A stretch of DNA of 47,645 nucleotides from Levilactobacillus zymae DSM 19395 (GTDB lineage: Bacteria > Bacillota > Bacilli > Lactobacillales > Lactobacillaceae), in assembly GCF_001434115.1 (NCBI RefSeq), contig NZ_AZDW01000006.1, positions 1 through 47,645 of the forward strand, written 5' to 3'. The translations under genes and the position numbers were made by a program. Below, in pieces: positions 1 through 47,645 of the stretch (positions are counted from its first letter, which is position 1; each line of letters opens with the position of its first letter). The notes below the pieces were generated by a model that was given only the letters and a program-made list of their open reading frames with translations, searched no databases and had not been told where the DNA came from.

Positions 1-59
1 AGTTTCTTATCATGAATCGTTGATTTAACAACATTTCCATTGACAAGACGTAGAAACTA

Positions 60-342
60 GGGCCTGTCTTAAAACTCAATCACCGATTTAAATGATCATC
101 CATTACCCTCTACTGAAAAGAATCCAGTTTATTTATTGTTATAACTCGTATCAGCTGGAGGGCCAGTCAGAAATGGGCTCAGGGGTGAAATTTGTGTTGG
201 CCGGTGTCCTTTGCCGGCCTAGACAAAGGTCGGTCTTCAAGACCTGGGCTATGGGCTTGAAGCCGTGCCCACCCCGTTCCAGCCCGTTTCTGACTGGCCC
301 GGAGGCGCTGAATACTCAAAATTAGTCTTTTAAGACAGGCCC
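60..342. mobile_element. MITE-like repeat element, copy A (full length)
   Basis: The 283-bp element is bounded by perfect 15-bp terminal inverted repeats, GGGCCTGTCTTAAAA at 60-74 and its complement at 328-342. TA lies on both sides (58-59 and 343-344), as expected for a TA target duplication. It has no transposase gene. Positions 160-300 hold a long folded core: the 20-nt arm 160-179 pairs with 281-300 and encloses a GC-rich apical hairpin plus two short palindromes (GTCTTCAAGAC and GGCTTGAAGCC types). A second complete copy lies in inverse orientation at 31168-31447, and a core-only copy at about 4913-5074. TA duplication is typical of IS630/Tc1-mariner transposition, so mobilisation by such an enzyme is inferred. 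Confidence 0.8.
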
Positions 343-381
343 TAGTAATCCGCCTATACTAACGACAAAGGAAGTGTTTGT

Positions 382-1791
382 ATGATTAATTGGGCCGCCA
401 GTCTTCCGGCCATTAAACCCAAATACCTAGCCATCACGCAACTGATCAAAACGCTCATTCAAAGCGACCAGCTGCTTCCCGGTCAACGATTGCCCGCCGA
501 ACGCCAACTGGCGACCTGGTTGCGCGTCGACCGGTCCACCGTCAGCCGGGCGTTGGCCGACCTCAGCGCCCAGGGCGTGTTGGTCAAACGCCGCGGCAGC
601 GGGACTTTCGTGGCGCAGATTCCCCAACTCAAGCCACTGACCACCAGCGTGAACTGGCAGCTCTTGCGGCATCCCGCTCCGCCCAGCGCCTCGTTACAGG
701 CCCAACTGACCCAGGCTCGGGCCCTCGACCACGGTCAACTCATCGACGGAGCCGCGGCGGGCCTGCCCCCCGAACTGATTCCTCGGCTGGGACAGTTTCA
801 GCTGGATTGGGCGACCTACCTGGCCCAGCAGACACCGGCGACCACCCTGGGTGACCCCGACCTGTTGGCTACGCTAAGCCGGCAACCCGTTCTCTTTCCC
901 CAACTCGACCTGACGCACCAAACCCTCATGGTCGCCGGGGGCGCGGAACAATCCCTCTTTTTAGTCCTCAGTAGCCTCCTGCAGCCGGGCGACGCGGTGG
1001 CGTTCGTCACGCCCTCCTACTTCAACGCCACGGCCGTTTTCAACACCCTGAGCATTCGGACCTACCCCGTCCCACTGACCACGACGCATTTTGCCCTCGA
1101 CCAACTCGACCAAACCATCCGCCAACACCGTATCAAACTGCTGATCATGAATCCCACGTTTGAAAACCCGACCGGCGAAACGTTGACGTTGACCCAACGC
1201 CAGCGACTCCTGCGCCTTTGCCAGCATTATCAAATCCCTATCGTCGAGGATGACGTGTTTGGCTGGCTGGTGACCGACGAAACGGCCATGCCGCCGCTCA
1301 AGGTCCTTTCCCCGGCCAACGTGATCTACATCAGCTCCCTATCGAAACTTCTAGGCGCGAACACCCGTATCGGGTGGCTGATTGCCCCGCAAGCCATCGG
1401 TCAGCGCCTGTTGCAGGTCCAAAAACAACTCGATATGGTCCCCAGTATGTTAGCGCAAGCCTGGGTCAACCTGGCTCTCAACAGTCCGCGCTTCGACGGT
1501 GAGTTAACCCGGCTAACCACCGAACTGACCCAGCGCCGGCAAGCTGTGGCCGCCATCTTTCGGCGGTACCGCCCCACTTGGCGTTTCACCCTCCCGCAAG
1601 GCGGCTTTTATCTCTGGGTCCACCAAGATGACCGCACCATTTTTAACCGCCTTCTCGAGCAGGACATCCTGGTACAGCCGGGAACCCTGTTCGGCGCCGG
1701 TCGGGGGGACTTTCGCTTCAACGTGGCGGGGATGACTCCCAGCCGCCAACGTGACTTGGCCAACCGTCTCGCTGCCACGCAATCGTCCTAA
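382..1791 (+). CDS. MocR/PdxR-type regulator (GntR HTH fused to aminotransferase-like domain)
   Basis: A 469-residue cytoplasmic regulator. The N-terminal winged helix of the GntR family occupies about residues 12-78, with the recognition region near 44-65. Residues from about 110 to the end form a fold-type-I aminotransferase domain, with the NPT motif near 257-259 and a PLP lysine in SLSK (K322). Such proteins sense PLP or amino-acid-derived ligands and usually act at a neighbouring metabolic operon, but no vitamin B6 or amino acid gene adjoins here, so the target is unknown. The ATG follows an AAAGGAAG ribosome site. The gene starts 40 bp downstream of repeat copy A and converges on asnS across a shared terminator. 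Confidence 0.85.
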   Translation: MINWAASLPAIKPKYLAITQLIKTLIQSDQLLPGQRLPAERQLATWLRVDRSTVSRALADLSAQGVLVKRRGSGTFVAQIPQLKPLTTSVNWQLLRHPAPPSASLQAQLTQARALDHGQLIDGAAAGLPPELIPRLGQFQLDWATYLAQQTPATTLGDPDLLATLSRQPVLFPQLDLTHQTLMVAGGAEQSLFLVLSSLLQPGDAVAFVTPSYFNATAVFNTLSIRTYPVPLTTTHFALDQLDQTIRQHRIKLLIMNPTFENPTGETLTLTQRQRLLRLCQHYQIPIVEDDVFGWLVTDETAMPPLKVLSPANVIYISSLSKLLGANTRIGWLIAPQAIGQRLLQVQKQLDMVPSMLAQAWVNLALNSPRFDGELTRLTTELTQRRQAVAAIFRRYRPTWRFTLPQGGFYLWVHQDDRTIFNRLLEQDILVQPGTLFGAGRGDFRFNVAGMTPSRQRDLANRLAATQSS

Positions 1792-1793
1792 AA

Positions 1794-1809
1794 TGTTTCA
1801 TGTGAAACA
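1794..1809. other. parS-like site 1
   Basis: TGTTTCATGTGAAACA matches the ParB-binding parS consensus TGTTTCACGTGAAACA at 15 of 16 positions (C to T in the centre). It lies between two convergent genes. Four further sites occur in the window. Confidence 0.7.
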
Positions 1810-1851
1810 ACGTTCCGTGGTGTTCACTAAATTTAGACGTTATCAGGACGC

Positions 1852-1888
1852 AAAAGGCCGTGCTGCGAATTTTCGCAGCACGGCCTTT
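1852..1888. terminator. Bidirectional terminator between the MocR gene and asnS
   Basis: A 16-bp GC-rich stem (AAAGGCCGTGCTGCGA, loop ATTT, complement) with A-run and T-run edges serves two convergent genes. Confidence 0.85.
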
Positions 1889-1902
1889 ACTAGCTTTAAT
1901 TT

Positions 1903-3297
1903 TTAGAAATCGGCGTTTCCTGGCGTCCGTGGGTAAGGGATCACGTCGCGGATGTTCTTCATCCCGGTGACGTACATCACTAACCGTTCGAAGCCAATCC
2001 CGAAGCCGGAATGGACGGTTTCCCCGTACTTCCGGAGGTCTTGGTACCAACCGTATTCTTCTTCCGACATGTGGTTGTCCTTGATCTTTTCGGCCAAGAC
2101 ATCCCGGCGTTCTTCCCGTTGGCTCCCACCAACCAGTTCCCCGATTTCAGGAACTAACAGGTCGACCGCAGCGACGGTCTTGCCGTCGTCGTTGGCCCGC
2201 ATGTAGAAGGCCTTGATTTCCTTAGGGTAGTCCGTCAAGAAGACCGGCTTGTTGTAGATGTGTTCACACAGGTAGCGTTCGTGTTCGGCTTCCAGATCCA
2301 AGCCCCAGTAAACCGGTACTTCGAAGTCCTGGTCGGCGTCTTCGAGTTCCTTGATGGCTTCGGTGTAGGTCAGGCGCGCAAACTTTTCATCGCGGGTCTT
2401 TTCCAACCGTTCGATCAAGTGGTCGTCCACGTTGTCGTTCAAGAAGGCCAATTCGTCCTGGGCGTTGTCCAGCACGTAGCTGACCACGGCCTTGATCAGT
2501 TCTTCGATGGTCACGATGTCGTCATCCAGGTCTTCGAACGCCATTTCGGGTTCGATCATCCAGAATTCGGACGCGTGCCGGGCCGTATGCGAGTTTTCCG
2601 CCCGGAACGTTGGGCCGAAGGTGTAGACCTTCCGCAAAGCCAAGGCAAAGGCTTCGGCTTCCAGCTGACCACTCACCGTCAGGTTGGTTTCCTTCCGGAA
2701 GAAGTCCTTGCTGTTATCGACCTTGCCGTCCTCGGTGTGCGGTAAGTTGTTCATGTCGAGCGTGGTGACCCGGAACATCTCTCCGGCCCCTTCGGCGTCA
2801 CTCCCAGTGATGATTGGGGTGTTCAGGTAGTTAAACCCGTGCGCCTGCAGGTACTGGTGCGTAGCAAACGCCGCCAACGACCGAATCCGGAAAACCGCGT
2901 AGAACGTGTTGGTCCGGGGCCGCAAGTGCGCGATGGTCCGCAGGTATTCGTAGGTGTGGGCCTTCTTTTGCAGCGGGTAGTCGCTGTCCGAAGCGCCTTC
3001 GAGAACCACGGCGTCCGCGTGGATTTCTAAAGGTTGCTTAGCATCCGGCGTGTAAACGACTTTCCCGGTCACCGCAATCGTGGAGCTGATGGGGAACTTA
3101 GCAATGTCGGCGTAGTTGTCGAGGTCGCTGGCCTTCATCACGATTTGCGCGTTTTTAATGGTCGAGCCATCGTTTAATTCGATGAACCCGATCTTCTTGG
3201 AACTCCGAATCGTCTTGACCCACCCGTGAAGCGTGATGGTCTGGTCTTCAGCGTAATGTTGGTCGCTGAATAAATCTTTTACTAAAATGTCTGACAT
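1903..3297 (-). CDS. asnS: Asparaginyl-tRNA synthetase
   Basis: Charges tRNA-Asn with asparagine in the cytoplasm. The 464-residue length fits full-length bacterial AsnRS. Residues about 20-105 are the OB-fold anticodon-binding domain ([19 protein letters not shown]). The class II catalytic core follows, with motif 2 around [20 protein letters not shown] and motif 3 [15 protein letters not shown] near the C-terminus. ATG at 3297 follows AGGGAG. A T-box leader on the same strand, with an apparent AAC specifier, makes expression respond to uncharged tRNA-Asn and agrees with AsnRS rather than AspRS. It is transcribed toward the shared terminator at 1852-1888. Confidence 0.95.
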
Positions 3298-3338
3298 GGT
3301 GGATTCTCCCTTCGTGTCTTATCCTTGGTCAAAACCAT

Positions 3339-3605
3339 AAAAAAAGATCCATCATCCCCTGTAACAGGGACGAAAGATCTTTCCGCGGTACCACCCAATT
3401 TGTTTATTGTTAAACCGACTTTAATTGGCATCCTAACAGATGCCCCGAACGATAACGTGTCGGCCACGGTCCTTCCTACTAGCGGTGCGTTCAGAAGACA
3501 ACAGAAAAGGTGTTTTTCCGATAAGTGACCGTGCTAAGCTTTCACTGCCCTTAGCTCGCTAGATGCGGCGGCGTTACCGTACTCTCGTTTTCTATAGTTT
3601 TTAAC
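3339..3605 (-). promoter_or_regulatory. T-box riboswitch (Asn) upstream of asnS
   Basis: On the minus strand the leader carries the T-box sequence GGGTGGTACCGCG (3396-3384) just before a terminator hairpin and T-run (3382-3339). Upstream, GAGAGTA on the 5' side faces AAAAACACC on the 3' side. They form a specifier loop between a closing AGAAAA/TTTTCT helix and a GGTAA/TTATC helix. This places an AAC asparagine codon at 3514-3512. The AGCGAGC...GGGCAGTG segment resembles the distal stem I elements. Uncharged tRNA-Asn should stabilise the antiterminator. Confidence 0.9.
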
Positions 3606-3660
3606 ACTATTCAGATAAGCACAGGTTACCACGGATTACGGTTAGACGCAATCCCCTAGC

Positions 3661-4224
3661 TTAAGCCCGTTGGTGCGCGTAGGCGCCGCGCAGGGCCACC
3701 TTATCCTGAGAACTAATGGTGGCGTAACGGTTCGTCGCGTTCATCACGCTGTGCTTATCCTGGGAATGACTCAGGCCTAGCGCGTGTCCCAGCTCGTGGG
3801 TGGCGACGTTGACGCGTTGGGTCTTGGTGTAGCGGTAACCCGTGAGGATGCCCCGGTTCAAAATCGACTTGGCGGAAACGATGCGGTTGTCGTGAGGCCG
3901 TTGATAATAGCTGTAATCCGTATAGCCCGCAAAGACCTGTGCCCGGGTGATCGACTGGGCCGACGTTAACTCGATATCGGCCTTCTGCCCGGCGGGAACG
4001 GCTCGCAGCCGCACCACGCCAGTGTTATTCCATTGCCGGATGGCCCGTTGCCAGACATCCCGATAATATGTAGATTTAGACGCGCAATGGTAGGTAATCG
4101 TCAGGGAGTTCCAGTGGCCCCAGGTGGGCGTCACGGTCGCCGCCGATGAGGATTGCCCGGTCAGACACGTTAAGGTTCCGGCAGTCAGTAAAACGGTCAG
4201 GGTTTTCATGAGTAGTTTAAACAT
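3661..4224 (-). CDS. Secreted matrixin-like zinc metalloprotease
   Basis: The product is about 187 residues. An N-terminal signal peptide (FKLLMKTLTVLLTAGTLTCL, then an AxA-type site near SSSAAT) sends it outside the cell. The catalytic motif HELGHALGLSH at about 143-153 fits HExxHxxGxxH of the metzincins: three zinc-binding histidines and the general-base glutamate are all present. A following SVMN could be the Met-turn. The compact size matches small bacterial M10-type proteases. The ribosome site is weak for the ATG at 4224; TTG at 4227 and an internal ATG at 4209 are alternatives. Two operator-like direct repeats lie upstream. Substrate unknown. Confidence 0.85.
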   Translation of the reverse strand: MFKLLMKTLTVLLTAGTLTCLTGQSSSAATVTPTWGHWNSLTITYHCASKSTYYRDVWQRAIRQWNNTGVVRLRAVPAGQKADIELTSAQSITRAQVFAGYTDYSYYQRPHDNRIVSAKSILNRGILTGYRYTKTQRVNVATHELGHALGLSHSQDKHSVMNATNRYATISSQDKVALRGAYAHQRA

Positions 4225-4299
4225 CAATCAGCACTCGCTTTCGTTGGCTAGGATGAGATACGGTGTCAGATGACCCGGTCGGGGGGTATTTGACATTTC

Positions 4300-4342
4300 A
4301 AATTGTACGCAATTGAATTGTGAAGAAAATTGTGACGCAATT
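4300..4342. repeat. Two operator-like direct repeats upstream of the protease gene
   Basis: AAATTGTACGCAATT at 4300-4314 and AAATTGTGACGCAATT at 4327-4342 each have AATTG/CAATT arms and recur with a period of 27 bp. They lie 76-118 bp upstream of the protease start, suggesting tandem binding of a regulator. Confidence 0.45.
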
Positions 4343-4440
4343 TTGACCGGTTTCCCGTGATTAATTTCGTCAAGCCCCTCAGGTGTGTGTGGGCTTCACC
4401 ATCAGGCCAACTCATCGCTTATGCTCTGGTCAACCCACGC

Positions 4441-4478
4441 AAAACGCCCACCGGACAAGGCCGGTGGGCGTTTTTTTT
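4441..4478 (+). terminator. Strong terminator with no assigned gene
   Basis: ACGCCCACCGG / CCGGTGGGCGT stem followed by eight T. No convincing coding region precedes it on this strand. It could end an unannotated short transcript from the 4230-4440 interval. Confidence 0.75.
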
Positions 4479-4823
4479 CGGTGCTGATTTTATCTGATTG
4501 GCTAACGGGTTCACCCAATGGGCTATCGGCCACAAGTTATTTTTAAGCGTTTTCATCTCACGCAAATTGCGTAAGTTCGTTCAGTGGTAGCTTCGTTGCC
4601 ACCGTAAATCCCTTGTGTCCCAAGGGGTCACAACACTGTCCAGCCACTCGTTCAAATTTGAGCGCTCACTACTGGACGAAGTCGTGCCAACCGTCCGGGA
4701 CCGCTCAGCCGCGTGCTCATTGGCTTTTGCCACCACCGGGCCACCTTGACGGGCCGGGCGTTCGTCGTCTACTTAACTTGTGCGCAAAAACCATCTTCTT
4801 GCGCGTAAAACTTGAAAACGACC
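4479..4823. other. Intergenic interval, no gene recognised
   Basis: About 350 bp between two terminators. It holds small palindromes (ACGCAAATTGCGT near 4560, GGTAGC/GTTGCC near 4585) but no open frame with a ribosome site and sensible composition. Confidence 0.5.
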
Positions 4824-4865
4824 AAAAAAACACTTCGTTTCAGCTGATTGCCGAAGCGAAGTGTT
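4824..4865 (-). terminator. Terminator for the EamA transporter transcript
   Basis: On the minus strand AACACTTCG (4865-4857) pairs with CGAAGTGTT (4837-4829) and is followed by seven T. It is separated from the transporter stop codon (5094) by repeat copy B. Confidence 0.7.
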
Positions 4866-4912
4866 GATTTCCGTTTAGTTAAAAACATTTAAGTTGCACT
4901 CATAACCAGTAT

Positions 4913-5074
4913 AAGCTGGAGGACCAGTCAGAAATGGGCTCAGGAGTGAAATTTGTCTTAGTCGGCGTTACTCAGCCGACTTAGACAAAGGTCGGTCTTC
5001 AAGACCCGGGTTGCGGGCTTGAAGCCGTGCCCACTCCGTTCCAGCCCATTTCTGACTGGTCCGGAAGCGCTGAA
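4913..5074 (+). repeat. Structured repeat, copy B (core only)
   Basis: This matches the interior of elements A and C but lacks the 15-bp terminal repeats. Outer arms GGACCAGTCAGAAATGGGCT (4921-4940) and 5043-5062 pair perfectly. Compared with copy A, a G-C pair has become A-T with both sides changed. The apical hairpin AGTCGGC/GCCGACT likewise differs on both arms from the other copies but stays paired. The unpaired TTAGACAAAGGTCGGTCTTC stretch is nearly invariant. Confidence 0.8.
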
Positions 5075-5093
5075 TTAGCCTTGAAATTTAGGA

Positions 5094-5993
5094 CTAGTTT
5101 AACTGCTCGCGGTGCCACATCCCCCAAACGTTCGGGATGATCACCGCCGTGATAATCAGCAGGACCCCCACGATTTGCAGGCCGCTGACCGTTTCACCCA
5201 AGACGACAAAGGCCACCACGATCGACGCCGGCAATTCCAGCGACGAGAGGATCGGGCCAATGCCGAGTTCCAGGTGCGGCATGAAGATCGAATACGCCAC
5301 CAACGGAAAGACCATCGAGAACAGCGCAATCCAAAAGCCCCACTTCAACGTCGGCCAAGTCGTCGGCGCCGTCACGATTTGCGGCCCCCAGACAATGGAA
5401 ATCAGGATAAACGCCCCGAAACACAGTAACCAGGTCTTGGTCAACGGGTCGAGGTTGTTGCCCAAGTGCGCCGTGAACTGCATGGTGCAAGCGTACCCGC
5501 AAGCCGCCAGAAAGGCGTAAAACAGACCCAGCGGCGACAAGGCCTGGGTAATCGGGAACAGCCCCGCCGCCAGCACGGTCCCAATCAGGACCAAGATGAT
5601 GCTTAACACCTGCAGCCGTGACGGCCAGCGGCGTTGAATCAACGAACCCAGTAACACGGATAACCACACGGCCTGCATCAGCATGACCGCGGCCGCCGCC
5701 ACGGGGATCAATTTCAACGCCTGAATATAGAAGGTGTTGGTGAACCCCGAGCCGGTCCCCGCCGCAATCACTAGTAGGAGTTGTTTCCAGTTCGTATGTT
5801 GATACCGTAGCCATTTGCGACGGGCTAGATGCACGATGCCCAGCACAATCACCGCGCTTAGAAACGACCAGAATAACAGGGGGCCGTTGACGACCCCTTC
5901 TTGGCGGGCAATCTTAAACAGTGTCGCGGGCACCCCAAAGCTGATGGCCCCCAACGCCACAAAAATTGGCGCAATTTTCTTCACTTCACTCAT
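5094..5993 (-). CDS. EamA/DMT-superfamily transporter
   Basis: A 299-residue integral membrane protein with about ten hydrophobic helices arranged as two EamA repeats (roughly 8-140 and 155-290), the drug/metabolite transporter layout. The substrate cannot be told from sequence; relatives export amino acids or metabolites. The ATG at 5993 sits directly against AAAGG, which is too close. A GTG nine bases later (5984) has proper spacing from AAAGGATGA and may be the real start. A strong promoter and a palindrome over the expected transcription start lie upstream. The gene's apparent terminator lies beyond repeat copy B. Confidence 0.85.
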   Translation of the reverse strand: MSEVKKIAPIFVALGAISFGVPATLFKIARQEGVVNGPLLFWSFLSAVIVLGIVHLARRKWLRYQHTNWKQLLLVIAAGTGSGFTNTFYIQALKLIPVAAAAVMLMQAVWLSVLLGSLIQRRWPSRLQVLSIILVLIGTVLAAGLFPITQALSPLGLFYAFLAACGYACTMQFTAHLGNNLDPLTKTWLLCFGAFILISIVWGPQIVTAPTTWPTLKWGFWIALFSMVFPLVAYSIFMPHLELGIGPILSSLELPASIVVAFVVLGETVSGLQIVGVLLIITAVIIPNVWGMWHREQLN

Positions 5994-6000
5994 CCTTTAT

Positions 6001-6052
6001 GTAGTAAAAAGTTCTACTACCTTATGATACACGGCCAATTTACGATTGCCAA
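6001..6052 (-). promoter_or_regulatory. Promoter and palindrome of the EamA transporter gene
   Basis: Minus strand: -35 TTGGCA (6052-6047), 17-bp spacer, -10 TATCAT (6029-6024). Right at the expected start lies the inverted repeat GTAGTAAAAAGTTCTACTAC (6001-6020), either an operator or a 5' hairpin. Confidence 0.7.
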
Positions 6053-6077
6053 ATTCTTGGGAGAAATTCCGACCAGA

Positions 6078-6112
6078 TGAAAAGCCCCACCGTATTTTTC
6101 AACGGTGGGGCT
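6078..6112 (-). terminator. Terminator of the copper operon
   Basis: AGCCCCACCGT / ACGGTGGGGCT stem, then TTTT on the minus strand, just downstream of the copA stop codon. Confidence 0.8.
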
Positions 6113-6125
6113 TGCGCCACTTAAG

Positions 6126-8051
6126 TTAAGCTGTTGCCACTTTTGACGTAATCTTCGCTTTGTTCAACAGAACCGAACTGGTGACCACGGACAAGGAACT
6201 AAAGGCCATCGCCAAGCCGGCCAATTCCGGACTCAGGGTTAACCCGATGGCGAAGAAGACGCCGGCCGCCACCGGAATCCCCAAGACGTTGTAGACGAAC
6301 GCCCAGAAAAGGTTGAGCTTGATGCGGTTGAAGGTCTTTTGGCTTAACGCCAAGGCCCGGTCCACGTCGCGCAGGTCGTTTTTCATCAGCACGATACCCC
6401 CGGAATCGATAGCGATATCGGTGCCGGACCCCATGGCGATGCCGACATCGGCAGTGGTCAGCGCGGGCGCGTCGTTGATCCCGTCACCCACGAAGGCCAC
6501 CTTACCGGTCTGCTGGTGCTGGTGAACCCAGTCGGCCTTGTCCCCTGGTAAAACGTCGGCAATCACGTCGTCGATGCCCACTTGTTGGGCGACGGCTTCC
6601 GCGACCCGCTGGTTGTCCCCGGTCAACATGACCGTCTTCAACCCGCGCGCCTTCAGCGCCGCAATGGCTTCACGCGACGTGGTCTTCGGTGCGTCTTGAA
6701 TGGCGACTAACCCGATAACCTGATCAGCTAACCCGACCAGCACCACCGTCTTGGCTTCGTTTTGCAGGCGCACCATTTCTCGCTTCAGGGTCGCGCTGAG
6801 TTGGTCGTCGGTAACCATCTTCTGGTTGCCGACAAACCCGGTCTGACCGTTGAGTTGAGCCGTGACACCTTTCCCTTCAACGGCGCGAAAGGCCGTCGTT
6901 TCAATCGGTGTCAGGTTTAACGCCTTGGCCCGGGCCAAAATAGCCGCGGCCAACGGGTGTTCCGAGGCGGCTTCCAAACTGGCGGCGACTTGTACCACTT
7001 GGGCTTCGTCGCCCACCACGTCGGTCACTTGTGGCTGGCCAACGGTAATGGTCCCCGTCTTATCGAAGATCACGGTGTCCACGTCGTTCACGGCTTCGAG
7101 GACTTCCCCGTTCTTGATCAGGATGCCCATCTTAGCGCCGCGGCCGGTCCCGACCATCAGGGCCGTGGGCGTCGCCAAACCTAAGGCACACGGGCAAGCG
7201 ATGACCACCACGGAGACCGCAAAAATCAGCGCGTTCGCCAGGCTGGCGCCCAAGAAGACGTACCAAATCAGGAAGGTCACGATGGCTAAATTCAACACCA
7301 CCGGCACGAAGATATCGGATACCTTATCGGTCAACTTTTGAATCGGTGCGTGACTGTTTTGAGCCTTTTTGACCAGCTCAACAATCTGCGACAACATGGT
7401 CTTTTCGCCGACCTGGTTGACCCTGAATTGGAAGGTTCCCGTGCTGTTTAGGGTGGCGCCAATCACGGCGTCGTCGACGTGCTTTTCGACCGGCATACTT
7501 TCACCGGTGACCATCGACTCGTCCACGCTGGAACTCCCGGCGGTGATCACGCCGTCGACCGGGACCTTCTGGCCGGGCTTGACCCGCACGATGTCGCCTA
7601 ATTGCACGTCGGCAATGGGGACCCGGACAAAGTCGCCATCCCGTAAGACTTCGGCATCCTTGGCTTGCAAATTCATCAGTTTTTCCACGGCGTTGGCGGA
7701 ATTATTACGCATCCGCTCTTCGAAAACCTGACCCAGCAGGACGAAGGTGGTCACGAAGGCCGCACTTTCGAAGAAAACCGCCTGGTGGGTGATCATCGCG
7801 TACAGGCTATAGACGTACGCCGTCGCGGTCCCAATCGCCACTAAGGTATCCATGTTGGCGTGGTGCTTGGTAAACGACGCCCAGGCACTCTGCCAGAACG
7901 GTCGCGCCGACACCAGCATCACAATCGTGGTCAAAATCAGCTGGGTCCAGTCCCCGCCCGGCAACATCCAGCCGAACGGCATCCCGATCATCCCCGCCAA
8001 CATCGGTAGCGAGAAGATCAGGGAAACCCAGAAACGCTTGGTGATACTCAT
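6126..8051 (-). CDS. copA: Copper-type P1B ATPase without N-terminal metal-binding domain
   Basis: Probably exports Cu+ from the cytoplasm using ATP. The 641 residues show TGES (about 182-185, actuator), the transmembrane CPC in [11 protein letters not shown] (286-288), the phosphorylated DKTGT (330-334) and [10 protein letters not shown]. These are the P1B-1 landmarks. No HMA GMxCxxC domain precedes the first helix. I take ATG 8051 because it overlaps the upstream stop codon as ATGA, indicating translational coupling. An upstream in-frame start at 8093 lies inside the cupredoxin gene. It is the last gene of a three-gene operon behind CopY-type boxes. Confidence 0.92.
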
Positions 8052-8311
8052 CGGTCGATCACCACTTTCCCGTGCACCATGTCCATGCCACAACTAAAGT
8101 CGAATTTGCCGGCTTGATCCGTGGGAATCGTCACGGTCTGGGGCGCGTTCAGCGGCAAGTCCAGCTTAAACGCCAACGCGGCGGAATGCACTTGGTCCAA
8201 ACAGCCGCGGTCGCTGACCCGCTTAAAGGTCAGTTGCGCCGGTTCGCCCTGCTTCACGTGAATTTCTTGGGGTGCATAGCCCCCGTCTACCGTAATCTGT
8301 TTTTCAGTCAT
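8048..8311 (-). CDS. Small soluble cupredoxin-domain protein
   Basis: An 87-residue protein with no signal peptide or membrane helix, so probably cytoplasmic. Cys37 (GCLDQ) and the C-terminal CGMDMVHGK (Cys74, Met76, Met78, His80) give a Cys/Cys/Met/His set typical of copper-binding cupredoxin-like domains. ATG 8311 follows GGAGG at good spacing, and the stop codon overlaps the copA start. Its place between an anchored paralogue and an ATPase lacking its own metal-binding domain suggests copper delivery to the pump. That role is inference. Confidence 0.85.
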
Positions 8312-8325
8312 GTGCTCGTCCTCCG

Positions 8326-8697
8326 TTATTTGATAATCAATTTGCCGTGAAACATGTCCATGCCGCAGGCCCATTCGTACTCGCCGGGCTTGCTGGTATC
8401 AATCTTAATGGCTTGGGGTTGGTTTTGCGGTAACTCCTGGTTGATGCCGAAGTCACTGAACACCACCCGGTCCAAACAACTTGAGGCGTCCTGCCGGGTA
8501 AAGTTCAAGACGGCGGGCACCCCCTGCTTGAGCACCACTTGTTCGGGCGAATAGCCCCCATTAACGTCGATATCCACGCGTTGTTGGTCGACCGTCACGT
8601 TGGCTTGGACCTCCTGGATTGCGTGCTTCCCGAAGAACCACCAGGTGATAAACCCAATCAGGACCAAGCCGCCCAGTAGCACCATTAATTTAATCAT
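8326..8697 (-). CDS. Membrane-anchored cupredoxin-domain protein
   Basis: A 123-residue paralogue of the next gene. One N-terminal helix (about 4-22, ending WWFFGKH) anchors it, and residues 30-123 form the cupredoxin domain with Cys74 (SCLDR) and CGMDMFHGK (Cys111, Met113, Met115, His117). Topology is not certain: the basic residues after the helix could keep the domain inside. It is the first gene of the copper operon, with AGGAG nine bases before ATG. It might bind copper at the membrane and pass it to the soluble paralogue or to CopA. Confidence 0.85.
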   Translation of the reverse strand: MIKLMVLLGGLVLIGFITWWFFGKHAIQEVQANVTVDQQRVDIDVNGGYSPEQVVLKQGVPAVLNFTRQDASSCLDRVVFSDFGINQELPQNQPQAIKIDTSKPGEYEWACGMDMFHGKLIIK

Positions 8698-8721
8698 GAG
8701 TTAACGCTCCTTTTTATAATT

Positions 8722-8772
8722 TACATTTGTAATCGATAAATACAGGTTACCGCCATCGTTTACATTTGTCAA
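8722..8772 (-). promoter_or_regulatory. Copper operon promoter with two CopY-type boxes
   Basis: TACATTTGTA (8722-8731) matches the cop box TACAnnTGTA perfectly, and TACATTTGTC (8761-8770) at 9 of 10. The minus-strand -35 TTGACA (8772-8767) overlaps the second box. Repression by a CopY-family protein encoded outside this window is expected. Confidence 0.75.
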
Positions 8773-8784
8773 CAGAAAGCCAAC

Positions 8785-8816
8785 AAAAAATGCCTAACTC
8801 GTCACCGAATTAGGCA
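8785..8816 (-). terminator. Terminator of the phosphoesterase gene
   Basis: TGCCTAA / TTAGGCA stem with six T on the minus strand, right after the stop codon. Confidence 0.75.
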
Positions 8817-8828
8817 ATTCCCTTAAAT

Positions 8829-9668
8829 TCAGTTGGGATACTTCGCCAGCAACTGCCGCAAGCGCGCGGCCTCGCCCGGCCGTTGGGTCACCCGTGTCAG
8901 TGCCGGTAAATCGTGGGTGTACACGTGGCCCGTGGTCAACTGATCGGCGTAAAGGTCGGCGTAGGGCAACTGCCGGGACCGGGCCAACGCGATCTCGGTG
9001 GTCGCATCGTAGGCCACCTGGCGAAAGGTCACGTTGGGCATCCGCCGGCCCTGCGTGGTGATGATGGCGTATTGCGCGCGTAAATCCTGAGCGAAGCGCC
9101 CCCAGTGGGGAAACGGCATCCCCACGGTGCCGGGGTTCACGATCAGTTGCCCGGCGGTACTTTGCCGCATGAGCTGATGGTGAACGTGGCCGTAGACCAT
9201 CACGTCCGCCCCACCCCGGGCGAGCTGGTCGAACCCGGTTTGGTCGCCTTCCGGACTCAGGGTCTGTCCCGAATTACGGTCCGGTAGGTTATGGGTCAAT
9301 TGGAAGGTCAAGCCGTCCAGCGTAAGGGTCTGCACCATGGGCAAGTGTCGAATCCGCGTCACGTCAGCGGCGGTCAGGTGGTCGTGCACGTAGTCGTCGA
9401 TCCACGATTCGTAGACGTCGCTGGGGTCGTGCGGGTCGATTTTCCCGGCCAATGTTTCCAAGAGGCCGTCCTCCCAGTTGCCCCGCAGGTAGGCCGTGAT
9501 TGGTAACTCATCCAAAAGGGTTAACAGGTCGTGGGCCCCGGGACCCGGCACGAAGAGATCGCCCAGGTACCAAAAGTCGGTACAGTGGGATTGACGCGCA
9601 TCGGCAATGACTGCCTTGAGCGCGGTGACGTTGCCGTGAACGTCCGAAATAACGGCAATTCGATGCAT
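8829..9668 (-). CDS. Calcineurin-like metallophosphoesterase
   Basis: A 279-residue cytoplasmic protein. The dinuclear metal site is visible in order: ISDVHGN near residue 7, YLGDLF near 34, GNWED near 64, the THN histidine, and YGHVHHQ near 160. This pattern belongs to the YfcE/MJ0936-like phosphodiesterase group. The C-terminal 80 residues carry an extra arginine-rich part of unknown role. The substrate is unknown. It has a GAGGTGAG ribosome site, its own terminator, and stands alone downstream of the ThrE-like gene's terminator. Confidence 0.88.
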   Translation of the reverse strand: MHRIAVISDVHGNVTALKAVIADARQSHCTDFWYLGDLFVPGPGAHDLLTLLDELPITAYLRGNWEDGLLETLAGKIDPHDPSDVYESWIDDYVHDHLTAADVTRIRHLPMVQTLTLDGLTFQLTHNLPDRNSGQTLSPEGDQTGFDQLARGGADVMVYGHVHHQLMRQSTAGQLIVNPGTVGMPFPHWGRFAQDLRAQYAIITTQGRRMPNVTFRQVAYDATTEIALARSRQLPYADLYADQLTTGHVYTHDLPALTRVTQRPGEAARLRQLLAKYPN

Positions 9669-9710
9669 ATGCTCACCTCATTTATAGTTTAGTCTAGCAG
9701 ATTCTGACGT

Positions 9711-9747
9711 AAAAGCGGCGCCCACCACCTCAGTGATGACCGCCGCC
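9711..9747 (-). terminator. Terminator of the ThrE-like exporter gene
   Basis: On the minus strand, a two-part stem (GGCGGCG with GCGCCGC, inner CATCAC with GGTGGTG) followed by TTTTA. Confidence 0.6.
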
Positions 9748-9759
9748 AAACGAACCGAA

Positions 9760-11115
9760 TTAATCACAATGCCGCCACTTTTTGTCCAACAGTGCGCGGG
9801 CCACGAACAGCCCTAACGGCAGGAACATGATGATCAGAACGGCCTTGGTCAGCCATAAGGCCCCCACGCCGATCTGATTCATCCCGATGTTGTAAATCGC
9901 CCGGTAGATGTACAAGCCGGGAACCATGATGACGATGGCCGGCACCGTCAGCGAAATGCGCGGATACCCGTTATACCGGTTGACCACCGAGGCAATCAGC
10001 CCCGCCACCAGCGCCCCCGTAAAGGCCGCCGCGGCCGGGGGCATCACCGTAAAGTCGACCAGTTCCAGCCGCAGGGTGTTGGCCACCGCCCCGATGCAAC
10101 CGGCCACGATGGCCATTTTTTGCGAGCTGTTAAACATAATCGAGAAACCGTAGACCCCACAGAAACTGGCCGGGATCCGTAACAACCCGATGACCAACGG
10201 CGACAGACCCAACGGTAGGAAGTCTTCCGGCTTAAAGTGAAAGATCGTGGCGACCAACCAGCCGACCAACGTCGCAATCAACGTAATCATGATAGCGTAG
10301 GCCAGCCGCTCGAGTCCGGAGCGCATATCGAGTTTGGAAATATCCAACATGCTGGTGATAAACGGGAACCCCGGAATCACGAACAACATGGCGCCGATGT
10401 AGCCGGCCTCGTGTTGGGCCAAGACCTGAAACGACGCCTCGAACAGCCGGAAGCTAAACATGTAGACCAGGCAGGCCACCGCCACGCTGACGGCAATCTT
10501 GGCGACCGTCGACATGGTGTGTTCCCCCATCACGGCTCGCACGTAATTCCCGATGCCGGCCCCCAGAAAGGAGCAGACCATTTCGGGAATCCCGCCGCCC
10601 AAGAGAAAAATAAAGGCGCTGCAGGCCAGAGCCGCGGCTAAACCCGAAATCAGCGGCGAATACTGCTTGGGGCGGTTCTGCACCTCGTCGATCATGGCGT
10701 GAATCTCTTGCACGGTCAGAAAGGAAAAGTCGTTGTCGAAGTTCTTCACGACTTCTTCCATGATATTGAGCTTGTCGGTGTTGACCCCGGTGTTCGGCAA
10801 CGCCAAGACCTGCGTATAACTCTGCTCGCTACTGCTGAAGCAGGTGAACTGCAACGAAATCAGCCCGATATCGGCCGAGCAGGTCAGGTTGAGGCTCCGG
10901 GCCACGCGGTCCATGGCGTCGCGCACCCGCCAGGCCCCGGTACCACACGACAACAGGGTAATGCCGATGCGGCCCACGATGGACGCTCTGGCCTGCACGC
11001 TGGCCTCGCGGGCCGGAACGTCCTTATCTTGAATAAAATTTTTCCAGCGAATCTTCATGTGATGCCGGCGAGAGAGCTGTCCTTCTGGGGCACTCGCCGT
11101 TGGTTTCTTATCCAT
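9760..11115 (-). CDS. Threonine/serine exporter family protein (ThrE-like, both domains fused)
   Basis: A 451-residue membrane protein. Residues about 40-170 are the soluble ThrE N-terminal region (GRIGITLLSCGTGAWRVRDA). About ten helices follow, the last four or five resembling the short ThrE_2 module. In many Firmicutes the two modules are separate genes; here they are one chain. The family exports small hydrophilic amino acids such as threonine or serine by proton antiport; the actual substrate is inferred. ATG 11115 follows GGAGGAGA. A strong promoter lies at 11177-11206. Confidence 0.85.
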   Translation of the reverse strand: MDKKPTASAPEGQLSRRHHMKIRWKNFIQDKDVPAREASVQARASIVGRIGITLLSCGTGAWRVRDAMDRVARSLNLTCSADIGLISLQFTCFSSSEQSYTQVLALPNTGVNTDKLNIMEEVVKNFDNDFSFLTVQEIHAMIDEVQNRPKQYSPLISGLAAALACSAFIFLLGGGIPEMVCSFLGAGIGNYVRAVMGEHTMSTVAKIAVSVAVACLVYMFSFRLFEASFQVLAQHEAGYIGAMLFVIPGFPFITSMLDISKLDMRSGLERLAYAIMITLIATLVGWLVATIFHFKPEDFLPLGLSPLVIGLLRIPASFCGVYGFSIMFNSSQKMAIVAGCIGAVANTLRLELVDFTVMPPAAAAFTGALVAGLIASVVNRYNGYPRISLTVPAIVIMVPGLYIYRAIYNIGMNQIGVGALWLTKAVLIIMFLPLGLFVARALLDKKWRHCD

Positions 11116-11176
11116 ATTCTCCTCCGTTAACCCTTAACTAGTTTTAGGAAACGTCATTCAGCTAATCATCCTTTTC

Positions 11177-11206
11177 ATTATAGAAGCATTGCCCCACCGG
11201 CTTCAA
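11177..11206 (-). promoter_or_regulatory. Promoter of the ThrE-like exporter gene
   Basis: Minus strand -35 TTGAAG (11206-11201), 18-bp spacer, perfect -10 TATAAT (11182-11177). Confidence 0.65.
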
Positions 11207-11280
11207 TACAGGATTGTGCCGTTAGCGCTTACAATTAAAAGGGCGTATACTTGATTTAAATAGTCTAGGAGGCGTTTTCG

Positions 11281-11511
11281 ATGTTAAATCACCTATGGTC
11301 TACGCACCATCGTCCACTCTCTAAGCGCGCCCGTCAGCGTTTGTTACCGCTGGCGGCCTTCGAATTCACGGCGAGCACCCTGGCCCTCAGCGACCTACTG
11401 CGCGCCAATTCCTTCCGTCACGGTAATAAATTCTTGTGGTTCTGCCTGGCCTTCGTCCAACCGATTGGCCCGTGGCTATACTTTGCTTTCGGGCAGGAAC
11501 GCGACGATTAA
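11281..11511 (+). CDS. Small PLDc_N-type membrane protein
   Basis: A 76-residue protein. The C-terminal half, NKFLWFCLAFVQPIGPWLYF, matches the PLDc N-terminal two-helix motif in which a tryptophan-rich helix ends in PIGPxxYF. Here the first helix is weak (PLAAFEFTASTLALSDLL), and a basic N-terminus precedes it. Such stand-alone domains have no defined biochemical role. TAGGAGGCG lies eight bases before ATG, and a -10 TATACT at 11246 precedes. It is monocistronic and ends at a terminator shared with the convergent amidotransferase-like gene. Confidence 0.75.
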   Translation: MLNHLWSTHHRPLSKRARQRLLPLAAFEFTASTLALSDLLRANSFRHGNKFLWFCLAFVQPIGPWLYFAFGQERDD

Positions 11512-11526
11512 GTTCCCTTGCGGCAT

Positions 11527-11562
11527 AAAAATGGATTCGACCACCCGGCCGAATCCATTTTT
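11527..11562. terminator. Bidirectional terminator
   Basis: AAAATGGATTCG / CGAATCCATTTT stem with A and T flanks between convergent genes. Confidence 0.85.
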
Positions 11563-11564
11563 AA

Positions 11565-12230
11565 TTACGAATTAATATAATCGAGTAACTGAAAGAGCAT
11601 GCGCCGGTTTTGACGGGGAATCGGATGATCCACGATTTCCTGTGCCGTCTGGTGAATCACCGACCCAATCAAGTAAGGGTAATCGTTGACCATCATCTCG
11701 CGCACGTTGTTGCGCCGCGGTTCCAGGTGAAACTGGAGGCCAATCACCCGGTGATTTAAGACAAAGCCCTGATTGCGGACCCGGTCGCTCGAAAATAACA
11801 AATCGGCGTGGGCCGGAATTTCAAACATTTCCTCGTGCCAGTGCAACACGTCGGCCTTAAGCGGAATCCCGCGGACCGTGGTGGCCTGCCGGTAAACCGG
11901 GGCCCAGCCCACTTCTTTGGCCGGAGCCTTGGTCACCGGATAGCCCAGCGTTTTGGTAATCTGCTGGGCGCCGAAACACACGCCAAAGAGCGGTTTGTTT
12001 TGGGCCAACAGGGCTTGGATCAACTGCCGTTCCTGACCGATCCACGGCAGATCGTCGTTGGGACTCATCGGTCCACCCAAGATCACCAACATGTCGGTCT
12101 GCGCCGCGCTGGGCAGGTGGCCGAACTGGTACGGGTGGTACACGTACAGGTCAAATCCGTGGGTGTTGGCCCAATCTTCAATCATTCCGGGCCCCTCGTT
12201 GGGGGTGTGCTGTAAGACGTTAATTCGCAT
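11565..12230 (-). CDS. Class I glutamine amidotransferase-like protein
   Basis: A 221-residue stand-alone GATase1 domain of the GMP-synthase-like type. The nucleophile elbow GVCFGAQ at about residues 83-89 and GLQFHLEPR (His/Glu of the triad) near 165-173 are intact, so glutamine or gamma-glutamyl hydrolysis is plausible. No synthetase partner is nearby. Relatives act on gamma-glutamyl compounds or have unknown substrates. Its leader of about 70 nt can form a hairpin (TTGGGGA...TCCCCAG, about 12266-12293). A -10 TATAAT lies near 12295-12300. Confidence 0.85.
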   Translation of the reverse strand: MRINVLQHTPNEGPGMIEDWANTHGFDLYVYHPYQFGHLPSAAQTDMLVILGGPMSPNDDLPWIGQERQLIQALLAQNKPLFGVCFGAQQITKTLGYPVTKAPAKEVGWAPVYRQATTVRGIPLKADVLHWHEEMFEIPAHADLLFSSDRVRNQGFVLNHRVIGLQFHLEPRRNNVREMMVNDYPYLIGSVIHQTAQEIVDHPIPRQNRRMLFQLLDYINS

Positions 12231-12368
12231 AGAATCCCTTCCATCAACGGCAATGTTTGGCTGGGGATCGCCTGCAATTCCCCAAGATGGGCCTATTATA
12301 ACATGTTTAATAAAAGGGGCCCTAGCGTTCGCCGTCTCAGTTGCCCGCCTTGCATACCAGATAACGTA

Positions 12369-13976
12369 TTAATTGCGGCTGCCATAATCTAAAACCATCA
12401 GCTCGGCCATGGCGACTTCGCGATATAGACTGTTGAACAGCTCTTCGGAAACCTCGTGCTGGGTGTAGTACAGGTCAATCAAGTATTGCCGTTCGGTTTT
12501 GAAGACCCGCTGATAGGTCGCAATCAACAAATTCATTTCGGCCTGCGTGTATTCGGGATGGCGGACCATTCGCCGCCACTCACTGACAAACTGCTGAACC
12601 GTGGTATGCCCGTCTTGGGATTTCAAATCAAACGTGACGGCCTGCTTAAACTCGTCAGATAGCTCCGGTAAGTCGTCCAGGTGATCGATGCCGCGCTGAA
12701 TCATCTTCTCGCGCACTTGGCGAATATCTTGGGCCAACGCCTCATCGGTCTCGATCTTGGGTAACATCAGCCGGAACAGAATCGTCGGCACCACCATACT
12801 TAAGATGATCAGCACGCTTTCCGACATCAACACCAGGTTAAAGTCCTGCGTCTTAACCTGCGTTGCGGCCACGGTAAAGGCCAACGCAAAGGTAACCGCC
12901 CCGTGAATGCCACCCAGCGCAAAGATCCAAGCTGACCGATTATCGCGTCGTTGAACCAGCCGACAGTAGACGTACCGACCAAGCAGGTTGGCCACGTAAA
13001 GAATCACCCCGACCCCAATCCAAATCAGACTGCCGTGATAGGTCACAGATTTGTCCAGCGACGTCCGGACTAACATGATTCCTAGCACCACAAAAACAAC
13101 GCTGTTGAGCACGTCGCTGACCAGATCCATTAATTGAAAACTATCGTAGGCCAGTTTGGGGTTGGCTAAAGCGCTCCGTTCCCCTTCGGCGTTGTGCACC
13201 AGACCAGCGAAGACCACGGCGATGATGCCGGAGACGTGGAGTTCTTCGGCCCCGAAATACAGGAAGAACGGCGTCAGCATGTAGATAACCTTCAACGGCG
13301 TGCCCCGGTTATAAGTATTATTGATGAAGTTCAACCGCGACCGCAACATGCTCTGCCGCAGATAAATCAAAACGCCGCTGACCAGGGAGCCGAAAATCAC
13401 CCCACCCAGTGCGGAATAGAGGAAGTCGCCTAACGTTTGACCGTAATTAATGTAGCCGTTAACGTACCAGAGAATCGCCATGTTCAGCAAGATGATGCCG
13501 GACGCGTCGTTGAATAACGATTCGAGTTTCAACGAGGTGGCTTCCCGGCGGGGCAGTTCCAGCCCCATCACCACGGACTCGGTGGCCGTGGCGTCGGTCG
13601 GCGTGCTGATGGCCGCCAAGATAAAGGCTAACGGTAGCCCCAGTGAGGTGAGCCAGGCCGTGCTAAAGCCAGCGACCACGGCGCACACGATGACCATCCC
13701 CACAGTTAAACTAATAATCTGGCGAAAATTTCGCCCCACGCTATTCATCCGGGTACCCTGGCCCTCGAAGAACAGCAGGGGCGCCACGATCAACCCAATA
13801 AACACGTCCGCGTCAAACTTTGCCACCAACCCGTTTAGCACGGGAATTGCTGCTAACACGCCACCCAGCACCATACTAACGTAATTGACCGAAATCTTCG
13901 GTACCAATTGGCGATTGACGATGATACTTAAAGTGGCCGCCAAAATCAGGGTGGTCGTTGAAACTAGGAGGGTCAT
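12369..13976 (-). CDS. CPA1-family Na+/H+ antiporter
   Basis: A 535-residue cytoplasmic-membrane exchanger with about 12 helices over residues 1-400 and a hydrophilic regulatory tail of about 130 residues. The CPA1 ion-site signatures are visible: STPTDATATESV (about 120-131) and LESLFNDASGIILL (about 151-164, with the ND pair). It probably exports Na+ or K+/Li+ in exchange for protons and takes part in pH and salt tolerance. ATG 13976 follows AAGGAAGTGATGGGGG. No convincing terminator was seen in the 137 bp before the amidotransferase-like gene on the same strand. Confidence 0.9.
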   Translation of the reverse strand: MTLLVSTTTLILAATLSIIVNRQLVPKISVNYVSMVLGGVLAAIPVLNGLVAKFDADVFIGLIVAPLLFFEGQGTRMNSVGRNFRQIISLTVGMVIVCAVVAGFSTAWLTSLGLPLAFILAAISTPTDATATESVVMGLELPRREATSLKLESLFNDASGIILLNMAILWYVNGYINYGQTLGDFLYSALGGVIFGSLVSGVLIYLRQSMLRSRLNFINNTYNRGTPLKVIYMLTPFFLYFGAEELHVSGIIAVVFAGLVHNAEGERSALANPKLAYDSFQLMDLVSDVLNSVVFVVLGIMLVRTSLDKSVTYHGSLIWIGVGVILYVANLLGRYVYCRLVQRRDNRSAWIFALGGIHGAVTFALAFTVAATQVKTQDFNLVLMSESVLIILSMVVPTILFRLMLPKIETDEALAQDIRQVREKMIQRGIDHLDDLPELSDEFKQAVTFDLKSQDGHTTVQQFVSEWRRMVRHPEYTQAEMNLLIATYQRVFKTERQYLIDLYYTQHEVSEELFNSLYREVAMAELMVLDYGSRN

Positions 13977-14163
13977 CCCCCATCACTTCCTTATCCGCTG
14001 GCTATTTCATTACACTAAGAACCGTTACTAGCCATCATTATTTTTTGGCTTTATCATACCGTTTCCGGTTTCTGCTGACCATCAAAGCGATCCCGCATAA
14101 AAAAATTTTTAGCCACCAGCACTTTTTTTGACCCATAACGGGCAAAATCGTGGTAGAATATCT

Positions 14164-14185
14164 TGATTCACAATATGCTGAATCA
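14164..14185. promoter_or_regulatory. Operator-like inverted repeat upstream of the SMR gene
   Basis: TGATTCA, 8-bp spacer, TGAATCA is a perfect 7-bp inverted repeat 57 bp before the start codon. A weaker GTGT...ACAC dyad follows near 14213. The pattern suits a TetR-like repressor, not encoded nearby. Confidence 0.4.
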
Positions 14186-14241
14186 TTAGTGATGTGTCAT
14201 TTATCACACCACATAACTTTACGATGCGGAGGCGCACAAGC

Positions 14242-14559
14242 ATGGGATACTTATACTTAGGCATTGCTATCACGGGGGAACTCGTGGGCACGAATTTGTT
14301 AAAGGCTTCGGCCGGATTCACGCGGTTGTTTTTCACAATGGGGAGTTTAGCGGCGTATGTACTTTGCTTTTATTTCTTATCGTTAGCCATTAAAACGATT
14401 AACCTGAATATCGCCTATGCCTTGTGGGCCGGCGTCGGCATCGTGGCCACCACCGCATTATCCGTGCTGGTCTGGCACGAGCAGCTCAACCCGGTGATTA
14501 TCTTTGGGATTGGGTTTATCGTAGTGGGCACCATTCTGTTAAACATCAACGTAAGCTAA
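14242..14559 (+). CDS. Small multidrug resistance (SMR) transporter
   Basis: A 105-residue protein with four transmembrane helices, the standard EmrE/QacC size. The conserved membrane glutamate (Glu13, in GIAITGELVGT) couples proton entry to drug efflux. KASAGFTRL and the helix-3 motif NIAYALWAGVGIV are typical of the drug-efflux branch. SMR pumps work as antiparallel dimers; a single gene suffices for a dual-topology homodimer. ATG 14242 is chosen because GGAGG ends ten bases before it; the frame stays open upstream to 14194. It ends at a terminator shared with the phosphoketolase gene. Confidence 0.92.
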   Translation: MGYLYLGIAITGELVGTNLLKASAGFTRLFFTMGSLAAYVLCFYFLSLAIKTINLNIAYALWAGVGIVATTALSVLVWHEQLNPVIIFGIGFIVVGTILLNINVS

Positions 14560-14576
14560 CACTTATAAAACCAGTA

Positions 14577-14615
14577 AAAGAGCAACGCCCGGCAGCAGGG
14601 GCGTTGCTCTTTTTT
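14577..14615. terminator. Bidirectional terminator
   Basis: AAAGAGCAACGCCC / GGGCGTTGCTCTTT stem with flanking A and T runs between convergent genes. Confidence 0.88.
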
Positions 14616-14632
14616 AGGAAGTGAACCCAAAG

Positions 14633-17020
14633 TTAGTTCCCTTGAAAGGGATTGGACCAGCGCCATGCCCGCACTTCGGGAATATCCCGACCGTATTCGC
14701 GGATGTAATCATGGTGCTTCTGGAGTAACTGATTCATCTGGTGGTCGAAGTCCTGCGCTTGGGTCGCAAACGCCGTCTTGTGGATGGCTGACTTCGCCAG
14801 GTGGAACCGGTCTAGTTCGTTTAACACCCGCATATCGAACGGCGTGGTAATGTCCCCGTTTTCACGGTAACCGTGGAAGTCGATATTGTGGTTGTGCCGG
14901 GCGTAAACCAGACCTCTAAACGTATTTTCAAAGCCGTGGAAGGCGAAGATTACCGGCGCATCCGTGGTAAAGTAGCGGTCAAATTCCGCATCCGTCAGAC
15001 CACGACTGTCTTGGTCCGCCCCCGCCGGCCGGAGTTTCAAGATATCCACCACGTTGACGAAGCGTACCCGCAACTTCGGAAAGGCTTGGTGCAAAAGGTC
15101 GATGGCCGCCAAGCATTCCATGGTGGCCTCCGTTCCGGCCGCCGCAAATACCACGTCGGGATGACCTTCATCGTTAGACGCCCACGGAATGATGCCCAGG
15201 CCTTGGTGGACCAGCGTTTGCGCTTCGTCTAAGCTGAACCACTGGGGCCGAGGGTGCTTCGATGCCACGATCAAATTGATTTTTTCGCGCACGGTCAAGG
15301 CCTTGTGCATCACGGCCAATAACGAGTTGGCGTCGGCCGGGATGTATTCGTTCACCAGTTCGTGGCCCTTTTCCGCCAGGTGACCCAGCATGCCGGGATC
15401 TTGGTGCGTGTACCCGTTATGGTCCTGCTGGAAGGCGTGCGAGACGTTCATGATGTTCAATGACGGGTAATCGTGCCGCCAAGGTTGTTCGGACGCCTTA
15501 CGCAACCACTTGTAGTGCTGCGTCAACATCGAGTCGATGACCCGGGTAAACGCCTCGTAGGAAGCAAAGAAGCCGTGCCGACCACTCAACACATATCCCT
15601 CTAACCAGCCCTCTGCTTGGTGTTCCGACAACTGCGCGTCCAGGACCCGACCCGCGGGGGCCATGTCCTCGTCATTGGGTTCTTGAATCGGTTCTAGCCA
15701 CTGCCGTTTACCGTAGTCCAGCATACTGAAGAATTTGTTGGACTTGGTTTCGTCGGGGCCAAACGCCCGGAACGTGGACGCGTTGGTCTTCATGGCCTGG
15801 GTCAACATTTTCGCTAAGACCTCGGTATCCTGGGCGTCTTGAGCCCCCGGTCGGTCGATCTGCACCGCGTAAGGTTGAAGATCCGGCAACTTCAGTGGTT
15901 GTGGGGACAACCCGCCGTTCACGATTGGGTTCATCGCCATGCGTTGCGTCCCCCGCGGCGTGGTGGCCTGAATGTCGGCGTTGAGCGCGCCATTTTCATC
16001 AAACAGGGTCCCTGGGTGATACGACCGTAACCAGTTGACCAGCAGATCCTGATTTTCCATGTGCGTCGCGTCCACCGGGATCGGCACCTGGTGCGCCCGG
16101 AACGACCCAGCGATTGGCAGGTGATCCAGGTCGTATTGCGGTCCCGTCCACCCCTTAGGCGACCGCAGGATCAGGAGCGGCCAGGTCGGTAGCGTCTCGT
16201 CGTGGGTTCGGCGCGCTTTGGTCTGAATGGCTTGAATCTGTTCCACGATGCGGTCCATGGTTTGCGCCATGCGCTCGTGCACCGCCATCTCGTCGCTACG
16301 TTGACCGTCCGTTTCAACGAAATAGGGTTGCCAGCCTAAGCCTTCGAAGTAGTCGTTCAATTCTTGGTCCGTCATCCGCGATAAGATCGTCGGGTTCGAA
16401 ATCTTAAAGCCGTTGAGGTTCAGCATCGGCAAAATGGCGCCGTCGTTGACCGGATTGATAAATTTATTAGAGAACCACGAGGTGGCTAACGGACCGGTCT
16501 CGGCCTCGCCGTCACCAATTTCCACGGCCGCAATCTGATTCGGATTGTCCAAGATGGCGCCAACCCCGTGCGAGATGGAATAGCCCAGTTCGCCCCCTTC
16601 GTGCATGGACCCCGGCGTTTCTGGTGCCGCGTGAGATGCCACCCCACCGGGGAACGAGAACTGCTTGAACAGGCGTTGAAGCCCCGTGGTGTCCCGCGTG
16701 ATTCGAGGATAAATTTCGCTATAACTGCCGTCCAGGTAGGAATTGGAAACCATCACCTGGCCCCCGTGACCGGAACCCTCGATGTAAAACATCTTCAGGT
16801 TGTACTTCTTGATGACCCGGTTCAGGTGCGCGTACATGAAGTTCTGCGAGGCAATGGTTCCCCAGTGCCCAATGGGTTTAAACTTCACGTCATCGGCCCG
16901 CAACTCGCGTCTTAACAAAGGATTGTCGCGTAAATATAACTGGCCCACCGAAATGTAATTTGCCGCACGCCAATACTTGTCAACCAGCGTCAAATAGTCT
17001 CGTGAATCAAAATCAGTCAT
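14633..17020 (-). CDS. xpkA: Xylulose-5-phosphate/fructose-6-phosphate phosphoketolase
   Basis: A TPP enzyme cleaving xylulose 5-phosphate (often also fructose 6-phosphate) with phosphate into acetyl phosphate and a triose or tetrose phosphate. It is the key step of heterolactic fermentation. The 795 residues match the family. Visible signatures include the early EGSGHGGQ (about 87-94), [11 protein letters not shown], the TPP motif [14 protein letters not shown], and [19 protein letters not shown] 17020 follows AGGAGGG; the frame stays open upstream to 17113 but lacks a ribosome site there. It has its own promoter and lies downstream of a LysR gene on the same strand, which could regulate it. 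Confidence 0.95.
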
Positions 17021-17084
17021 GCTAAAGCCCTCCTTGTTTAACCGTTTTGCAAATTGGAGCGACCCAATTGCAATTGATGGCTTT

Positions 17085-17113
17085 AGTTTAAGCGCAAACC
17101 CCAAGAACCACAA
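17085..17113 (-). promoter_or_regulatory. Candidate phosphoketolase promoter
   Basis: Minus strand -35 TTGTGG (17113-17108), 17-bp spacer, -10 TAAACT (17090-17085), 65 bp before the start codon. I found no clear CcpA cre site. Confidence 0.55.
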
Positions 17114-17170
17114 GGCTTTGGCGATTCCGATCCTTTATATCGGTCTATAAATTATTTTTATCGATAGGTC

Positions 17171-17998
17171 CTAATCAGTCGTCAACATTGATTGAAGGGC
17201 CTGATAAACCGCGCGCAACTGGCCGTCTAGCACCACGTCGGCCTGGTTAGATAACAGGTAAAATTGCCGGTCGAAATGGGCGCCTAGGGGGTGCGCCGTG
17301 ACGCCCGCGGGAACCAGGCGTTGGGAGACCACCGTCTGCCCCATCCCCCGTTGGACCAGGGACAAAATCAGGTTGACGTTGTCAATTTCAATCAGTTGTT
17401 GGGGCACAATGCCCGCTTCTTGCAGGTACTGGTGAGTGTATTGATAAGTCCCCGACCCCCGCTCACGGGTCAACCAGATGCCCGTGTCTTCACCGATGCG
17501 CACCAGTTGGTCGTGCATCACCGCCACCCGTTCGATACCGTTCGCCACCACCGGTTTTTCGATCAACCCAATTTGGAGTTGGTGGGCTTGGAGCTGTTGT
17601 AAGACCTGTTGGGAATTCATCATCTTGATGCGTAACGCCGCCTGGGGAAACTGCGCGTGTAGCTGCGGAACCAGATCCGGCAAGAGGGTCAGTGCAATCG
17701 TCTGTGAGGCGCCCAGGACCACCATCAACGACTTCTGCTGGGTGGTGGCTTCCAGCTTGCGAGTCGTGGTTTGCCACGTGGCTAATAGCTGGGTCGAATC
17801 GGCGTACAGGATTTGCGCCGCCGTGGTGGGTTCGACGTCGTGATTGCCACTGCGTTGGAAGAGCTGCACGCCTAGTTGGGCTTCCAGTTGTTTGATTTGG
17901 TGGGAAATGGTCGGTTGGGTCACGAAGAGTTGGGCGGCCGTTAGCGAAAAACTCCGGGTCTCGTACACCAAGCGGAAGGTCTTGAGATAGTTAAACAT
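17171..17998 (-). CDS. LysR-family transcriptional regulator
   Basis: 275 residues. The N-terminal winged helix (about 1-60) shows FSLTAAQLFVTQPTISHQIK and then LEAQLGVQLFQRSG, the LysR DNA-binding signature. Residues about 90-275 form the two-lobed effector domain. The effector is unknown. ATG 17998 overlaps the stop of the acetyltransferase gene by 8 bp and follows GGGAGG, so the two are translationally coupled. In-frame sequence upstream (to 18082) lies inside the acetyltransferase gene. Being directly upstream of phosphoketolase makes that gene a possible target. Confidence 0.88.
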   Translation of the reverse strand: MFNYLKTFRLVYETRSFSLTAAQLFVTQPTISHQIKQLEAQLGVQLFQRSGNHDVEPTTAAQILYADSTQLLATWQTTTRKLEATTQQKSLMVVLGASQTIALTLLPDLVPQLHAQFPQAALRIKMMNSQQVLQQLQAHQLQIGLIEKPVVANGIERVAVMHDQLVRIGEDTGIWLTRERGSGTYQYTHQYLQEAGIVPQQLIEIDNVNLILSLVQRGMGQTVVSQRLVPAGVTAHPLGAHFDRQFYLLSNQADVVLDGQLRAVYQALQSMLTTD

Positions 17999-18527
17999 GG
18001 GCGGCTGCCTCCCCGTTAGCCGACGCAAACGTTCGTTTAAACCACAAGGCGTCGGCCGGATCGTGGTCGCTCGCCACGTCACCGGTCGCTGCGACTGGTT
18101 GAAAGCCCAACTTAGCTAAGACCCGTTGTGATTGATGATTCTCCGGCAGACAATCCGCGTATAAATTGGTCAAGCTACCGCCCTCGCGCCGGATCAACGT
18201 CCAGCTGGCACTGACTGCGGCCGCCATGTAGCCGTGCCCCCAGGCGTTGGGTTCCAGGAAGTACCCCAGATCGTACGTGGCCGGCTGGTCCTGGTGCGGG
18301 TAGTACAGAATGGCGCCGATAAAGTGGTGTTCAACCCGGTCGACCACCGCGAAGGCGTAGGGGCTGTGGCGGTCCTTTTCAAACCAGTAAGCTAATAAGT
18401 CCGGCGCCGTACTGCTGGTGGCCCCGTTCGCGGTCGCCATCACGGGATAGGCCAGGATGCGCTGGTAGTCCGCCAGGTCGCTTTCGACCAGGTTGCGCAC
18501 CCGCAACCGCTGTGTGTCTTCAATCAT
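17991..18527 (-). CDS. GNAT-family N-acetyltransferase (RimJ/RimL-like)
   Basis: A 178-residue GNAT protein. It opens TQRLRVRNLVESDLADYQRI as RimJ/RimL relatives do, and has the acetyl-CoA region YFLEPNAWGHGYMAAAV (about 101-117) and NHQSQRVLAKLGFQPV near the end. These enzymes acetylate ribosomal proteins, antibiotics or small amines; the acceptor is unknown. ATG 18527 follows AGAGGG. It is the first gene of a pair with LysR, divergent from merR across a palindrome that may couple their control. Confidence 0.87.
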   Translation of the reverse strand: MIEDTQRLRVRNLVESDLADYQRILAYPVMATANGATSSTAPDLLAYWFEKDRHSPYAFAVVDRVEHHFIGAILYYPHQDQPATYDLGYFLEPNAWGHGYMAAAVSASWTLIRREGGSLTNLYADCLPENHQSQRVLAKLGFQPVAATGDVASDHDPADALWFKRTFASANGEAAAHV

Positions 18528-18599
18528 GGAGATGCCCTCTTTCGTCAGTGTGAATGTCCCCATTATACCGCGTGCGATCCCCGCGCCCGGCGGAATCAG

Positions 18600-18649
18600 T
18601 TGCGAAATTTCAAGCGAACAATTATAGTTGGACTTAACTTTAAGTCTAG
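18600..18649. promoter_or_regulatory. Divergent merR/GNAT control region with a dyad
   Basis: The dyad GACTTAACTTTAAGTC (18631-18646; 7-bp arms) lies between the genes. Rightward: -35 TTGCGA (18603-18608), 17 bp, -10 TATAGT near 18624-18629, so the dyad covers the merR start. Leftward: TATAAT (18626-18621) with TTCTAG 19 bp upstream or CTAGAC 17 bp upstream. A 19-bp spacer with an internal dyad would be MerR-like. Confidence 0.5.
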
Positions 18650-18664
18650 AAAGTAGGTAATCCC

Positions 18665-19147
18665 ATGCCCTATTCCATTGGTCAGGTGGCTAAACGCCTC
18701 GACATCAGTACGTACACCCTGCGCTATTACGACAAGGAAGGCTTACTCCCCTTCGTCGACCGCAACGCCGCGGGCCGGCGCGTCTTCAAGGACGCCGACT
18801 TCAACTATTTAGAAACCATCAGCTGTTTAAAGGAAGCCGGCTTACCGGTCAAACAAATCGGCACGTTTATCGACCTGTGCCTGGCCGGTGACCGAACACT
18901 CGACGAACGGTACGACTTCTTGGCCGAACAGGAACAAGCGCTCGAGGAAAAAATGGCGGCGCTCCAACACACCATGGACTTCCTGCGTTGGAAGAAGTGG
19001 TACTACAAGCGCGCCATTCAAGCGGGGACGGAAACCGTCAACTACCTGCCGGACACCACGCAGACCGACCCGGCCTTGCGCGAAAAATTCAACCAACTGG
19101 TCGCCGACGGGGCGGACCCCCAAGACTTGGGGCACCTCGACCGGTAA
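18665..19147 (+). CDS. MerR-family transcriptional regulator
   Basis: 160 residues. The N-terminal winged helix (about 1-70) contains YSIGQVAKRLDISTYTLRYY and KEGLLPF. A dimerising coiled coil follows (about 80-118), and a short C-terminal region has one cysteine in the SCLKEAG segment and LCLAGD. That size and layout match the group often sensing aldehydes or redox stress. I see no CxxC-type metal site, so the signal is not assigned. ATG 18665 follows a GTAGGT-like ribosome site. Its likely sites are the dyad at 18631-18646 and the related dyad at 19300-19315, which share GACTTARAGT. Confidence 0.88.
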   Translation: MPYSIGQVAKRLDISTYTLRYYDKEGLLPFVDRNAAGRRVFKDADFNYLETISCLKEAGLPVKQIGTFIDLCLAGDRTLDERYDFLAEQEQALEEKMAALQHTMDFLRWKKWYYKRAIQAGTETVNYLPDTTQTDPALREKFNQLVADGADPQDLGHLDR

Positions 19148-19149
19148 CC

Positions 19150-19180
19150 AAAAAAGACGCCGCAATCGGCGTCTTTTTTA
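19150..19180. terminator. Bidirectional terminator downstream of merR
   Basis: AAAGACGCCG CAAT CGGCGTCTTT with A and T runs. It serves merR on the plus strand and would also end the minus-strand transcript starting near 19283. Confidence 0.85.
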
Positions 19181-19283
19181 AGTGCAACCAGTGAGCGGTT
19201 GTTGTCTATCCGCAAAATGGACTAAAACTCAGCAACCAACGGGGCATATCAGCCCGGGGGAGTCGTCGATTGCTGAATCAAGC
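19150..19283 (-). ncRNA. Candidate MerR-controlled small RNA
   Basis: A MerR-architecture promoter (19290-19320) points leftward, yet no gene lies between it and the terminator at 19150-19180. The predicted transcript is about 134 nt. It can fold as CAGCAATC (19274-19267) with GGTTGCTG (19236-19229) enclosing GGGC-TGATAT-GCCC, then CAACC/GGTTG, then the terminator. The longest ATG frame inside is 13 codons without a ribosome site. Whether it is transcribed is unknown. Confidence 0.5.
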
Positions 19284-19289
19284 TCATTC

Positions 19290-19320
19290 AGTGTAAGCGT
19301 TAGAGTCGACTCTAAGTCAA
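19290..19320 (-). promoter_or_regulatory. MerR-type promoter with embedded palindrome
   Basis: Minus strand -35 TTGACT (19320-19315), exactly 19 bp, -10 TACACT (19295-19290). The perfect palindrome TTAGAGTCGACTCTAA (19300-19315) sits inside the overlong spacer next to the -35. This is the geometry on which MerR proteins act by untwisting DNA. Confidence 0.7.
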
Positions 19321-19369
19321 GGGAACGGCCGCTTTTTTGCACGGCGTACTCACGTCCCGCTGACCGCCG

Positions 19370-19398
19370 TTGACAGAAATCCACCCGTCCCCCACACT
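19370..19398 (+). promoter_or_regulatory. Promoter of the TauE/SafE-like gene
   Basis: Perfect -35 TTGACA (19370-19375), 17-bp spacer, -10 CACACT (19393-19398). Confidence 0.5.
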
Positions 19399-19434
19399 AG
19401 AGATAACACTTCAGAAAAAAGGAGGCCGGGTATC

Positions 19435-20151
19435 GTGACCTGGGCGTTAATTGCGTTTCCCGCTTTACTTGCCGGTCTGGTTCAAGGCCTGACCGGCTTC
19501 GGGGCGGTCATCATCATGATGATTTTCTTCCCGGCGATCCTGCCCATCGCGCAGGCCGCCGGGATCGGTGGCGTCATCATGCTCACCAGCGTTTTGGGGC
19601 TGACCATCCGCTACCGCCACCACGTTCAGCTCAAGCGACTCATCGTGCCGTTTCTGGTCTACGCCACGGTGGCCACCTGGTCGGTCCATTTAGGCCACGT
19701 GTTAGACACCCATCTCTTACGGATGATGCTGGGCGGGCTGTTGGTCGCGTTGAGCCTATACTTCACGTTCGCCAAAAACGCCGGCGCACGCCGCTATCCC
19801 TGGTACGTCGCCGGGATTTTCATGATCATCTCCGGCTTTTTCAACGGGCTGTTCGGCATCGGTGGGCCACTGATGGCGCTCTACTACCTCTCGTTGTCCA
19901 AATCCATGCCGGAATACATCGGCAACATTCAGGGCTTCTTTCTGATCGATACTTTCTACATCGCCAGCGTCCGGGTGGCCAACGGCATCTTAACGGTCCA
20001 CGACATCCCCTACATCCTGGTGGGGATGGTCGCCGCCAGTCTGGGCACCATGCTGGCCGCACGTTTATTGACTCGGCTGGACGGAAACACCATCAAAAAA
20101 TGGATCTACGGCTTCATCGGGTTAAGCGGTATCTACTATCTCTTCTTCTAA
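19435..20151 (+). CDS. TauE/SafE-family membrane permease
   Basis: A 238-residue membrane protein with about eight helices in two homologous halves. Each half begins with the family's glycine-rich helix: LAGLVQGLTGFGAVIIMMIF near residue 12 and FFNGLFGIGGPLMALYYLS near 138. Relatives move sulfite, sulfoacetate or other organic anions across the cytoplasmic membrane; the substrate here is unknown. The GTG start follows a good AAGGAGG at nine bases. It is monocistronic with its own promoter and terminator. It neighbours the MerR control region without being oriented to be driven from it. Confidence 0.85.
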   Translation: MTWALIAFPALLAGLVQGLTGFGAVIIMMIFFPAILPIAQAAGIGGVIMLTSVLGLTIRYRHHVQLKRLIVPFLVYATVATWSVHLGHVLDTHLLRMMLGGLLVALSLYFTFAKNAGARRYPWYVAGIFMIISGFFNGLFGIGGPLMALYYLSLSKSMPEYIGNIQGFFLIDTFYIASVRVANGILTVHDIPYILVGMVAASLGTMLAARLLTRLDGNTIKKWIYGFIGLSGIYYLFF

Positions 20152-20162
20152 GTCCCGCGCGT

Positions 20163-20190
20163 CACGGCAGAATTGCCGTGGCGTTTTTTT
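20163..20190 (+). terminator. Terminator of the TauE/SafE-like gene
   Basis: CACGGCA GAAT TGCCGTG stem, then GCGTTTTTTT. Confidence 0.8.
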
Positions 20191-20275
20191 GCAGGCCGTA
20201 ACAGGCTAAATGGTTGCGTTGGGGGATTATTTTCGGTACGTTTATCCTATAAAATACTGCAAGGAGGAATCATTG

Positions 20276-21604
20276 ATGACTTACGATTACGATGTCTTAT
20301 ACATTGGGGGCGGGCACGCCGCTCACGATGGCGCCGCACCGCTGGCCGCCAGTGGGCAACGGGTCGCCGTGGTCGAACGCGATTTAATGGGCGGGACCTG
20401 TACCAACTACGGCTGTAACGCCAAAATCACGCTCGACGAGGCCGTGAAATTGACCCGCGAGCGGGCCCGGGTCGGCCAAATCGTCGATGGGCCGTTGACC
20501 ATGAACTGGGCCCAGAGTCAGGCGCACAAACGGGCCGTCATCGATCCCCAGCCCCAAGAACTCATCGACAAACTCACCAGTCACGGTGCCACCGTCATCA
20601 CCGGGAGCGCCCGCTTCAAGGATGCCCACACCGTGACCATCAACGGAACCCGCGACGTTACCGCCGAAAAAATCGTCATTGCGACCGGGCTGGTGCCCCA
20701 CCGCCTGGCCATTCCGGGCAGTGAGCTCGCCCACGATAGCCGCGACTTTCTGGATTTAGACCACCTACCGGCCCACCTGACCATCGTGGGTAGTGGCTAT
20801 ATCAGTTTAGAGTTCGCCACCATCGCCAACGCGGCCGGGGCCGCCGTCACCATCCTCTTGCACGGCGACACGGTATTGCGCCACTTCTACCAACCTTACG
20901 TCCAACTGGTGGTCGCCGACCTCAAACGCCGGGGTGTCACCTTCATTGCTAACGCCAACGTGCAGGCCTTCACCCGCGATCAAACGGGCTACGGTGTCGA
21001 TTACGGCGACCACCAACACCTCACGACCCACTGGATCTTAGACGCCACGGGGCGGGTCCCCCACCTCGACGACTTAGGACTAGAAACCGTGGGCGTGCAG
21101 TTCGATCGCCACGGCATCACGGTCAACGACCATTTACAGACCACGGTACCCAATATTTATGCGGCCGGCGACGTGATTGCCAGCGACCAGCCCAAGCTGA
21201 CCCCGACCGCGACCTTCGAATCGAAATACCTCACCCAGCTGTTTACCGGCCAGACCTCCGCGCCCATTGATTTTCCGGTGATTCCGTCGGTGGTCTTCAC
21301 CTCGCCACGAATCGCGCAGGCCGGCGTCACGGTCAATGAAGCCCAACAGCGGGGACTGTCCATCACCCACAACGACCTGGAAACCTACTGGTACTACCGC
21401 ATCGACCGCGAACCCCTCGTGAAGAGTACCCAGATTCACGACGCCCAGGGTCATCTGGTAGGCGTCACCGAGGTCAGCGACCAGGCACCGGACGTGATCA
21501 ACACCCTGTTGCCCGCCATCGAATTTCAGTTCAACCGCGACCAGATCAACCGACTGGTCGGCCTCTTCCCGACCATGGGCTACGCCGCTTGGCACCGGGC
21601 TTAA
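20276..21604 (+). CDS. FAD-dependent pyridine nucleotide-disulfide oxidoreductase
   Basis: 442 residues of the glutathione reductase/lipoamide dehydrogenase type. GGGHAAHDGA near residue 11 is the FAD-binding glycine motif, CTNYGC (Cys42, Cys47) the redox disulfide, GSGYISLEFA the NAD(P)H motif and NIYAAGDV the second FAD contact. The segment after the second cysteine reads NAK where relatives have VPSK. The C-terminus reads LFPTMGYAA where the catalytic HPT...E is expected, so the acid-base histidine seems absent. The substrate is open. ATG 20276 follows AAGGAGGA; upstream in-frame sequence lacks a ribosome site. Confidence 0.88.
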   Translation: MTYDYDVLYIGGGHAAHDGAAPLAASGQRVAVVERDLMGGTCTNYGCNAKITLDEAVKLTRERARVGQIVDGPLTMNWAQSQAHKRAVIDPQPQELIDKLTSHGATVITGSARFKDAHTVTINGTRDVTAEKIVIATGLVPHRLAIPGSELAHDSRDFLDLDHLPAHLTIVGSGYISLEFATIANAAGAAVTILLHGDTVLRHFYQPYVQLVVADLKRRGVTFIANANVQAFTRDQTGYGVDYGDHQHLTTHWILDATGRVPHLDDLGLETVGVQFDRHGITVNDHLQTTVPNIYAAGDVIASDQPKLTPTATFESKYLTQLFTGQTSAPIDFPVIPSVVFTSPRIAQAGVTVNEAQQRGLSITHNDLETYWYYRIDREPLVKSTQIHDAQGHLVGVTEVSDQAPDVINTLLPAIEFQFNRDQINRLVGLFPTMGYAAWHRA

Positions 21605-21620
21605 CCTCACTTTAAAATTC

Positions 21621-21666
21621 AAAATGACGAATCCAGCCGTGAAATGAGCTGGATTCGTCATTTTTT
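21621..21666. terminator. Bidirectional terminator
   Basis: AAAATGACGAATCCAGC and its complement form a long stem with T-run between convergent genes. Confidence 0.85.
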
Positions 21667-21677
21667 AAGTTCTGATT

Positions 21678-22259
21678 CTAGTCAAAGGCCTTGCGCACGC
21701 GGGCCTGTAAGTCCGGCACCACGTCGGTCTGGAACCACGGGTTGCGTTTCTGCCAACCGTAGTTCAACGGCGACGGGTGCACCAGCGGGAAGAACTCCGG
21801 TAAGTAATCGGTGTAGTGCTGCACCGTAGCGGTCAAGGTCTTGTAGCGCTTGCGACCCAGGTAATACTTGATGGCGTACTGGCCCACTAATAATTTCAGT
21901 TGAACGTTGGGCATTTGCGCCAACAACGGGTCGTGCCACTTTTCGGCAAAGCCCTTGCGCGGTGGCAGGTCACCACTCTTGCCCTTCCCCGGATAGTAGA
22001 AGTCCAGCGGCATCACGGCCACCTTATCGCTATCGTAGAATTCTTCGCGGGTGACGCCCATCCATTCGCGCAGGCGTTTGCCGCTGGCATCGTTGAAATA
22101 GGTCGCGGTGTCCTGGGCGATGCGGCCCGGCGCCTGACTGATCACTAAAATGGTCGCGCTGGGGAGAACGTGAAAGAGCGGGTCCCAGCCCTTAGCGGTG
22201 AACTCGGCGTTGGCCGGGTCGTCTTTGATGGCTTGTTTGATACTGGCAACGGTTGGCAT
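21678..22259 (-). CDS. Uracil-DNA glycosylase superfamily protein
   Basis: A 193-residue compact protein. ISQAPGRIAQDT (about 38-49) matches the GQAPG-type uracil-recognition loop, FYYPGK follows, and LVHPSPLNYGW (about 160-170) is the HPSPL DNA-intercalation loop. It lacks the four cysteines of iron-sulfur family 4 enzymes, so it resembles the small 'uracil-DNA glycosylase family' proteins of lactobacilli. Base-excision repair of uracil is plausible. AGGAGG precedes ATG 22259 by eight bases, but a tnpB element ends only about 20 bp upstream on the same strand, so its native promoter has probably been displaced. Confidence 0.82.
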   Translation of the reverse strand: MPTVASIKQAIKDDPANAEFTAKGWDPLFHVLPSATILVISQAPGRIAQDTATYFNDASGKRLREWMGVTREEFYDSDKVAVMPLDFYYPGKGKSGDLPPRKGFAEKWHDPLLAQMPNVQLKLLVGQYAIKYYLGRKRYKTLTATVQHYTDYLPEFFPLVHPSPLNYGWQKRNPWFQTDVVPDLQARVRKAFD

Positions 22260-22282
22260 GCTAAAAACCTCCTGGGTGAACT

Positions 22283-22560
22283 ACTCGGCCGTAAACGACC
22301 GAGCTTCTGGGAACATTAAGGAGTGTTTAGGCTGTTATGTCGGTATTCCGAGTACCTAACTCACAGAACTTAACTCTTTTACCAAGGCTAGTCCCTAGCC
22401 TGATGGTTCTTATTGGACCGCTTTTAGTCCTTTATGTAGGATATTAATGGCTGCATTGATATCACGATCATGGTGTGTCCCACACTTTGGACAAGTCCAT
22501 TCACGAATTTCGAGTGGTTTCCTGCCACTTTGAAACCCACAGCTAGCACATTGTTGACTA
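22283..22560 (-). ncRNA. Probable omega-RNA (reRNA) of TnpB
   Basis: In this family the guide RNA covers the 3' end of tnpB and the right end, and its last bases come from flanking DNA. The 125 nt after the tnpB stop contain hairpin potential, including GGCTAGGGACTAGCC and the terminal GCTCGGTCG...CGGCCGAGT. The guide would read into TTCACCCAGGAGGTTTTT, the ribosome site of the glycosylase gene. The extent is estimated from the family, not from a fold calculation. Confidence 0.5.
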
Positions 22561-23576
22561 GTATAGTTAGGACTCACCACAACGAGCTGTTTGCCATACC
22601 ACTGGCACTTATACTCTAACATAGTTCGGAACTGGTGCCAGCTGGCATTGGCAATTGACTTAGCCAGGTGATGATTGTGCATCAGATTCTTGACTTTTAA
22701 ATCCTCAATCACGATCACATCGTAGGCTTTGACCAACTTGGTCGTCAGCTTGCTCAAGTAGTCTTTACGCCGATTAGCGAGTTTACGCTGGTAGCGCGCT
22801 TTGATTTGCCTAGCTCGCTGCCAGTTTTTATAGTCATTGAGTTCCAACTCAATCAAGTGAGCTTTATTATGGTTCCACTGAATCACGTTGACCTTGGCTT
22901 GATGTTTGCGCCGATCGAACTTCCGTTGCCACGTAGTCCCTTGTTTTTCTTCCCAGAGCGCTTGAAATTTAGGATATTTCTGGCCGTCAGAGGTAATCAC
23001 CAGGTCAGCTACGCCCAAATCGATACCCACTTGAGCCCCAGTTTTAGGAAGTGGCCTAGGCTCTGGGAATTCAACCTGTAAACTCAAATAGTAACGTCCC
23101 GTAGCGTCATGGCTAACAGTATATCGCTTAATTTGACCATCAACCAACTGACCTGTTTTACTAGTCTTGATACTACCAAGTTTTGGTAACTTGACGCGAT
23201 GTTTAGCCAACACTAACTGTGTGCTAGCAGGAAAGCGGCCGGTGTACGCCTGTTTAGCTGACCGACGTGATTTAAAGTGTGGTTGACCCCCGCGATGTTT
23301 GAACAGCATCGAAAAAACCTGCGCTAACTGATGATTTACGACCTGCAGGCTCGTCGAATCACTCAGTTTGAGAAAGGGATATTCAATTTTGAGCGCTTTG
23401 AGCAAGTTGTTCATGCCGTATTCATTGATGAAGCGACTACTCGGGTTATTTTTATACCGCGCCTTAGCCATCGCTAACATTTGATTCCAGACAAAGCGAT
23501 TATTGCCAAACAATTGCCATAGCTGGCCTTCTTGAGTTCGAGTCGGGTACAGACGCAGCTGGATGCCTTTCAACAT
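22410..23576 (-). CDS. tnpB: TnpB RNA-guided endonuclease (OrfB, IS605 family)
   Basis: 388 residues with an intact nuclease. The N-terminal helix-turn-helix and wedge regions are followed by Ruv[11 protein letters not shown] (Asp186), Ruv[15 protein letters not shown] (Glu291) and Ruv[12 protein letters not shown] (Asp370). The zinc finger has Cys343, Cys346, Cys362 and Cys365. TnpB uses an omega-RNA to cut DNA next to a short TAM and promotes element retention; it is the ancestor of Cas12. ATG 23576 follows AAAGGTGGTGA; the frame is open to 23618 but without a ribosome site. There is no tnpA, so movement would need help in trans. Confidence 0.93.
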
Positions 23577-23769
23577 CGAATCACCACCTTTAACGGAGCC
23601 TATCTCACGGTTGTTCAAGTAACTGTTCCAATGTCAGTATACAACTGCGTTACTAGTAATACGGTTTACAAGTACCCGAAAAGGTTAAGGCGATTCATCA
23701 CGTCCTTAAAAGAACGTGTCTTCTCGCCCAAATATCAATAACTCATTAGGTCCATTCTACCGCAAACCT

Positions 23770-23785
23770 TGTTTCACGTGAAACA
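23770..23785. other. parS-like site 2 (perfect)
   Basis: TGTTTCACGTGAAACA is identical to the parS consensus. It lies between the tnpB element and the zinc-ribbon gene. Confidence 0.82.
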
Positions 23786-23853
23786 TGAGATTCTTTGGTG
23801 CCCCCACCCGGAGTATGGTAGGATTAATTATTACATCGACGGAGGTGTTCTAG

Positions 23854-24273
23854 TTGAAGCCTAATTCAAAATTCATCCAGCGCCTACAACGGCTCATGAT
23901 CGGGCGCTACGGTCAAAACGACACGCTCAACCGCGTCCTAAACGGCTTAGCCATCATCCTCTTAATCCTGAGTTTCTGGGGAAAATACGCCGGTTGGTTC
24001 TTCTTAGCGGGCACGCTCCTCATCGCCGTGAGTTACTGGCGGCTGTTCTCCCGTAAGATCTACCGTCAGGTCGCAATAAACCGCAGCTTTCAACGGTTCT
24101 GGTTCGCTTTGATGCGACCGTTCAGCCGGTTGACCTACCAAATCAAGCAACACTGGCGTTACCGGTTTTTCCACTGTGCGCAGTGTCACCAACGGATTCG
24201 GATTCCGCGTCACCACGGACACGTGCGGGTCACCTGTCCCAAGTGCGGCCACCAGTTCGACGCGCGCACCTAA
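23854..24273 (+). CDS. Zinc-ribbon membrane protein of unknown function
   Basis: A 139-residue protein starting at TTG, with GGAGGTG eight bases upstream. Two hydrophobic helices (about 30-44 and 46-60) follow a basic N-terminus. The cytoplasmic C-terminus carries a zinc ribbon, CAQC (about 108-111) and CPKC (about 129-132), in an arginine- and histidine-rich setting. Such proteins recur in lactobacilli without known function. The basic, cysteine-paired tail suggests nucleic acid or protein binding at the membrane. Monocistronic. Confidence 0.8.
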   Translation: MKPNSKFIQRLQRLMIGRYGQNDTLNRVLNGLAIILLILSFWGKYAGWFFLAGTLLIAVSYWRLFSRKIYRQVAINRSFQRFWFALMRPFSRLTYQIKQHWRYRFFHCAQCHQRIRIPRHHGHVRVTCPKCGHQFDART

Positions 24274-24344
24274 TTTTGGCAACGTCCCGTCACCGGGCGT
24301 TGCCCTTCGTTGAGTATCAGACTCGGCGTTTCATTAACCACCTT

Positions 24345-24391
24345 AAAAGGGAAACTCAATCGTCCGACCGACGAGCGAGTTTCCCTTTTTT
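24345..24391 (+). terminator. Terminator after the zinc-ribbon gene
   Basis: AAAAGGGAAACTC and GAGTTTCCCTTTTTT pair around a 19-nt loop. Confidence 0.75.
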
Positions 24392-24494
24392 AACGCTGCC
24401 ACCGGCGAGCCAACAGGCCGCTACGTCGATTCCCGTTTCCCCGCCAAGTGTGCTATATTTTAGGGCAGAGACCCAAAACGATGGAGGTACTGAA

Positions 24495-25178
24495 ATGAGT
24501 TATCGGACTTTACTGTTTGACCTGGATCAAACCCTCTTTGACACGGACACCAACGCCCAAAACGCCCTGCGCAAGATGACGTTACCCTTCGCCTTTCACT
24601 TTGGCCCGGACGAAGTCACCTACTGGCACAACCTGCAATTCGCGATGTGGGGCGACCTGGAACAAAAGAAGCTGACCCGTGACGAGCTGGTCAACACCCG
24701 CTTTGCCCGCTTCTTCGCCCACTACGGCATTACCGTCGACGGCGTGCCCTACGAGCAACAGTTCCGCCGGTTGTTCTACGCGGAACACGCCCTGATGCCC
24801 CATGTGCGCGAGGTCTTGACCCAGCTCAAGCCGGACTACCACCTGGTCGTGATTTCCAACGAAGTCCGCGCTAAGCAAACCCAGCAACTGACCGACTCCC
24901 AAATCGCCCCGTTCTTCGAGCAAATGTTTCTGGCCGAAGACGTCGGTTACAGTAAGCCCGACCGGCGTTTCTTTGACACGGTCGAGGCCCAGCTTCCTGA
25001 CGTCGACCCGGCCGATTTACTGGTGATTGGCGATTCCCTGACGGCCGACATTCAGGGCGCCAACCACGCCGGACTTGATAGTGTATGGTTCAACCCGCAG
25101 GCTCAACCGGTAACGGCCGTGGCCACGCCGACCTACCAGGTTAGCAGTTTGACGCAAATTCCAGATCTACTGCATTAA
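24495..25178 (+). CDS. YjjG-type HAD nucleotidase/phosphatase
   Basis: A 227-residue haloacid dehalogenase-type hydrolase. Motif I is FDLDQTLFDTD (nucleophile Asp9, acid-base Asp11), motif II is VISNE, the motif III lysine is in YSKPD, and motif IV is IGDSLTADI. Length and the cap-domain start fit the YjjG group, which dephosphorylates non-canonical pyrimidine monophosphates and so cleans nucleotide pools. ATG 24495 follows GGAGGTAC. The open frame reaches 24183 but crosses the preceding terminator, so the longer start is rejected. Confidence 0.88.
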   Translation: MSYRTLLFDLDQTLFDTDTNAQNALRKMTLPFAFHFGPDEVTYWHNLQFAMWGDLEQKKLTRDELVNTRFARFFAHYGITVDGVPYEQQFRRLFYAEHALMPHVREVLTQLKPDYHLVVISNEVRAKQTQQLTDSQIAPFFEQMFLAEDVGYSKPDRRFFDTVEAQLPDVDPADLLVIGDSLTADIQGANHAGLDSVWFNPQAQPVTAVATPTYQVSSLTQIPDLLH

Positions 25179-25219
25179 AAAAACTGGCGCCCACTTTCCT
25201 TGCGGAGGTGGGCGCCAGT
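25177..25219 (-). terminator. Terminator of padC
   Basis: ACTGGCGCCCAC / GTGGGCGCCAGT stem and seven T on the minus strand. Confidence 0.85.
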
Positions 25220-25235
25220 CGTCTATTCTGCTAGA

Positions 25236-25775
25236 TTATTTCTTCAGTCGCTTGTAGTTGGCGTCGTAGAACTTACCGGCACGAATGTCGTCGGGCATCC
25301 CCGCGTATGGCGCTTCGTTGATCACGTCGTCGTTGTTCTGACCGGCATCACCCATGTAAGTGATTTTAGCCATTTCTGGCACCACCAGCTTCGGGTAAGT
25401 GGCATACTTTTCCCGGGATTCCTCCATCAAGTCGATGTGGTCGTTTTGGTAAGTGACCGTGATTTCGGGATGGTCCTGAACCCACTTGGGGAAGAAAATC
25501 GTGCCGTGCATCTTCTTTTCGTTAGGCAGGAAATCCAGAGCCACGTCGGTCCCGGTCGGTTCCGTCCAGGAAATCTTGTAGAGTCCCGGCGCCAGCATCA
25601 CAATGTCAGCTTCCTGGTTTGTCACCCAGCGGCCGGCAACCATCCCGCCGTGAATCCGGTAATCCACGGTGTGGTCGTTCTTGGCGTACCATTCGTACTC
25701 CCACCCGTTATCGTAGGTGTAAATGAAGTGGGTTCCCAAAAAATCGTCTAAAGTTTTAAATTGCTTGTCAGCCAT
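25236..25775 (-). CDS. padC: Phenolic acid decarboxylase
   Basis: A cofactor-free cytoplasmic enzyme that decarboxylates p-coumaric, ferulic and caffeic acid to vinylphenols, detoxifying plant phenolics. At 179 residues it is full length. Characteristic segments are [18 protein letters not shown] (about 17-34), [14 protein letters not shown] and [11 protein letters not shown], which contain the active-site tyrosines, arginine and glutamate of the lipocalin-like barrel. ATG 25775 follows AGAAAGGA; upstream in-frame codons cross the promoter. It is divergent from padR with a PadR operator just downstream of its promoter, the classical substrate-induced arrangement. Confidence 0.96.
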
Positions 25776-25798
25776 GTGTTCAAATCCTTTCTTTTTCA

Positions 25799-25864
25799 AC
25801 ATGTAATTAATTACATGTTTTAATTTACGATGATTACTATAAATCTCGGTCGCGGCAGAGTCAA
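25799..25864 (-). promoter_or_regulatory. padC promoter and PadR operator
   Basis: Minus strand -35 TTGACT (25864-25859), 17-bp spacer, -10 TATAGT (25841-25836). Downstream is the perfect 20-bp palindrome ACATGTAATTAATTACATGT (25799-25818), containing the PadR pattern ATGT-N8-ACAT. The same operator lies near the -35 of a rightward promoter for padR. Confidence 0.85.
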
Positions 25865-25937
25865 GGATTATCTTGAACTTTTTGGTGGAAACTGGTTCAA
25901 TGGGGAAGAGAATAACGGCCTCAAGGAGGTGTTTACC

Positions 25938-26486
25938 ATCGGACAACGGAATCGACTCCAATACATTATTTTGGGTCTCCTCGGTCAGCAGGACCAGACC
26001 GGTTACGACCTGACCAAGGCCTTCGAACACGAAATCGGTGAGTTCTGGCAGGCCAGCCACAGCCAAATCTACCCCCAACTCCAGCGGTTGGAAACGGCCG
26101 GCGACATCACTCACCAGGACCAAATCACTGGCGAAAAACTCACCAAAAAGGTTTACCAGTTGACCGCCCAGGGACAAAAAAAGCTCGCCGCGTGGGTCAG
26201 CGAGCCCTCACCGGAACTCACCGCCACCAAGGACGAGTTTATTTTGAAACTGTACTTCATCAAATCGGCCAACGACCCGCGGCTGGGCCCCATGTTACGA
26301 GAACAAACACAACTCCACGCCGAACAGCTGGCACATTTACAGGAACGGCAACGGGAGGTCTTCCCCAACCAAGCCGCCATCGACGCGGCTTTCGGGCACT
26401 ACCTCATCTTGGAACACGCCATTGAGCGGGAAAGCCACTACGTTGAATGGCTTCAACGGTATCAAACATTATCTAATAACCACTAA
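25938..26486 (+). CDS. padR: PadR, phenolic-acid-responsive repressor
   Basis: About 182 residues: a PadR winged helix ([19 protein letters not shown] ... [16 protein letters not shown]) and a C-terminal dimerising helix bundle. It represses the divergent padC and is released by phenolic acids. The start is unusual. AAGGAGG at 25923-25929 is spaced correctly only for an ATC codon at 25938, giving (M)[10 protein letters not shown]. The in-frame GTG at 25929 overlaps the ribosome site, and no ATG, GTG or TTG fits better. Upstream open frame to 25830 overlaps the promoter region. Confidence 0.85.
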
Positions 26487-26488
26487 TT

Positions 26489-26531
26489 AAAGGATTTCTG
26501 ATCGTTAATCATCTGGTCAGAAGTCCTTTAA
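26489..26531. terminator. Bidirectional terminator
   Basis: TTAAAGGATTTCTGATC and GGTCAGAAGTCCTTTAA pair between padR and a convergent secreted-protein gene. Confidence 0.65.
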
Positions 26532-27064
26532 TTATTAGGCCGGTAACGATCCCCTTCAAAATGCGCATTGGAATAGTGCCGGGCAAGGTGCTTCGTATGG
26601 TACGCGTAACCATCTGTCCAAATTCCAGCACCACTCGCTAACTGCAACGCCGGACGATACTTTCCCTCCAGGTAATTGCTGGTTCGCATATAGTAGTTTC
26701 CGGCACCGGCACCTTGGTACCAACCATAGGTCCAAATCCAATCCTCATCTTGATAATAAGCATGGGTCGCGATAATCCAACTAGGGTGTACCCGTTTAGC
26801 CCACGGTTTCCCGGTGAAGTAGACATTCTTTCGTGAATGTAGTCGTTGTGTGGTTCCCGCAGAGATCATCTGTTTCGCGGTAATTTTCACCCGATAATAG
26901 CGATGATTGTTGTAAGTGTACCAAGTTCCCCGAATAGATTTAGGAAACACTCTAAGTGTTCGGGTAGCATTAGCGGAAGCAACTGTTACCGGCGTCTCCA
27001 CTCCCCCGATTCCTATCAGACTCATCCCTAAACTGCCTAAAAGTAACCATCGTTTAAACCTCAT
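26528..27064 (-). CDS. Secreted protein of unknown function
   Basis: 178 residues. A signal peptide (RFKRWLLLGSLGMSLIGIGG then ASANA) leads to a mature tyrosine-, tryptophan- and histidine-rich domain with segments such as GTWYTYNNHRYYRVKIT and IWTYGWYQGAGAGNYYMRTS. The opening GTWY layout resembles many lactobacillus secreted proteins that carry no enzyme motif. I see no catalytic signature or wall anchor. ATG 27064 follows AGGAGTACG. Base composition is lower in GC than in neighbouring genes. Confidence 0.75.
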   Translation of the reverse strand: MRFKRWLLLGSLGMSLIGIGGVETPVTVASANATRTLRVFPKSIRGTWYTYNNHRYYRVKITAKQMISAGTTQRLHSRKNVYFTGKPWAKRVHPSWIIATHAYYQDEDWIWTYGWYQGAGAGNYYMRTSNYLEGKYRPALQLASGAGIWTDGYAYHTKHLARHYSNAHFEGDRYRPNN

Positions 27065-27229
27065 CGTACTCCTCCTTTAATTATCTCCAACCATGTTCAG
27101 TATAGTTATCCAATCTCCTTTCAGCTACTCCTTCGCCTTATAAATAATTTCGTATAAGAACTTTATTGAATTAAAAATCGCTCTTTGTTTTTAGATAATT
27201 ACGGTCGATAACAAAAGTTAGGCACATTT
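27065..27229. other. AT-rich intergenic region
   Basis: About 165 bp of noticeably AT-rich DNA between divergent genes. No further element was recognised apart from the flavodoxin promoter to its right. Confidence 0.4.
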
Positions 27230-27258
27230 TTGTAATCGGTTACATAATGACTTATACT
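27230..27258 (+). promoter_or_regulatory. Promoter of the flavodoxin gene
   Basis: -35 TTGTAA (27230-27235), 17-bp spacer, -10 TATACT (27253-27258), about 25 bp before the ribosome site. Confidence 0.65.
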
Positions 27259-27290
27259 AAACCTATCGAATCGAAACGGAGGGGTTTTCA

Positions 27291-27716
27291 ATGACAGTAG
27301 CTATTCGTTATCAAACACGCAACGGCAACACCGAAGCGTTCGCTAAAGAAATTTCCGCAGTCGCCGGTGTACCGGCGGAAGACGTCAAGACGCCCGTCGA
27401 TGAGGCCGACATCCTCTTCTTCGGCGGCGGGACCTATTTCATGCGGCCCGACAAGAGCGCCTCGGCCTTCATGGAGGGCCTGGACCCCGCTAAAATCAAG
27501 CACATCGCCTTCTTCACCACCTCGGGCGGCCCCGAAGCCGTGACCGACAAGGCGTTGACCAAGATTGCCGACGAAAAGGGCATTCCGGTCATCGGCCACT
27601 TCCACCAAGTCATGGGCGGTAAAGGGATGAAGATCCTGGGCAGCTCCGGCGGGGTCTTGAAAGACAACCAGGTCCAACTGGTTAAAGAATTTGCCGAAAA
27701 AATGTTAAAGGCTTAA
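27291..27716 (+). CDS. Flavodoxin-family protein
   Basis: 141 residues of flavodoxin-like alpha/beta fold. The phosphate-binding loop YQTRNGNTEAFAKEI (about 7-21) is the FMN-binding start, FFGGGTYF near 43-50 and FFTTSGGPE near 79-87 supply the other flavin loops. It probably carries electrons as FMN/FMNH2 in the cytoplasm. Partners are not identifiable; a ferredoxin-type reductase is not adjacent. ATG 27291 follows CGGAGGGG. Own promoter and terminator, convergent with arsC. Confidence 0.85.
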   Translation: MTVAIRYQTRNGNTEAFAKEISAVAGVPAEDVKTPVDEADILFFGGGTYFMRPDKSASAFMEGLDPAKIKHIAFFTTSGGPEAVTDKALTKIADEKGIPVIGHFHQVMGGKGMKILGSSGGVLKDNQVQLVKEFAEKMLKA

Positions 27717-27720
27717 CGTC

Positions 27721-27761
27721 AAACGACCGAACACTTCGTCATGGGGTGTTCGGTCGTTTTT
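27721..27761. terminator. Bidirectional terminator
   Basis: AAACGACCGAACAC / GTGTTCGGTCGTTT stem between convergent genes. Confidence 0.85.
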
Positions 27762-27764
27762 GGG

Positions 27765-28178
27765 TTAGTTTAGCGTTTGCGCCAAGCGGGCAACCCGTTG
27801 GCGAATCTGGTCGCGAACCTGCCGAAAGACGGCCAACTGTTGGGCCGCACTGCCCGTGGCCTGCGCCGGGTCCGCCAGCGGCCAATGGACCTTGCGCACG
27901 CTGGGTGGCGTCACGGGACAGCGGTCGCGCGCATCCCCACACAGTGTCACGACCACATCACAGTGCGCCAGGTAATCCGGATCGATCAGTTTAGACGTTT
28001 GCCCCGAGATGTCGACACCCACCTCGGCCATCACCCGCACGGCTTGCGGATTCAGCCCGTGCGTTTCAACCCCGGCGCTGGCGACTCGCCAAGTGGGCCC
28101 CAATAATTGACGGGCAAACCCTTCGGCCATTTGACTGCGACACGAGTTGCCGGTACACAGAAAGTAAACTTGTGGCAT
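27765..28178 (-). CDS. arsC: Thioredoxin-coupled arsenate reductase
   Basis: 137 residues of the low-molecular-weight phosphatase fold. The P-loop CTGNSCR (Cys8 to Arg14) is the nucleophile loop, and [12 protein letters not shown] supplies Cys80 and Cys87 for the disulfide cascade, which distinguishes ArsC from tyrosine phosphatases. It reduces arsenate to arsenite with thioredoxin. No arsR, arsB or acr3 lies nearby, so export would rely on genes elsewhere. ATG 28178 is nine bases from AAGGAG; TTG 28187 touches the ribosome site and is rejected. Confidence 0.88.
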
Positions 28179-28279
28179 GGCTCCCAACTCCTTTTTACTG
28201 GTAACATAAGCCGTCTGGCCGGCCTTGTCAACGGGAGAATATGCTATAGTGAAACTAACAATTAAGGAGGTCGTTTTTG

Positions 28280-29239
28280 ATGAAAGCTATCGTTGTGCGT
28301 CATCCGGGCGGACCGGAAGTGCTCGAGTATACCGATGTGCCCACGCCGACCGTCAAACCCGGTTGGACGTTGATCACGGTGCGTGGTTTCGGGGTCAACC
28401 ACTCCGAGATCTTTACGCGCAAGGGCTTTTCGCCGTCGGTCACCTTCCCCCGGATTTTAGGCATCGAGGCCGTGGGAACGGTGGCAGCCACGTCGGCTCC
28501 CGACCGGTTTACCGTGGGCCAAACCGTGGTGTCCATCATGGGCGAAATGGGCCGGGCCTTCGACGGGGGCTACGCGGAAGCCGTACTCCTGCCGAACGAC
28601 CAAATCTACCCGGTCCACACCACCCTCGATTGGGCCGACTTGGCGGCGGTCCCCGAGACCTTCTACACGGCGTTCGGCATCGTGGCCAGTCTGCGCGTTC
28701 AACCGCACGACCGGGTACTAATTCGGGCGGCCACCAGTGGCGTTGGCGTCGCGGCCTTTAAGCTGATCCGCGCCCTGGCCCCCCAGGCCACCATCGTGGG
28801 AACGACCCGGTCGGCCAAAAAGGTCGCCGCCCTCGAAGCACTAGGCTTTACCGAGGTGCTGGTCACACCAGACCCCCTCGACCTGCCAACTAACAGCGGC
28901 ACTTTTGATAAAATCGTGGACCTGATTGGCGGCAAAGCTATCCGCGATTCCCTCCAACGCCTCAACGAATTTGGTATCGTGAATTCGACCGGTGAACTTG
29001 GCGGCGAATGGACCATTGACGGCTTCGACCCCATCACCGACATTCCCAACAATCGCTACCTGACCGGCTTTTCTTCCGGTGACGTGGCGCCCGACGCGCT
29101 GCAACACCTGTTGGACTTCATCACCGCGCACCACGTCGACGTGCACCCGGCAAAGGTCTTTGACCTGGCCCACACCGCCGATGCTCACCGGTACCTGGAA
29201 AGCGGGCAGAGCCTGGGCAAAGTCGTGGTCCTACCTTAA
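28280..29239 (+). CDS. Zinc-independent quinone oxidoreductase-like protein (MDR superfamily)
   Basis: 319 residues: GroES-like N-terminal domain (about 1-120) and Rossmann domain with a glycine motif in [15 protein letters not shown] (about 149-163). Structural and catalytic zinc cysteines are absent, as in NADPH:quinone reductases of the zeta-crystallin group. It probably reduces quinones or reactive enones with NADPH. ATG 28280 follows AAGGAGGTCG; a TTG just before is disregarded. A gap of 26 bp to the GyrI-like gene suggests one operon. Confidence 0.87.
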
Positions 29240-29265
29240 CCTATCTAAATTGGAGGAACTGACCC

Positions 29266-29886
29266 ATGAAATACGAATGGCGTAAACAAGAACGTGACCT
29301 GTACCTGCCCAAGGGCATCCAGGTCGTCAACGTCCCGCAAGTCCACTTTCTCACGCTCACGGGGCACGGCGATCCGAATCAACCGGCCTTTAGCGCGCAG
29401 ATTCAGGCCCTGTACCCCGTGGCCTACGCGGTGCGCATGGCCCTGAAAAAGGGCGAATTCGGGACGCCCTACGAATACACGGTCTACCCGCTGGAGGGCG
29501 TCTGGACCACCACGGATGGCTCGCGTGACGCGACCCTGAATAAGGCCGCCCTGGCCTACACCATCATGCTGCGCCAACCGGACCAGGTCACCGCCGAACA
29601 GGTCCAACTCGCCATCGCGCGCACCCGGGACAAACATCCCAGTCCCTACCTGGACCAACTCCAATTCGTGACTTACACCGAAGGACGCTGCTTACAAGCC
29701 ACCCACACCGGGTCCTTCGACACCGAGGGCACCACGTTCGCCGCGATGCGTGACTACCTGACCGCCCATCAGCTGACCACCCAAACCACGATGGGCGACT
29801 ACCAACACCGCGAAATCTACCTGTCCGATTTTCGCCGGGTAGCCCCGGAACGCCGCAAGACCACGTTGCAGTGGCGGTTAGCTTAG
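29266..29886 (+). CDS. GyrI-like small-molecule-binding domain protein
   Basis: 206 residues. The opening RKQERDLYLPKGIQVVNVPQ and the GEFGTPYEYTVYPLEGVW segment are characteristic of stand-alone GyrI-like proteins of Firmicutes. They have the SOUL/GyrI fold that binds hydrophobic ligands, without a DNA-binding part. The later LQATHTGSFDTEGTTFAAM is the usual second half of the fold. Function unknown; cotranscription with a quinone reductase suggests handling of a toxic small molecule. It follows TTGGAGGAACTG. Confidence 0.82.
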   Translation: MKYEWRKQERDLYLPKGIQVVNVPQVHFLTLTGHGDPNQPAFSAQIQALYPVAYAVRMALKKGEFGTPYEYTVYPLEGVWTTTDGSRDATLNKAALAYTIMLRQPDQVTAEQVQLAIARTRDKHPSPYLDQLQFVTYTEGRCLQATHTGSFDTEGTTFAAMRDYLTAHQLTTQTTMGDYQHREIYLSDFRRVAPERRKTTLQWRLA

Positions 29887-29915
29887 CGGCCAATCGCACA
29901 GAGCGTGGTCTCGTC

Positions 29916-29954
29916 AAAAAAGGTGCCCTTTCGCTAAGGAAAGGACACCTTTTA
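29916..29954. terminator. Bidirectional terminator
   Basis: AAAGGTGCCCTTTC / GAAAGG(A)CACCTTT with A and T runs, between the GyrI-like gene and the convergent marR gene. Confidence 0.75.
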
Positions 29955-29970
29955 TTATTAATAACAAGGA

Positions 29971-30594
29971 TTAATAATTATCGTGAGGCCGTCGGGGGCC
30001 GTCCCCGAACATGTCGCGCATGTTAGGACCTATGCCGCCGCGCATCCCCATGCCGCCCTCATGCCGGTGCATGCCGTGGCCGCGGTGTAAGACTTGGGCC
30101 TGTTCCATGAAGGCGCGGAAGTCCGCCGATTTGGCCCAATCGCTGGGTTGTTTGGCTTCAAGGTCCTTGAGCAACTTCTGGAGGATGTCGCGTAACTGGG
30201 CCTGTTCCGCCTCACTGAGCGTGGTGAACAGGGCCTCCGAGAAATCGTCCTTGGCCTTGTGCGCCGTTTCGAGGAACTTGTGGCCGGCCGTGGTCAGTGA
30301 AATCAACGCCACCCGCTTGTCGTCCGGTGACGCCTGGCGTTCGATCAACCCGGCGTCTTCCAGCTTAGCGACTAACGCGCTGACGGAACTGGGCCGAATA
30401 TCGAGGTCCTCGACGATGTCGGAATTGGTCAGGTGATCGTGTTCGGTTAGTAGGTGTAGTAGTCGGAGTTGGTTGGAATTACGTTGGGGATCGCATTCAT
30501 TCATGCGGGTGCTGCGCACGGCCGCGGAAACGAAGGCCCGTTGTTGAAACAGCCGACCAAAGAGGGTCAATAATGCTTGTGAGTCATAAGTCAT
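29971..30594 (-). CDS. MarR-family regulator with His/Met/Gly-rich tail
   Basis: 207 residues. The MarR winged helix lies at about 35-145: LRLLHLLTEHDHLTNSDIVE, then IRPSSVSALVAKLEDAGLI and the wing QASPDDKRVALISLT. The C-terminal 40 residues after the dimerisation helices are unusual: HRGHGMHRHEGGMGMRGG and onward, rich in His, Met and Gly, like metal-binding tails. Copper or nickel binding is only inferred. ATG 30594 follows GGGAGTG-type sequence. It is divergent from a Fe-S-biosynthesis-family gene across four TAGTTAG half-sites. Confidence 0.88.
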   Translation of the reverse strand: MTYDSQALLTLFGRLFQQRAFVSAAVRSTRMNECDPQRNSNQLRLLHLLTEHDHLTNSDIVEDLDIRPSSVSALVAKLEDAGLIERQASPDDKRVALISLTTAGHKFLETAHKAKDDFSEALFTTLSEAEQAQLRDILQKLLKDLEAKQPSDWAKSADFRAFMEQAQVLHRGHGMHRHEGGMGMRGGIGPNMRDMFGDGPRRPHDNY

Positions 30595-30616
30595 TTGTGG
30601 TCACTCCCGTTTTATA

Positions 30617-30695
30617 TTTAGTTAGATTCAAAACGTATTAACTAACTAAATGCAGTATACCCCGATAGTTAGTTTATGTCAAATCAAACTAACTA
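30617..30695. promoter_or_regulatory. Two inverted-repeat operators between marR and the Fe-S-family gene
   Basis: TTTAGTTAG / CTAACTAAA (30617-30625, 30642-30650) and TAGTTAGTTT / AAACTAACTA (30666-30675, 30686-30695). The four half-sites share TAGTTAG. They probably bind the adjacent MarR protein. Confidence 0.75.
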
Positions 30696-30772
30696 AAAAG
30701 CAGAAGACCCCACCCGACCAGCCCGTTCGTGGTAAACTGGTCCCAACTTCACTCACGAAAGGACTGACGCGG

Positions 30773-31168
30773 ATGACCCCCATTAAACTCACGCCCGCTT
30801 TTATGGCGGTGCTGGACCAAAAGAACTTAACCACTAAAGACTTGGTGCTAATCGCCGATGACGGTGGCGGCAAGTACTCCCTGCAAGGCGGGGCCTGCAC
30901 CATCGGCACCAACTTTACGTTAATTGTGCTCGATGCACCGGACCCGGACTACCCCGTAGCCATCGCGAACGACCAGGGCTTGCATCTCTGGTCGTCGGAC
31001 TACGACCTCTACTTTCTCGGCGCCGGTCTGACCCTCGACGTGGCCCACCACAACATCTTGCTCAAAGACGACGCCGAACTGCTCGATAGCACGGTCAAAA
31101 TTGCTCGCGGACAGGACGTCCTGGACGCCTTTCGGCAAGGCATCAAGCTCAGTGGTGACGGCTGTTAG
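30773..31168 (+). CDS. Iron-sulfur cluster biosynthesis family (HesB-like) protein
   Basis: 131 residues. The segment LIADDGGGKYSLQGGACTIG and SDYDLYFLGAGLTLD resemble a lactobacillus group annotated as iron-sulfur cluster biosynthesis (A-type-carrier fold). The canonical three-cysteine CGCG...C pattern is not complete: Cys in GGACTIG and the terminal Cys are the only candidates. An Fe-S role is therefore family-level inference. ATG 30773 follows AAAGGA; the upstream open frame to 30650 runs through the operators. The TAG stop is formed by the TA flank plus the first G of repeat element C. Confidence 0.65.
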   Translation: MTPIKLTPAFMAVLDQKNLTTKDLVLIADDGGGKYSLQGGACTIGTNFTLIVLDAPDPDYPVAIANDQGLHLWSSDYDLYFLGAGLTLDVAHHNILLKDDAELLDSTVKIARGQDVLDAFRQGIKLSGDGC

Positions 31169-31447
31169 GGCCTGTCTTAAAAGTATTCAGCGCCTCCGGA
31201 CTAACCCGGTCAGCAATGGGCTGGAACGGAGCGGGCACGGCTTCAAGCCCGTAGCTCAGGTCTTGAAGACCGACCTTTGTCTAGGCTAGCAAAGAACGCC
31301 AGCCAACACTAGCCCATTTCCCTCCTGAGCCCGTTTCTGACTGGCCCTCCAGCTTACACGAGTTATAACAATAAATAAACTGGATTCTTTTCAGTAAAGG
31401 ATAATGGATGATCATTTAAATCAGCGATTGAGTTTTAAGACAGGCCC
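31168..31447. mobile_element. MITE-like repeat element, copy C (full length, inverse orientation)
   Basis: A 280-bp element with the same 15-bp terminal inverted repeats as copy A (31168-31182 and 31433-31447) and TA on both sides (31166-31167, 31448-31449). Its reverse complement aligns with copy A along its whole length. The apical hairpin GGCTGGC/GCTAGCC differs from A and B but still pairs with one G-U. The outer core stem carries about three mismatches, so this copy seems partly decayed. It abuts a perfect parS site. Confidence 0.8.
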
Positions 31448-31450
31448 TAG

Positions 31451-31466
31451 TGTTTCACGTGAAACA
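31451..31466. other. parS-like site 3 (perfect)
   Basis: TGTTTCACGTGAAACA, identical to consensus, 3 bp after repeat element C. Confidence 0.82.
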
Positions 31467-31476
31467 AGTCCAGCAT

Positions 31477-31511
31477 AAAGGGGACGCTACCTGAATGGTA
31501 ACGTCCCCTTT
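31477..31511 (-). terminator. Terminator of the ABC exporter operon
   Basis: AAAGGGGACG / CGTCCCCTTT stem directly downstream of the exporter stop codon; the T-run is short. Confidence 0.6.
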
Positions 31512-31519
31512 GCTTGTCG

Positions 31520-33301
31520 TTAATCAAACACCATCTGATTACGGTACAGTTCCGCGTAGAAGCCATTTTCGGCCAACAACGCTTGGTGGTTCCCCTGTTC
31601 GATGACTTGACCGTCCTTTAAGACCACAATCTTATCGGCGTTCAGGATCGTCTTCAAGCGGTGGGCAATCACAAAGCTGGTCCGGCCCTGGATCACGTTA
31701 TCCATCGCGGCCTGAATCCGAGCCTCGGTGACCGTGTCCACGTTGGACGTGGCCTCATCCAAAATCAACAGCCGCGGGTTAGTCAGGATCGTCCGGGCGA
31801 TCGACATCAGCTGCTTCTGGCCCGCCGAGAAGACGCTTTGCTCGTCGGAAACGCGGGTATCGTACCCCGCCGGCAGACTGGTGATGAAGTCGTGAATGTT
31901 GGCCTGCTTGGCCGCATCGATCACGCGGTCCATCCCCGCCTGCGGGTCACCGTAGCGGATGTTATCGGCAATCGTGCCGGTAAATAGCTGCGGTTCCTGC
32001 AACACGATACCAACGTTGGTCCGCAGCGACTGCAAATCAAACTGCCGGATGTCGGTGCCGTCCAGGGTAATCGCGCCCTGGTCAACGTCGTAGAAGCGGT
32101 TCATCAAGTTCATCACCGTGGTCTTCCCCGAGCCGGTCGGCCCGACCAACGCGACCATTTCGCCGCGATGCACGTCGATCGAGACCCCGTGAAGAATTTC
32201 CTTGCCCGGTACATAACTGAAGTGCACGTCGTCGATCTGCAACCCGTTTTGAATGGCGGGCATCTCGTGGCCCCGCGCCGGGTTGGTTTCTTCCGGTTGG
32301 TTGCGGACCTCATCGACCCGCCGCGCCCCGGTAATCGCCAGTTGAATCATGCTGTAGAGGCTGGTCAGCGACATGATGGGCTGGTAATACTGTTGCGCGT
32401 AGTTGACAAACACCACCACCAGCGCCAACGCGGCCCCGGTGGACAGGCTACCGTTCAACGCGAACCAGGAGCCAAAGAAGATCACAATGGCCGTGTTGAG
32501 TAGCGACATCCCCTGCATCAGGGGGTTCAGAATCCCCGACCAGATCTGCCCGGTCAGTGCCGACTGCCGCACCTTGGCGTTGTAGCCGGCAAAGCCCTTC
32601 AGCGAGTCTTGCTGCAGGCCGTTGGTGATCAACACCTTCTGGCCGGTGATCTGCTCGTTGATGTAGCCGTTGAGCTTCCCGATATCGTCCTGTTGCTGGT
32701 TGACGGCTACCCCGGCCTTGCGCATCACAACCGCCGCCACAATCAGGGCTAGCGGCGTCGAGGCCATGGTGACCCAGGCCATCGTGACGTTTTGGTTGAA
32801 CATCACGATCAACAACCCGACGAACTGGGCCACCGCCAACAAGATTTCCAGCAACGCCTGGTTCATGGCGTTGAAGATGTTATCCAGATCGGAGGTGAAT
32901 CGCGCCAGGATATCGCCGTCACTGTGGGTGTCGAAGTACTGGACCTTCATCCGTTGAAGCTTGCGGAACAGCCCCACCCGCATGGTCCCCGTCGAATGGG
33001 CGGTGACCCGCGCGAGAATCAGACTCGAGATGAAGATGGTGCTGGCATCCCCCACGTACAGCAGGATGTAGATGATCAGCGTGTGGTTAAACGGTGTCAG
33101 GCTGGCTTGCCCCCTGGTGGCTGGCGAGCTCCACTGCTGGAGGTAGGTGGTCAGTTGTTCGACCGCCCGGCCCAGGTAGGTCGGGGCCACCACGATGCAC
33201 CAGGTGGAAAAGGCAATCAGGAGCATACTGATGATAAAGCCGCGCCAGTAGCGTTTGAGATAGTGCCAGTAGTACTTGCCGGCATTGCGTAAATCATTCA
33301 T
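31520..33301 (-). CDS. ABC exporter half-transporter, canonical Walker B subunit (LmrD-like)
   Basis: 593 residues: six-helix exporter membrane domain (about 20-325) and nucleotide-binding domain (about 350-590). Walker A is GPTGSGKTT (387-395), Walker B ends in DEATS (515-519) with the catalytic glutamate, and the H-loop His547 is present. Its own signature is degenerate, FSAGQ (491-495) instead of LSGGQ. Paired with the next gene's product it forms a heterodimer with one full and one degenerate ATP site, as in LmrCD or TM287/288. Probably multidrug or lipid export. Its start overlaps the partner's stop by 8 bp. Confidence 0.9.
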   Translation of the reverse strand: MNDLRNAGKYYWHYLKRYWRGFIISMLLIAFSTWCIVVAPTYLGRAVEQLTTYLQQWSSPATRGQASLTPFNHTLIIYILLYVGDASTIFISSLILARVTAHSTGTMRVGLFRKLQRMKVQYFDTHSDGDILARFTSDLDNIFNAMNQALLEILLAVAQFVGLLIVMFNQNVTMAWVTMASTPLALIVAAVVMRKAGVAVNQQQDDIGKLNGYINEQITGQKVLITNGLQQDSLKGFAGYNAKVRQSALTGQIWSGILNPLMQGMSLLNTAIVIFFGSWFALNGSLSTGAALALVVVFVNYAQQYYQPIMSLTSLYSMIQLAITGARRVDEVRNQPEETNPARGHEMPAIQNGLQIDDVHFSYVPGKEILHGVSIDVHRGEMVALVGPTGSGKTTVMNLMNRFYDVDQGAITLDGTDIRQFDLQSLRTNVGIVLQEPQLFTGTIADNIRYGDPQAGMDRVIDAAKQANIHDFITSLPAGYDTRVSDEQSVFSAGQKQLMSIARTILTNPRLLILDEATSNVDTVTEARIQAAMDNVIQGRTSFVIAHRLKTILNADKIVVLKDGQVIEQGNHQALLAENGFYAELYRNQMVFD

Positions 33302-35021
33302 TGACCGTCCCCTCCTCTCGCGCCTTTTGGGTCTGGTAAATGGCTTGGTAAATCGCGTTATCGGCGACCAACTCGTGGTGCGTCCCCACGCCCGAAACGC
33401 GGCCGTGGTCGAGCACTAGAATCTGGTCGGCGTTGATGATCGACGAGATCTTTTCGGCAATCACCACGGTGGTGGTCCCCTTCAGGTCCCGGTTCAACGC
33501 CTCTTGGACCAGCTTTTCGGACCGGGCGTCCAGTGCCGAGGTCGCGTCGTCTAAAATCAAAATCTTAGGATTGGCAATCACGCCCCGCGTAATCGCGAGT
33601 CGCTGTTGCTGCCCCCCGGAGAAGTTCTGGGAGCGTTCTTCGACGGGCGCATCGTAGGTCTGCGGCAGGCGTTCGATGAATTCCGAGGCCTGGGCGATAT
33701 TGGCCGCCCACTGCATGTGACCAACGCTGGCGTCCGGTTGGACCTGTTTGAGGTTACCGGAGATGGTCCCGGAAAAGAGCGTCGAGCGTTGCAGAACGTA
33801 GGCCACGGTGGACCGTAGCGCCTTTTCGGGTAACTGGCGCACGTCGACGCCACCGACCTTGACTTGACCGCTATCCGGGTCGTACAGCCGCGCAATCAAC
33901 TGCGCCAGCGTGGTTTTCCCGGAACCCGTAGCCCCCACGATGCCTAACATGGTGCCGGCCTTTAAGGTAAAACTGACGTCGCGTAACGTCGGGTGGTCGT
34001 CACCGGGATAGGTGAAGGTCACATGGTCGAACGTCACGTCGCCCTTGACCGGTTGGTCGTCGCCACTGACGTAGGTCATGCTGGGTGACGTGTCCAGGAC
34101 TTCACCGATCCGCCCCAGTGAGATGAAGGCCCGTGACGCGAAGGTCATCAGAAAGCCCCCGTTGATCACGGCGAACAAGATTTGCATTAAGTAGGAAATA
34201 AAACTGGTAATGGCCGCCAAATAGGCCGGGTGAGTGGTGACGTTTTGTCCCACGATGTAGACCGCGATGCCGACCGCCAAGTTGGCGGTTAAGAAGAACG
34301 CCGGCATCAGGATGGCGAACCAGTACCCAATCTTAGCGGTCACGTTGGTCAGCTCGTCGGAGGCCCCGGAGAACTTCTTGATTTCGTTTTTCTCCTGGAC
34401 GAACGACTTGACCACGCGAATCCCCATCAGGTTTTCGCGGGCGACCGTGTTGACGTTTTCGATGTCCTGTTGGGTCTGACCGAAGTACTTGGTCATCCGC
34501 TTGACGGCGACCAGACAGACCAGCAGGATGATCACCATCATGGCCAGGATGACCCACCACTGTTGTGGCATGGTCACCAGCGCCAAGATTAGGGCCCCGA
34601 TAAACAGCAACGGAATCCGGGTAATCTGTTGAAACCCGGCCATCACGATTTGCTGGACCTGGTTGATGTCGTTAGTCATGCGGACCACCAGGTTGGACGC
34701 CGAAAATTTCTCAACGTCGGCGAAGGCTAGCGACTGGACGTGGGCGTATAAATCGGCCCGTAAGTCGGTCGCCACCCCCAACGCCACGCGGGCGGAATAG
34801 ATGGTGTTGACGATCCCGCCAATGATGCCTAAAACGGCGAGCCCCAGTAAGAAGAGGCCCTGTTGAAAGACCGTCTGCTGGTCGTTTTTAATGATGGCTT
34901 CCATGACCACCTGCAAGAGGCGCGGTTGCCATAAGGTCGCAAAGACCAGCACGATGATTGAAAGGAGCGCTACCCACACGTCGCGGTGGTAGCGCCGAAA
35001 ATATGGCATTAAGACTTTCAT
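33294..35021 (-). CDS. ABC exporter half-transporter, degenerate-site subunit (LmrC-like)
   Basis: 575 residues with a six-helix membrane domain and NBD. Walker A is GATGSGKTT (363-371) and the signature FSGGQ (467-471) is good. The Walker B glutamate is replaced (DDATS, 491-495) and the H-loop histidine is Glu523 (VIAEKI). These changes identify the non-catalytic site of a heterodimeric exporter. ATG 35021 is 11 bases from AAGGAGG. A leader of about 160 nt with GC-rich hairpins precedes it. First gene of the two-gene operon, divergent from a PadR/LmrR-like gene. Confidence 0.9.
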   Translation of the reverse strand: MKVLMPYFRRYHRDVWVALLSIIVLVFATLWQPRLLQVVMEAIIKNDQQTVFQQGLFLLGLAVLGIIGGIVNTIYSARVALGVATDLRADLYAHVQSLAFADVEKFSASNLVVRMTNDINQVQQIVMAGFQQITRIPLLFIGALILALVTMPQQWWVILAMMVIILLVCLVAVKRMTKYFGQTQQDIENVNTVARENLMGIRVVKSFVQEKNEIKKFSGASDELTNVTAKIGYWFAILMPAFFLTANLAVGIAVYIVGQNVTTHPAYLAAITSFISYLMQILFAVINGGFLMTFASRAFISLGRIGEVLDTSPSMTYVSGDDQPVKGDVTFDHVTFTYPGDDHPTLRDVSFTLKAGTMLGIVGATGSGKTTLAQLIARLYDPDSGQVKVGGVDVRQLPEKALRSTVAYVLQRSTLFSGTISGNLKQVQPDASVGHMQWAANIAQASEFIERLPQTYDAPVEERSQNFSGGQQQRLAITRGVIANPKILILDDATSALDARSEKLVQEALNRDLKGTTTVVIAEKISSIINADQILVLDHGRVSGVGTHHELVADNAIYQAIYQTQKAREEGTVNE

Positions 35022-35187
35022 TGTTGCGCATTCCTCCTTGACTCTTGGCCCGAGCAACGTGGGTCAGCGTGACCCGGGCGCCATTAAGCCGACGTTTCGC
35101 GGACTCCCCTAAAAAGTTATGGCCCGTCACCATCGCCGGATAACAGCCCCACTTCCTCGCGCTAAACGCCTTCTTGACCAGATTATA
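35022..35187 (-). promoter_or_regulatory. Leader and -10 region of the ABC exporter operon
   Basis: A perfect -10 TATAAT at 35187-35182 has no good -35. The resulting leader of about 160 nt contains GGGTCAGCGTGACCC (35059-35073) nested in GCCCG/CGGGC pairing. An open frame in another phase crosses it. Confidence 0.4.
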
Positions 35188-35235
35188 CACGATATTGAGA
35201 TATTTATATGGTTTGCGGTTTAACTTCTGTAGCGG

Positions 35236-35279
35236 TTGACTTCTCCTCTACATTGTTTTACTATGTACCAGTACCTAGT
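35236..35279 (+). promoter_or_regulatory. Promoter and operator of the PadR/LmrR-like gene
   Basis: -35 TTGACT (35236-35241), 17-bp spacer, -10 TACTAT (35259-35264). Overlapping the -10 and start is the near-perfect palindrome ACTATGTACCAGTACCTAGT (35260-35279), a likely autoregulatory site. Confidence 0.7.
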
Positions 35280-35342
35280 TAAACGATATAGCAAGTCAAG
35301 CTGGTGACGCTACTCATCGTCACCCCACCAAGGAGGCGCTTC

Positions 35343-35663
35343 GTGCAAGGCTTAACGGAATTACTCAAGGGATCGCTGGAAGGCATCGTGCTGCAGCATA
35401 TCGGCCACGGCGAGACCTACGGCTACGAAATCACCCACTATTTGATTGACCTAGGCTTCGAGGACATCGTCGAGGGCACCGTCTACACGGTCCTCTTGCG
35501 GCTCGAAAAGAAGGGCCTGCTCACGGTCGAACGGCGTAAATCCGCCGTCGGCCCCCAACGCAAATTTTACCAACTCAACGCCGCCGGAGAAGCCTACCTC
35601 CAGGAATTTTGGACGAAGTGGGACTTTCTGGCGCAGAAGATGACCCAATTAAAGGAGGATTAA
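35343..35663 (+). CDS. PadR-family regulator, LmrR-like
   Basis: 106 residues, the short PadR subgroup 2 type. The winged helix (LKGSLEGIVLQHIGHGETYGYEIT ... GTVYTVLLRLEKKGLL) is followed by a single dimerising helix. LmrR of this type represses the LmrCD exporter by sensing drugs, and here a heterodimeric ABC exporter lies divergently, supporting the same circuit. The GTG start at 35343 follows AAGGAGGCG at seven bases; upstream frame to 35304 is not used. Its stop lies 4 bp before the DUF1048 gene. Confidence 0.88.
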   Translation: MQGLTELLKGSLEGIVLQHIGHGETYGYEITHYLIDLGFEDIVEGTVYTVLLRLEKKGLLTVERRKSAVGPQRKFYQLNAAGEAYLQEFWTKWDFLAQKMTQLKED

Positions 35664-35666
35664 GTC

Positions 35667-36011
35667 ATGGCAAACATTTTGAAAAAACTCATCGGGGACA
35701 AGCAACGGTACCACCAGTTCCAACGCGACGTGGCCACCCTGCCGCACCCCTACGCGGCAACCTTACAGGCCCTCGAAAAATACATGTGGAATTTCGCTAA
35801 GGGCGAAGGCTTCATGGACGCGTTGGAAGCCATCCTCCACCTGTTTCAAGAAAGTGCCGCCGACCAGGTGCCCGTCACCCAGGTCATCGGGGACGATCCC
35901 GTCAAATTCTGTGATGACATCATGGCCCAATACCCCAACGACCTCTGGTTAATCACCTACCAGAACCGACTACGGCAGCAAGTTGCCGCCATCGACAAAA
36001 CCGCTCAATAA
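35667..36011 (+). CDS. DUF1048 family protein
   Basis: 114 residues, helical and soluble. MANILKKLIGDKQRYHQFQ, then LPHPYAATLQALEKYMWNF and the later VIGDDPVKFCDDIMAQY are hallmarks of DUF1048, which is commonly encoded next to PadR regulators. Its ribosome site AAAGGAGG lies inside the end of padR and the gap is 3 bp, so the two are translated together. Function unknown; it could modulate the regulator or sense the transported compound. Confidence 0.85.
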   Translation: MANILKKLIGDKQRYHQFQRDVATLPHPYAATLQALEKYMWNFAKGEGFMDALEAILHLFQESAADQVPVTQVIGDDPVKFCDDIMAQYPNDLWLITYQNRLRQQVAAIDKTAQ

Positions 36012-36014
36012 CCC

Positions 36015-36056
36015 AAAAAGTGCCCCGCTGACCTGATCTGGTCGGCGGGGCACTTT
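36015..36056. terminator. Bidirectional terminator
   Basis: AAAGTGCCCCGC / GCGGGGCACTTT stem between the DUF1048 gene and the convergent hicB-like gene. Confidence 0.85.
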
Positions 36057-36078
36057 AGTCGTCAGAACTTGGGGGAAG

Positions 36079-36399
36079 TTACTTGGCGAGGCCTAACGGC
36101 GCAACGTTCACATCGGTTTCTACCGGCTGAGTGGCAACGTTATTTAAATCAACGGCCACAAATTGGATAAAGTCGGCGGGATAACGGTGGGTTAACTGCG
36201 TCATGGTACTAGCAACGGGTAAGTTACTTTGATGGTCGACCAAGAACCGCCCCAGAGTCGCGGTGGCGTTGACCAGGCTTTCGCCTAAGTCGCGGCCCCC
36301 AGTAACAGCGTCGGCGATGTCGGGGAAGATGACCGTGTAGCCATCGGCGTCGTCGGCAATAAAGACAGCGGGGTACGTCACAATGCTTGTTTTCTTCAT
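36079..36399 (-). CDS. HicB-family antitoxin-like protein (orphan)
   Basis: 106 residues. YPAVFIADDADGYTVIFPDI followed by GGRDLGESLVNATATLGRFL is the partly degraded RNase H-like fold of HicB antitoxins. HicB normally neutralises the HicA mRNA interferase encoded beside it. No HicA-sized frame exists on either side: the 200 bp upstream are non-coding and a terminator lies downstream. The C-terminus lacks an obvious ribbon-helix-helix DNA-binding part. AGAGGTG precedes ATG 36399. It may be a solitary HicB with a different role. Confidence 0.8.
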   Translation of the reverse strand: MKKTSIVTYPAVFIADDADGYTVIFPDIADAVTGGRDLGESLVNATATLGRFLVDHQSNLPVASTMTQLTHRYPADFIQFVAVDLNNVATQPVETDVNVAPLGLAK

Positions 36400-36526
36400 A
36401 TTTACACCTCTTAGTTATTGACAATAGACGCATTATAGTCGGTCTCAACAATAACCTCAACCGCTGGTTCTTTCACTTAATTAAGCTTCAGCTAATCGAA
36501 CCAAAAGGCTCTGTGAAATTGTGATG

Positions 36527-36582
36527 GCGTTTGCAAAACGCTTGCTATAAAATAGGTAATTGTCAGATGAATTGAATTCATC
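36527..36582 (+). promoter_or_regulatory. Control region of the secreted nuclease gene
   Basis: Two palindromes flank a TATAAA -10 (36546-36551). GCGTTTGCAAAACGC (36527-36541) lies just upstream of the -10, and GATGAATTGAATTCATC (36566-36582) lies downstream of the expected start. Confidence 0.5.
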
Positions 36583-36607
36583 GATTAATTTTGGAGGAGG
36601 AACATTG

Positions 36608-37537
36608 ATGCAATCTAAATCGGCTATCTGGGTGAAATGCTTGGCGGTGCTGGTCCTATTCTGTGGCGGCCTAGTCACCACCACGGCGGTCACCCCACCC
36701 ACCGTGGCGCACGCGACCACGGTCTACGTCACCCGGACGGGGAAACACTACTTTTACAACCGGCACGACCGGGGCTTGAACCGCGCCAAGAAGGTCTACG
36801 CGGTCTCGCTGAAAACGGCGAAGCAACGCGGTTTGACCCTCTCGGCCACCGAAAAGGCCCCGGCCAAACGCCGGACGGTCAAGCGAGTCACGCGCAAGAA
36901 GGTGACCCGGAAGCGCACTGCTAAAAAGGTCACGACTAAGCGTGCCGCGGTCAAACCCCAGGGAACCTACACCGCGGGGTCCCAGACCTACCACGTCAAG
37001 GTGGTCAACCACAACAACCCCGGTTTCAGTCGGGCCACCCTGTCGACCAAGCACGGCGCTTGGCAGACCTACGGCAACCTGGACGGCTATAACCGCGCCA
37101 CGGCGGCTAACGCCCTGCTGAACCGGAAGTTGATGCCGAAGGGGCAACGCCAGGCGCTGGTCGTCAACCCGACCGCGTGGCACAATAAGCGCATCAAGAC
37201 GGGCTGGTTGTACAACCGTTGCCACCTGATTGGTTACCAGTTGACCGGGCAAAACAACAATTTGAAGAACCTGATCACCGGGACCCGCCAACTCAACGAC
37301 CCGGGGATGACCACCTACGAAAACCGGGTGGCCGCCTACCTCAAAGCTAGTCCCAAGCATTACGTGCGCTACCGCGTGACGCCCGTCTTCAAGGGCCACG
37401 AGTTGCTGGCCCGGGGCGTGAAGATGCAGATGCAGTCGATCGGGTCGAACCGGATTCGCTACAACGTTTATCTGCCCAACACCCAAAGTGGGATGAAATT
37501 GAATTACGCCACCGGCCTAAGTAAGGTCGCTGGTTAA
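36608..37537 (+). CDS. Secreted DNA/RNA non-specific endonuclease
   Basis: 309 residues. A signal peptide (about 1-37, ending TVAHAT) precedes a TVYVTRTGKHYFYN segment, then a very basic lysine/arginine linker (about 82-120). The nuclease domain (about 125-309) resembles EndA-like beta-beta-alpha-metal nucleases of lactic acid bacteria: NRCHLIGYQLTGQNNNLKNL carries the metal-site histidine and asparagines, and LITGTRQLND follows. It probably degrades extracellular DNA for nutrition, or processes DNA for uptake. ATG 36608 follows GGAGGAGG. Terminator at 37541-37579. Confidence 0.87.
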   Translation: MQSKSAIWVKCLAVLVLFCGGLVTTTAVTPPTVAHATTVYVTRTGKHYFYNRHDRGLNRAKKVYAVSLKTAKQRGLTLSATEKAPAKRRTVKRVTRKKVTRKRTAKKVTTKRAAVKPQGTYTAGSQTYHVKVVNHNNPGFSRATLSTKHGAWQTYGNLDGYNRATAANALLNRKLMPKGQRQALVVNPTAWHNKRIKTGWLYNRCHLIGYQLTGQNNNLKNLITGTRQLNDPGMTTYENRVAAYLKASPKHYVRYRVTPVFKGHELLARGVKMQMQSIGSNRIRYNVYLPNTQSGMKLNYATGLSKVAG

Positions 37538-37540
37538 CAC

Positions 37541-37579
37541 AAACGACGGTCACCCGCAAACGGGGTAACCGTCGTTTTT
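37541..37579. terminator. Bidirectional terminator
   Basis: AAACGACGGTCACCC and GGGGTAACCGTCGTTT pair between convergent genes. Confidence 0.82.
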
Positions 37580-37586
37580 AGTTCAG

Positions 37587-38021
37587 CTAATTGTGGAAAT
37601 GAACGACCTTCTTCGCCAGCTGGGCGCCCTTAAAGCCCAGTTTCTGGTAAGACTCATAATAGGTCAGCTTGAGCGTCTTGCCCTTCCGGTAAATCATGTA
37701 ATCGCGGGTCATGGGCAACACGATTCCCCGTCTGGCCACGTGCCCCTTCAACCGATATAAATGCGCGCCCAGCTTCTGGTAGCGCAGCCGACTGTGCGAT
37801 TGCAGCGGCATGTTCGAGACGCCCCACAGAAATTTCTTGGTGGTAAAGGTGTACTCGCTCGCGAATCCCTGCGCGGGTGTCTTATGTAGCTCTTGATACT
37901 TGCCCCGCAACACTTTCGGCGTCCCCTTGTGCCAAGTTGCGGCGCTGGCCGGGGTGGCCGGGACCGCTCCGAGCGTCAGGGTCGTGAGGGCCACCAGGGC
38001 TAGGGTCTTAACTTTGATCAT
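37587..38021 (-). CDS. Small secreted protein of unknown function
   Basis: 144 residues. A clear signal peptide (IKVKTLALVALTTLTLGAVP, cleavage near ASAA) is followed by a basic mature domain rich in Lys, Tyr and His. It begins TWHKGTPKVLRGKYQ, an opening typical of small lactobacillus exoproteins that start their mature part with GTPKxLRGKW-like motifs. No catalytic or anchoring motif is visible. ATG 38021 follows AAGGAGGAG. Confidence 0.78.
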   Translation of the reverse strand: MIKVKTLALVALTTLTLGAVPATPASAATWHKGTPKVLRGKYQELHKTPAQGFASEYTFTTKKFLWGVSNMPLQSHSRLRYQKLGAHLYRLKGHVARRGIVLPMTRDYMIYRKGKTLKLTYYESYQKLGFKGAQLAKKVVHFHN

Positions 38022-38161
38022 CAGTTCTCCTCCTTAGACGAGCCACGGTTTTGAGAATGGCTCATCTCAAGTTTAGCGTATTTAGAGTCTGATTACCCTA
38101 TCTTTGGTCTGATGAACGCAATTCTAGAATCTGCATCAAAAATTTGAACCCCACGCTCCGT

Positions 38162-38177
38162 TGTTTCACATGAAACA
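38162..38177. other. parS-like site 4
   Basis: TGTTTCACATGAAACA, one mismatch to the parS consensus, in a 680-bp non-coding stretch and next to a terminator. Confidence 0.7.
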
Positions 38178-38182
38178 ATTTA

Positions 38183-38230
38183 AAAAACGAGCCATTCTCC
38201 CAGTCAACTTTTGGGGAATGGCTCGTTTTA
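38183..38230. terminator. Strong bidirectional hairpin without an obvious gene
   Basis: AAAACGAGCCATTC / GAATGGCTCGTTTT stem with A and T runs. A related hairpin (GAGCCA/TGGCTC, about 38038-38066) lies upstream of the small secreted protein gene. Confidence 0.7.
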
Positions 38231-38319
38231 ATTTATACCACTAGTTTATCACCAGCGAATAACCACCATTAATCGTTAAAACTCGACTCTTCACCACACC
38301 CCTACCACCGCAATTAACG

Positions 38320-38538
38320 GTGCGCCACCATCGCGGAACCTTTCTGTGCTTGGCTTTTCGCTGGGACACGACCAGCTATCTCGCCCGTTACCGCGACTTA
38401 TTGGCCGCAGCGAAACCGTACCCCAACGCCCAAGGACCAGTGTATGAGCGGTCATTCCCGCTCAAATACGGACAGGTCGGTAGTGGCCAAAACTTTTTGA
38501 CCGAATTGAGTCTACAAATCGACGGTAAATCTTCTTAA
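38320..38538 (+). pseudogene. Possible gene remnant
   Basis: An open frame of 72 codons with sensible composition (TTSYLARYRDLLAAAKPYPN, then YERSFPLKYGQVGSG) but no ribosome site before its first ATG. I do not recognise a family. It could be the decayed end of a larger secreted-protein gene, or chance. The remaining 38022-38700 interval shows only hairpins and a parS site. Confidence 0.25.
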
Positions 38539-38702
38539 TCCAGCAAAATTGCTTATTATTAATTATCAAAATTAGTTATTAATAATAAAAAACACATCAA
38601 ATTCAATCCCATCACCGTCCTAAATCTGCGTTTCGGCGTCAAACTCGACCCCGGCCTGCTAAACTAACGCTAAGACACTAACCAAAAAGGAGGCCTCACC
38701 CG

Positions 38703-39845
38703 ATGCATAAACGACGATTTTTCGCCCTAGCGCTAGCCCTAGTTTCCCTGGCCACCGGCTTGCTTGGCCTACCCGGCACGGCCCAGGCCGCCGTCCCCAA
38801 GCGGATTGGGAACTTCACCCAAGTTCACTACACCGAAGACGGCTACCTCTACAACCACTACGCCACCGTGGCCTACCACGCCAATCACAAGACCCACAAC
38901 GCCTACGTGTGGAACGATACCCACACTAAGAAACTGGCAAACCTGAAACAATACCCTAATTACACCTGGTACCAGCTGGCCACCGGGACCTACAAGGGCA
39001 GCAAGAACTGGGTGCGCGTGACCAACTTCCCCGACACCAAGCGTGGCTGGATCCATAAGTCCCAACTCAAAAAGGGGTTCAACCCCACGGGCTACCAGAT
39101 CCTCCAGAAACGCTACGGCGCTTACGCGGGGCACGCGTTTCACCTGAACTCCCAGACCAAAAACGTCTATCTCTGGGATTGGTCGCACACCAAGAAGCGC
39201 GCTAACCTCAAGCACTACACCAACCAGACCTTTGGCCAACGCCACGCCATCCTGGTCCGCCACAACGGCCACGAGAGTTGGTATTCCTACGTTGACGTGA
39301 CAATCAAGGGCAAGACCGTTTCCGGCTACGTGCAGACCAAACAGCTGCTTAAGGGCCGCACGCCGAACCACACGGGTCACAACCTCCTGTTCCCCGACGA
39401 CTTCGTGGCCACCGCCGACTACCAGCAGTACATCCGCGACAGCAAGCACCAAAAGCTGGCCCGTTCGATCGTCAAGCTGTTCCCGAACACGCCCGTGGAC
39501 TACGGCTTGTCGCGCATCGCGGCATACAACTTCGCGACCAACGACACCTGGATTGAGGACGAACCGGAACGCATCTCAACTCAGGGCTACACCCAGTTCG
39601 TGGCCTTCAAGCCCATCGTGACCTACCTGATGACGCACAAGGACCAATCCAACGCCCAGAAACTCGCCGCCGTGGAACGCCTCTTAGCCAAGCAAGGCTA
39701 CACGCCGGCCAAGCGGCAACAACTTAAGGGTTACAAGCTCGGCATCTACATCATCAACAACCTCAAGGGCGGCCGCGTTGACGAAGCCGGCAACGCCTAC
39801 AAGGGAAACTGGTACGGCCTGGTTTTAGCCAAACCTACCCGTTAA
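38703..39845 (+). CDS. Secreted protein with two SH3-like surface repeats
   Basis: 380 residues. Signal peptide about 1-29 (ALALALVSLATGLLGLPGTA, cleavage AQAA). Two similar units follow, about 45-125 and 135-222, with matching motifs AYVWNDTHTKKLANL and VYLWDWSHTKKRANL, each ending in a GWIHKSQLKKG/GYVQTKQLLKG segment. This resembles the GW/SLAP-type wall-binding repeats of lactobacilli. The C-terminal 150 residues contain no recognised enzyme motif. ATG 38703 follows AAAGGAGGCC. The repeat motif recurs in the next gene's product. Confidence 0.8.
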   Translation: MHKRRFFALALALVSLATGLLGLPGTAQAAVPKRIGNFTQVHYTEDGYLYNHYATVAYHANHKTHNAYVWNDTHTKKLANLKQYPNYTWYQLATGTYKGSKNWVRVTNFPDTKRGWIHKSQLKKGFNPTGYQILQKRYGAYAGHAFHLNSQTKNVYLWDWSHTKKRANLKHYTNQTFGQRHAILVRHNGHESWYSYVDVTIKGKTVSGYVQTKQLLKGRTPNHTGHNLLFPDDFVATADYQQYIRDSKHQKLARSIVKLFPNTPVDYGLSRIAAYNFATNDTWIEDEPERISTQGYTQFVAFKPIVTYLMTHKDQSNAQKLAAVERLLAKQGYTPAKRQQLKGYKLGIYIINNLKGGRVDEAGNAYKGNWYGLVLAKPTR

Positions 39846-39855
39846 TTGCGACACC

Positions 39856-39902
39856 AAAGGGAGCGTCCATCCGCCTAATCGCTGGATGAACGCTCCCTTT
39901 TA
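39856..39902. terminator. Bidirectional terminator
   Basis: AAAGGGAGCGTCCATCC pairs with TGGATGAACGCTCCCTTT between convergent secreted-protein genes. Confidence 0.82.
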
Positions 39903-39916
39903 ATTTCACTATTCTA

Positions 39917-41731
39917 TTAGTCGTCGAGTGCGTAGCTCGTGTAGAACGTCTTACCGCCTAACGTCAAGAAACCGTAGTAGCTCAACGAGGAATCCGAGTC
40001 GCCTTCGGGGTCAGAGTCCACCGCGTAGGTCTTTTGGGGGTTGACCAGCGCCAAACGGTACTGGGTCTTCCCGTGAGACTTGACCTTGGTGGTCTTGAAG
40101 CCGCTCAGCTTCTTAGCCAGATACAGGTACCGCGTGTGGCCCTTGATGGTGGTCCGTTGAATCTTCACGGACGTCTTGGGTTGGGCCCGGTATTCCGTAT
40201 CGCGACCCGTGACATCGTTTTGCCGCACTTCCACGTAACCGTTGGTGGTCAGTTGAACGCTCTGCTTGACAATTCCACCGGCCAGCAGTGCCTTGGTGGT
40301 GCTCCCCAGGTACAGGTCGCCGACACTACCGTAACGCGGTAAGTACGCCGGGCGCTTGACGCGGGTAAAGGCCGCCGTGTTCTTAGTCGTGGCGGTTCCT
40401 TGACCAGCCCACAATCCGCGTTGGTAGCCCGGCTTCAACAGGTTAGCGCTCAACCGCGACGTCGCCAGGTCAAGCACCTTTGTGGTCTTCCCTTTGGTCC
40501 GTTGCGTACTCAGCGTTCCCGCCACGATGGTGCCCTTGGGCAGGGTGATCTTGGACTTTAACGTCCCTGAAACGTAAGCGTCAAACGGGGCACTGACCGT
40601 GACCTTCTTGGTGGTCCGGTAGTAGGTTGGCGCCTTCGTGGCCTTGTCCAGACTGGCCAGCGTCTTGGCACTGACCTTCTTAGCCGTTACCGGTGAGGTC
40701 GCAGCCGCTTCGTAGGTGAAAAACGGTTGGCCACCAATCAGGTAGGTGTCGTAGACCTTATCCTTGACCGTGGTGGTCTTAGCCTGCGGCGCAATCGTCA
40801 ACTGGTAGCCCGCCTTACCGGCCACCGTGGTCGGCGTATCCTTCAAGCCCTTGATGTGCGTCCGGTACGCCACCGTGGTGATGCCGTGGCTGGTGCTGGA
40901 CTGCAAGATTTTCTGGCTAGCCGGCTTCCCCTGAGGGACCGCTTCACTCTGGGTTTGGGTCGCGCCGTTGTCGTAGTATTCGACGTACCCGTCACTGGTG
41001 GTCCGGAACAGCTGCTTTTGGGTGCCGGCGTTCGGCTTGCCCGCAAACAGGTTCGAGGCGTGGGTGTCCGCAAAGCTGTTGTGCTGGACCGTGTTGTAGG
41101 CCGGTTGGGCGACCGGCGTGACCTTAACGGCGTTCAAATCAACGGCTTTCAGGCGTTTGGTCCCCGTCAGGCCTAACTTTTGGCGGAGCTGATAACTCAG
41201 TGCATCACCGTTAATGGTCAGACTTTCGTGGCCGTTATAGGCACTATAGGCGGTCTGCACCACCGTACCCTTGGGCAAGGTCACCGAACCGCTGGGCGAT
41301 ACGCCAACCTTGGTGGCCGCGTCTAACCGGTAATATCCAAAGTACGCCGCGTCCGTCTGGTAACCCTTCGAGTAGCCCTTGACCATCGACTTGGCGTACA
41401 CGTAGCCGTCGTCGCTGTTGTATTCATCCCCGATATGTAGGTAGGTCGCCGACTTGCCGTTATGGGTCATGGTCACCTTCTGGTCGGCCATCCAGCTCAT
41501 GGTCTGATCGGCGCTGTCCATCTGGTTTAGGATCCACAAGCGTTTGGTGTGGGTCTTGTCCCAGGTAAATAACGTCTTTTTGTCGTTCCTGATGTGATAG
41601 GCCGTCCGTCTGATGGGCTGAACCTTGGTAATCGTGTAACCGGACTTAGCTTGCGCCGGGGTGGTCGCAAGCAAGACGCCACCACCGATAGCCGCCAAAA
41701 CAGCCGTGAGTTGTCCCCAATGTTTCAACAT
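39917..41731 (-). CDS. Large secreted protein with repeated SH3-like units
   Basis: 604 residues. Signal peptide about 1-28 (VLAAIGGGVLLATTPAQAKS). The mature protein opens with a unit containing LFTWDKTHTKRLWIL, the motif also found in the neighbouring secreted protein. Several threonine/lysine-rich beta units follow with recurring endings such as LPKGTVVQTAYSAYNGHESL, LPKGTIVAGTLSTQRTKGKT and RTTIKGHTRYLYLAKKL. No catalytic motif, LPXTG or transmembrane tail was seen; wall association by charge is inferred. ATG 41731 follows AGGAGGAGA; the frame remains open upstream to 41812 but without a ribosome site. Confidence 0.78.
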   Translation of the reverse strand: MLKHWGQLTAVLAAIGGGVLLATTPAQAKSGYTITKVQPIRRTAYHIRNDKKTLFTWDKTHTKRLWILNQMDSADQTMSWMADQKVTMTHNGKSATYLHIGDEYNSDDGYVYAKSMVKGYSKGYQTDAAYFGYYRLDAATKVGVSPSGSVTLPKGTVVQTAYSAYNGHESLTINGDALSYQLRQKLGLTGTKRLKAVDLNAVKVTPVAQPAYNTVQHNSFADTHASNLFAGKPNAGTQKQLFRTTSDGYVEYYDNGATQTQSEAVPQGKPASQKILQSSTSHGITTVAYRTHIKGLKDTPTTVAGKAGYQLTIAPQAKTTTVKDKVYDTYLIGGQPFFTYEAAATSPVTAKKVSAKTLASLDKATKAPTYYRTTKKVTVSAPFDAYVSGTLKSKITLPKGTIVAGTLSTQRTKGKTTKVLDLATSRLSANLLKPGYQRGLWAGQGTATTKNTAAFTRVKRPAYLPRYGSVGDLYLGSTTKALLAGGIVKQSVQLTTNGYVEVRQNDVTGRDTEYRAQPKTSVKIQRTTIKGHTRYLYLAKKLSGFKTTKVKSHGKTQYRLALVNPQKTYAVDSDPEGDSDSSLSYYGFLTLGGKTFYTSYALDD

Positions 41732-41881
41732 ATAATCTCCTCCTAGAATCGTTTCCTCCCTGTAAGGGTAACATAAGAATTTAGTCACCGATTCACCGTT
41801 CTGCTCGACCAAAAACCGGCGACCCCTGCGAAATCGCGTGGTTCTCCGGCTTAAGTTCCTGATTAATTTTACGTTACAATT

Positions 41882-42274
41882 TTAGCTGCGCGGGCTCACT
41901 CGTAACGTTGACGCCCGGGGCCCCGCTTGCAGCATCCCCGTCAGGTAAGAACTATCGCCATACTTCTGGCGGTACGCGGCGTCCACTTGTTGGTTCACCG
42001 CCGTGTCTTCGAGCGGTGCGAACGTCACGTTGTAGTTCTTCCCGGCCAACAAAATGCGCCCAGCGCCCTGTTGGACCGCCGAACGGTGCCAGCGCGACGC
42101 TAGCCCGTTCCACGCGCGAATGACTAATTGGCCGTCGACTACCACGGACCATATCCAAGTCGGGGTTCCGTAAGTGTGCCCGTCGCTATAGAACGGTGAG
42201 ACCCGGAAATCGTCCGCGGTGGCGAACCGGGTCAGTTCCGCGGCGGTCCAGGTTGGTGTTGCATGCTCTGTCAA
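41882..42274 (-). CDS. DUF2255 family protein
   Basis: 130 residues, soluble. FRVSPFYSDGHTYGTPTWIW followed by IRAWNGLASRWHRSAVQQGAGRI matches the DUF2255 layout, a split-barrel-like fold reminiscent of flavin-binding proteins that handle small molecules. The start is TTG at 42274, with GAAAGGA nine bases upstream; the next ATG would remove conserved residues. It is divergent from a LysR gene, so it may be that regulator's target. Confidence 0.78.
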   Translation of the reverse strand: MTEHATPTWTAAELTRFATADDFRVSPFYSDGHTYGTPTWIWSVVVDGQLVIRAWNGLASRWHRSAVQQGAGRILLAGKNYNVTFAPLEDTAVNQQVDAAYRQKYGDSSYLTGMLQAGPRASTLRVSPRS

Positions 42275-42310
42275 ATAACCAAATCCTTTCTGGTGTTAAA
42301 CAGTCGTCAG

Positions 42311-42340
42311 TTGACGGTGGCGGGCGGGCCACCGTATATT
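42311..42340 (+). promoter_or_regulatory. LysR gene promoter with palindrome in the spacer
   Basis: -35 TTGACG (42311-42316), 18-bp spacer, -10 TATATT (42335-42340). ACGGTGG-N8-CCACCGT (42314-42335) fills the spacer, placing a bound protein directly over the promoter. Confidence 0.6.
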
Positions 42341-42380
42341 AAAGATATAATTAAGCATTTTTGACGCAAGGAGTGATTTT

Positions 42381-43268
42381 ATGGAATTACGCGTTCTGCG
42401 CTATTTTCAAGCGGTCGTGGCCGACCTGAACATCAGTCGGGCCGCCGAACGGCTCCACGTTTCGCAGCCAACCATTTCCCGGCAGCTCAAGGATCTGGAA
42501 ACCGAATTGGGCGTGACTCTGTTCGACCGGCACGGCCGGCACCTCCAACTCACCGATAGCGGCGAGTACTTCGCCCACCAGGTCACCCAGATTCTGGCCC
42601 TGACCGACAAGACCCTCAGCAATATCCACACCACCCAAGCCGTGCGCGGCACCGTCGTGATTGGCTGTGCCGAATCGCGGAATTTCCTGAACGTGGCGCA
42701 GACCATCCGGACCCTCCAGCGACAACATCCTCAGATCCAGGTCTCCCTGGTCAGCACCAACGCCGACGAGATTCGCGCCCATTTAAAGACGGGAACCTTT
42801 GACTTCGGGGTGGTCATGGACCCCACCGATAAAAGCGAGTTTGATTTCCTGAAGTTACCGGGCGAAAGTCGTTGGGGGCTCTTAGTTCCCCGTTCCTCGG
42901 CGTTAGCGACCCGCGACCACTTGACGCTGGCCGACCTGGAAAACCAAAACCTCATCCTTTCCCAGCAACGGGGGATTCGGGAACAGCTCCGGGACTGGTA
43001 CGGCGAGAGCACGCCCAAGTTCAACGTGGTCGCCACCTATAATCTACTCTATAACGCGTCCTTACTGGTTTCGGCGGGCGTGGGGTACGCGCTGTGCATC
43101 GACGGCATCATCAACACCAATCAATCCGATTTGGTGTTCATCCCGTTGACGCCGCGCTTGACCACCGGCACCAGTCTGGTCTGGCACAAGGACCAGCACT
43201 TTTCCCCGGCCGCCGCGGCCTTTTTGAAACAGCTAGCGGCCGATAACCAGCAACCACTCACCAGTTAA
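42381..43268 (+). CDS. LysR-family transcriptional regulator
   Basis: 295 residues. The HTH is unmistakable: VVADLNISRAAERLHVSQPT then ISRQLKDLETELGVTLFDR (about 12-53). The effector domain (about 90-290) contains GTVVIGCAESRNFLNVAQTI and a hinge. LysR proteins usually act on a divergent gene, here the DUF2255 gene, while autoregulating. ATG 42381 follows AAGGAGTG. It converges on the SDR gene. Confidence 0.9.
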   Translation: MELRVLRYFQAVVADLNISRAAERLHVSQPTISRQLKDLETELGVTLFDRHGRHLQLTDSGEYFAHQVTQILALTDKTLSNIHTTQAVRGTVVIGCAESRNFLNVAQTIRTLQRQHPQIQVSLVSTNADEIRAHLKTGTFDFGVVMDPTDKSEFDFLKLPGESRWGLLVPRSSALATRDHLTLADLENQNLILSQQRGIREQLRDWYGESTPKFNVVATYNLLYNASLLVSAGVGYALCIDGIINTNQSDLVFIPLTPRLTTGTSLVWHKDQHFSPAAAAFLKQLAADNQQPLTS

Positions 43269-43296
43269 TGCGCAACGTGTACGCATCAGCGCTGGG

Positions 43297-44043
43297 TTAA
43301 ACTTCCTGTTCCGCTGGCCGGACTAAGACTTCACTGATGGCCACGTGCTTGGGTTGGTCGATGGCGAACAACACGGCGTTAGCGATGTCTTCGGGATCTA
43401 GCGCCAGGCCACTAGCTTCTTCGCTGTTCATCAATTGGCTGATGCCCGCTTCGATGGCGGCATTGCCAATCGTCTTGACCAGTTCCGTGCGCACGGCCCC
43501 GGGGGACACGATGGTCGACCGGATGCCGTGGCCCTTTTCTTCCTGGCGTAAGCCTTCCATAATCGCCCGCACCGCGTACTTGGTGCCATTGTAGACGGCC
43601 GAGGCGGGATAGACCACGTGACCGGCCACGGAATCGGTACTAATGATCTGACCGTCGTGTTGCGCCTGCATCACCGGCAGCACCTCGCCGATGCCGTTCA
43701 GCACGCCCATCACGTTGACGTCCAACATCAGCTGCCACTTGTCGTATTCGCGGTCGCTGAGGTTGCCTTGGGGCATGGTGCCGGCGTTATTGTACAAAAC
43801 GTCGACCCGACCAAATTCACTTACGGCCAGCTGAATCAGGTCGTGCACGGATTGCCGGTCGGTCACGTCCGTTACGTGGTACCGTGCGTTCTCCCCGATG
43901 GCCTGGGCCAAGGCGGCTAGCCGGTCTTCGCGCCGGGCCCCCAAGACGACCTTGGCGCCCTTGGCCGCTAACAGCTTGGCCGTCGCCGCCCCAATCCCAC
44001 TGGAAGCTCCGGTAATCACAACTACTTTGTTTTCGATACTCAT
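43297..44043 (-). CDS. Short-chain dehydrogenase/reductase
   Basis: 248 residues of the classical SDR family. TGASSGIGA (about 11-19) is the NAD(P)-binding loop, NNAG (about 87-90) the structural motif, and the serine of the STDSVAG segment with YNGTK supply the Ser-Tyr-Lys catalytic set. ARREDR after the second strand suggests NADP preference. Such proteins reduce or oxidise small alcohols and ketones; the substrate is unknown. ATG 44043 follows AAAGGAGTGG; in-frame codons upstream belong to the intergenic spacer. Likely cotranscribed with the acetyltransferase gene 19 bp upstream. Confidence 0.9.
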
Positions 44044-44062
44044 CTTAAACCACTCCTTTAAG

Positions 44063-44593
44063 TTAAATAATCTTGATGACTTTAGCGGGCACACCCGCCA
44101 CTACGGCATTGGCTGGCACGTCCTTGGTCACGACCGCACCGGCCGCGACCACCGCGTCTGGCCCCACCGTGACGCCCGGCAAGATAATCGCCTTGGCGCC
44201 AATCCAGGCATTTTGCTCAATCGTAATCGGGGCCACCGTCAAGGCCCGGCGGTGGGCCGGATTCAACTGATGGTTGACTGTGATCAACGCGGCACCCGGG
44301 CCAATCAACACGTCGTCGGCCAAGGTGATGCCACCTAAATCGGTAAACTGCACCTGGTCGTTGATCATGACGCGTTTGCCAATGGTCAAGTTCCGCCCGT
44401 AATCCGTATAGAACGGTAAGCGAATCTCGACGGAAGGGTCTAGCGGTCGTCCCGTCAGCTCCCCCACCACCGCGCGAATCTCAGCCGGTTGGTGCTGGCC
44501 CGTATTTAATTTCTGTACTAATAATTGGTTGCGGTCGATGGTCGCTTGCTGAGCGGCAATCTCCGCCACACTCATGTTCTGTGCTGCTGGCAC
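44063..44593 (-). CDS. Hexapeptide-repeat sugar O-acetyltransferase (Maa/LacA-like)
   Basis: 176 residues. A short helical N-terminus leads into a left-handed beta-helix with hexapeptide repeats, including [26 protein letters not shown], where the histidine is the usual catalytic base, and [20 protein letters not shown]. It acetylates a sugar or similar hydroxyl compound with acetyl-CoA, as a trimer. The start is GTG at 44593, eight bases after AGGGGG. First of a two-gene unit with the SDR gene. A promoter TTACAT-16-TATACT lies just upstream. Confidence 0.87.
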
Positions 44594-44713
44594 GTTGTCA
44601 GCCCCCTTTGTTTAACGATGAGTCCTAGTATAGGGGCGCCAACGGCATATGTAAAAGTCCTATATCAAATGATAATGTATAGCAAATACGCATAGTTGAT
44701 TGAAACCCGATGA

Positions 44714-44729
44714 TGTTTCATGTGAAACA
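44714..44729. other. parS-like site 5
   Basis: TGTTTCATGTGAAACA, one mismatch to the parS consensus and identical to site 1, directly before a hairpin. Confidence 0.7.
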
Positions 44730-44766
44730 AAAGCGCGGTGTTCCCGGATGAGGAACGCCGCGCTTT
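44729..44766. terminator. Terminator-like hairpin in a divergent intergenic region
   Basis: AAAGCGCGGTGTTCC / GGAACGCCGCGCTTT stem adjoining parS site 5. The genes on both sides diverge from here, so its target transcript is unclear. Confidence 0.6.
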
Positions 44767-44809
44767 CGTCATTTCGCCATCGTCAGCGGCCAAGGCCCGG
44801 TCAAACTGC

Positions 44810-44856
44810 TATAATAGGCAAGTGCTGACGGCCGACCACTCGCTAGGCGGCCGTCA
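44810..44856 (+). promoter_or_regulatory. Extended -10 promoter and 5' hairpin of the DUF2075 gene
   Basis: TGCTATAAT (44807-44815) is an extended -10. The leader then contains a perfect 9-bp stem TGACGGCCG (44826-44834) / CGGCCGTCA (44848-44856), about 25 nt before the ribosome site. Confidence 0.6.
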
Positions 44857-44891
44857 ATTAAGAGAAATCGACTAGATTAGGAGTAACTATT

Positions 44892-46058
44892 TTGAATAAG
44901 ATCTTACAAGAACAATTCTTCGTCAAGGACCTCTCCGACGATCAAAAACACGTCATCACCGACCTCAACGCCTACATCAAACAGGGGCTGAGCGGCAAGC
45001 AATCGTCCGTCGCCATCATCGAAGGCGCCGCGGGAACCGGGAAATCCGTGGTCTTGATGGAACTGGTCCGTCAATACATGACCGACCCGCACTACCGCAC
45101 CTCGCTGGTGGTCAACCACCCCGAACTGTACAAGGCCTACCGGGACCTGGCCGCCTCGATTCCTAACATGCACGCCAAGGACATCCGCCGGCCCACGTCG
45201 CTGATCAACTTCGCCCAGAAGACTCACCAAAAATACGACATCATCTTCGTCGACGAAGCCCACCTGCTGTACTCCAAGTCCGAACCCTACGCGCACTACC
45301 GCGGCCAAAACCAACTCACCGATTTGATGGCCCTAGCCAAGGTGGTCGTGGTGGTCTACGACTTCGAACAGGTCTTCCAGTCCAAAATGTACTGGGACAA
45401 GGACCTCCTCTACAAGACCATCGGCGACCACCCGCACCGCCTCTTTAGCATGAACTTCCAGTACCGGATGGTGGCCAACGACGACCAGGTGGCCTGGATG
45501 GACGACCTGACCGCCGAAAAGCCGCTGCGGCCCTTCCCGGACGACAGTGAATTCGAATTTAAACTCTTCGATACCGCCGGCGGAATGTTCGACGCCATCA
45601 AAAAACGCAACCAGGAAGTCGGCATGAGCCGGATGGTCGCCACGTCCGGCTTCCCCCGCATCGACGGACGCCACAACGTCGAGATGGATAGTTTCAACCT
45701 GCCGTGGGACGAGTGGGACCCGCAACGGACCCACTGGGCCAAGCGCGAAGGCTCCATCACCCAGGTGGGAACCATCTACACGCTACAGGGCTTCGACCTG
45801 AACTACGTGGGGATGATCATCGGTCCGTCGTTTGGCTACGACCCGCAGACCGACACCATGACCGTGATTCCCGAAAAATACTCCCACAAGGAAATCTTCA
45901 AAAAACGCAAGGACATCCACTTCTCGCGTGACGAATACAAAACGTTTATCGCTAACGTCTTAAACGTCTTGATGAAGCGCGGGAAGTACGGCCTGTACCT
46001 GACGGCCTACGACGATGCCTTGCGCCACCGGTTGCTGGAACTGGGGACGACTAAATAA
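44892..46058 (+). CDS. DUF2075 P-loop ATPase/helicase-like protein
   Basis: 388 residues. Walker A is EGAAGTGKSVV (about 44-54), Walker B IIFVDEAHLL (about 117-126), and the helicase-like MNFQYRM and GTIYTLQGFDLNYVG segments fit DUF2075, an SF1-related group often seen with nucleases or in defence islands. Here it stands alone with no nuclease or methylase domain. DNA or RNA remodelling is plausible. The TTG start at 44892 is eight bases after AGGAGT. A structured leader precedes it. Confidence 0.85.
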   Translation: MNKILQEQFFVKDLSDDQKHVITDLNAYIKQGLSGKQSSVAIIEGAAGTGKSVVLMELVRQYMTDPHYRTSLVVNHPELYKAYRDLAASIPNMHAKDIRRPTSLINFAQKTHQKYDIIFVDEAHLLYSKSEPYAHYRGQNQLTDLMALAKVVVVVYDFEQVFQSKMYWDKDLLYKTIGDHPHRLFSMNFQYRMVANDDQVAWMDDLTAEKPLRPFPDDSEFEFKLFDTAGGMFDAIKKRNQEVGMSRMVATSGFPRIDGRHNVEMDSFNLPWDEWDPQRTHWAKREGSITQVGTIYTLQGFDLNYVGMIIGPSFGYDPQTDTMTVIPEKYSHKEIFKKRKDIHFSRDEYKTFIANVLNVLMKRGKYGLYLTAYDDALRHRLLELGTTK

Positions 46059-46062
46059 CTTT

Positions 46063-46112
46063 AAAAAAAGCTGAAACGTTAAGCCCAACTAGGCCTAGCG
46101 TTTCAGCTTTTT
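46063..46112. terminator. Bidirectional terminator
   Basis: AAAAGCTGAAACGTTA / TAGCGTTTCAGCTTTT stem between convergent genes. Confidence 0.8.
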
Positions 46113-46597
46113 CAATTAGTCGAATTTTTTTGTTGTTCGGTCGCGATTTGTCGTTCCGTGGCCTGGGCGTGTGCGAAATTCACGTCCAAGTTGGGTTCTG
46201 CCGCCGCATCCTGATTGAACGGCGTGGTCATGAAGAGGTCGACCATCTGGTTGGCTAGTTCCGGGGTCACCAGCCGACTCCCTAACGCAAGAACGTTGGC
46301 GTTATTAAGTTCCCGGGCCAGACGCGCCGATTCAGCGCTCTCACACAACGCGCAGTAGACCCCTGAATATTTGTTGGCCATGATGCTCTCGCCCATGCCG
46401 GTACTGCCAAAGATGAAGCCCCGCTTAAACTCACCGCTGACCACGCCCCGGCCAACTTCGTACCCCGCTCGAAAATAAGCGAAGTCGTTATCCGGCGTGA
46501 CGTCTTGGACGATGATGCCCTGCGCTAAGAGGTGGCGACGAACCTGGTCCTTTAACTCGGCCCCCAGGCGGTCGGCGCCCACAATGACTTTGATCAT
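46112..46597 (-). CDS. RpiB/LacA/LacB-family sugar-phosphate isomerase
   Basis: 161 residues. IVGADRLGAELKDQVRRHL and NNANVLALGSRLVTPELANQ are the conserved ends of the RpiB fold, which interconverts aldose and ketose phosphates. The loop that normally reads CGTGIGMS is GSTGMGES here, so the catalytic cysteine of RpiB is missing, and the preceding DxxHDYP-type motif is DNDFAYFRAGY. It may act on another sugar phosphate, as LacAB relatives do. ATG 46597 follows AAAAGGAGA. Confidence 0.82.
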   Translation of the reverse strand: MIKVIVGADRLGAELKDQVRRHLLAQGIIVQDVTPDNDFAYFRAGYEVGRGVVSGEFKRGFIFGSTGMGESIMANKYSGVYCALCESAESARLARELNNANVLALGSRLVTPELANQMVDLFMTTPFNQDAAAEPNLDVNFAHAQATERQIATEQQKNSTN

Positions 46598-46719
46598 GAC
46601 TGGTATCTCCTTTTAAGTAAACCGTTTTATAAAATGCTGGTTTAACTATAGCCTAACGTCTCAGGCAACGCAAGCTGCTAATATCATTAAACTTGTAAGG
46701 GGTCGGGCTTGCAGAATAA

Positions 46720-46759
46720 TGTCAAACATGTTTTACTTAATTTGTCAAAGATGTTTTAC
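46720..46759 (+). repeat. Two 17-bp direct repeats upstream of the XRE gene
   Basis: TGTCAAACATGTTTTAC (46720-46736) and TGTCAAAGATGTTTTAC (46743-46759) differ at one base and have a 23-bp period. The first contains the palindrome AAACATGTTT. Likely binding sites of the adjacent regulator. Confidence 0.6.
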
Positions 46760-46776
46760 ATAAGGACGTGAGTAGG

Positions 46777-46980
46777 ATGCAAAATACCATTGCGAGTCGG
46801 CGCAAACAACGCAAGCTATCGCAGGCGGACCTCGCGGCGTTAACCGCCGTGACGCGCCAAACCATCAACGCGATTGAAAACGACAAGTATGATCCGTCAT
46901 TGTCGTTAGCCTTCAAGTTAGCGGCGGTGTTGGAGACCACGGTGGATGAGCTGTTCAATCAAGGGGAGGATCATCAATGA
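46777..46980 (+). CDS. Small XRE-family transcriptional regulator
   Basis: 67 residues, nearly all helix-turn-helix: SRRKQRKLSQADLAALTAVT and RQTINAIENDKYDPSLSLAF, then ETTVDELF. This is the compact type paired with small membrane proteins in Firmicutes. ATG 46777 follows AAGGACG; GTG 46768 touches the ribosome site. The stop overlaps the next start as ATGA, so the two are coupled. Probably autorepresses through the direct repeats. Confidence 0.88.
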   Translation: MQNTIASRRKQRKLSQADLAALTAVTRQTINAIENDKYDPSLSLAFKLAAVLETTVDELFNQGEDHQ

Positions 46981-47416
46981 GTCGAGCAAAACGAATCGTG
47001 CGCGTGACGTTCTGGAGCAATACCTTTTTTCTGATCATGTTGGCTGCGCTAATGGCCGTGACTTTTGGAACCTGTTTCAGGAACGAGCGCTAATTTTGGG
47101 GTTAGATTTAGTGTTAGTTATCGGGATCTTCATCATGTTTTGGGTGCTGCAACGACGCCTGGACGTTAAGTCCTATAAGGGGCTGTACTGGGTCAGCGAC
47201 GAACGGGAACGAGAAATCGCCCTCAAGGTTCATTCGGCCATCATGATGGGCAACACCTACTTTCTCTACGGACTGTTGGTGGTCATCTTCCTGCTAATGA
47301 ACTTCGGCCTGTCCACGCAACGATTTGGCCAGGTTCTGCTGGGGCTGGTCTGGCTGTATCTGCTCTTCACCAACGTACAATACCTCTGGTTGTGGACCCG
47401 CTACGACCAAGACTAA
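46977..47416 (+). pseudogene. Frameshifted membrane protein partner of the XRE regulator
   Basis: Translation from ATG 46977 gives a basic start and a first helix (FFLIMLAALMAVTF), then stops after 38 codons. The other frame continues with NLFQERALILGLDLVLVIG, a conserved-looking KSYKGLYWVSDEREREIALK loop and two more helices to 47416. Adding one T to the run at 47063-47066 joins the parts as ...MAVTFWNLFQERAL. The intact product would be a four-helix protein of about 146 residues. Either a real one-base deletion or a sequencing error. Confidence 0.75.
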
Positions 47417-47444
47417 CCCCCCACCCGTTAAAAAGTTAGGATTC

Positions 47445-47476
47445 TTGGTTAGAATCGGGTGCAGGTATGGTATACT
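47445..47476 (+). promoter_or_regulatory. Extended -10 promoter of the candidate small RNA
   Basis: TGGTATACT is an extended -10 (TATACT 47471-47476). Weak -35 candidates are TTAGAA (47449-47454, 16 bp) and TTGGTT (47445-47450, 20 bp). Confidence 0.6.
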
Positions 47477-47481
47477 CTTAG

Positions 47482-47563
47482 ATGCGGAACTTCTTCATTC
47501 CAAGGATTCACCGAGGAGTTCCCAACGTATCTAGCCGCAATGTTGCCACATTGCGGTTTTTTT
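47482..47563 (+). ncRNA. Candidate small RNA of about 82 nt
   Basis: It lies between an extended -10 promoter and a strong terminator. The first hairpin pairs GGAACTTCT with AGGAGTTCC (one G-U); its stem holds both a pyrimidine-rich CTTCTTC and an AGGAG. The second, CCGCAATGT-TGCC-ACATTGCGG (47535-47556), is followed by seven T and ends the RNA. A frame of 31 codons starting at the predicted 5' end has no ribosome site and runs through the terminator. I do not recognise a known RNA family. Confidence 0.65.
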
Positions 47564-47645
47564 GTGCGCTGATTTAAAGAAATACTTTCACCCTGAATTA
47601 TTCACCAGAAACTCCAAAATCCCCATCAAACACATGATTCAAGTG
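47564..47645. other. AT-rich end of window
   Basis: No gene or signal recognised in the last 82 bp. Confidence 0.4.

What the first reader, a model, noticed from the sequence alone, without database searches (positions are those of the whole stretch)
60..31447. Three-copy repeat with compensatory base changes: a candidate undescribed structured RNA
The cores at 160-300, 4921-5062 and the reverse complement of about 31195-31360 share a long fold. The apical arms are GGCCGGT/GCCGGCC, AGTCGGC/GCCGACT and GGCTGGC/GCTAGCC. Three columns change on both sides while keeping pairing. In the outer stem of A versus B, a G-C has become A-T on both sides. The segment TAGACAAAGGTCGGTCTTC is nearly invariant. 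Pairing kept with changed sequence points to selection on RNA (or cruciform DNA) structure, not just repeat homology. Copy C's outer stem has about three mismatches, so not every copy need be active.
Basis: partly seen in the sequence, partly recalled or inferred. Interest (0 to 1): 0.82.

Follow-up and report, generated by a model that had tools for sequence, protein, structure and literature searches.

The report
Mobile repeat with conserved three-way fold
The three repeats belong to a large, apparently undescribed family of mobile intergenic elements, found in many genera of lactobacilli, that keep the same branched fold while their sequence changes; what the fold does is not known.

Summary
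The three copies share a ~159-nt fold: long outer stem, conserved asymmetric loop, three-way junction with two arms. They are 3 of 72 covariance-model hits in the window's own Levilactobacillus genome. Hits occur in 90 of 301 sampled Lactobacillaceae genomes, 14 of 40 genera, with 53 in a genome that is very probably Lactiplantibacillus plantarum. The copies tested match no Rfam family.

Pairing is kept beyond phylogeny: in an R-scape-like test on 59 rows, 26 of 56 pairs covary; the one off-structure pair adjoins a helix.

The copies are mobile. A and C are MITE-like units with 15-bp inverted ends between TA dinucleotides; a filled/empty pair of a near-identical copy shows a TA insertion. In the L. 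plantarum-like genome 25 of 25 close pairs stand head to head, with other end sequences.

Transcription is not shown. The same strand folds better with RNA and DNA energies, so RNA and single-stranded DNA are not separated. Cores are swapped between loci, so I drop an in-place compensation argument. Most likely, but only inferred, the fold is a signal that keeps the element spreading.

The parts
58..344 (+). Copy A: 283-bp MITE-like element (60-342) with a TA at each side (58-59, 343-344)
   Evidence: Inverted ends at 60-74 and 328-342; TA duplication seen in a filled/empty pair of a near-identical copy in a relative
60..74 (+). Left inverted end of copy A
137..145 (+). TGTTATAAC, extended -10-like motif upstream of core A; enriched in the window's clade only
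154..312 (+). Copy A structured core (model positions 1-159)
   Evidence: 179.7 bits with model R1; fold z -11.0 for 57-345
157..159 (+). 5' half of the conserved GGA/GGA internal loop at the base of P1
160..179 (+). P1 5' strand (pairs with 281-300)
182..187 (+). P2 5' strand (pairs with 270-275)
188..190 (+). Junction strand AAA; UCG in other copies
191..227 (+). Arm P3 with a conserved U-U mismatch (198/220)
228..269 (+). Arm P4
270..275 (+). P2 3' strand
276..280 (+). GUUCC, 3' side of the conserved asymmetric internal loop
281..300 (+). P1 3' strand
301..303 (+). 3' half of the GGA/GGA loop
328..342 (-). Right inverted end of copy A
4915..5074 (+). Copy B structured core; no recognisable inverted ends
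   Evidence: 175.7 bits; fold z -11.6 for 4900-5080
31186..31353 (-). Copy C structured core, with outer-stem mismatches and a 5-base insert
   Evidence: 129.3 bits; fold z -5.1 for 31160-31460, outer stem not in the lowest-energy fold
31168..31182 (+). Inverted end of copy C (right end in the element's own orientation); element 31168-31447 is 280 bp
31433..31447 (-). Inverted end of copy C (left end in the element's own orientation)

Best explanation
The repeats are copies of a non-autonomous mobile element family whose conserved unit is a ~155-nt strand-specific three-way-junction fold. SHOWN: the fold is kept by compensatory change across genera; units are mobile; the fold is carried on units with different end sequences; in several genomes it occurs as head-to-head pairs. 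INFERRED: the fold is read, most likely as RNA made by read-through transcription, by a protein supplied in trans, and this helps the element to move or persist (a cis-acting selfish signal) rather than regulating one particular host gene. In the window, copies A and C sit as 283- and 280-bp MITE-like units between TA dinucleotides; B is, by inference, an older copy with eroded ends.
For: Covariation beyond phylogeny, 26 of 56 pairs, in all helices except the 2-bp base. Shuffle and slide controls. Conserved unpaired features: GGA/GGA loop, U-U mismatch in P3, junction AAA or UCG, GUUCC loop. One strand folds better with RNA energies: 64 of 67 distinct own copies, 56 of 59 in A3, 52 of 61 in A4. 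G-U exceeds A-C cells 37:18 and 88:38 in sequence-only alignments. Mobility: filled/empty pair with TA duplication, further loci empty in a relative, 72, 53 and 147 hits in three genomes, plasmid matches in 17 records, 16 of them covering at least 80% of the query. Head-to-head pairs: 25 of 25 close pairs in G281, 6 of 7 in the own genome. No consistent gene orientation in G281, 8/6/6/5, which speaks against a role tied to one gene side.
Against: No transcript was examined. The -10-like motif is not enriched outside the window's clade: other genomes 3.97 v 3.80, p 0.09, and in L. plantarum-like copies it is below control. DNA energies give the same strand bias, and the G-U excess is not significant per pair (19 v 12, p 0.28; 30 v 18, p 0.11). 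Copies are not independent. No transposase or partner gene with matching ends was found in what I searched. In the own genome 13 of 28 copies lie between convergent genes, which could also mean a host role.
Confidence: 0.47

Rival explanations
1. The fold acts as DNA: the core is a hairpin or cruciform, or a single-stranded intermediate of one strand, recognised by a transposase at the ends of the element; no RNA is involved.
For: Head-to-head pairs put one fold near each end of the L. plantarum-like unit. DNA energies favour the same strand, 64 of 67 own copies and 59 of 59 in A3. No promoter-like motif outside one clade.
Against: A G034 copy near-identical to A inserted as a unit with a single core and simple 15-bp ends, so two cores are not needed for movement. 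A branched fold with conserved internal loops is more than a transposase end normally needs (inference).
Confidence: 0.28
2. The element supplies a host-useful regulatory RNA module, such as a 3' end processing or stability element for neighbouring transcripts, spread by transposition.
For: 13 of 28 own-genome copies lie between convergent genes, 9 of these 13 within 60 nt of the end of the gene on their 3' side. The longest T-run in the next 60 nt is longer than control in own copies (3.69 v 2.66), in their closest relatives (3.44 v 2.77) and in L. plantarum-like copies (4.17 v 3.13; 3.92 v 3.03). Bacillus bcr repeats are found in transcripts and bcr3 correlates with mRNA decay (PMC3446304, passages).
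Against: No orientation preference in G281. No longer T-run in the other genomes (3.09 v 3.00) and no promoter common to all groups. Loci are mostly not shared: of 30 G267 loci compared with 28 G281 loci, 1 shares flanking gene sequence beside the element. Cores are swapped between loci.
Confidence: 0.16
3. No selection on the fold: hairpins correct themselves by template switching during replication, and gene conversion spreads the results.
For: Cores are homogenised: L004 is 99.4% identical to copy A but 84.9% to its own orthologue. One core looks precisely lost between short repeats, so these hairpins may provoke slippage.
Against: Self-correction would remove the U-U mismatch of P3, the GGA/GGA loop and the asymmetric loop, yet these persist. 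It would not favour G-U over A-C or one strand.
Confidence: 0.05

Closest known systems
bcr1 and the bcr1-bcr18 repeats of the Bacillus cereus group (PMC6542083 and PMC3446304, passages seen; the 2004 and 2011 original papers not read)
   Same: Intergenic, 100-400 bp, some MITE-like and in high copy, some on plasmids, some with conserved secondary structure; 84 of 165 and 62 of 155 copies were in transcripts of two strains.
   Different: Restricted to one species group; mobility tied to a TTTAT motif. Here the family spans 14 sampled genera, has a three-way junction and occurs head to head. Sequences were not compared.
Efa-1 of Enterococcus faecalis (PMC2267715, passages of Tables 3 and 4 and of the text)
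   Same: 163-bp intergenic repeat, 65 (18) copies as listed, with a strongly folding double hairpin.
   Different: Weak R1 hits in three genomes of two other, unnamed families of the order make it a lead only.
Mobile/repeat sequence candidates such as MRSC-65-2 (PMC11109978, passages)
   Same: Structured motif with covariation and dozens of copies per genome, possibly acting as DNA.
   Different: MRSC-65-2 is a single long stem with a UYCCGG repeat, from diverse phyla; this is a branched fold. The main text does not contain the word Lactobacillus.
REP/REPIN palindromes (recalled, except the size)
   Same: Inverted pairs of hairpins in intergenic regions.
   Different: Those repeats are 20-40 bp (PMC3733652, abstract start) and go with a RAYT transposase; none was sought here.

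Membership tests
Any Rfam 15 family | Covariance-model match | tested here: not met
   0 at gathering score in the window; 0 for window 1-450, holding copy A, up to E 5; in L146, L155, L263 and L265 up to E 0.5 only two hits, neither on a core. Other loci not tested
Structured RNA | Covariation above phylogenetic expectation | tested here: met
   own R-scape-like script on an alignment fitted to the model; R-scape itself not available
Structured RNA | Discrete transcript | not testable with these tools
   no expression data
MITE | Short, terminal inverted repeats | tested here: met
   copies A and C, 283 and 280 bp with 15-bp ends; not met for copy B
MITE | Target-site duplication | tested here: met
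   TA, from one filled/empty pair, L047 v L270; at another site, L015 v L034, a longer direct repeat was seen instead
MITE | Parent transposon with the same ends | tested here: inconclusive
   all 16 end matches in the own genome flank cores, two of them with N runs; in 35 genus genomes no two opposite matches lie at an IS-like distance, but unpaired matches were not examined; no transposase near four extra end matches in G281 by ORF reading
bcr-type repeats | Sequence homology to bcr1-bcr18 | not tested
   consensus sequences not held
Efa-1 | Sequence homology | not tested
   sequence not held
REPIN | RAYT (Y1) transposase in the genome | not tested
Intrinsic terminator | Stem followed by a T-run | tested here: inconclusive
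   longest T-run in the next 60 nt above control in own, closely related and L. plantarum-like copies, not in other genomes (3.09 v 3.00)

The most novel reading that the evidence does not exclude
The ancestral element carries two different structured RNAs, one reading outward at each end, and moves by an RNA-dependent mechanism in which a host- or helper-encoded protein uses these RNAs: a bacterial non-autonomous element whose mobility depends on a folded transcript, spread unnoticed through much of a family of food bacteria.
Probability: 0.1. Interest if true: 0.9.

Novelty: new variant of a known kind. Interest (0 to 1): 0.6.

Why it matters
Structured mobile repeats are known, but those I found described are confined to narrow groups or are simple stems. 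This one was found in 14 of 40 sampled genera of Lactobacillaceae, reaches 147 model hits in one genome, is very probably common in L. plantarum, and shows strong covariation, yet the copies tested match no Rfam family and seven full-text searches aimed at lactobacilli listed no paper that appears to describe it. A well-studied food bacterium carrying many copies makes its function directly testable, and the repeat should be annotated in lactobacillus genomes.

Tried and rejected
In-place compensation: orthologous copies L004 and L045 differ by six two-sided pair changes, which looked like selection at a fixed locus. L004's core is 99.4% identical to copy A elsewhere in the genome and 84.9% to its orthologue, so it was probably replaced by conversion, and I do not use it. 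The six other locus pairs gave 2, 0, 0, 0, 6 and 2 two-sided changes. The 2 of L006/L039 have the same weakness (each core has closer paralogues); the 6 of L297/L281 and the 2 of L295/L289 look like alignment shifts, because direct pairwise alignments show few changes there.

Slower evolution of cores: in 24 L. plantarum-like units cores a and b are 91.9% and 93.0% identical while spacer and flanks are 71.7-77.5%. Because core distances follow the spacer weakly (r 0.06 and 0.10 for a, 0.24 and 0.39 for b, against 0.63 between spacer halves), homogenisation explains this as well as purifying selection does.

A promoter: enriched only in the window's clade. An open frame running into core a: start codon not conserved. 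A partner gene in low-copy genomes: flanking frames look ordinary; one ISL3 transposase lies beside one copy and was not seen beside the other copies read. The near-identical copies of G152 and G250 are of the L. plantarum-like type, with the same upstream block; they are not independent of it. Plasmid searches: copy A, L150 and L155 no match, L146 17 records, an L. plantarum-like unit end and two outlying copies no match. Phage searches: copy A and L146 no match.

Rows dropped or sampled: A1 holds 40 of 72 own copies; A2 holds 42 copies that I chose. One search used the best 61 of 81 rows of A3, 59 distinct. One search used 28 of the 40 own copies then held. One search aligned 24 of 25 close pairs, one search used 25 for context. 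One search used 67 distinct of 71 rows of A6, 59 distinct of the best 61 of A3, and 61 of 63 rows of A4; one search left A4 out. Counts per genome are lower bounds, because scored candidates were capped at 23, 9 and 7. Alignment A5 was used for reading only.
Full report
WHAT IS THERE. Its genus is Levilactobacillus: congeners G001 and G024 have contigs whose lengths equal those of named L. acidifarinae and L. spicheri records. Their cores, as placed by a covariance model, are 154-312 (+), 4915-5074 (+) and 31186-31353 (-). A and C are bounded by 15-bp inverted ends; B is not.

STRUCTURE. The fold is a ~20-bp outer stem P1 with a GGA/GGA loop at its base, a conserved asymmetric loop (CA opposite GUUCC), a 6-bp P2, a three-way junction with an unpaired AAA or UCG, arm P3 with a U-U mismatch, and arm P4. 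In the lowest-energy fold of C's 301-nt stretch P1 is not formed. On 40 of the 72 own-genome copies (39 distinct) 22 of 56 pairs show two-sided change against 8.1 in shuffles; sliding partners by one column drops paired cells from 96.7% to 44.0 and 49.1%. On 42 chosen copies from the genus, 37 of 56 pairs and 251 cells change on both sides, against 23.9 and 56.8 in shuffles. Because shuffles ignore relatedness, I wrote an R-scape-like test: FastTree tree, Fitch substitutions re-placed at random per branch, 60 simulations, APC-corrected G statistic. On 59 distinct rows, 26 of 56 structure pairs reach E<=0.05, and one pair outside the structure does, next to a P4 pair. That alignment was fitted to the model, which leans towards the structure; the A1 and A2 counts come from sequence-only alignments.

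DISTRIBUTION. Model R1 finds 72 places in the own genome at E<=0.001, besides two elements whose cores are partly N runs. In the family sample 90 of 301 genomes and 14 of 40 genera have hits. In the order sample 26 of 395 genomes do; 3 of them lie in two other families, with weak E-values of 7e-6 to 1.6e-4, but a recognisable P2 and P4 tip. G281, with 53 hits, is very probably L. plantarum: its 7218-bp second contig matches a 7218-bp L. plantarum plasmid at 100% over the 6000 bases compared. G267 of the same genus has 147 hits. Seventeen plasmid records of Lactiplantibacillus match, with no annotated feature under the match. The copies tested match no Rfam family.

MOBILITY. A G034 copy near-identical to A fills a site that is empty in the own genome; comparison gives a TA duplication and ends GGGYCTGTCTTAAAA. 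Further loci are filled in one species and empty or decayed in another. With at most one mismatch these ends occur in 3 of 35 genus genomes, while L. plantarum-like units have other, partly eroded inverted ends. I infer that the fold is older than the ends that now carry it. No parent transposon was found in what I searched; unpaired end matches were not examined.

HEAD-TO-HEAD PAIRS. In G281 all 25 adjacent hits within 600 bp are divergent (minus then plus), 226-468 bp apart, 50 of 53 hits in all; in the own genome 6 of 7 are divergent and 1 is tandem. In G281 the two members of a pair are different subtypes, a and b. Divergent pairs also appear in other genera. Single cores such as A-C may derive from pairs; this is inference.

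WHICH STRAND AND WHICH MOLECULE. The strand modelled folds better than its complement in 64 of 67 own copies, 56 of 59 in A3 and 52 of 61 in A4, and G-U outnumbers A-C cells in unfitted alignments, though not significantly per pair. DNA energies show the same bias, G-T is also tolerated in DNA (recalled), and copies are not independent. The strand is thus supported; RNA is not proven. A -10-like motif is enriched before the core in the window's clade only; in L. plantarum-like copies it is below control.

CONTEXT. Of 28 own copies 13 lie between convergent genes, 7 and 5 have both genes on the minus or plus strand relative to the core, 2 lie between divergent genes, and 1 has no left gene on its contig (genes are long ORFs, not gene-finder calls). 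In G281 the four classes are 8, 6, 6 and 5. Pfam gives a GntR/aminotransferase regulator after A, an EamA transporter beside B, and an iron-sulphur biosynthesis protein and an ABC transporter beside C: nothing shared.

RECOMBINATION BETWEEN COPIES. Cores change places: L004 resembles copy A, not its orthologue; three loci hold different subfamilies in two species; one core looks cleanly lost between short repeats. This limits what conservation of cores says about selection at each locus, but not the covariation between genera, nor the lasting mismatches inside long stems.

MECHANISM. I judge most likely a selfish, non-autonomous element whose fold is recognised in trans and helps it move or persist, probably as RNA (0.47). 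DNA-level action is the main rival (0.28), host regulation next (0.16), pure palindrome mechanics least (0.05).

LITERATURE. Ten full-text searches were made: seven aimed at lactobacilli and three at possible relatives. No listed paper appears, by title and start of abstract, to describe this family; most subscription papers are not held. I saw passages only of PMC11109978, PMC2267715, PMC3446304 and PMC6542083. The 2008 stem-loop survey lists Lac-1 in L. johnsonii, a genic repeat, and Efa-1 in E. faecalis, an untested possible relative.

Noticed in passing
L086/L098 (own genome C17:31171-31394) and L099 (C40:18814): Two further elements of the family have runs of N inside the core: the core itself may break assemblies, so copies are probably under-counted in draft genomes.
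   Followed up: partly
L265:2137-2309, L266:2325-2502, L267:2019-2195: Weak relatives in three genomes of two other families of the order share P2 and the P4 tip and have a conserved block of their own; possibly a sister family.
   Followed up: partly
L300:1470-1660 against L287:1030-1090: Core absent exactly between GGAGGCG and GGAAGGCG, with the upstream arm left: looks like a deletion scar from slippage across a hairpin.
   Followed up: no
G267 (L145, L227-L255): 147 model hits in one genome, several of them close to contig ends.
   Followed up: no
window:3661-4227: A 188-aa frame with a matrixin-type metallopeptidase match (Pfam Peptidase_M10) lies about 700 bp from copy B.
   Followed up: no
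L015:1282-1707: The copy absent at this site in L. acidifarinae is flanked by a direct repeat of about 12 bp outside the short inverted ends, unlike the TA duplication elsewhere.
   Followed up: no
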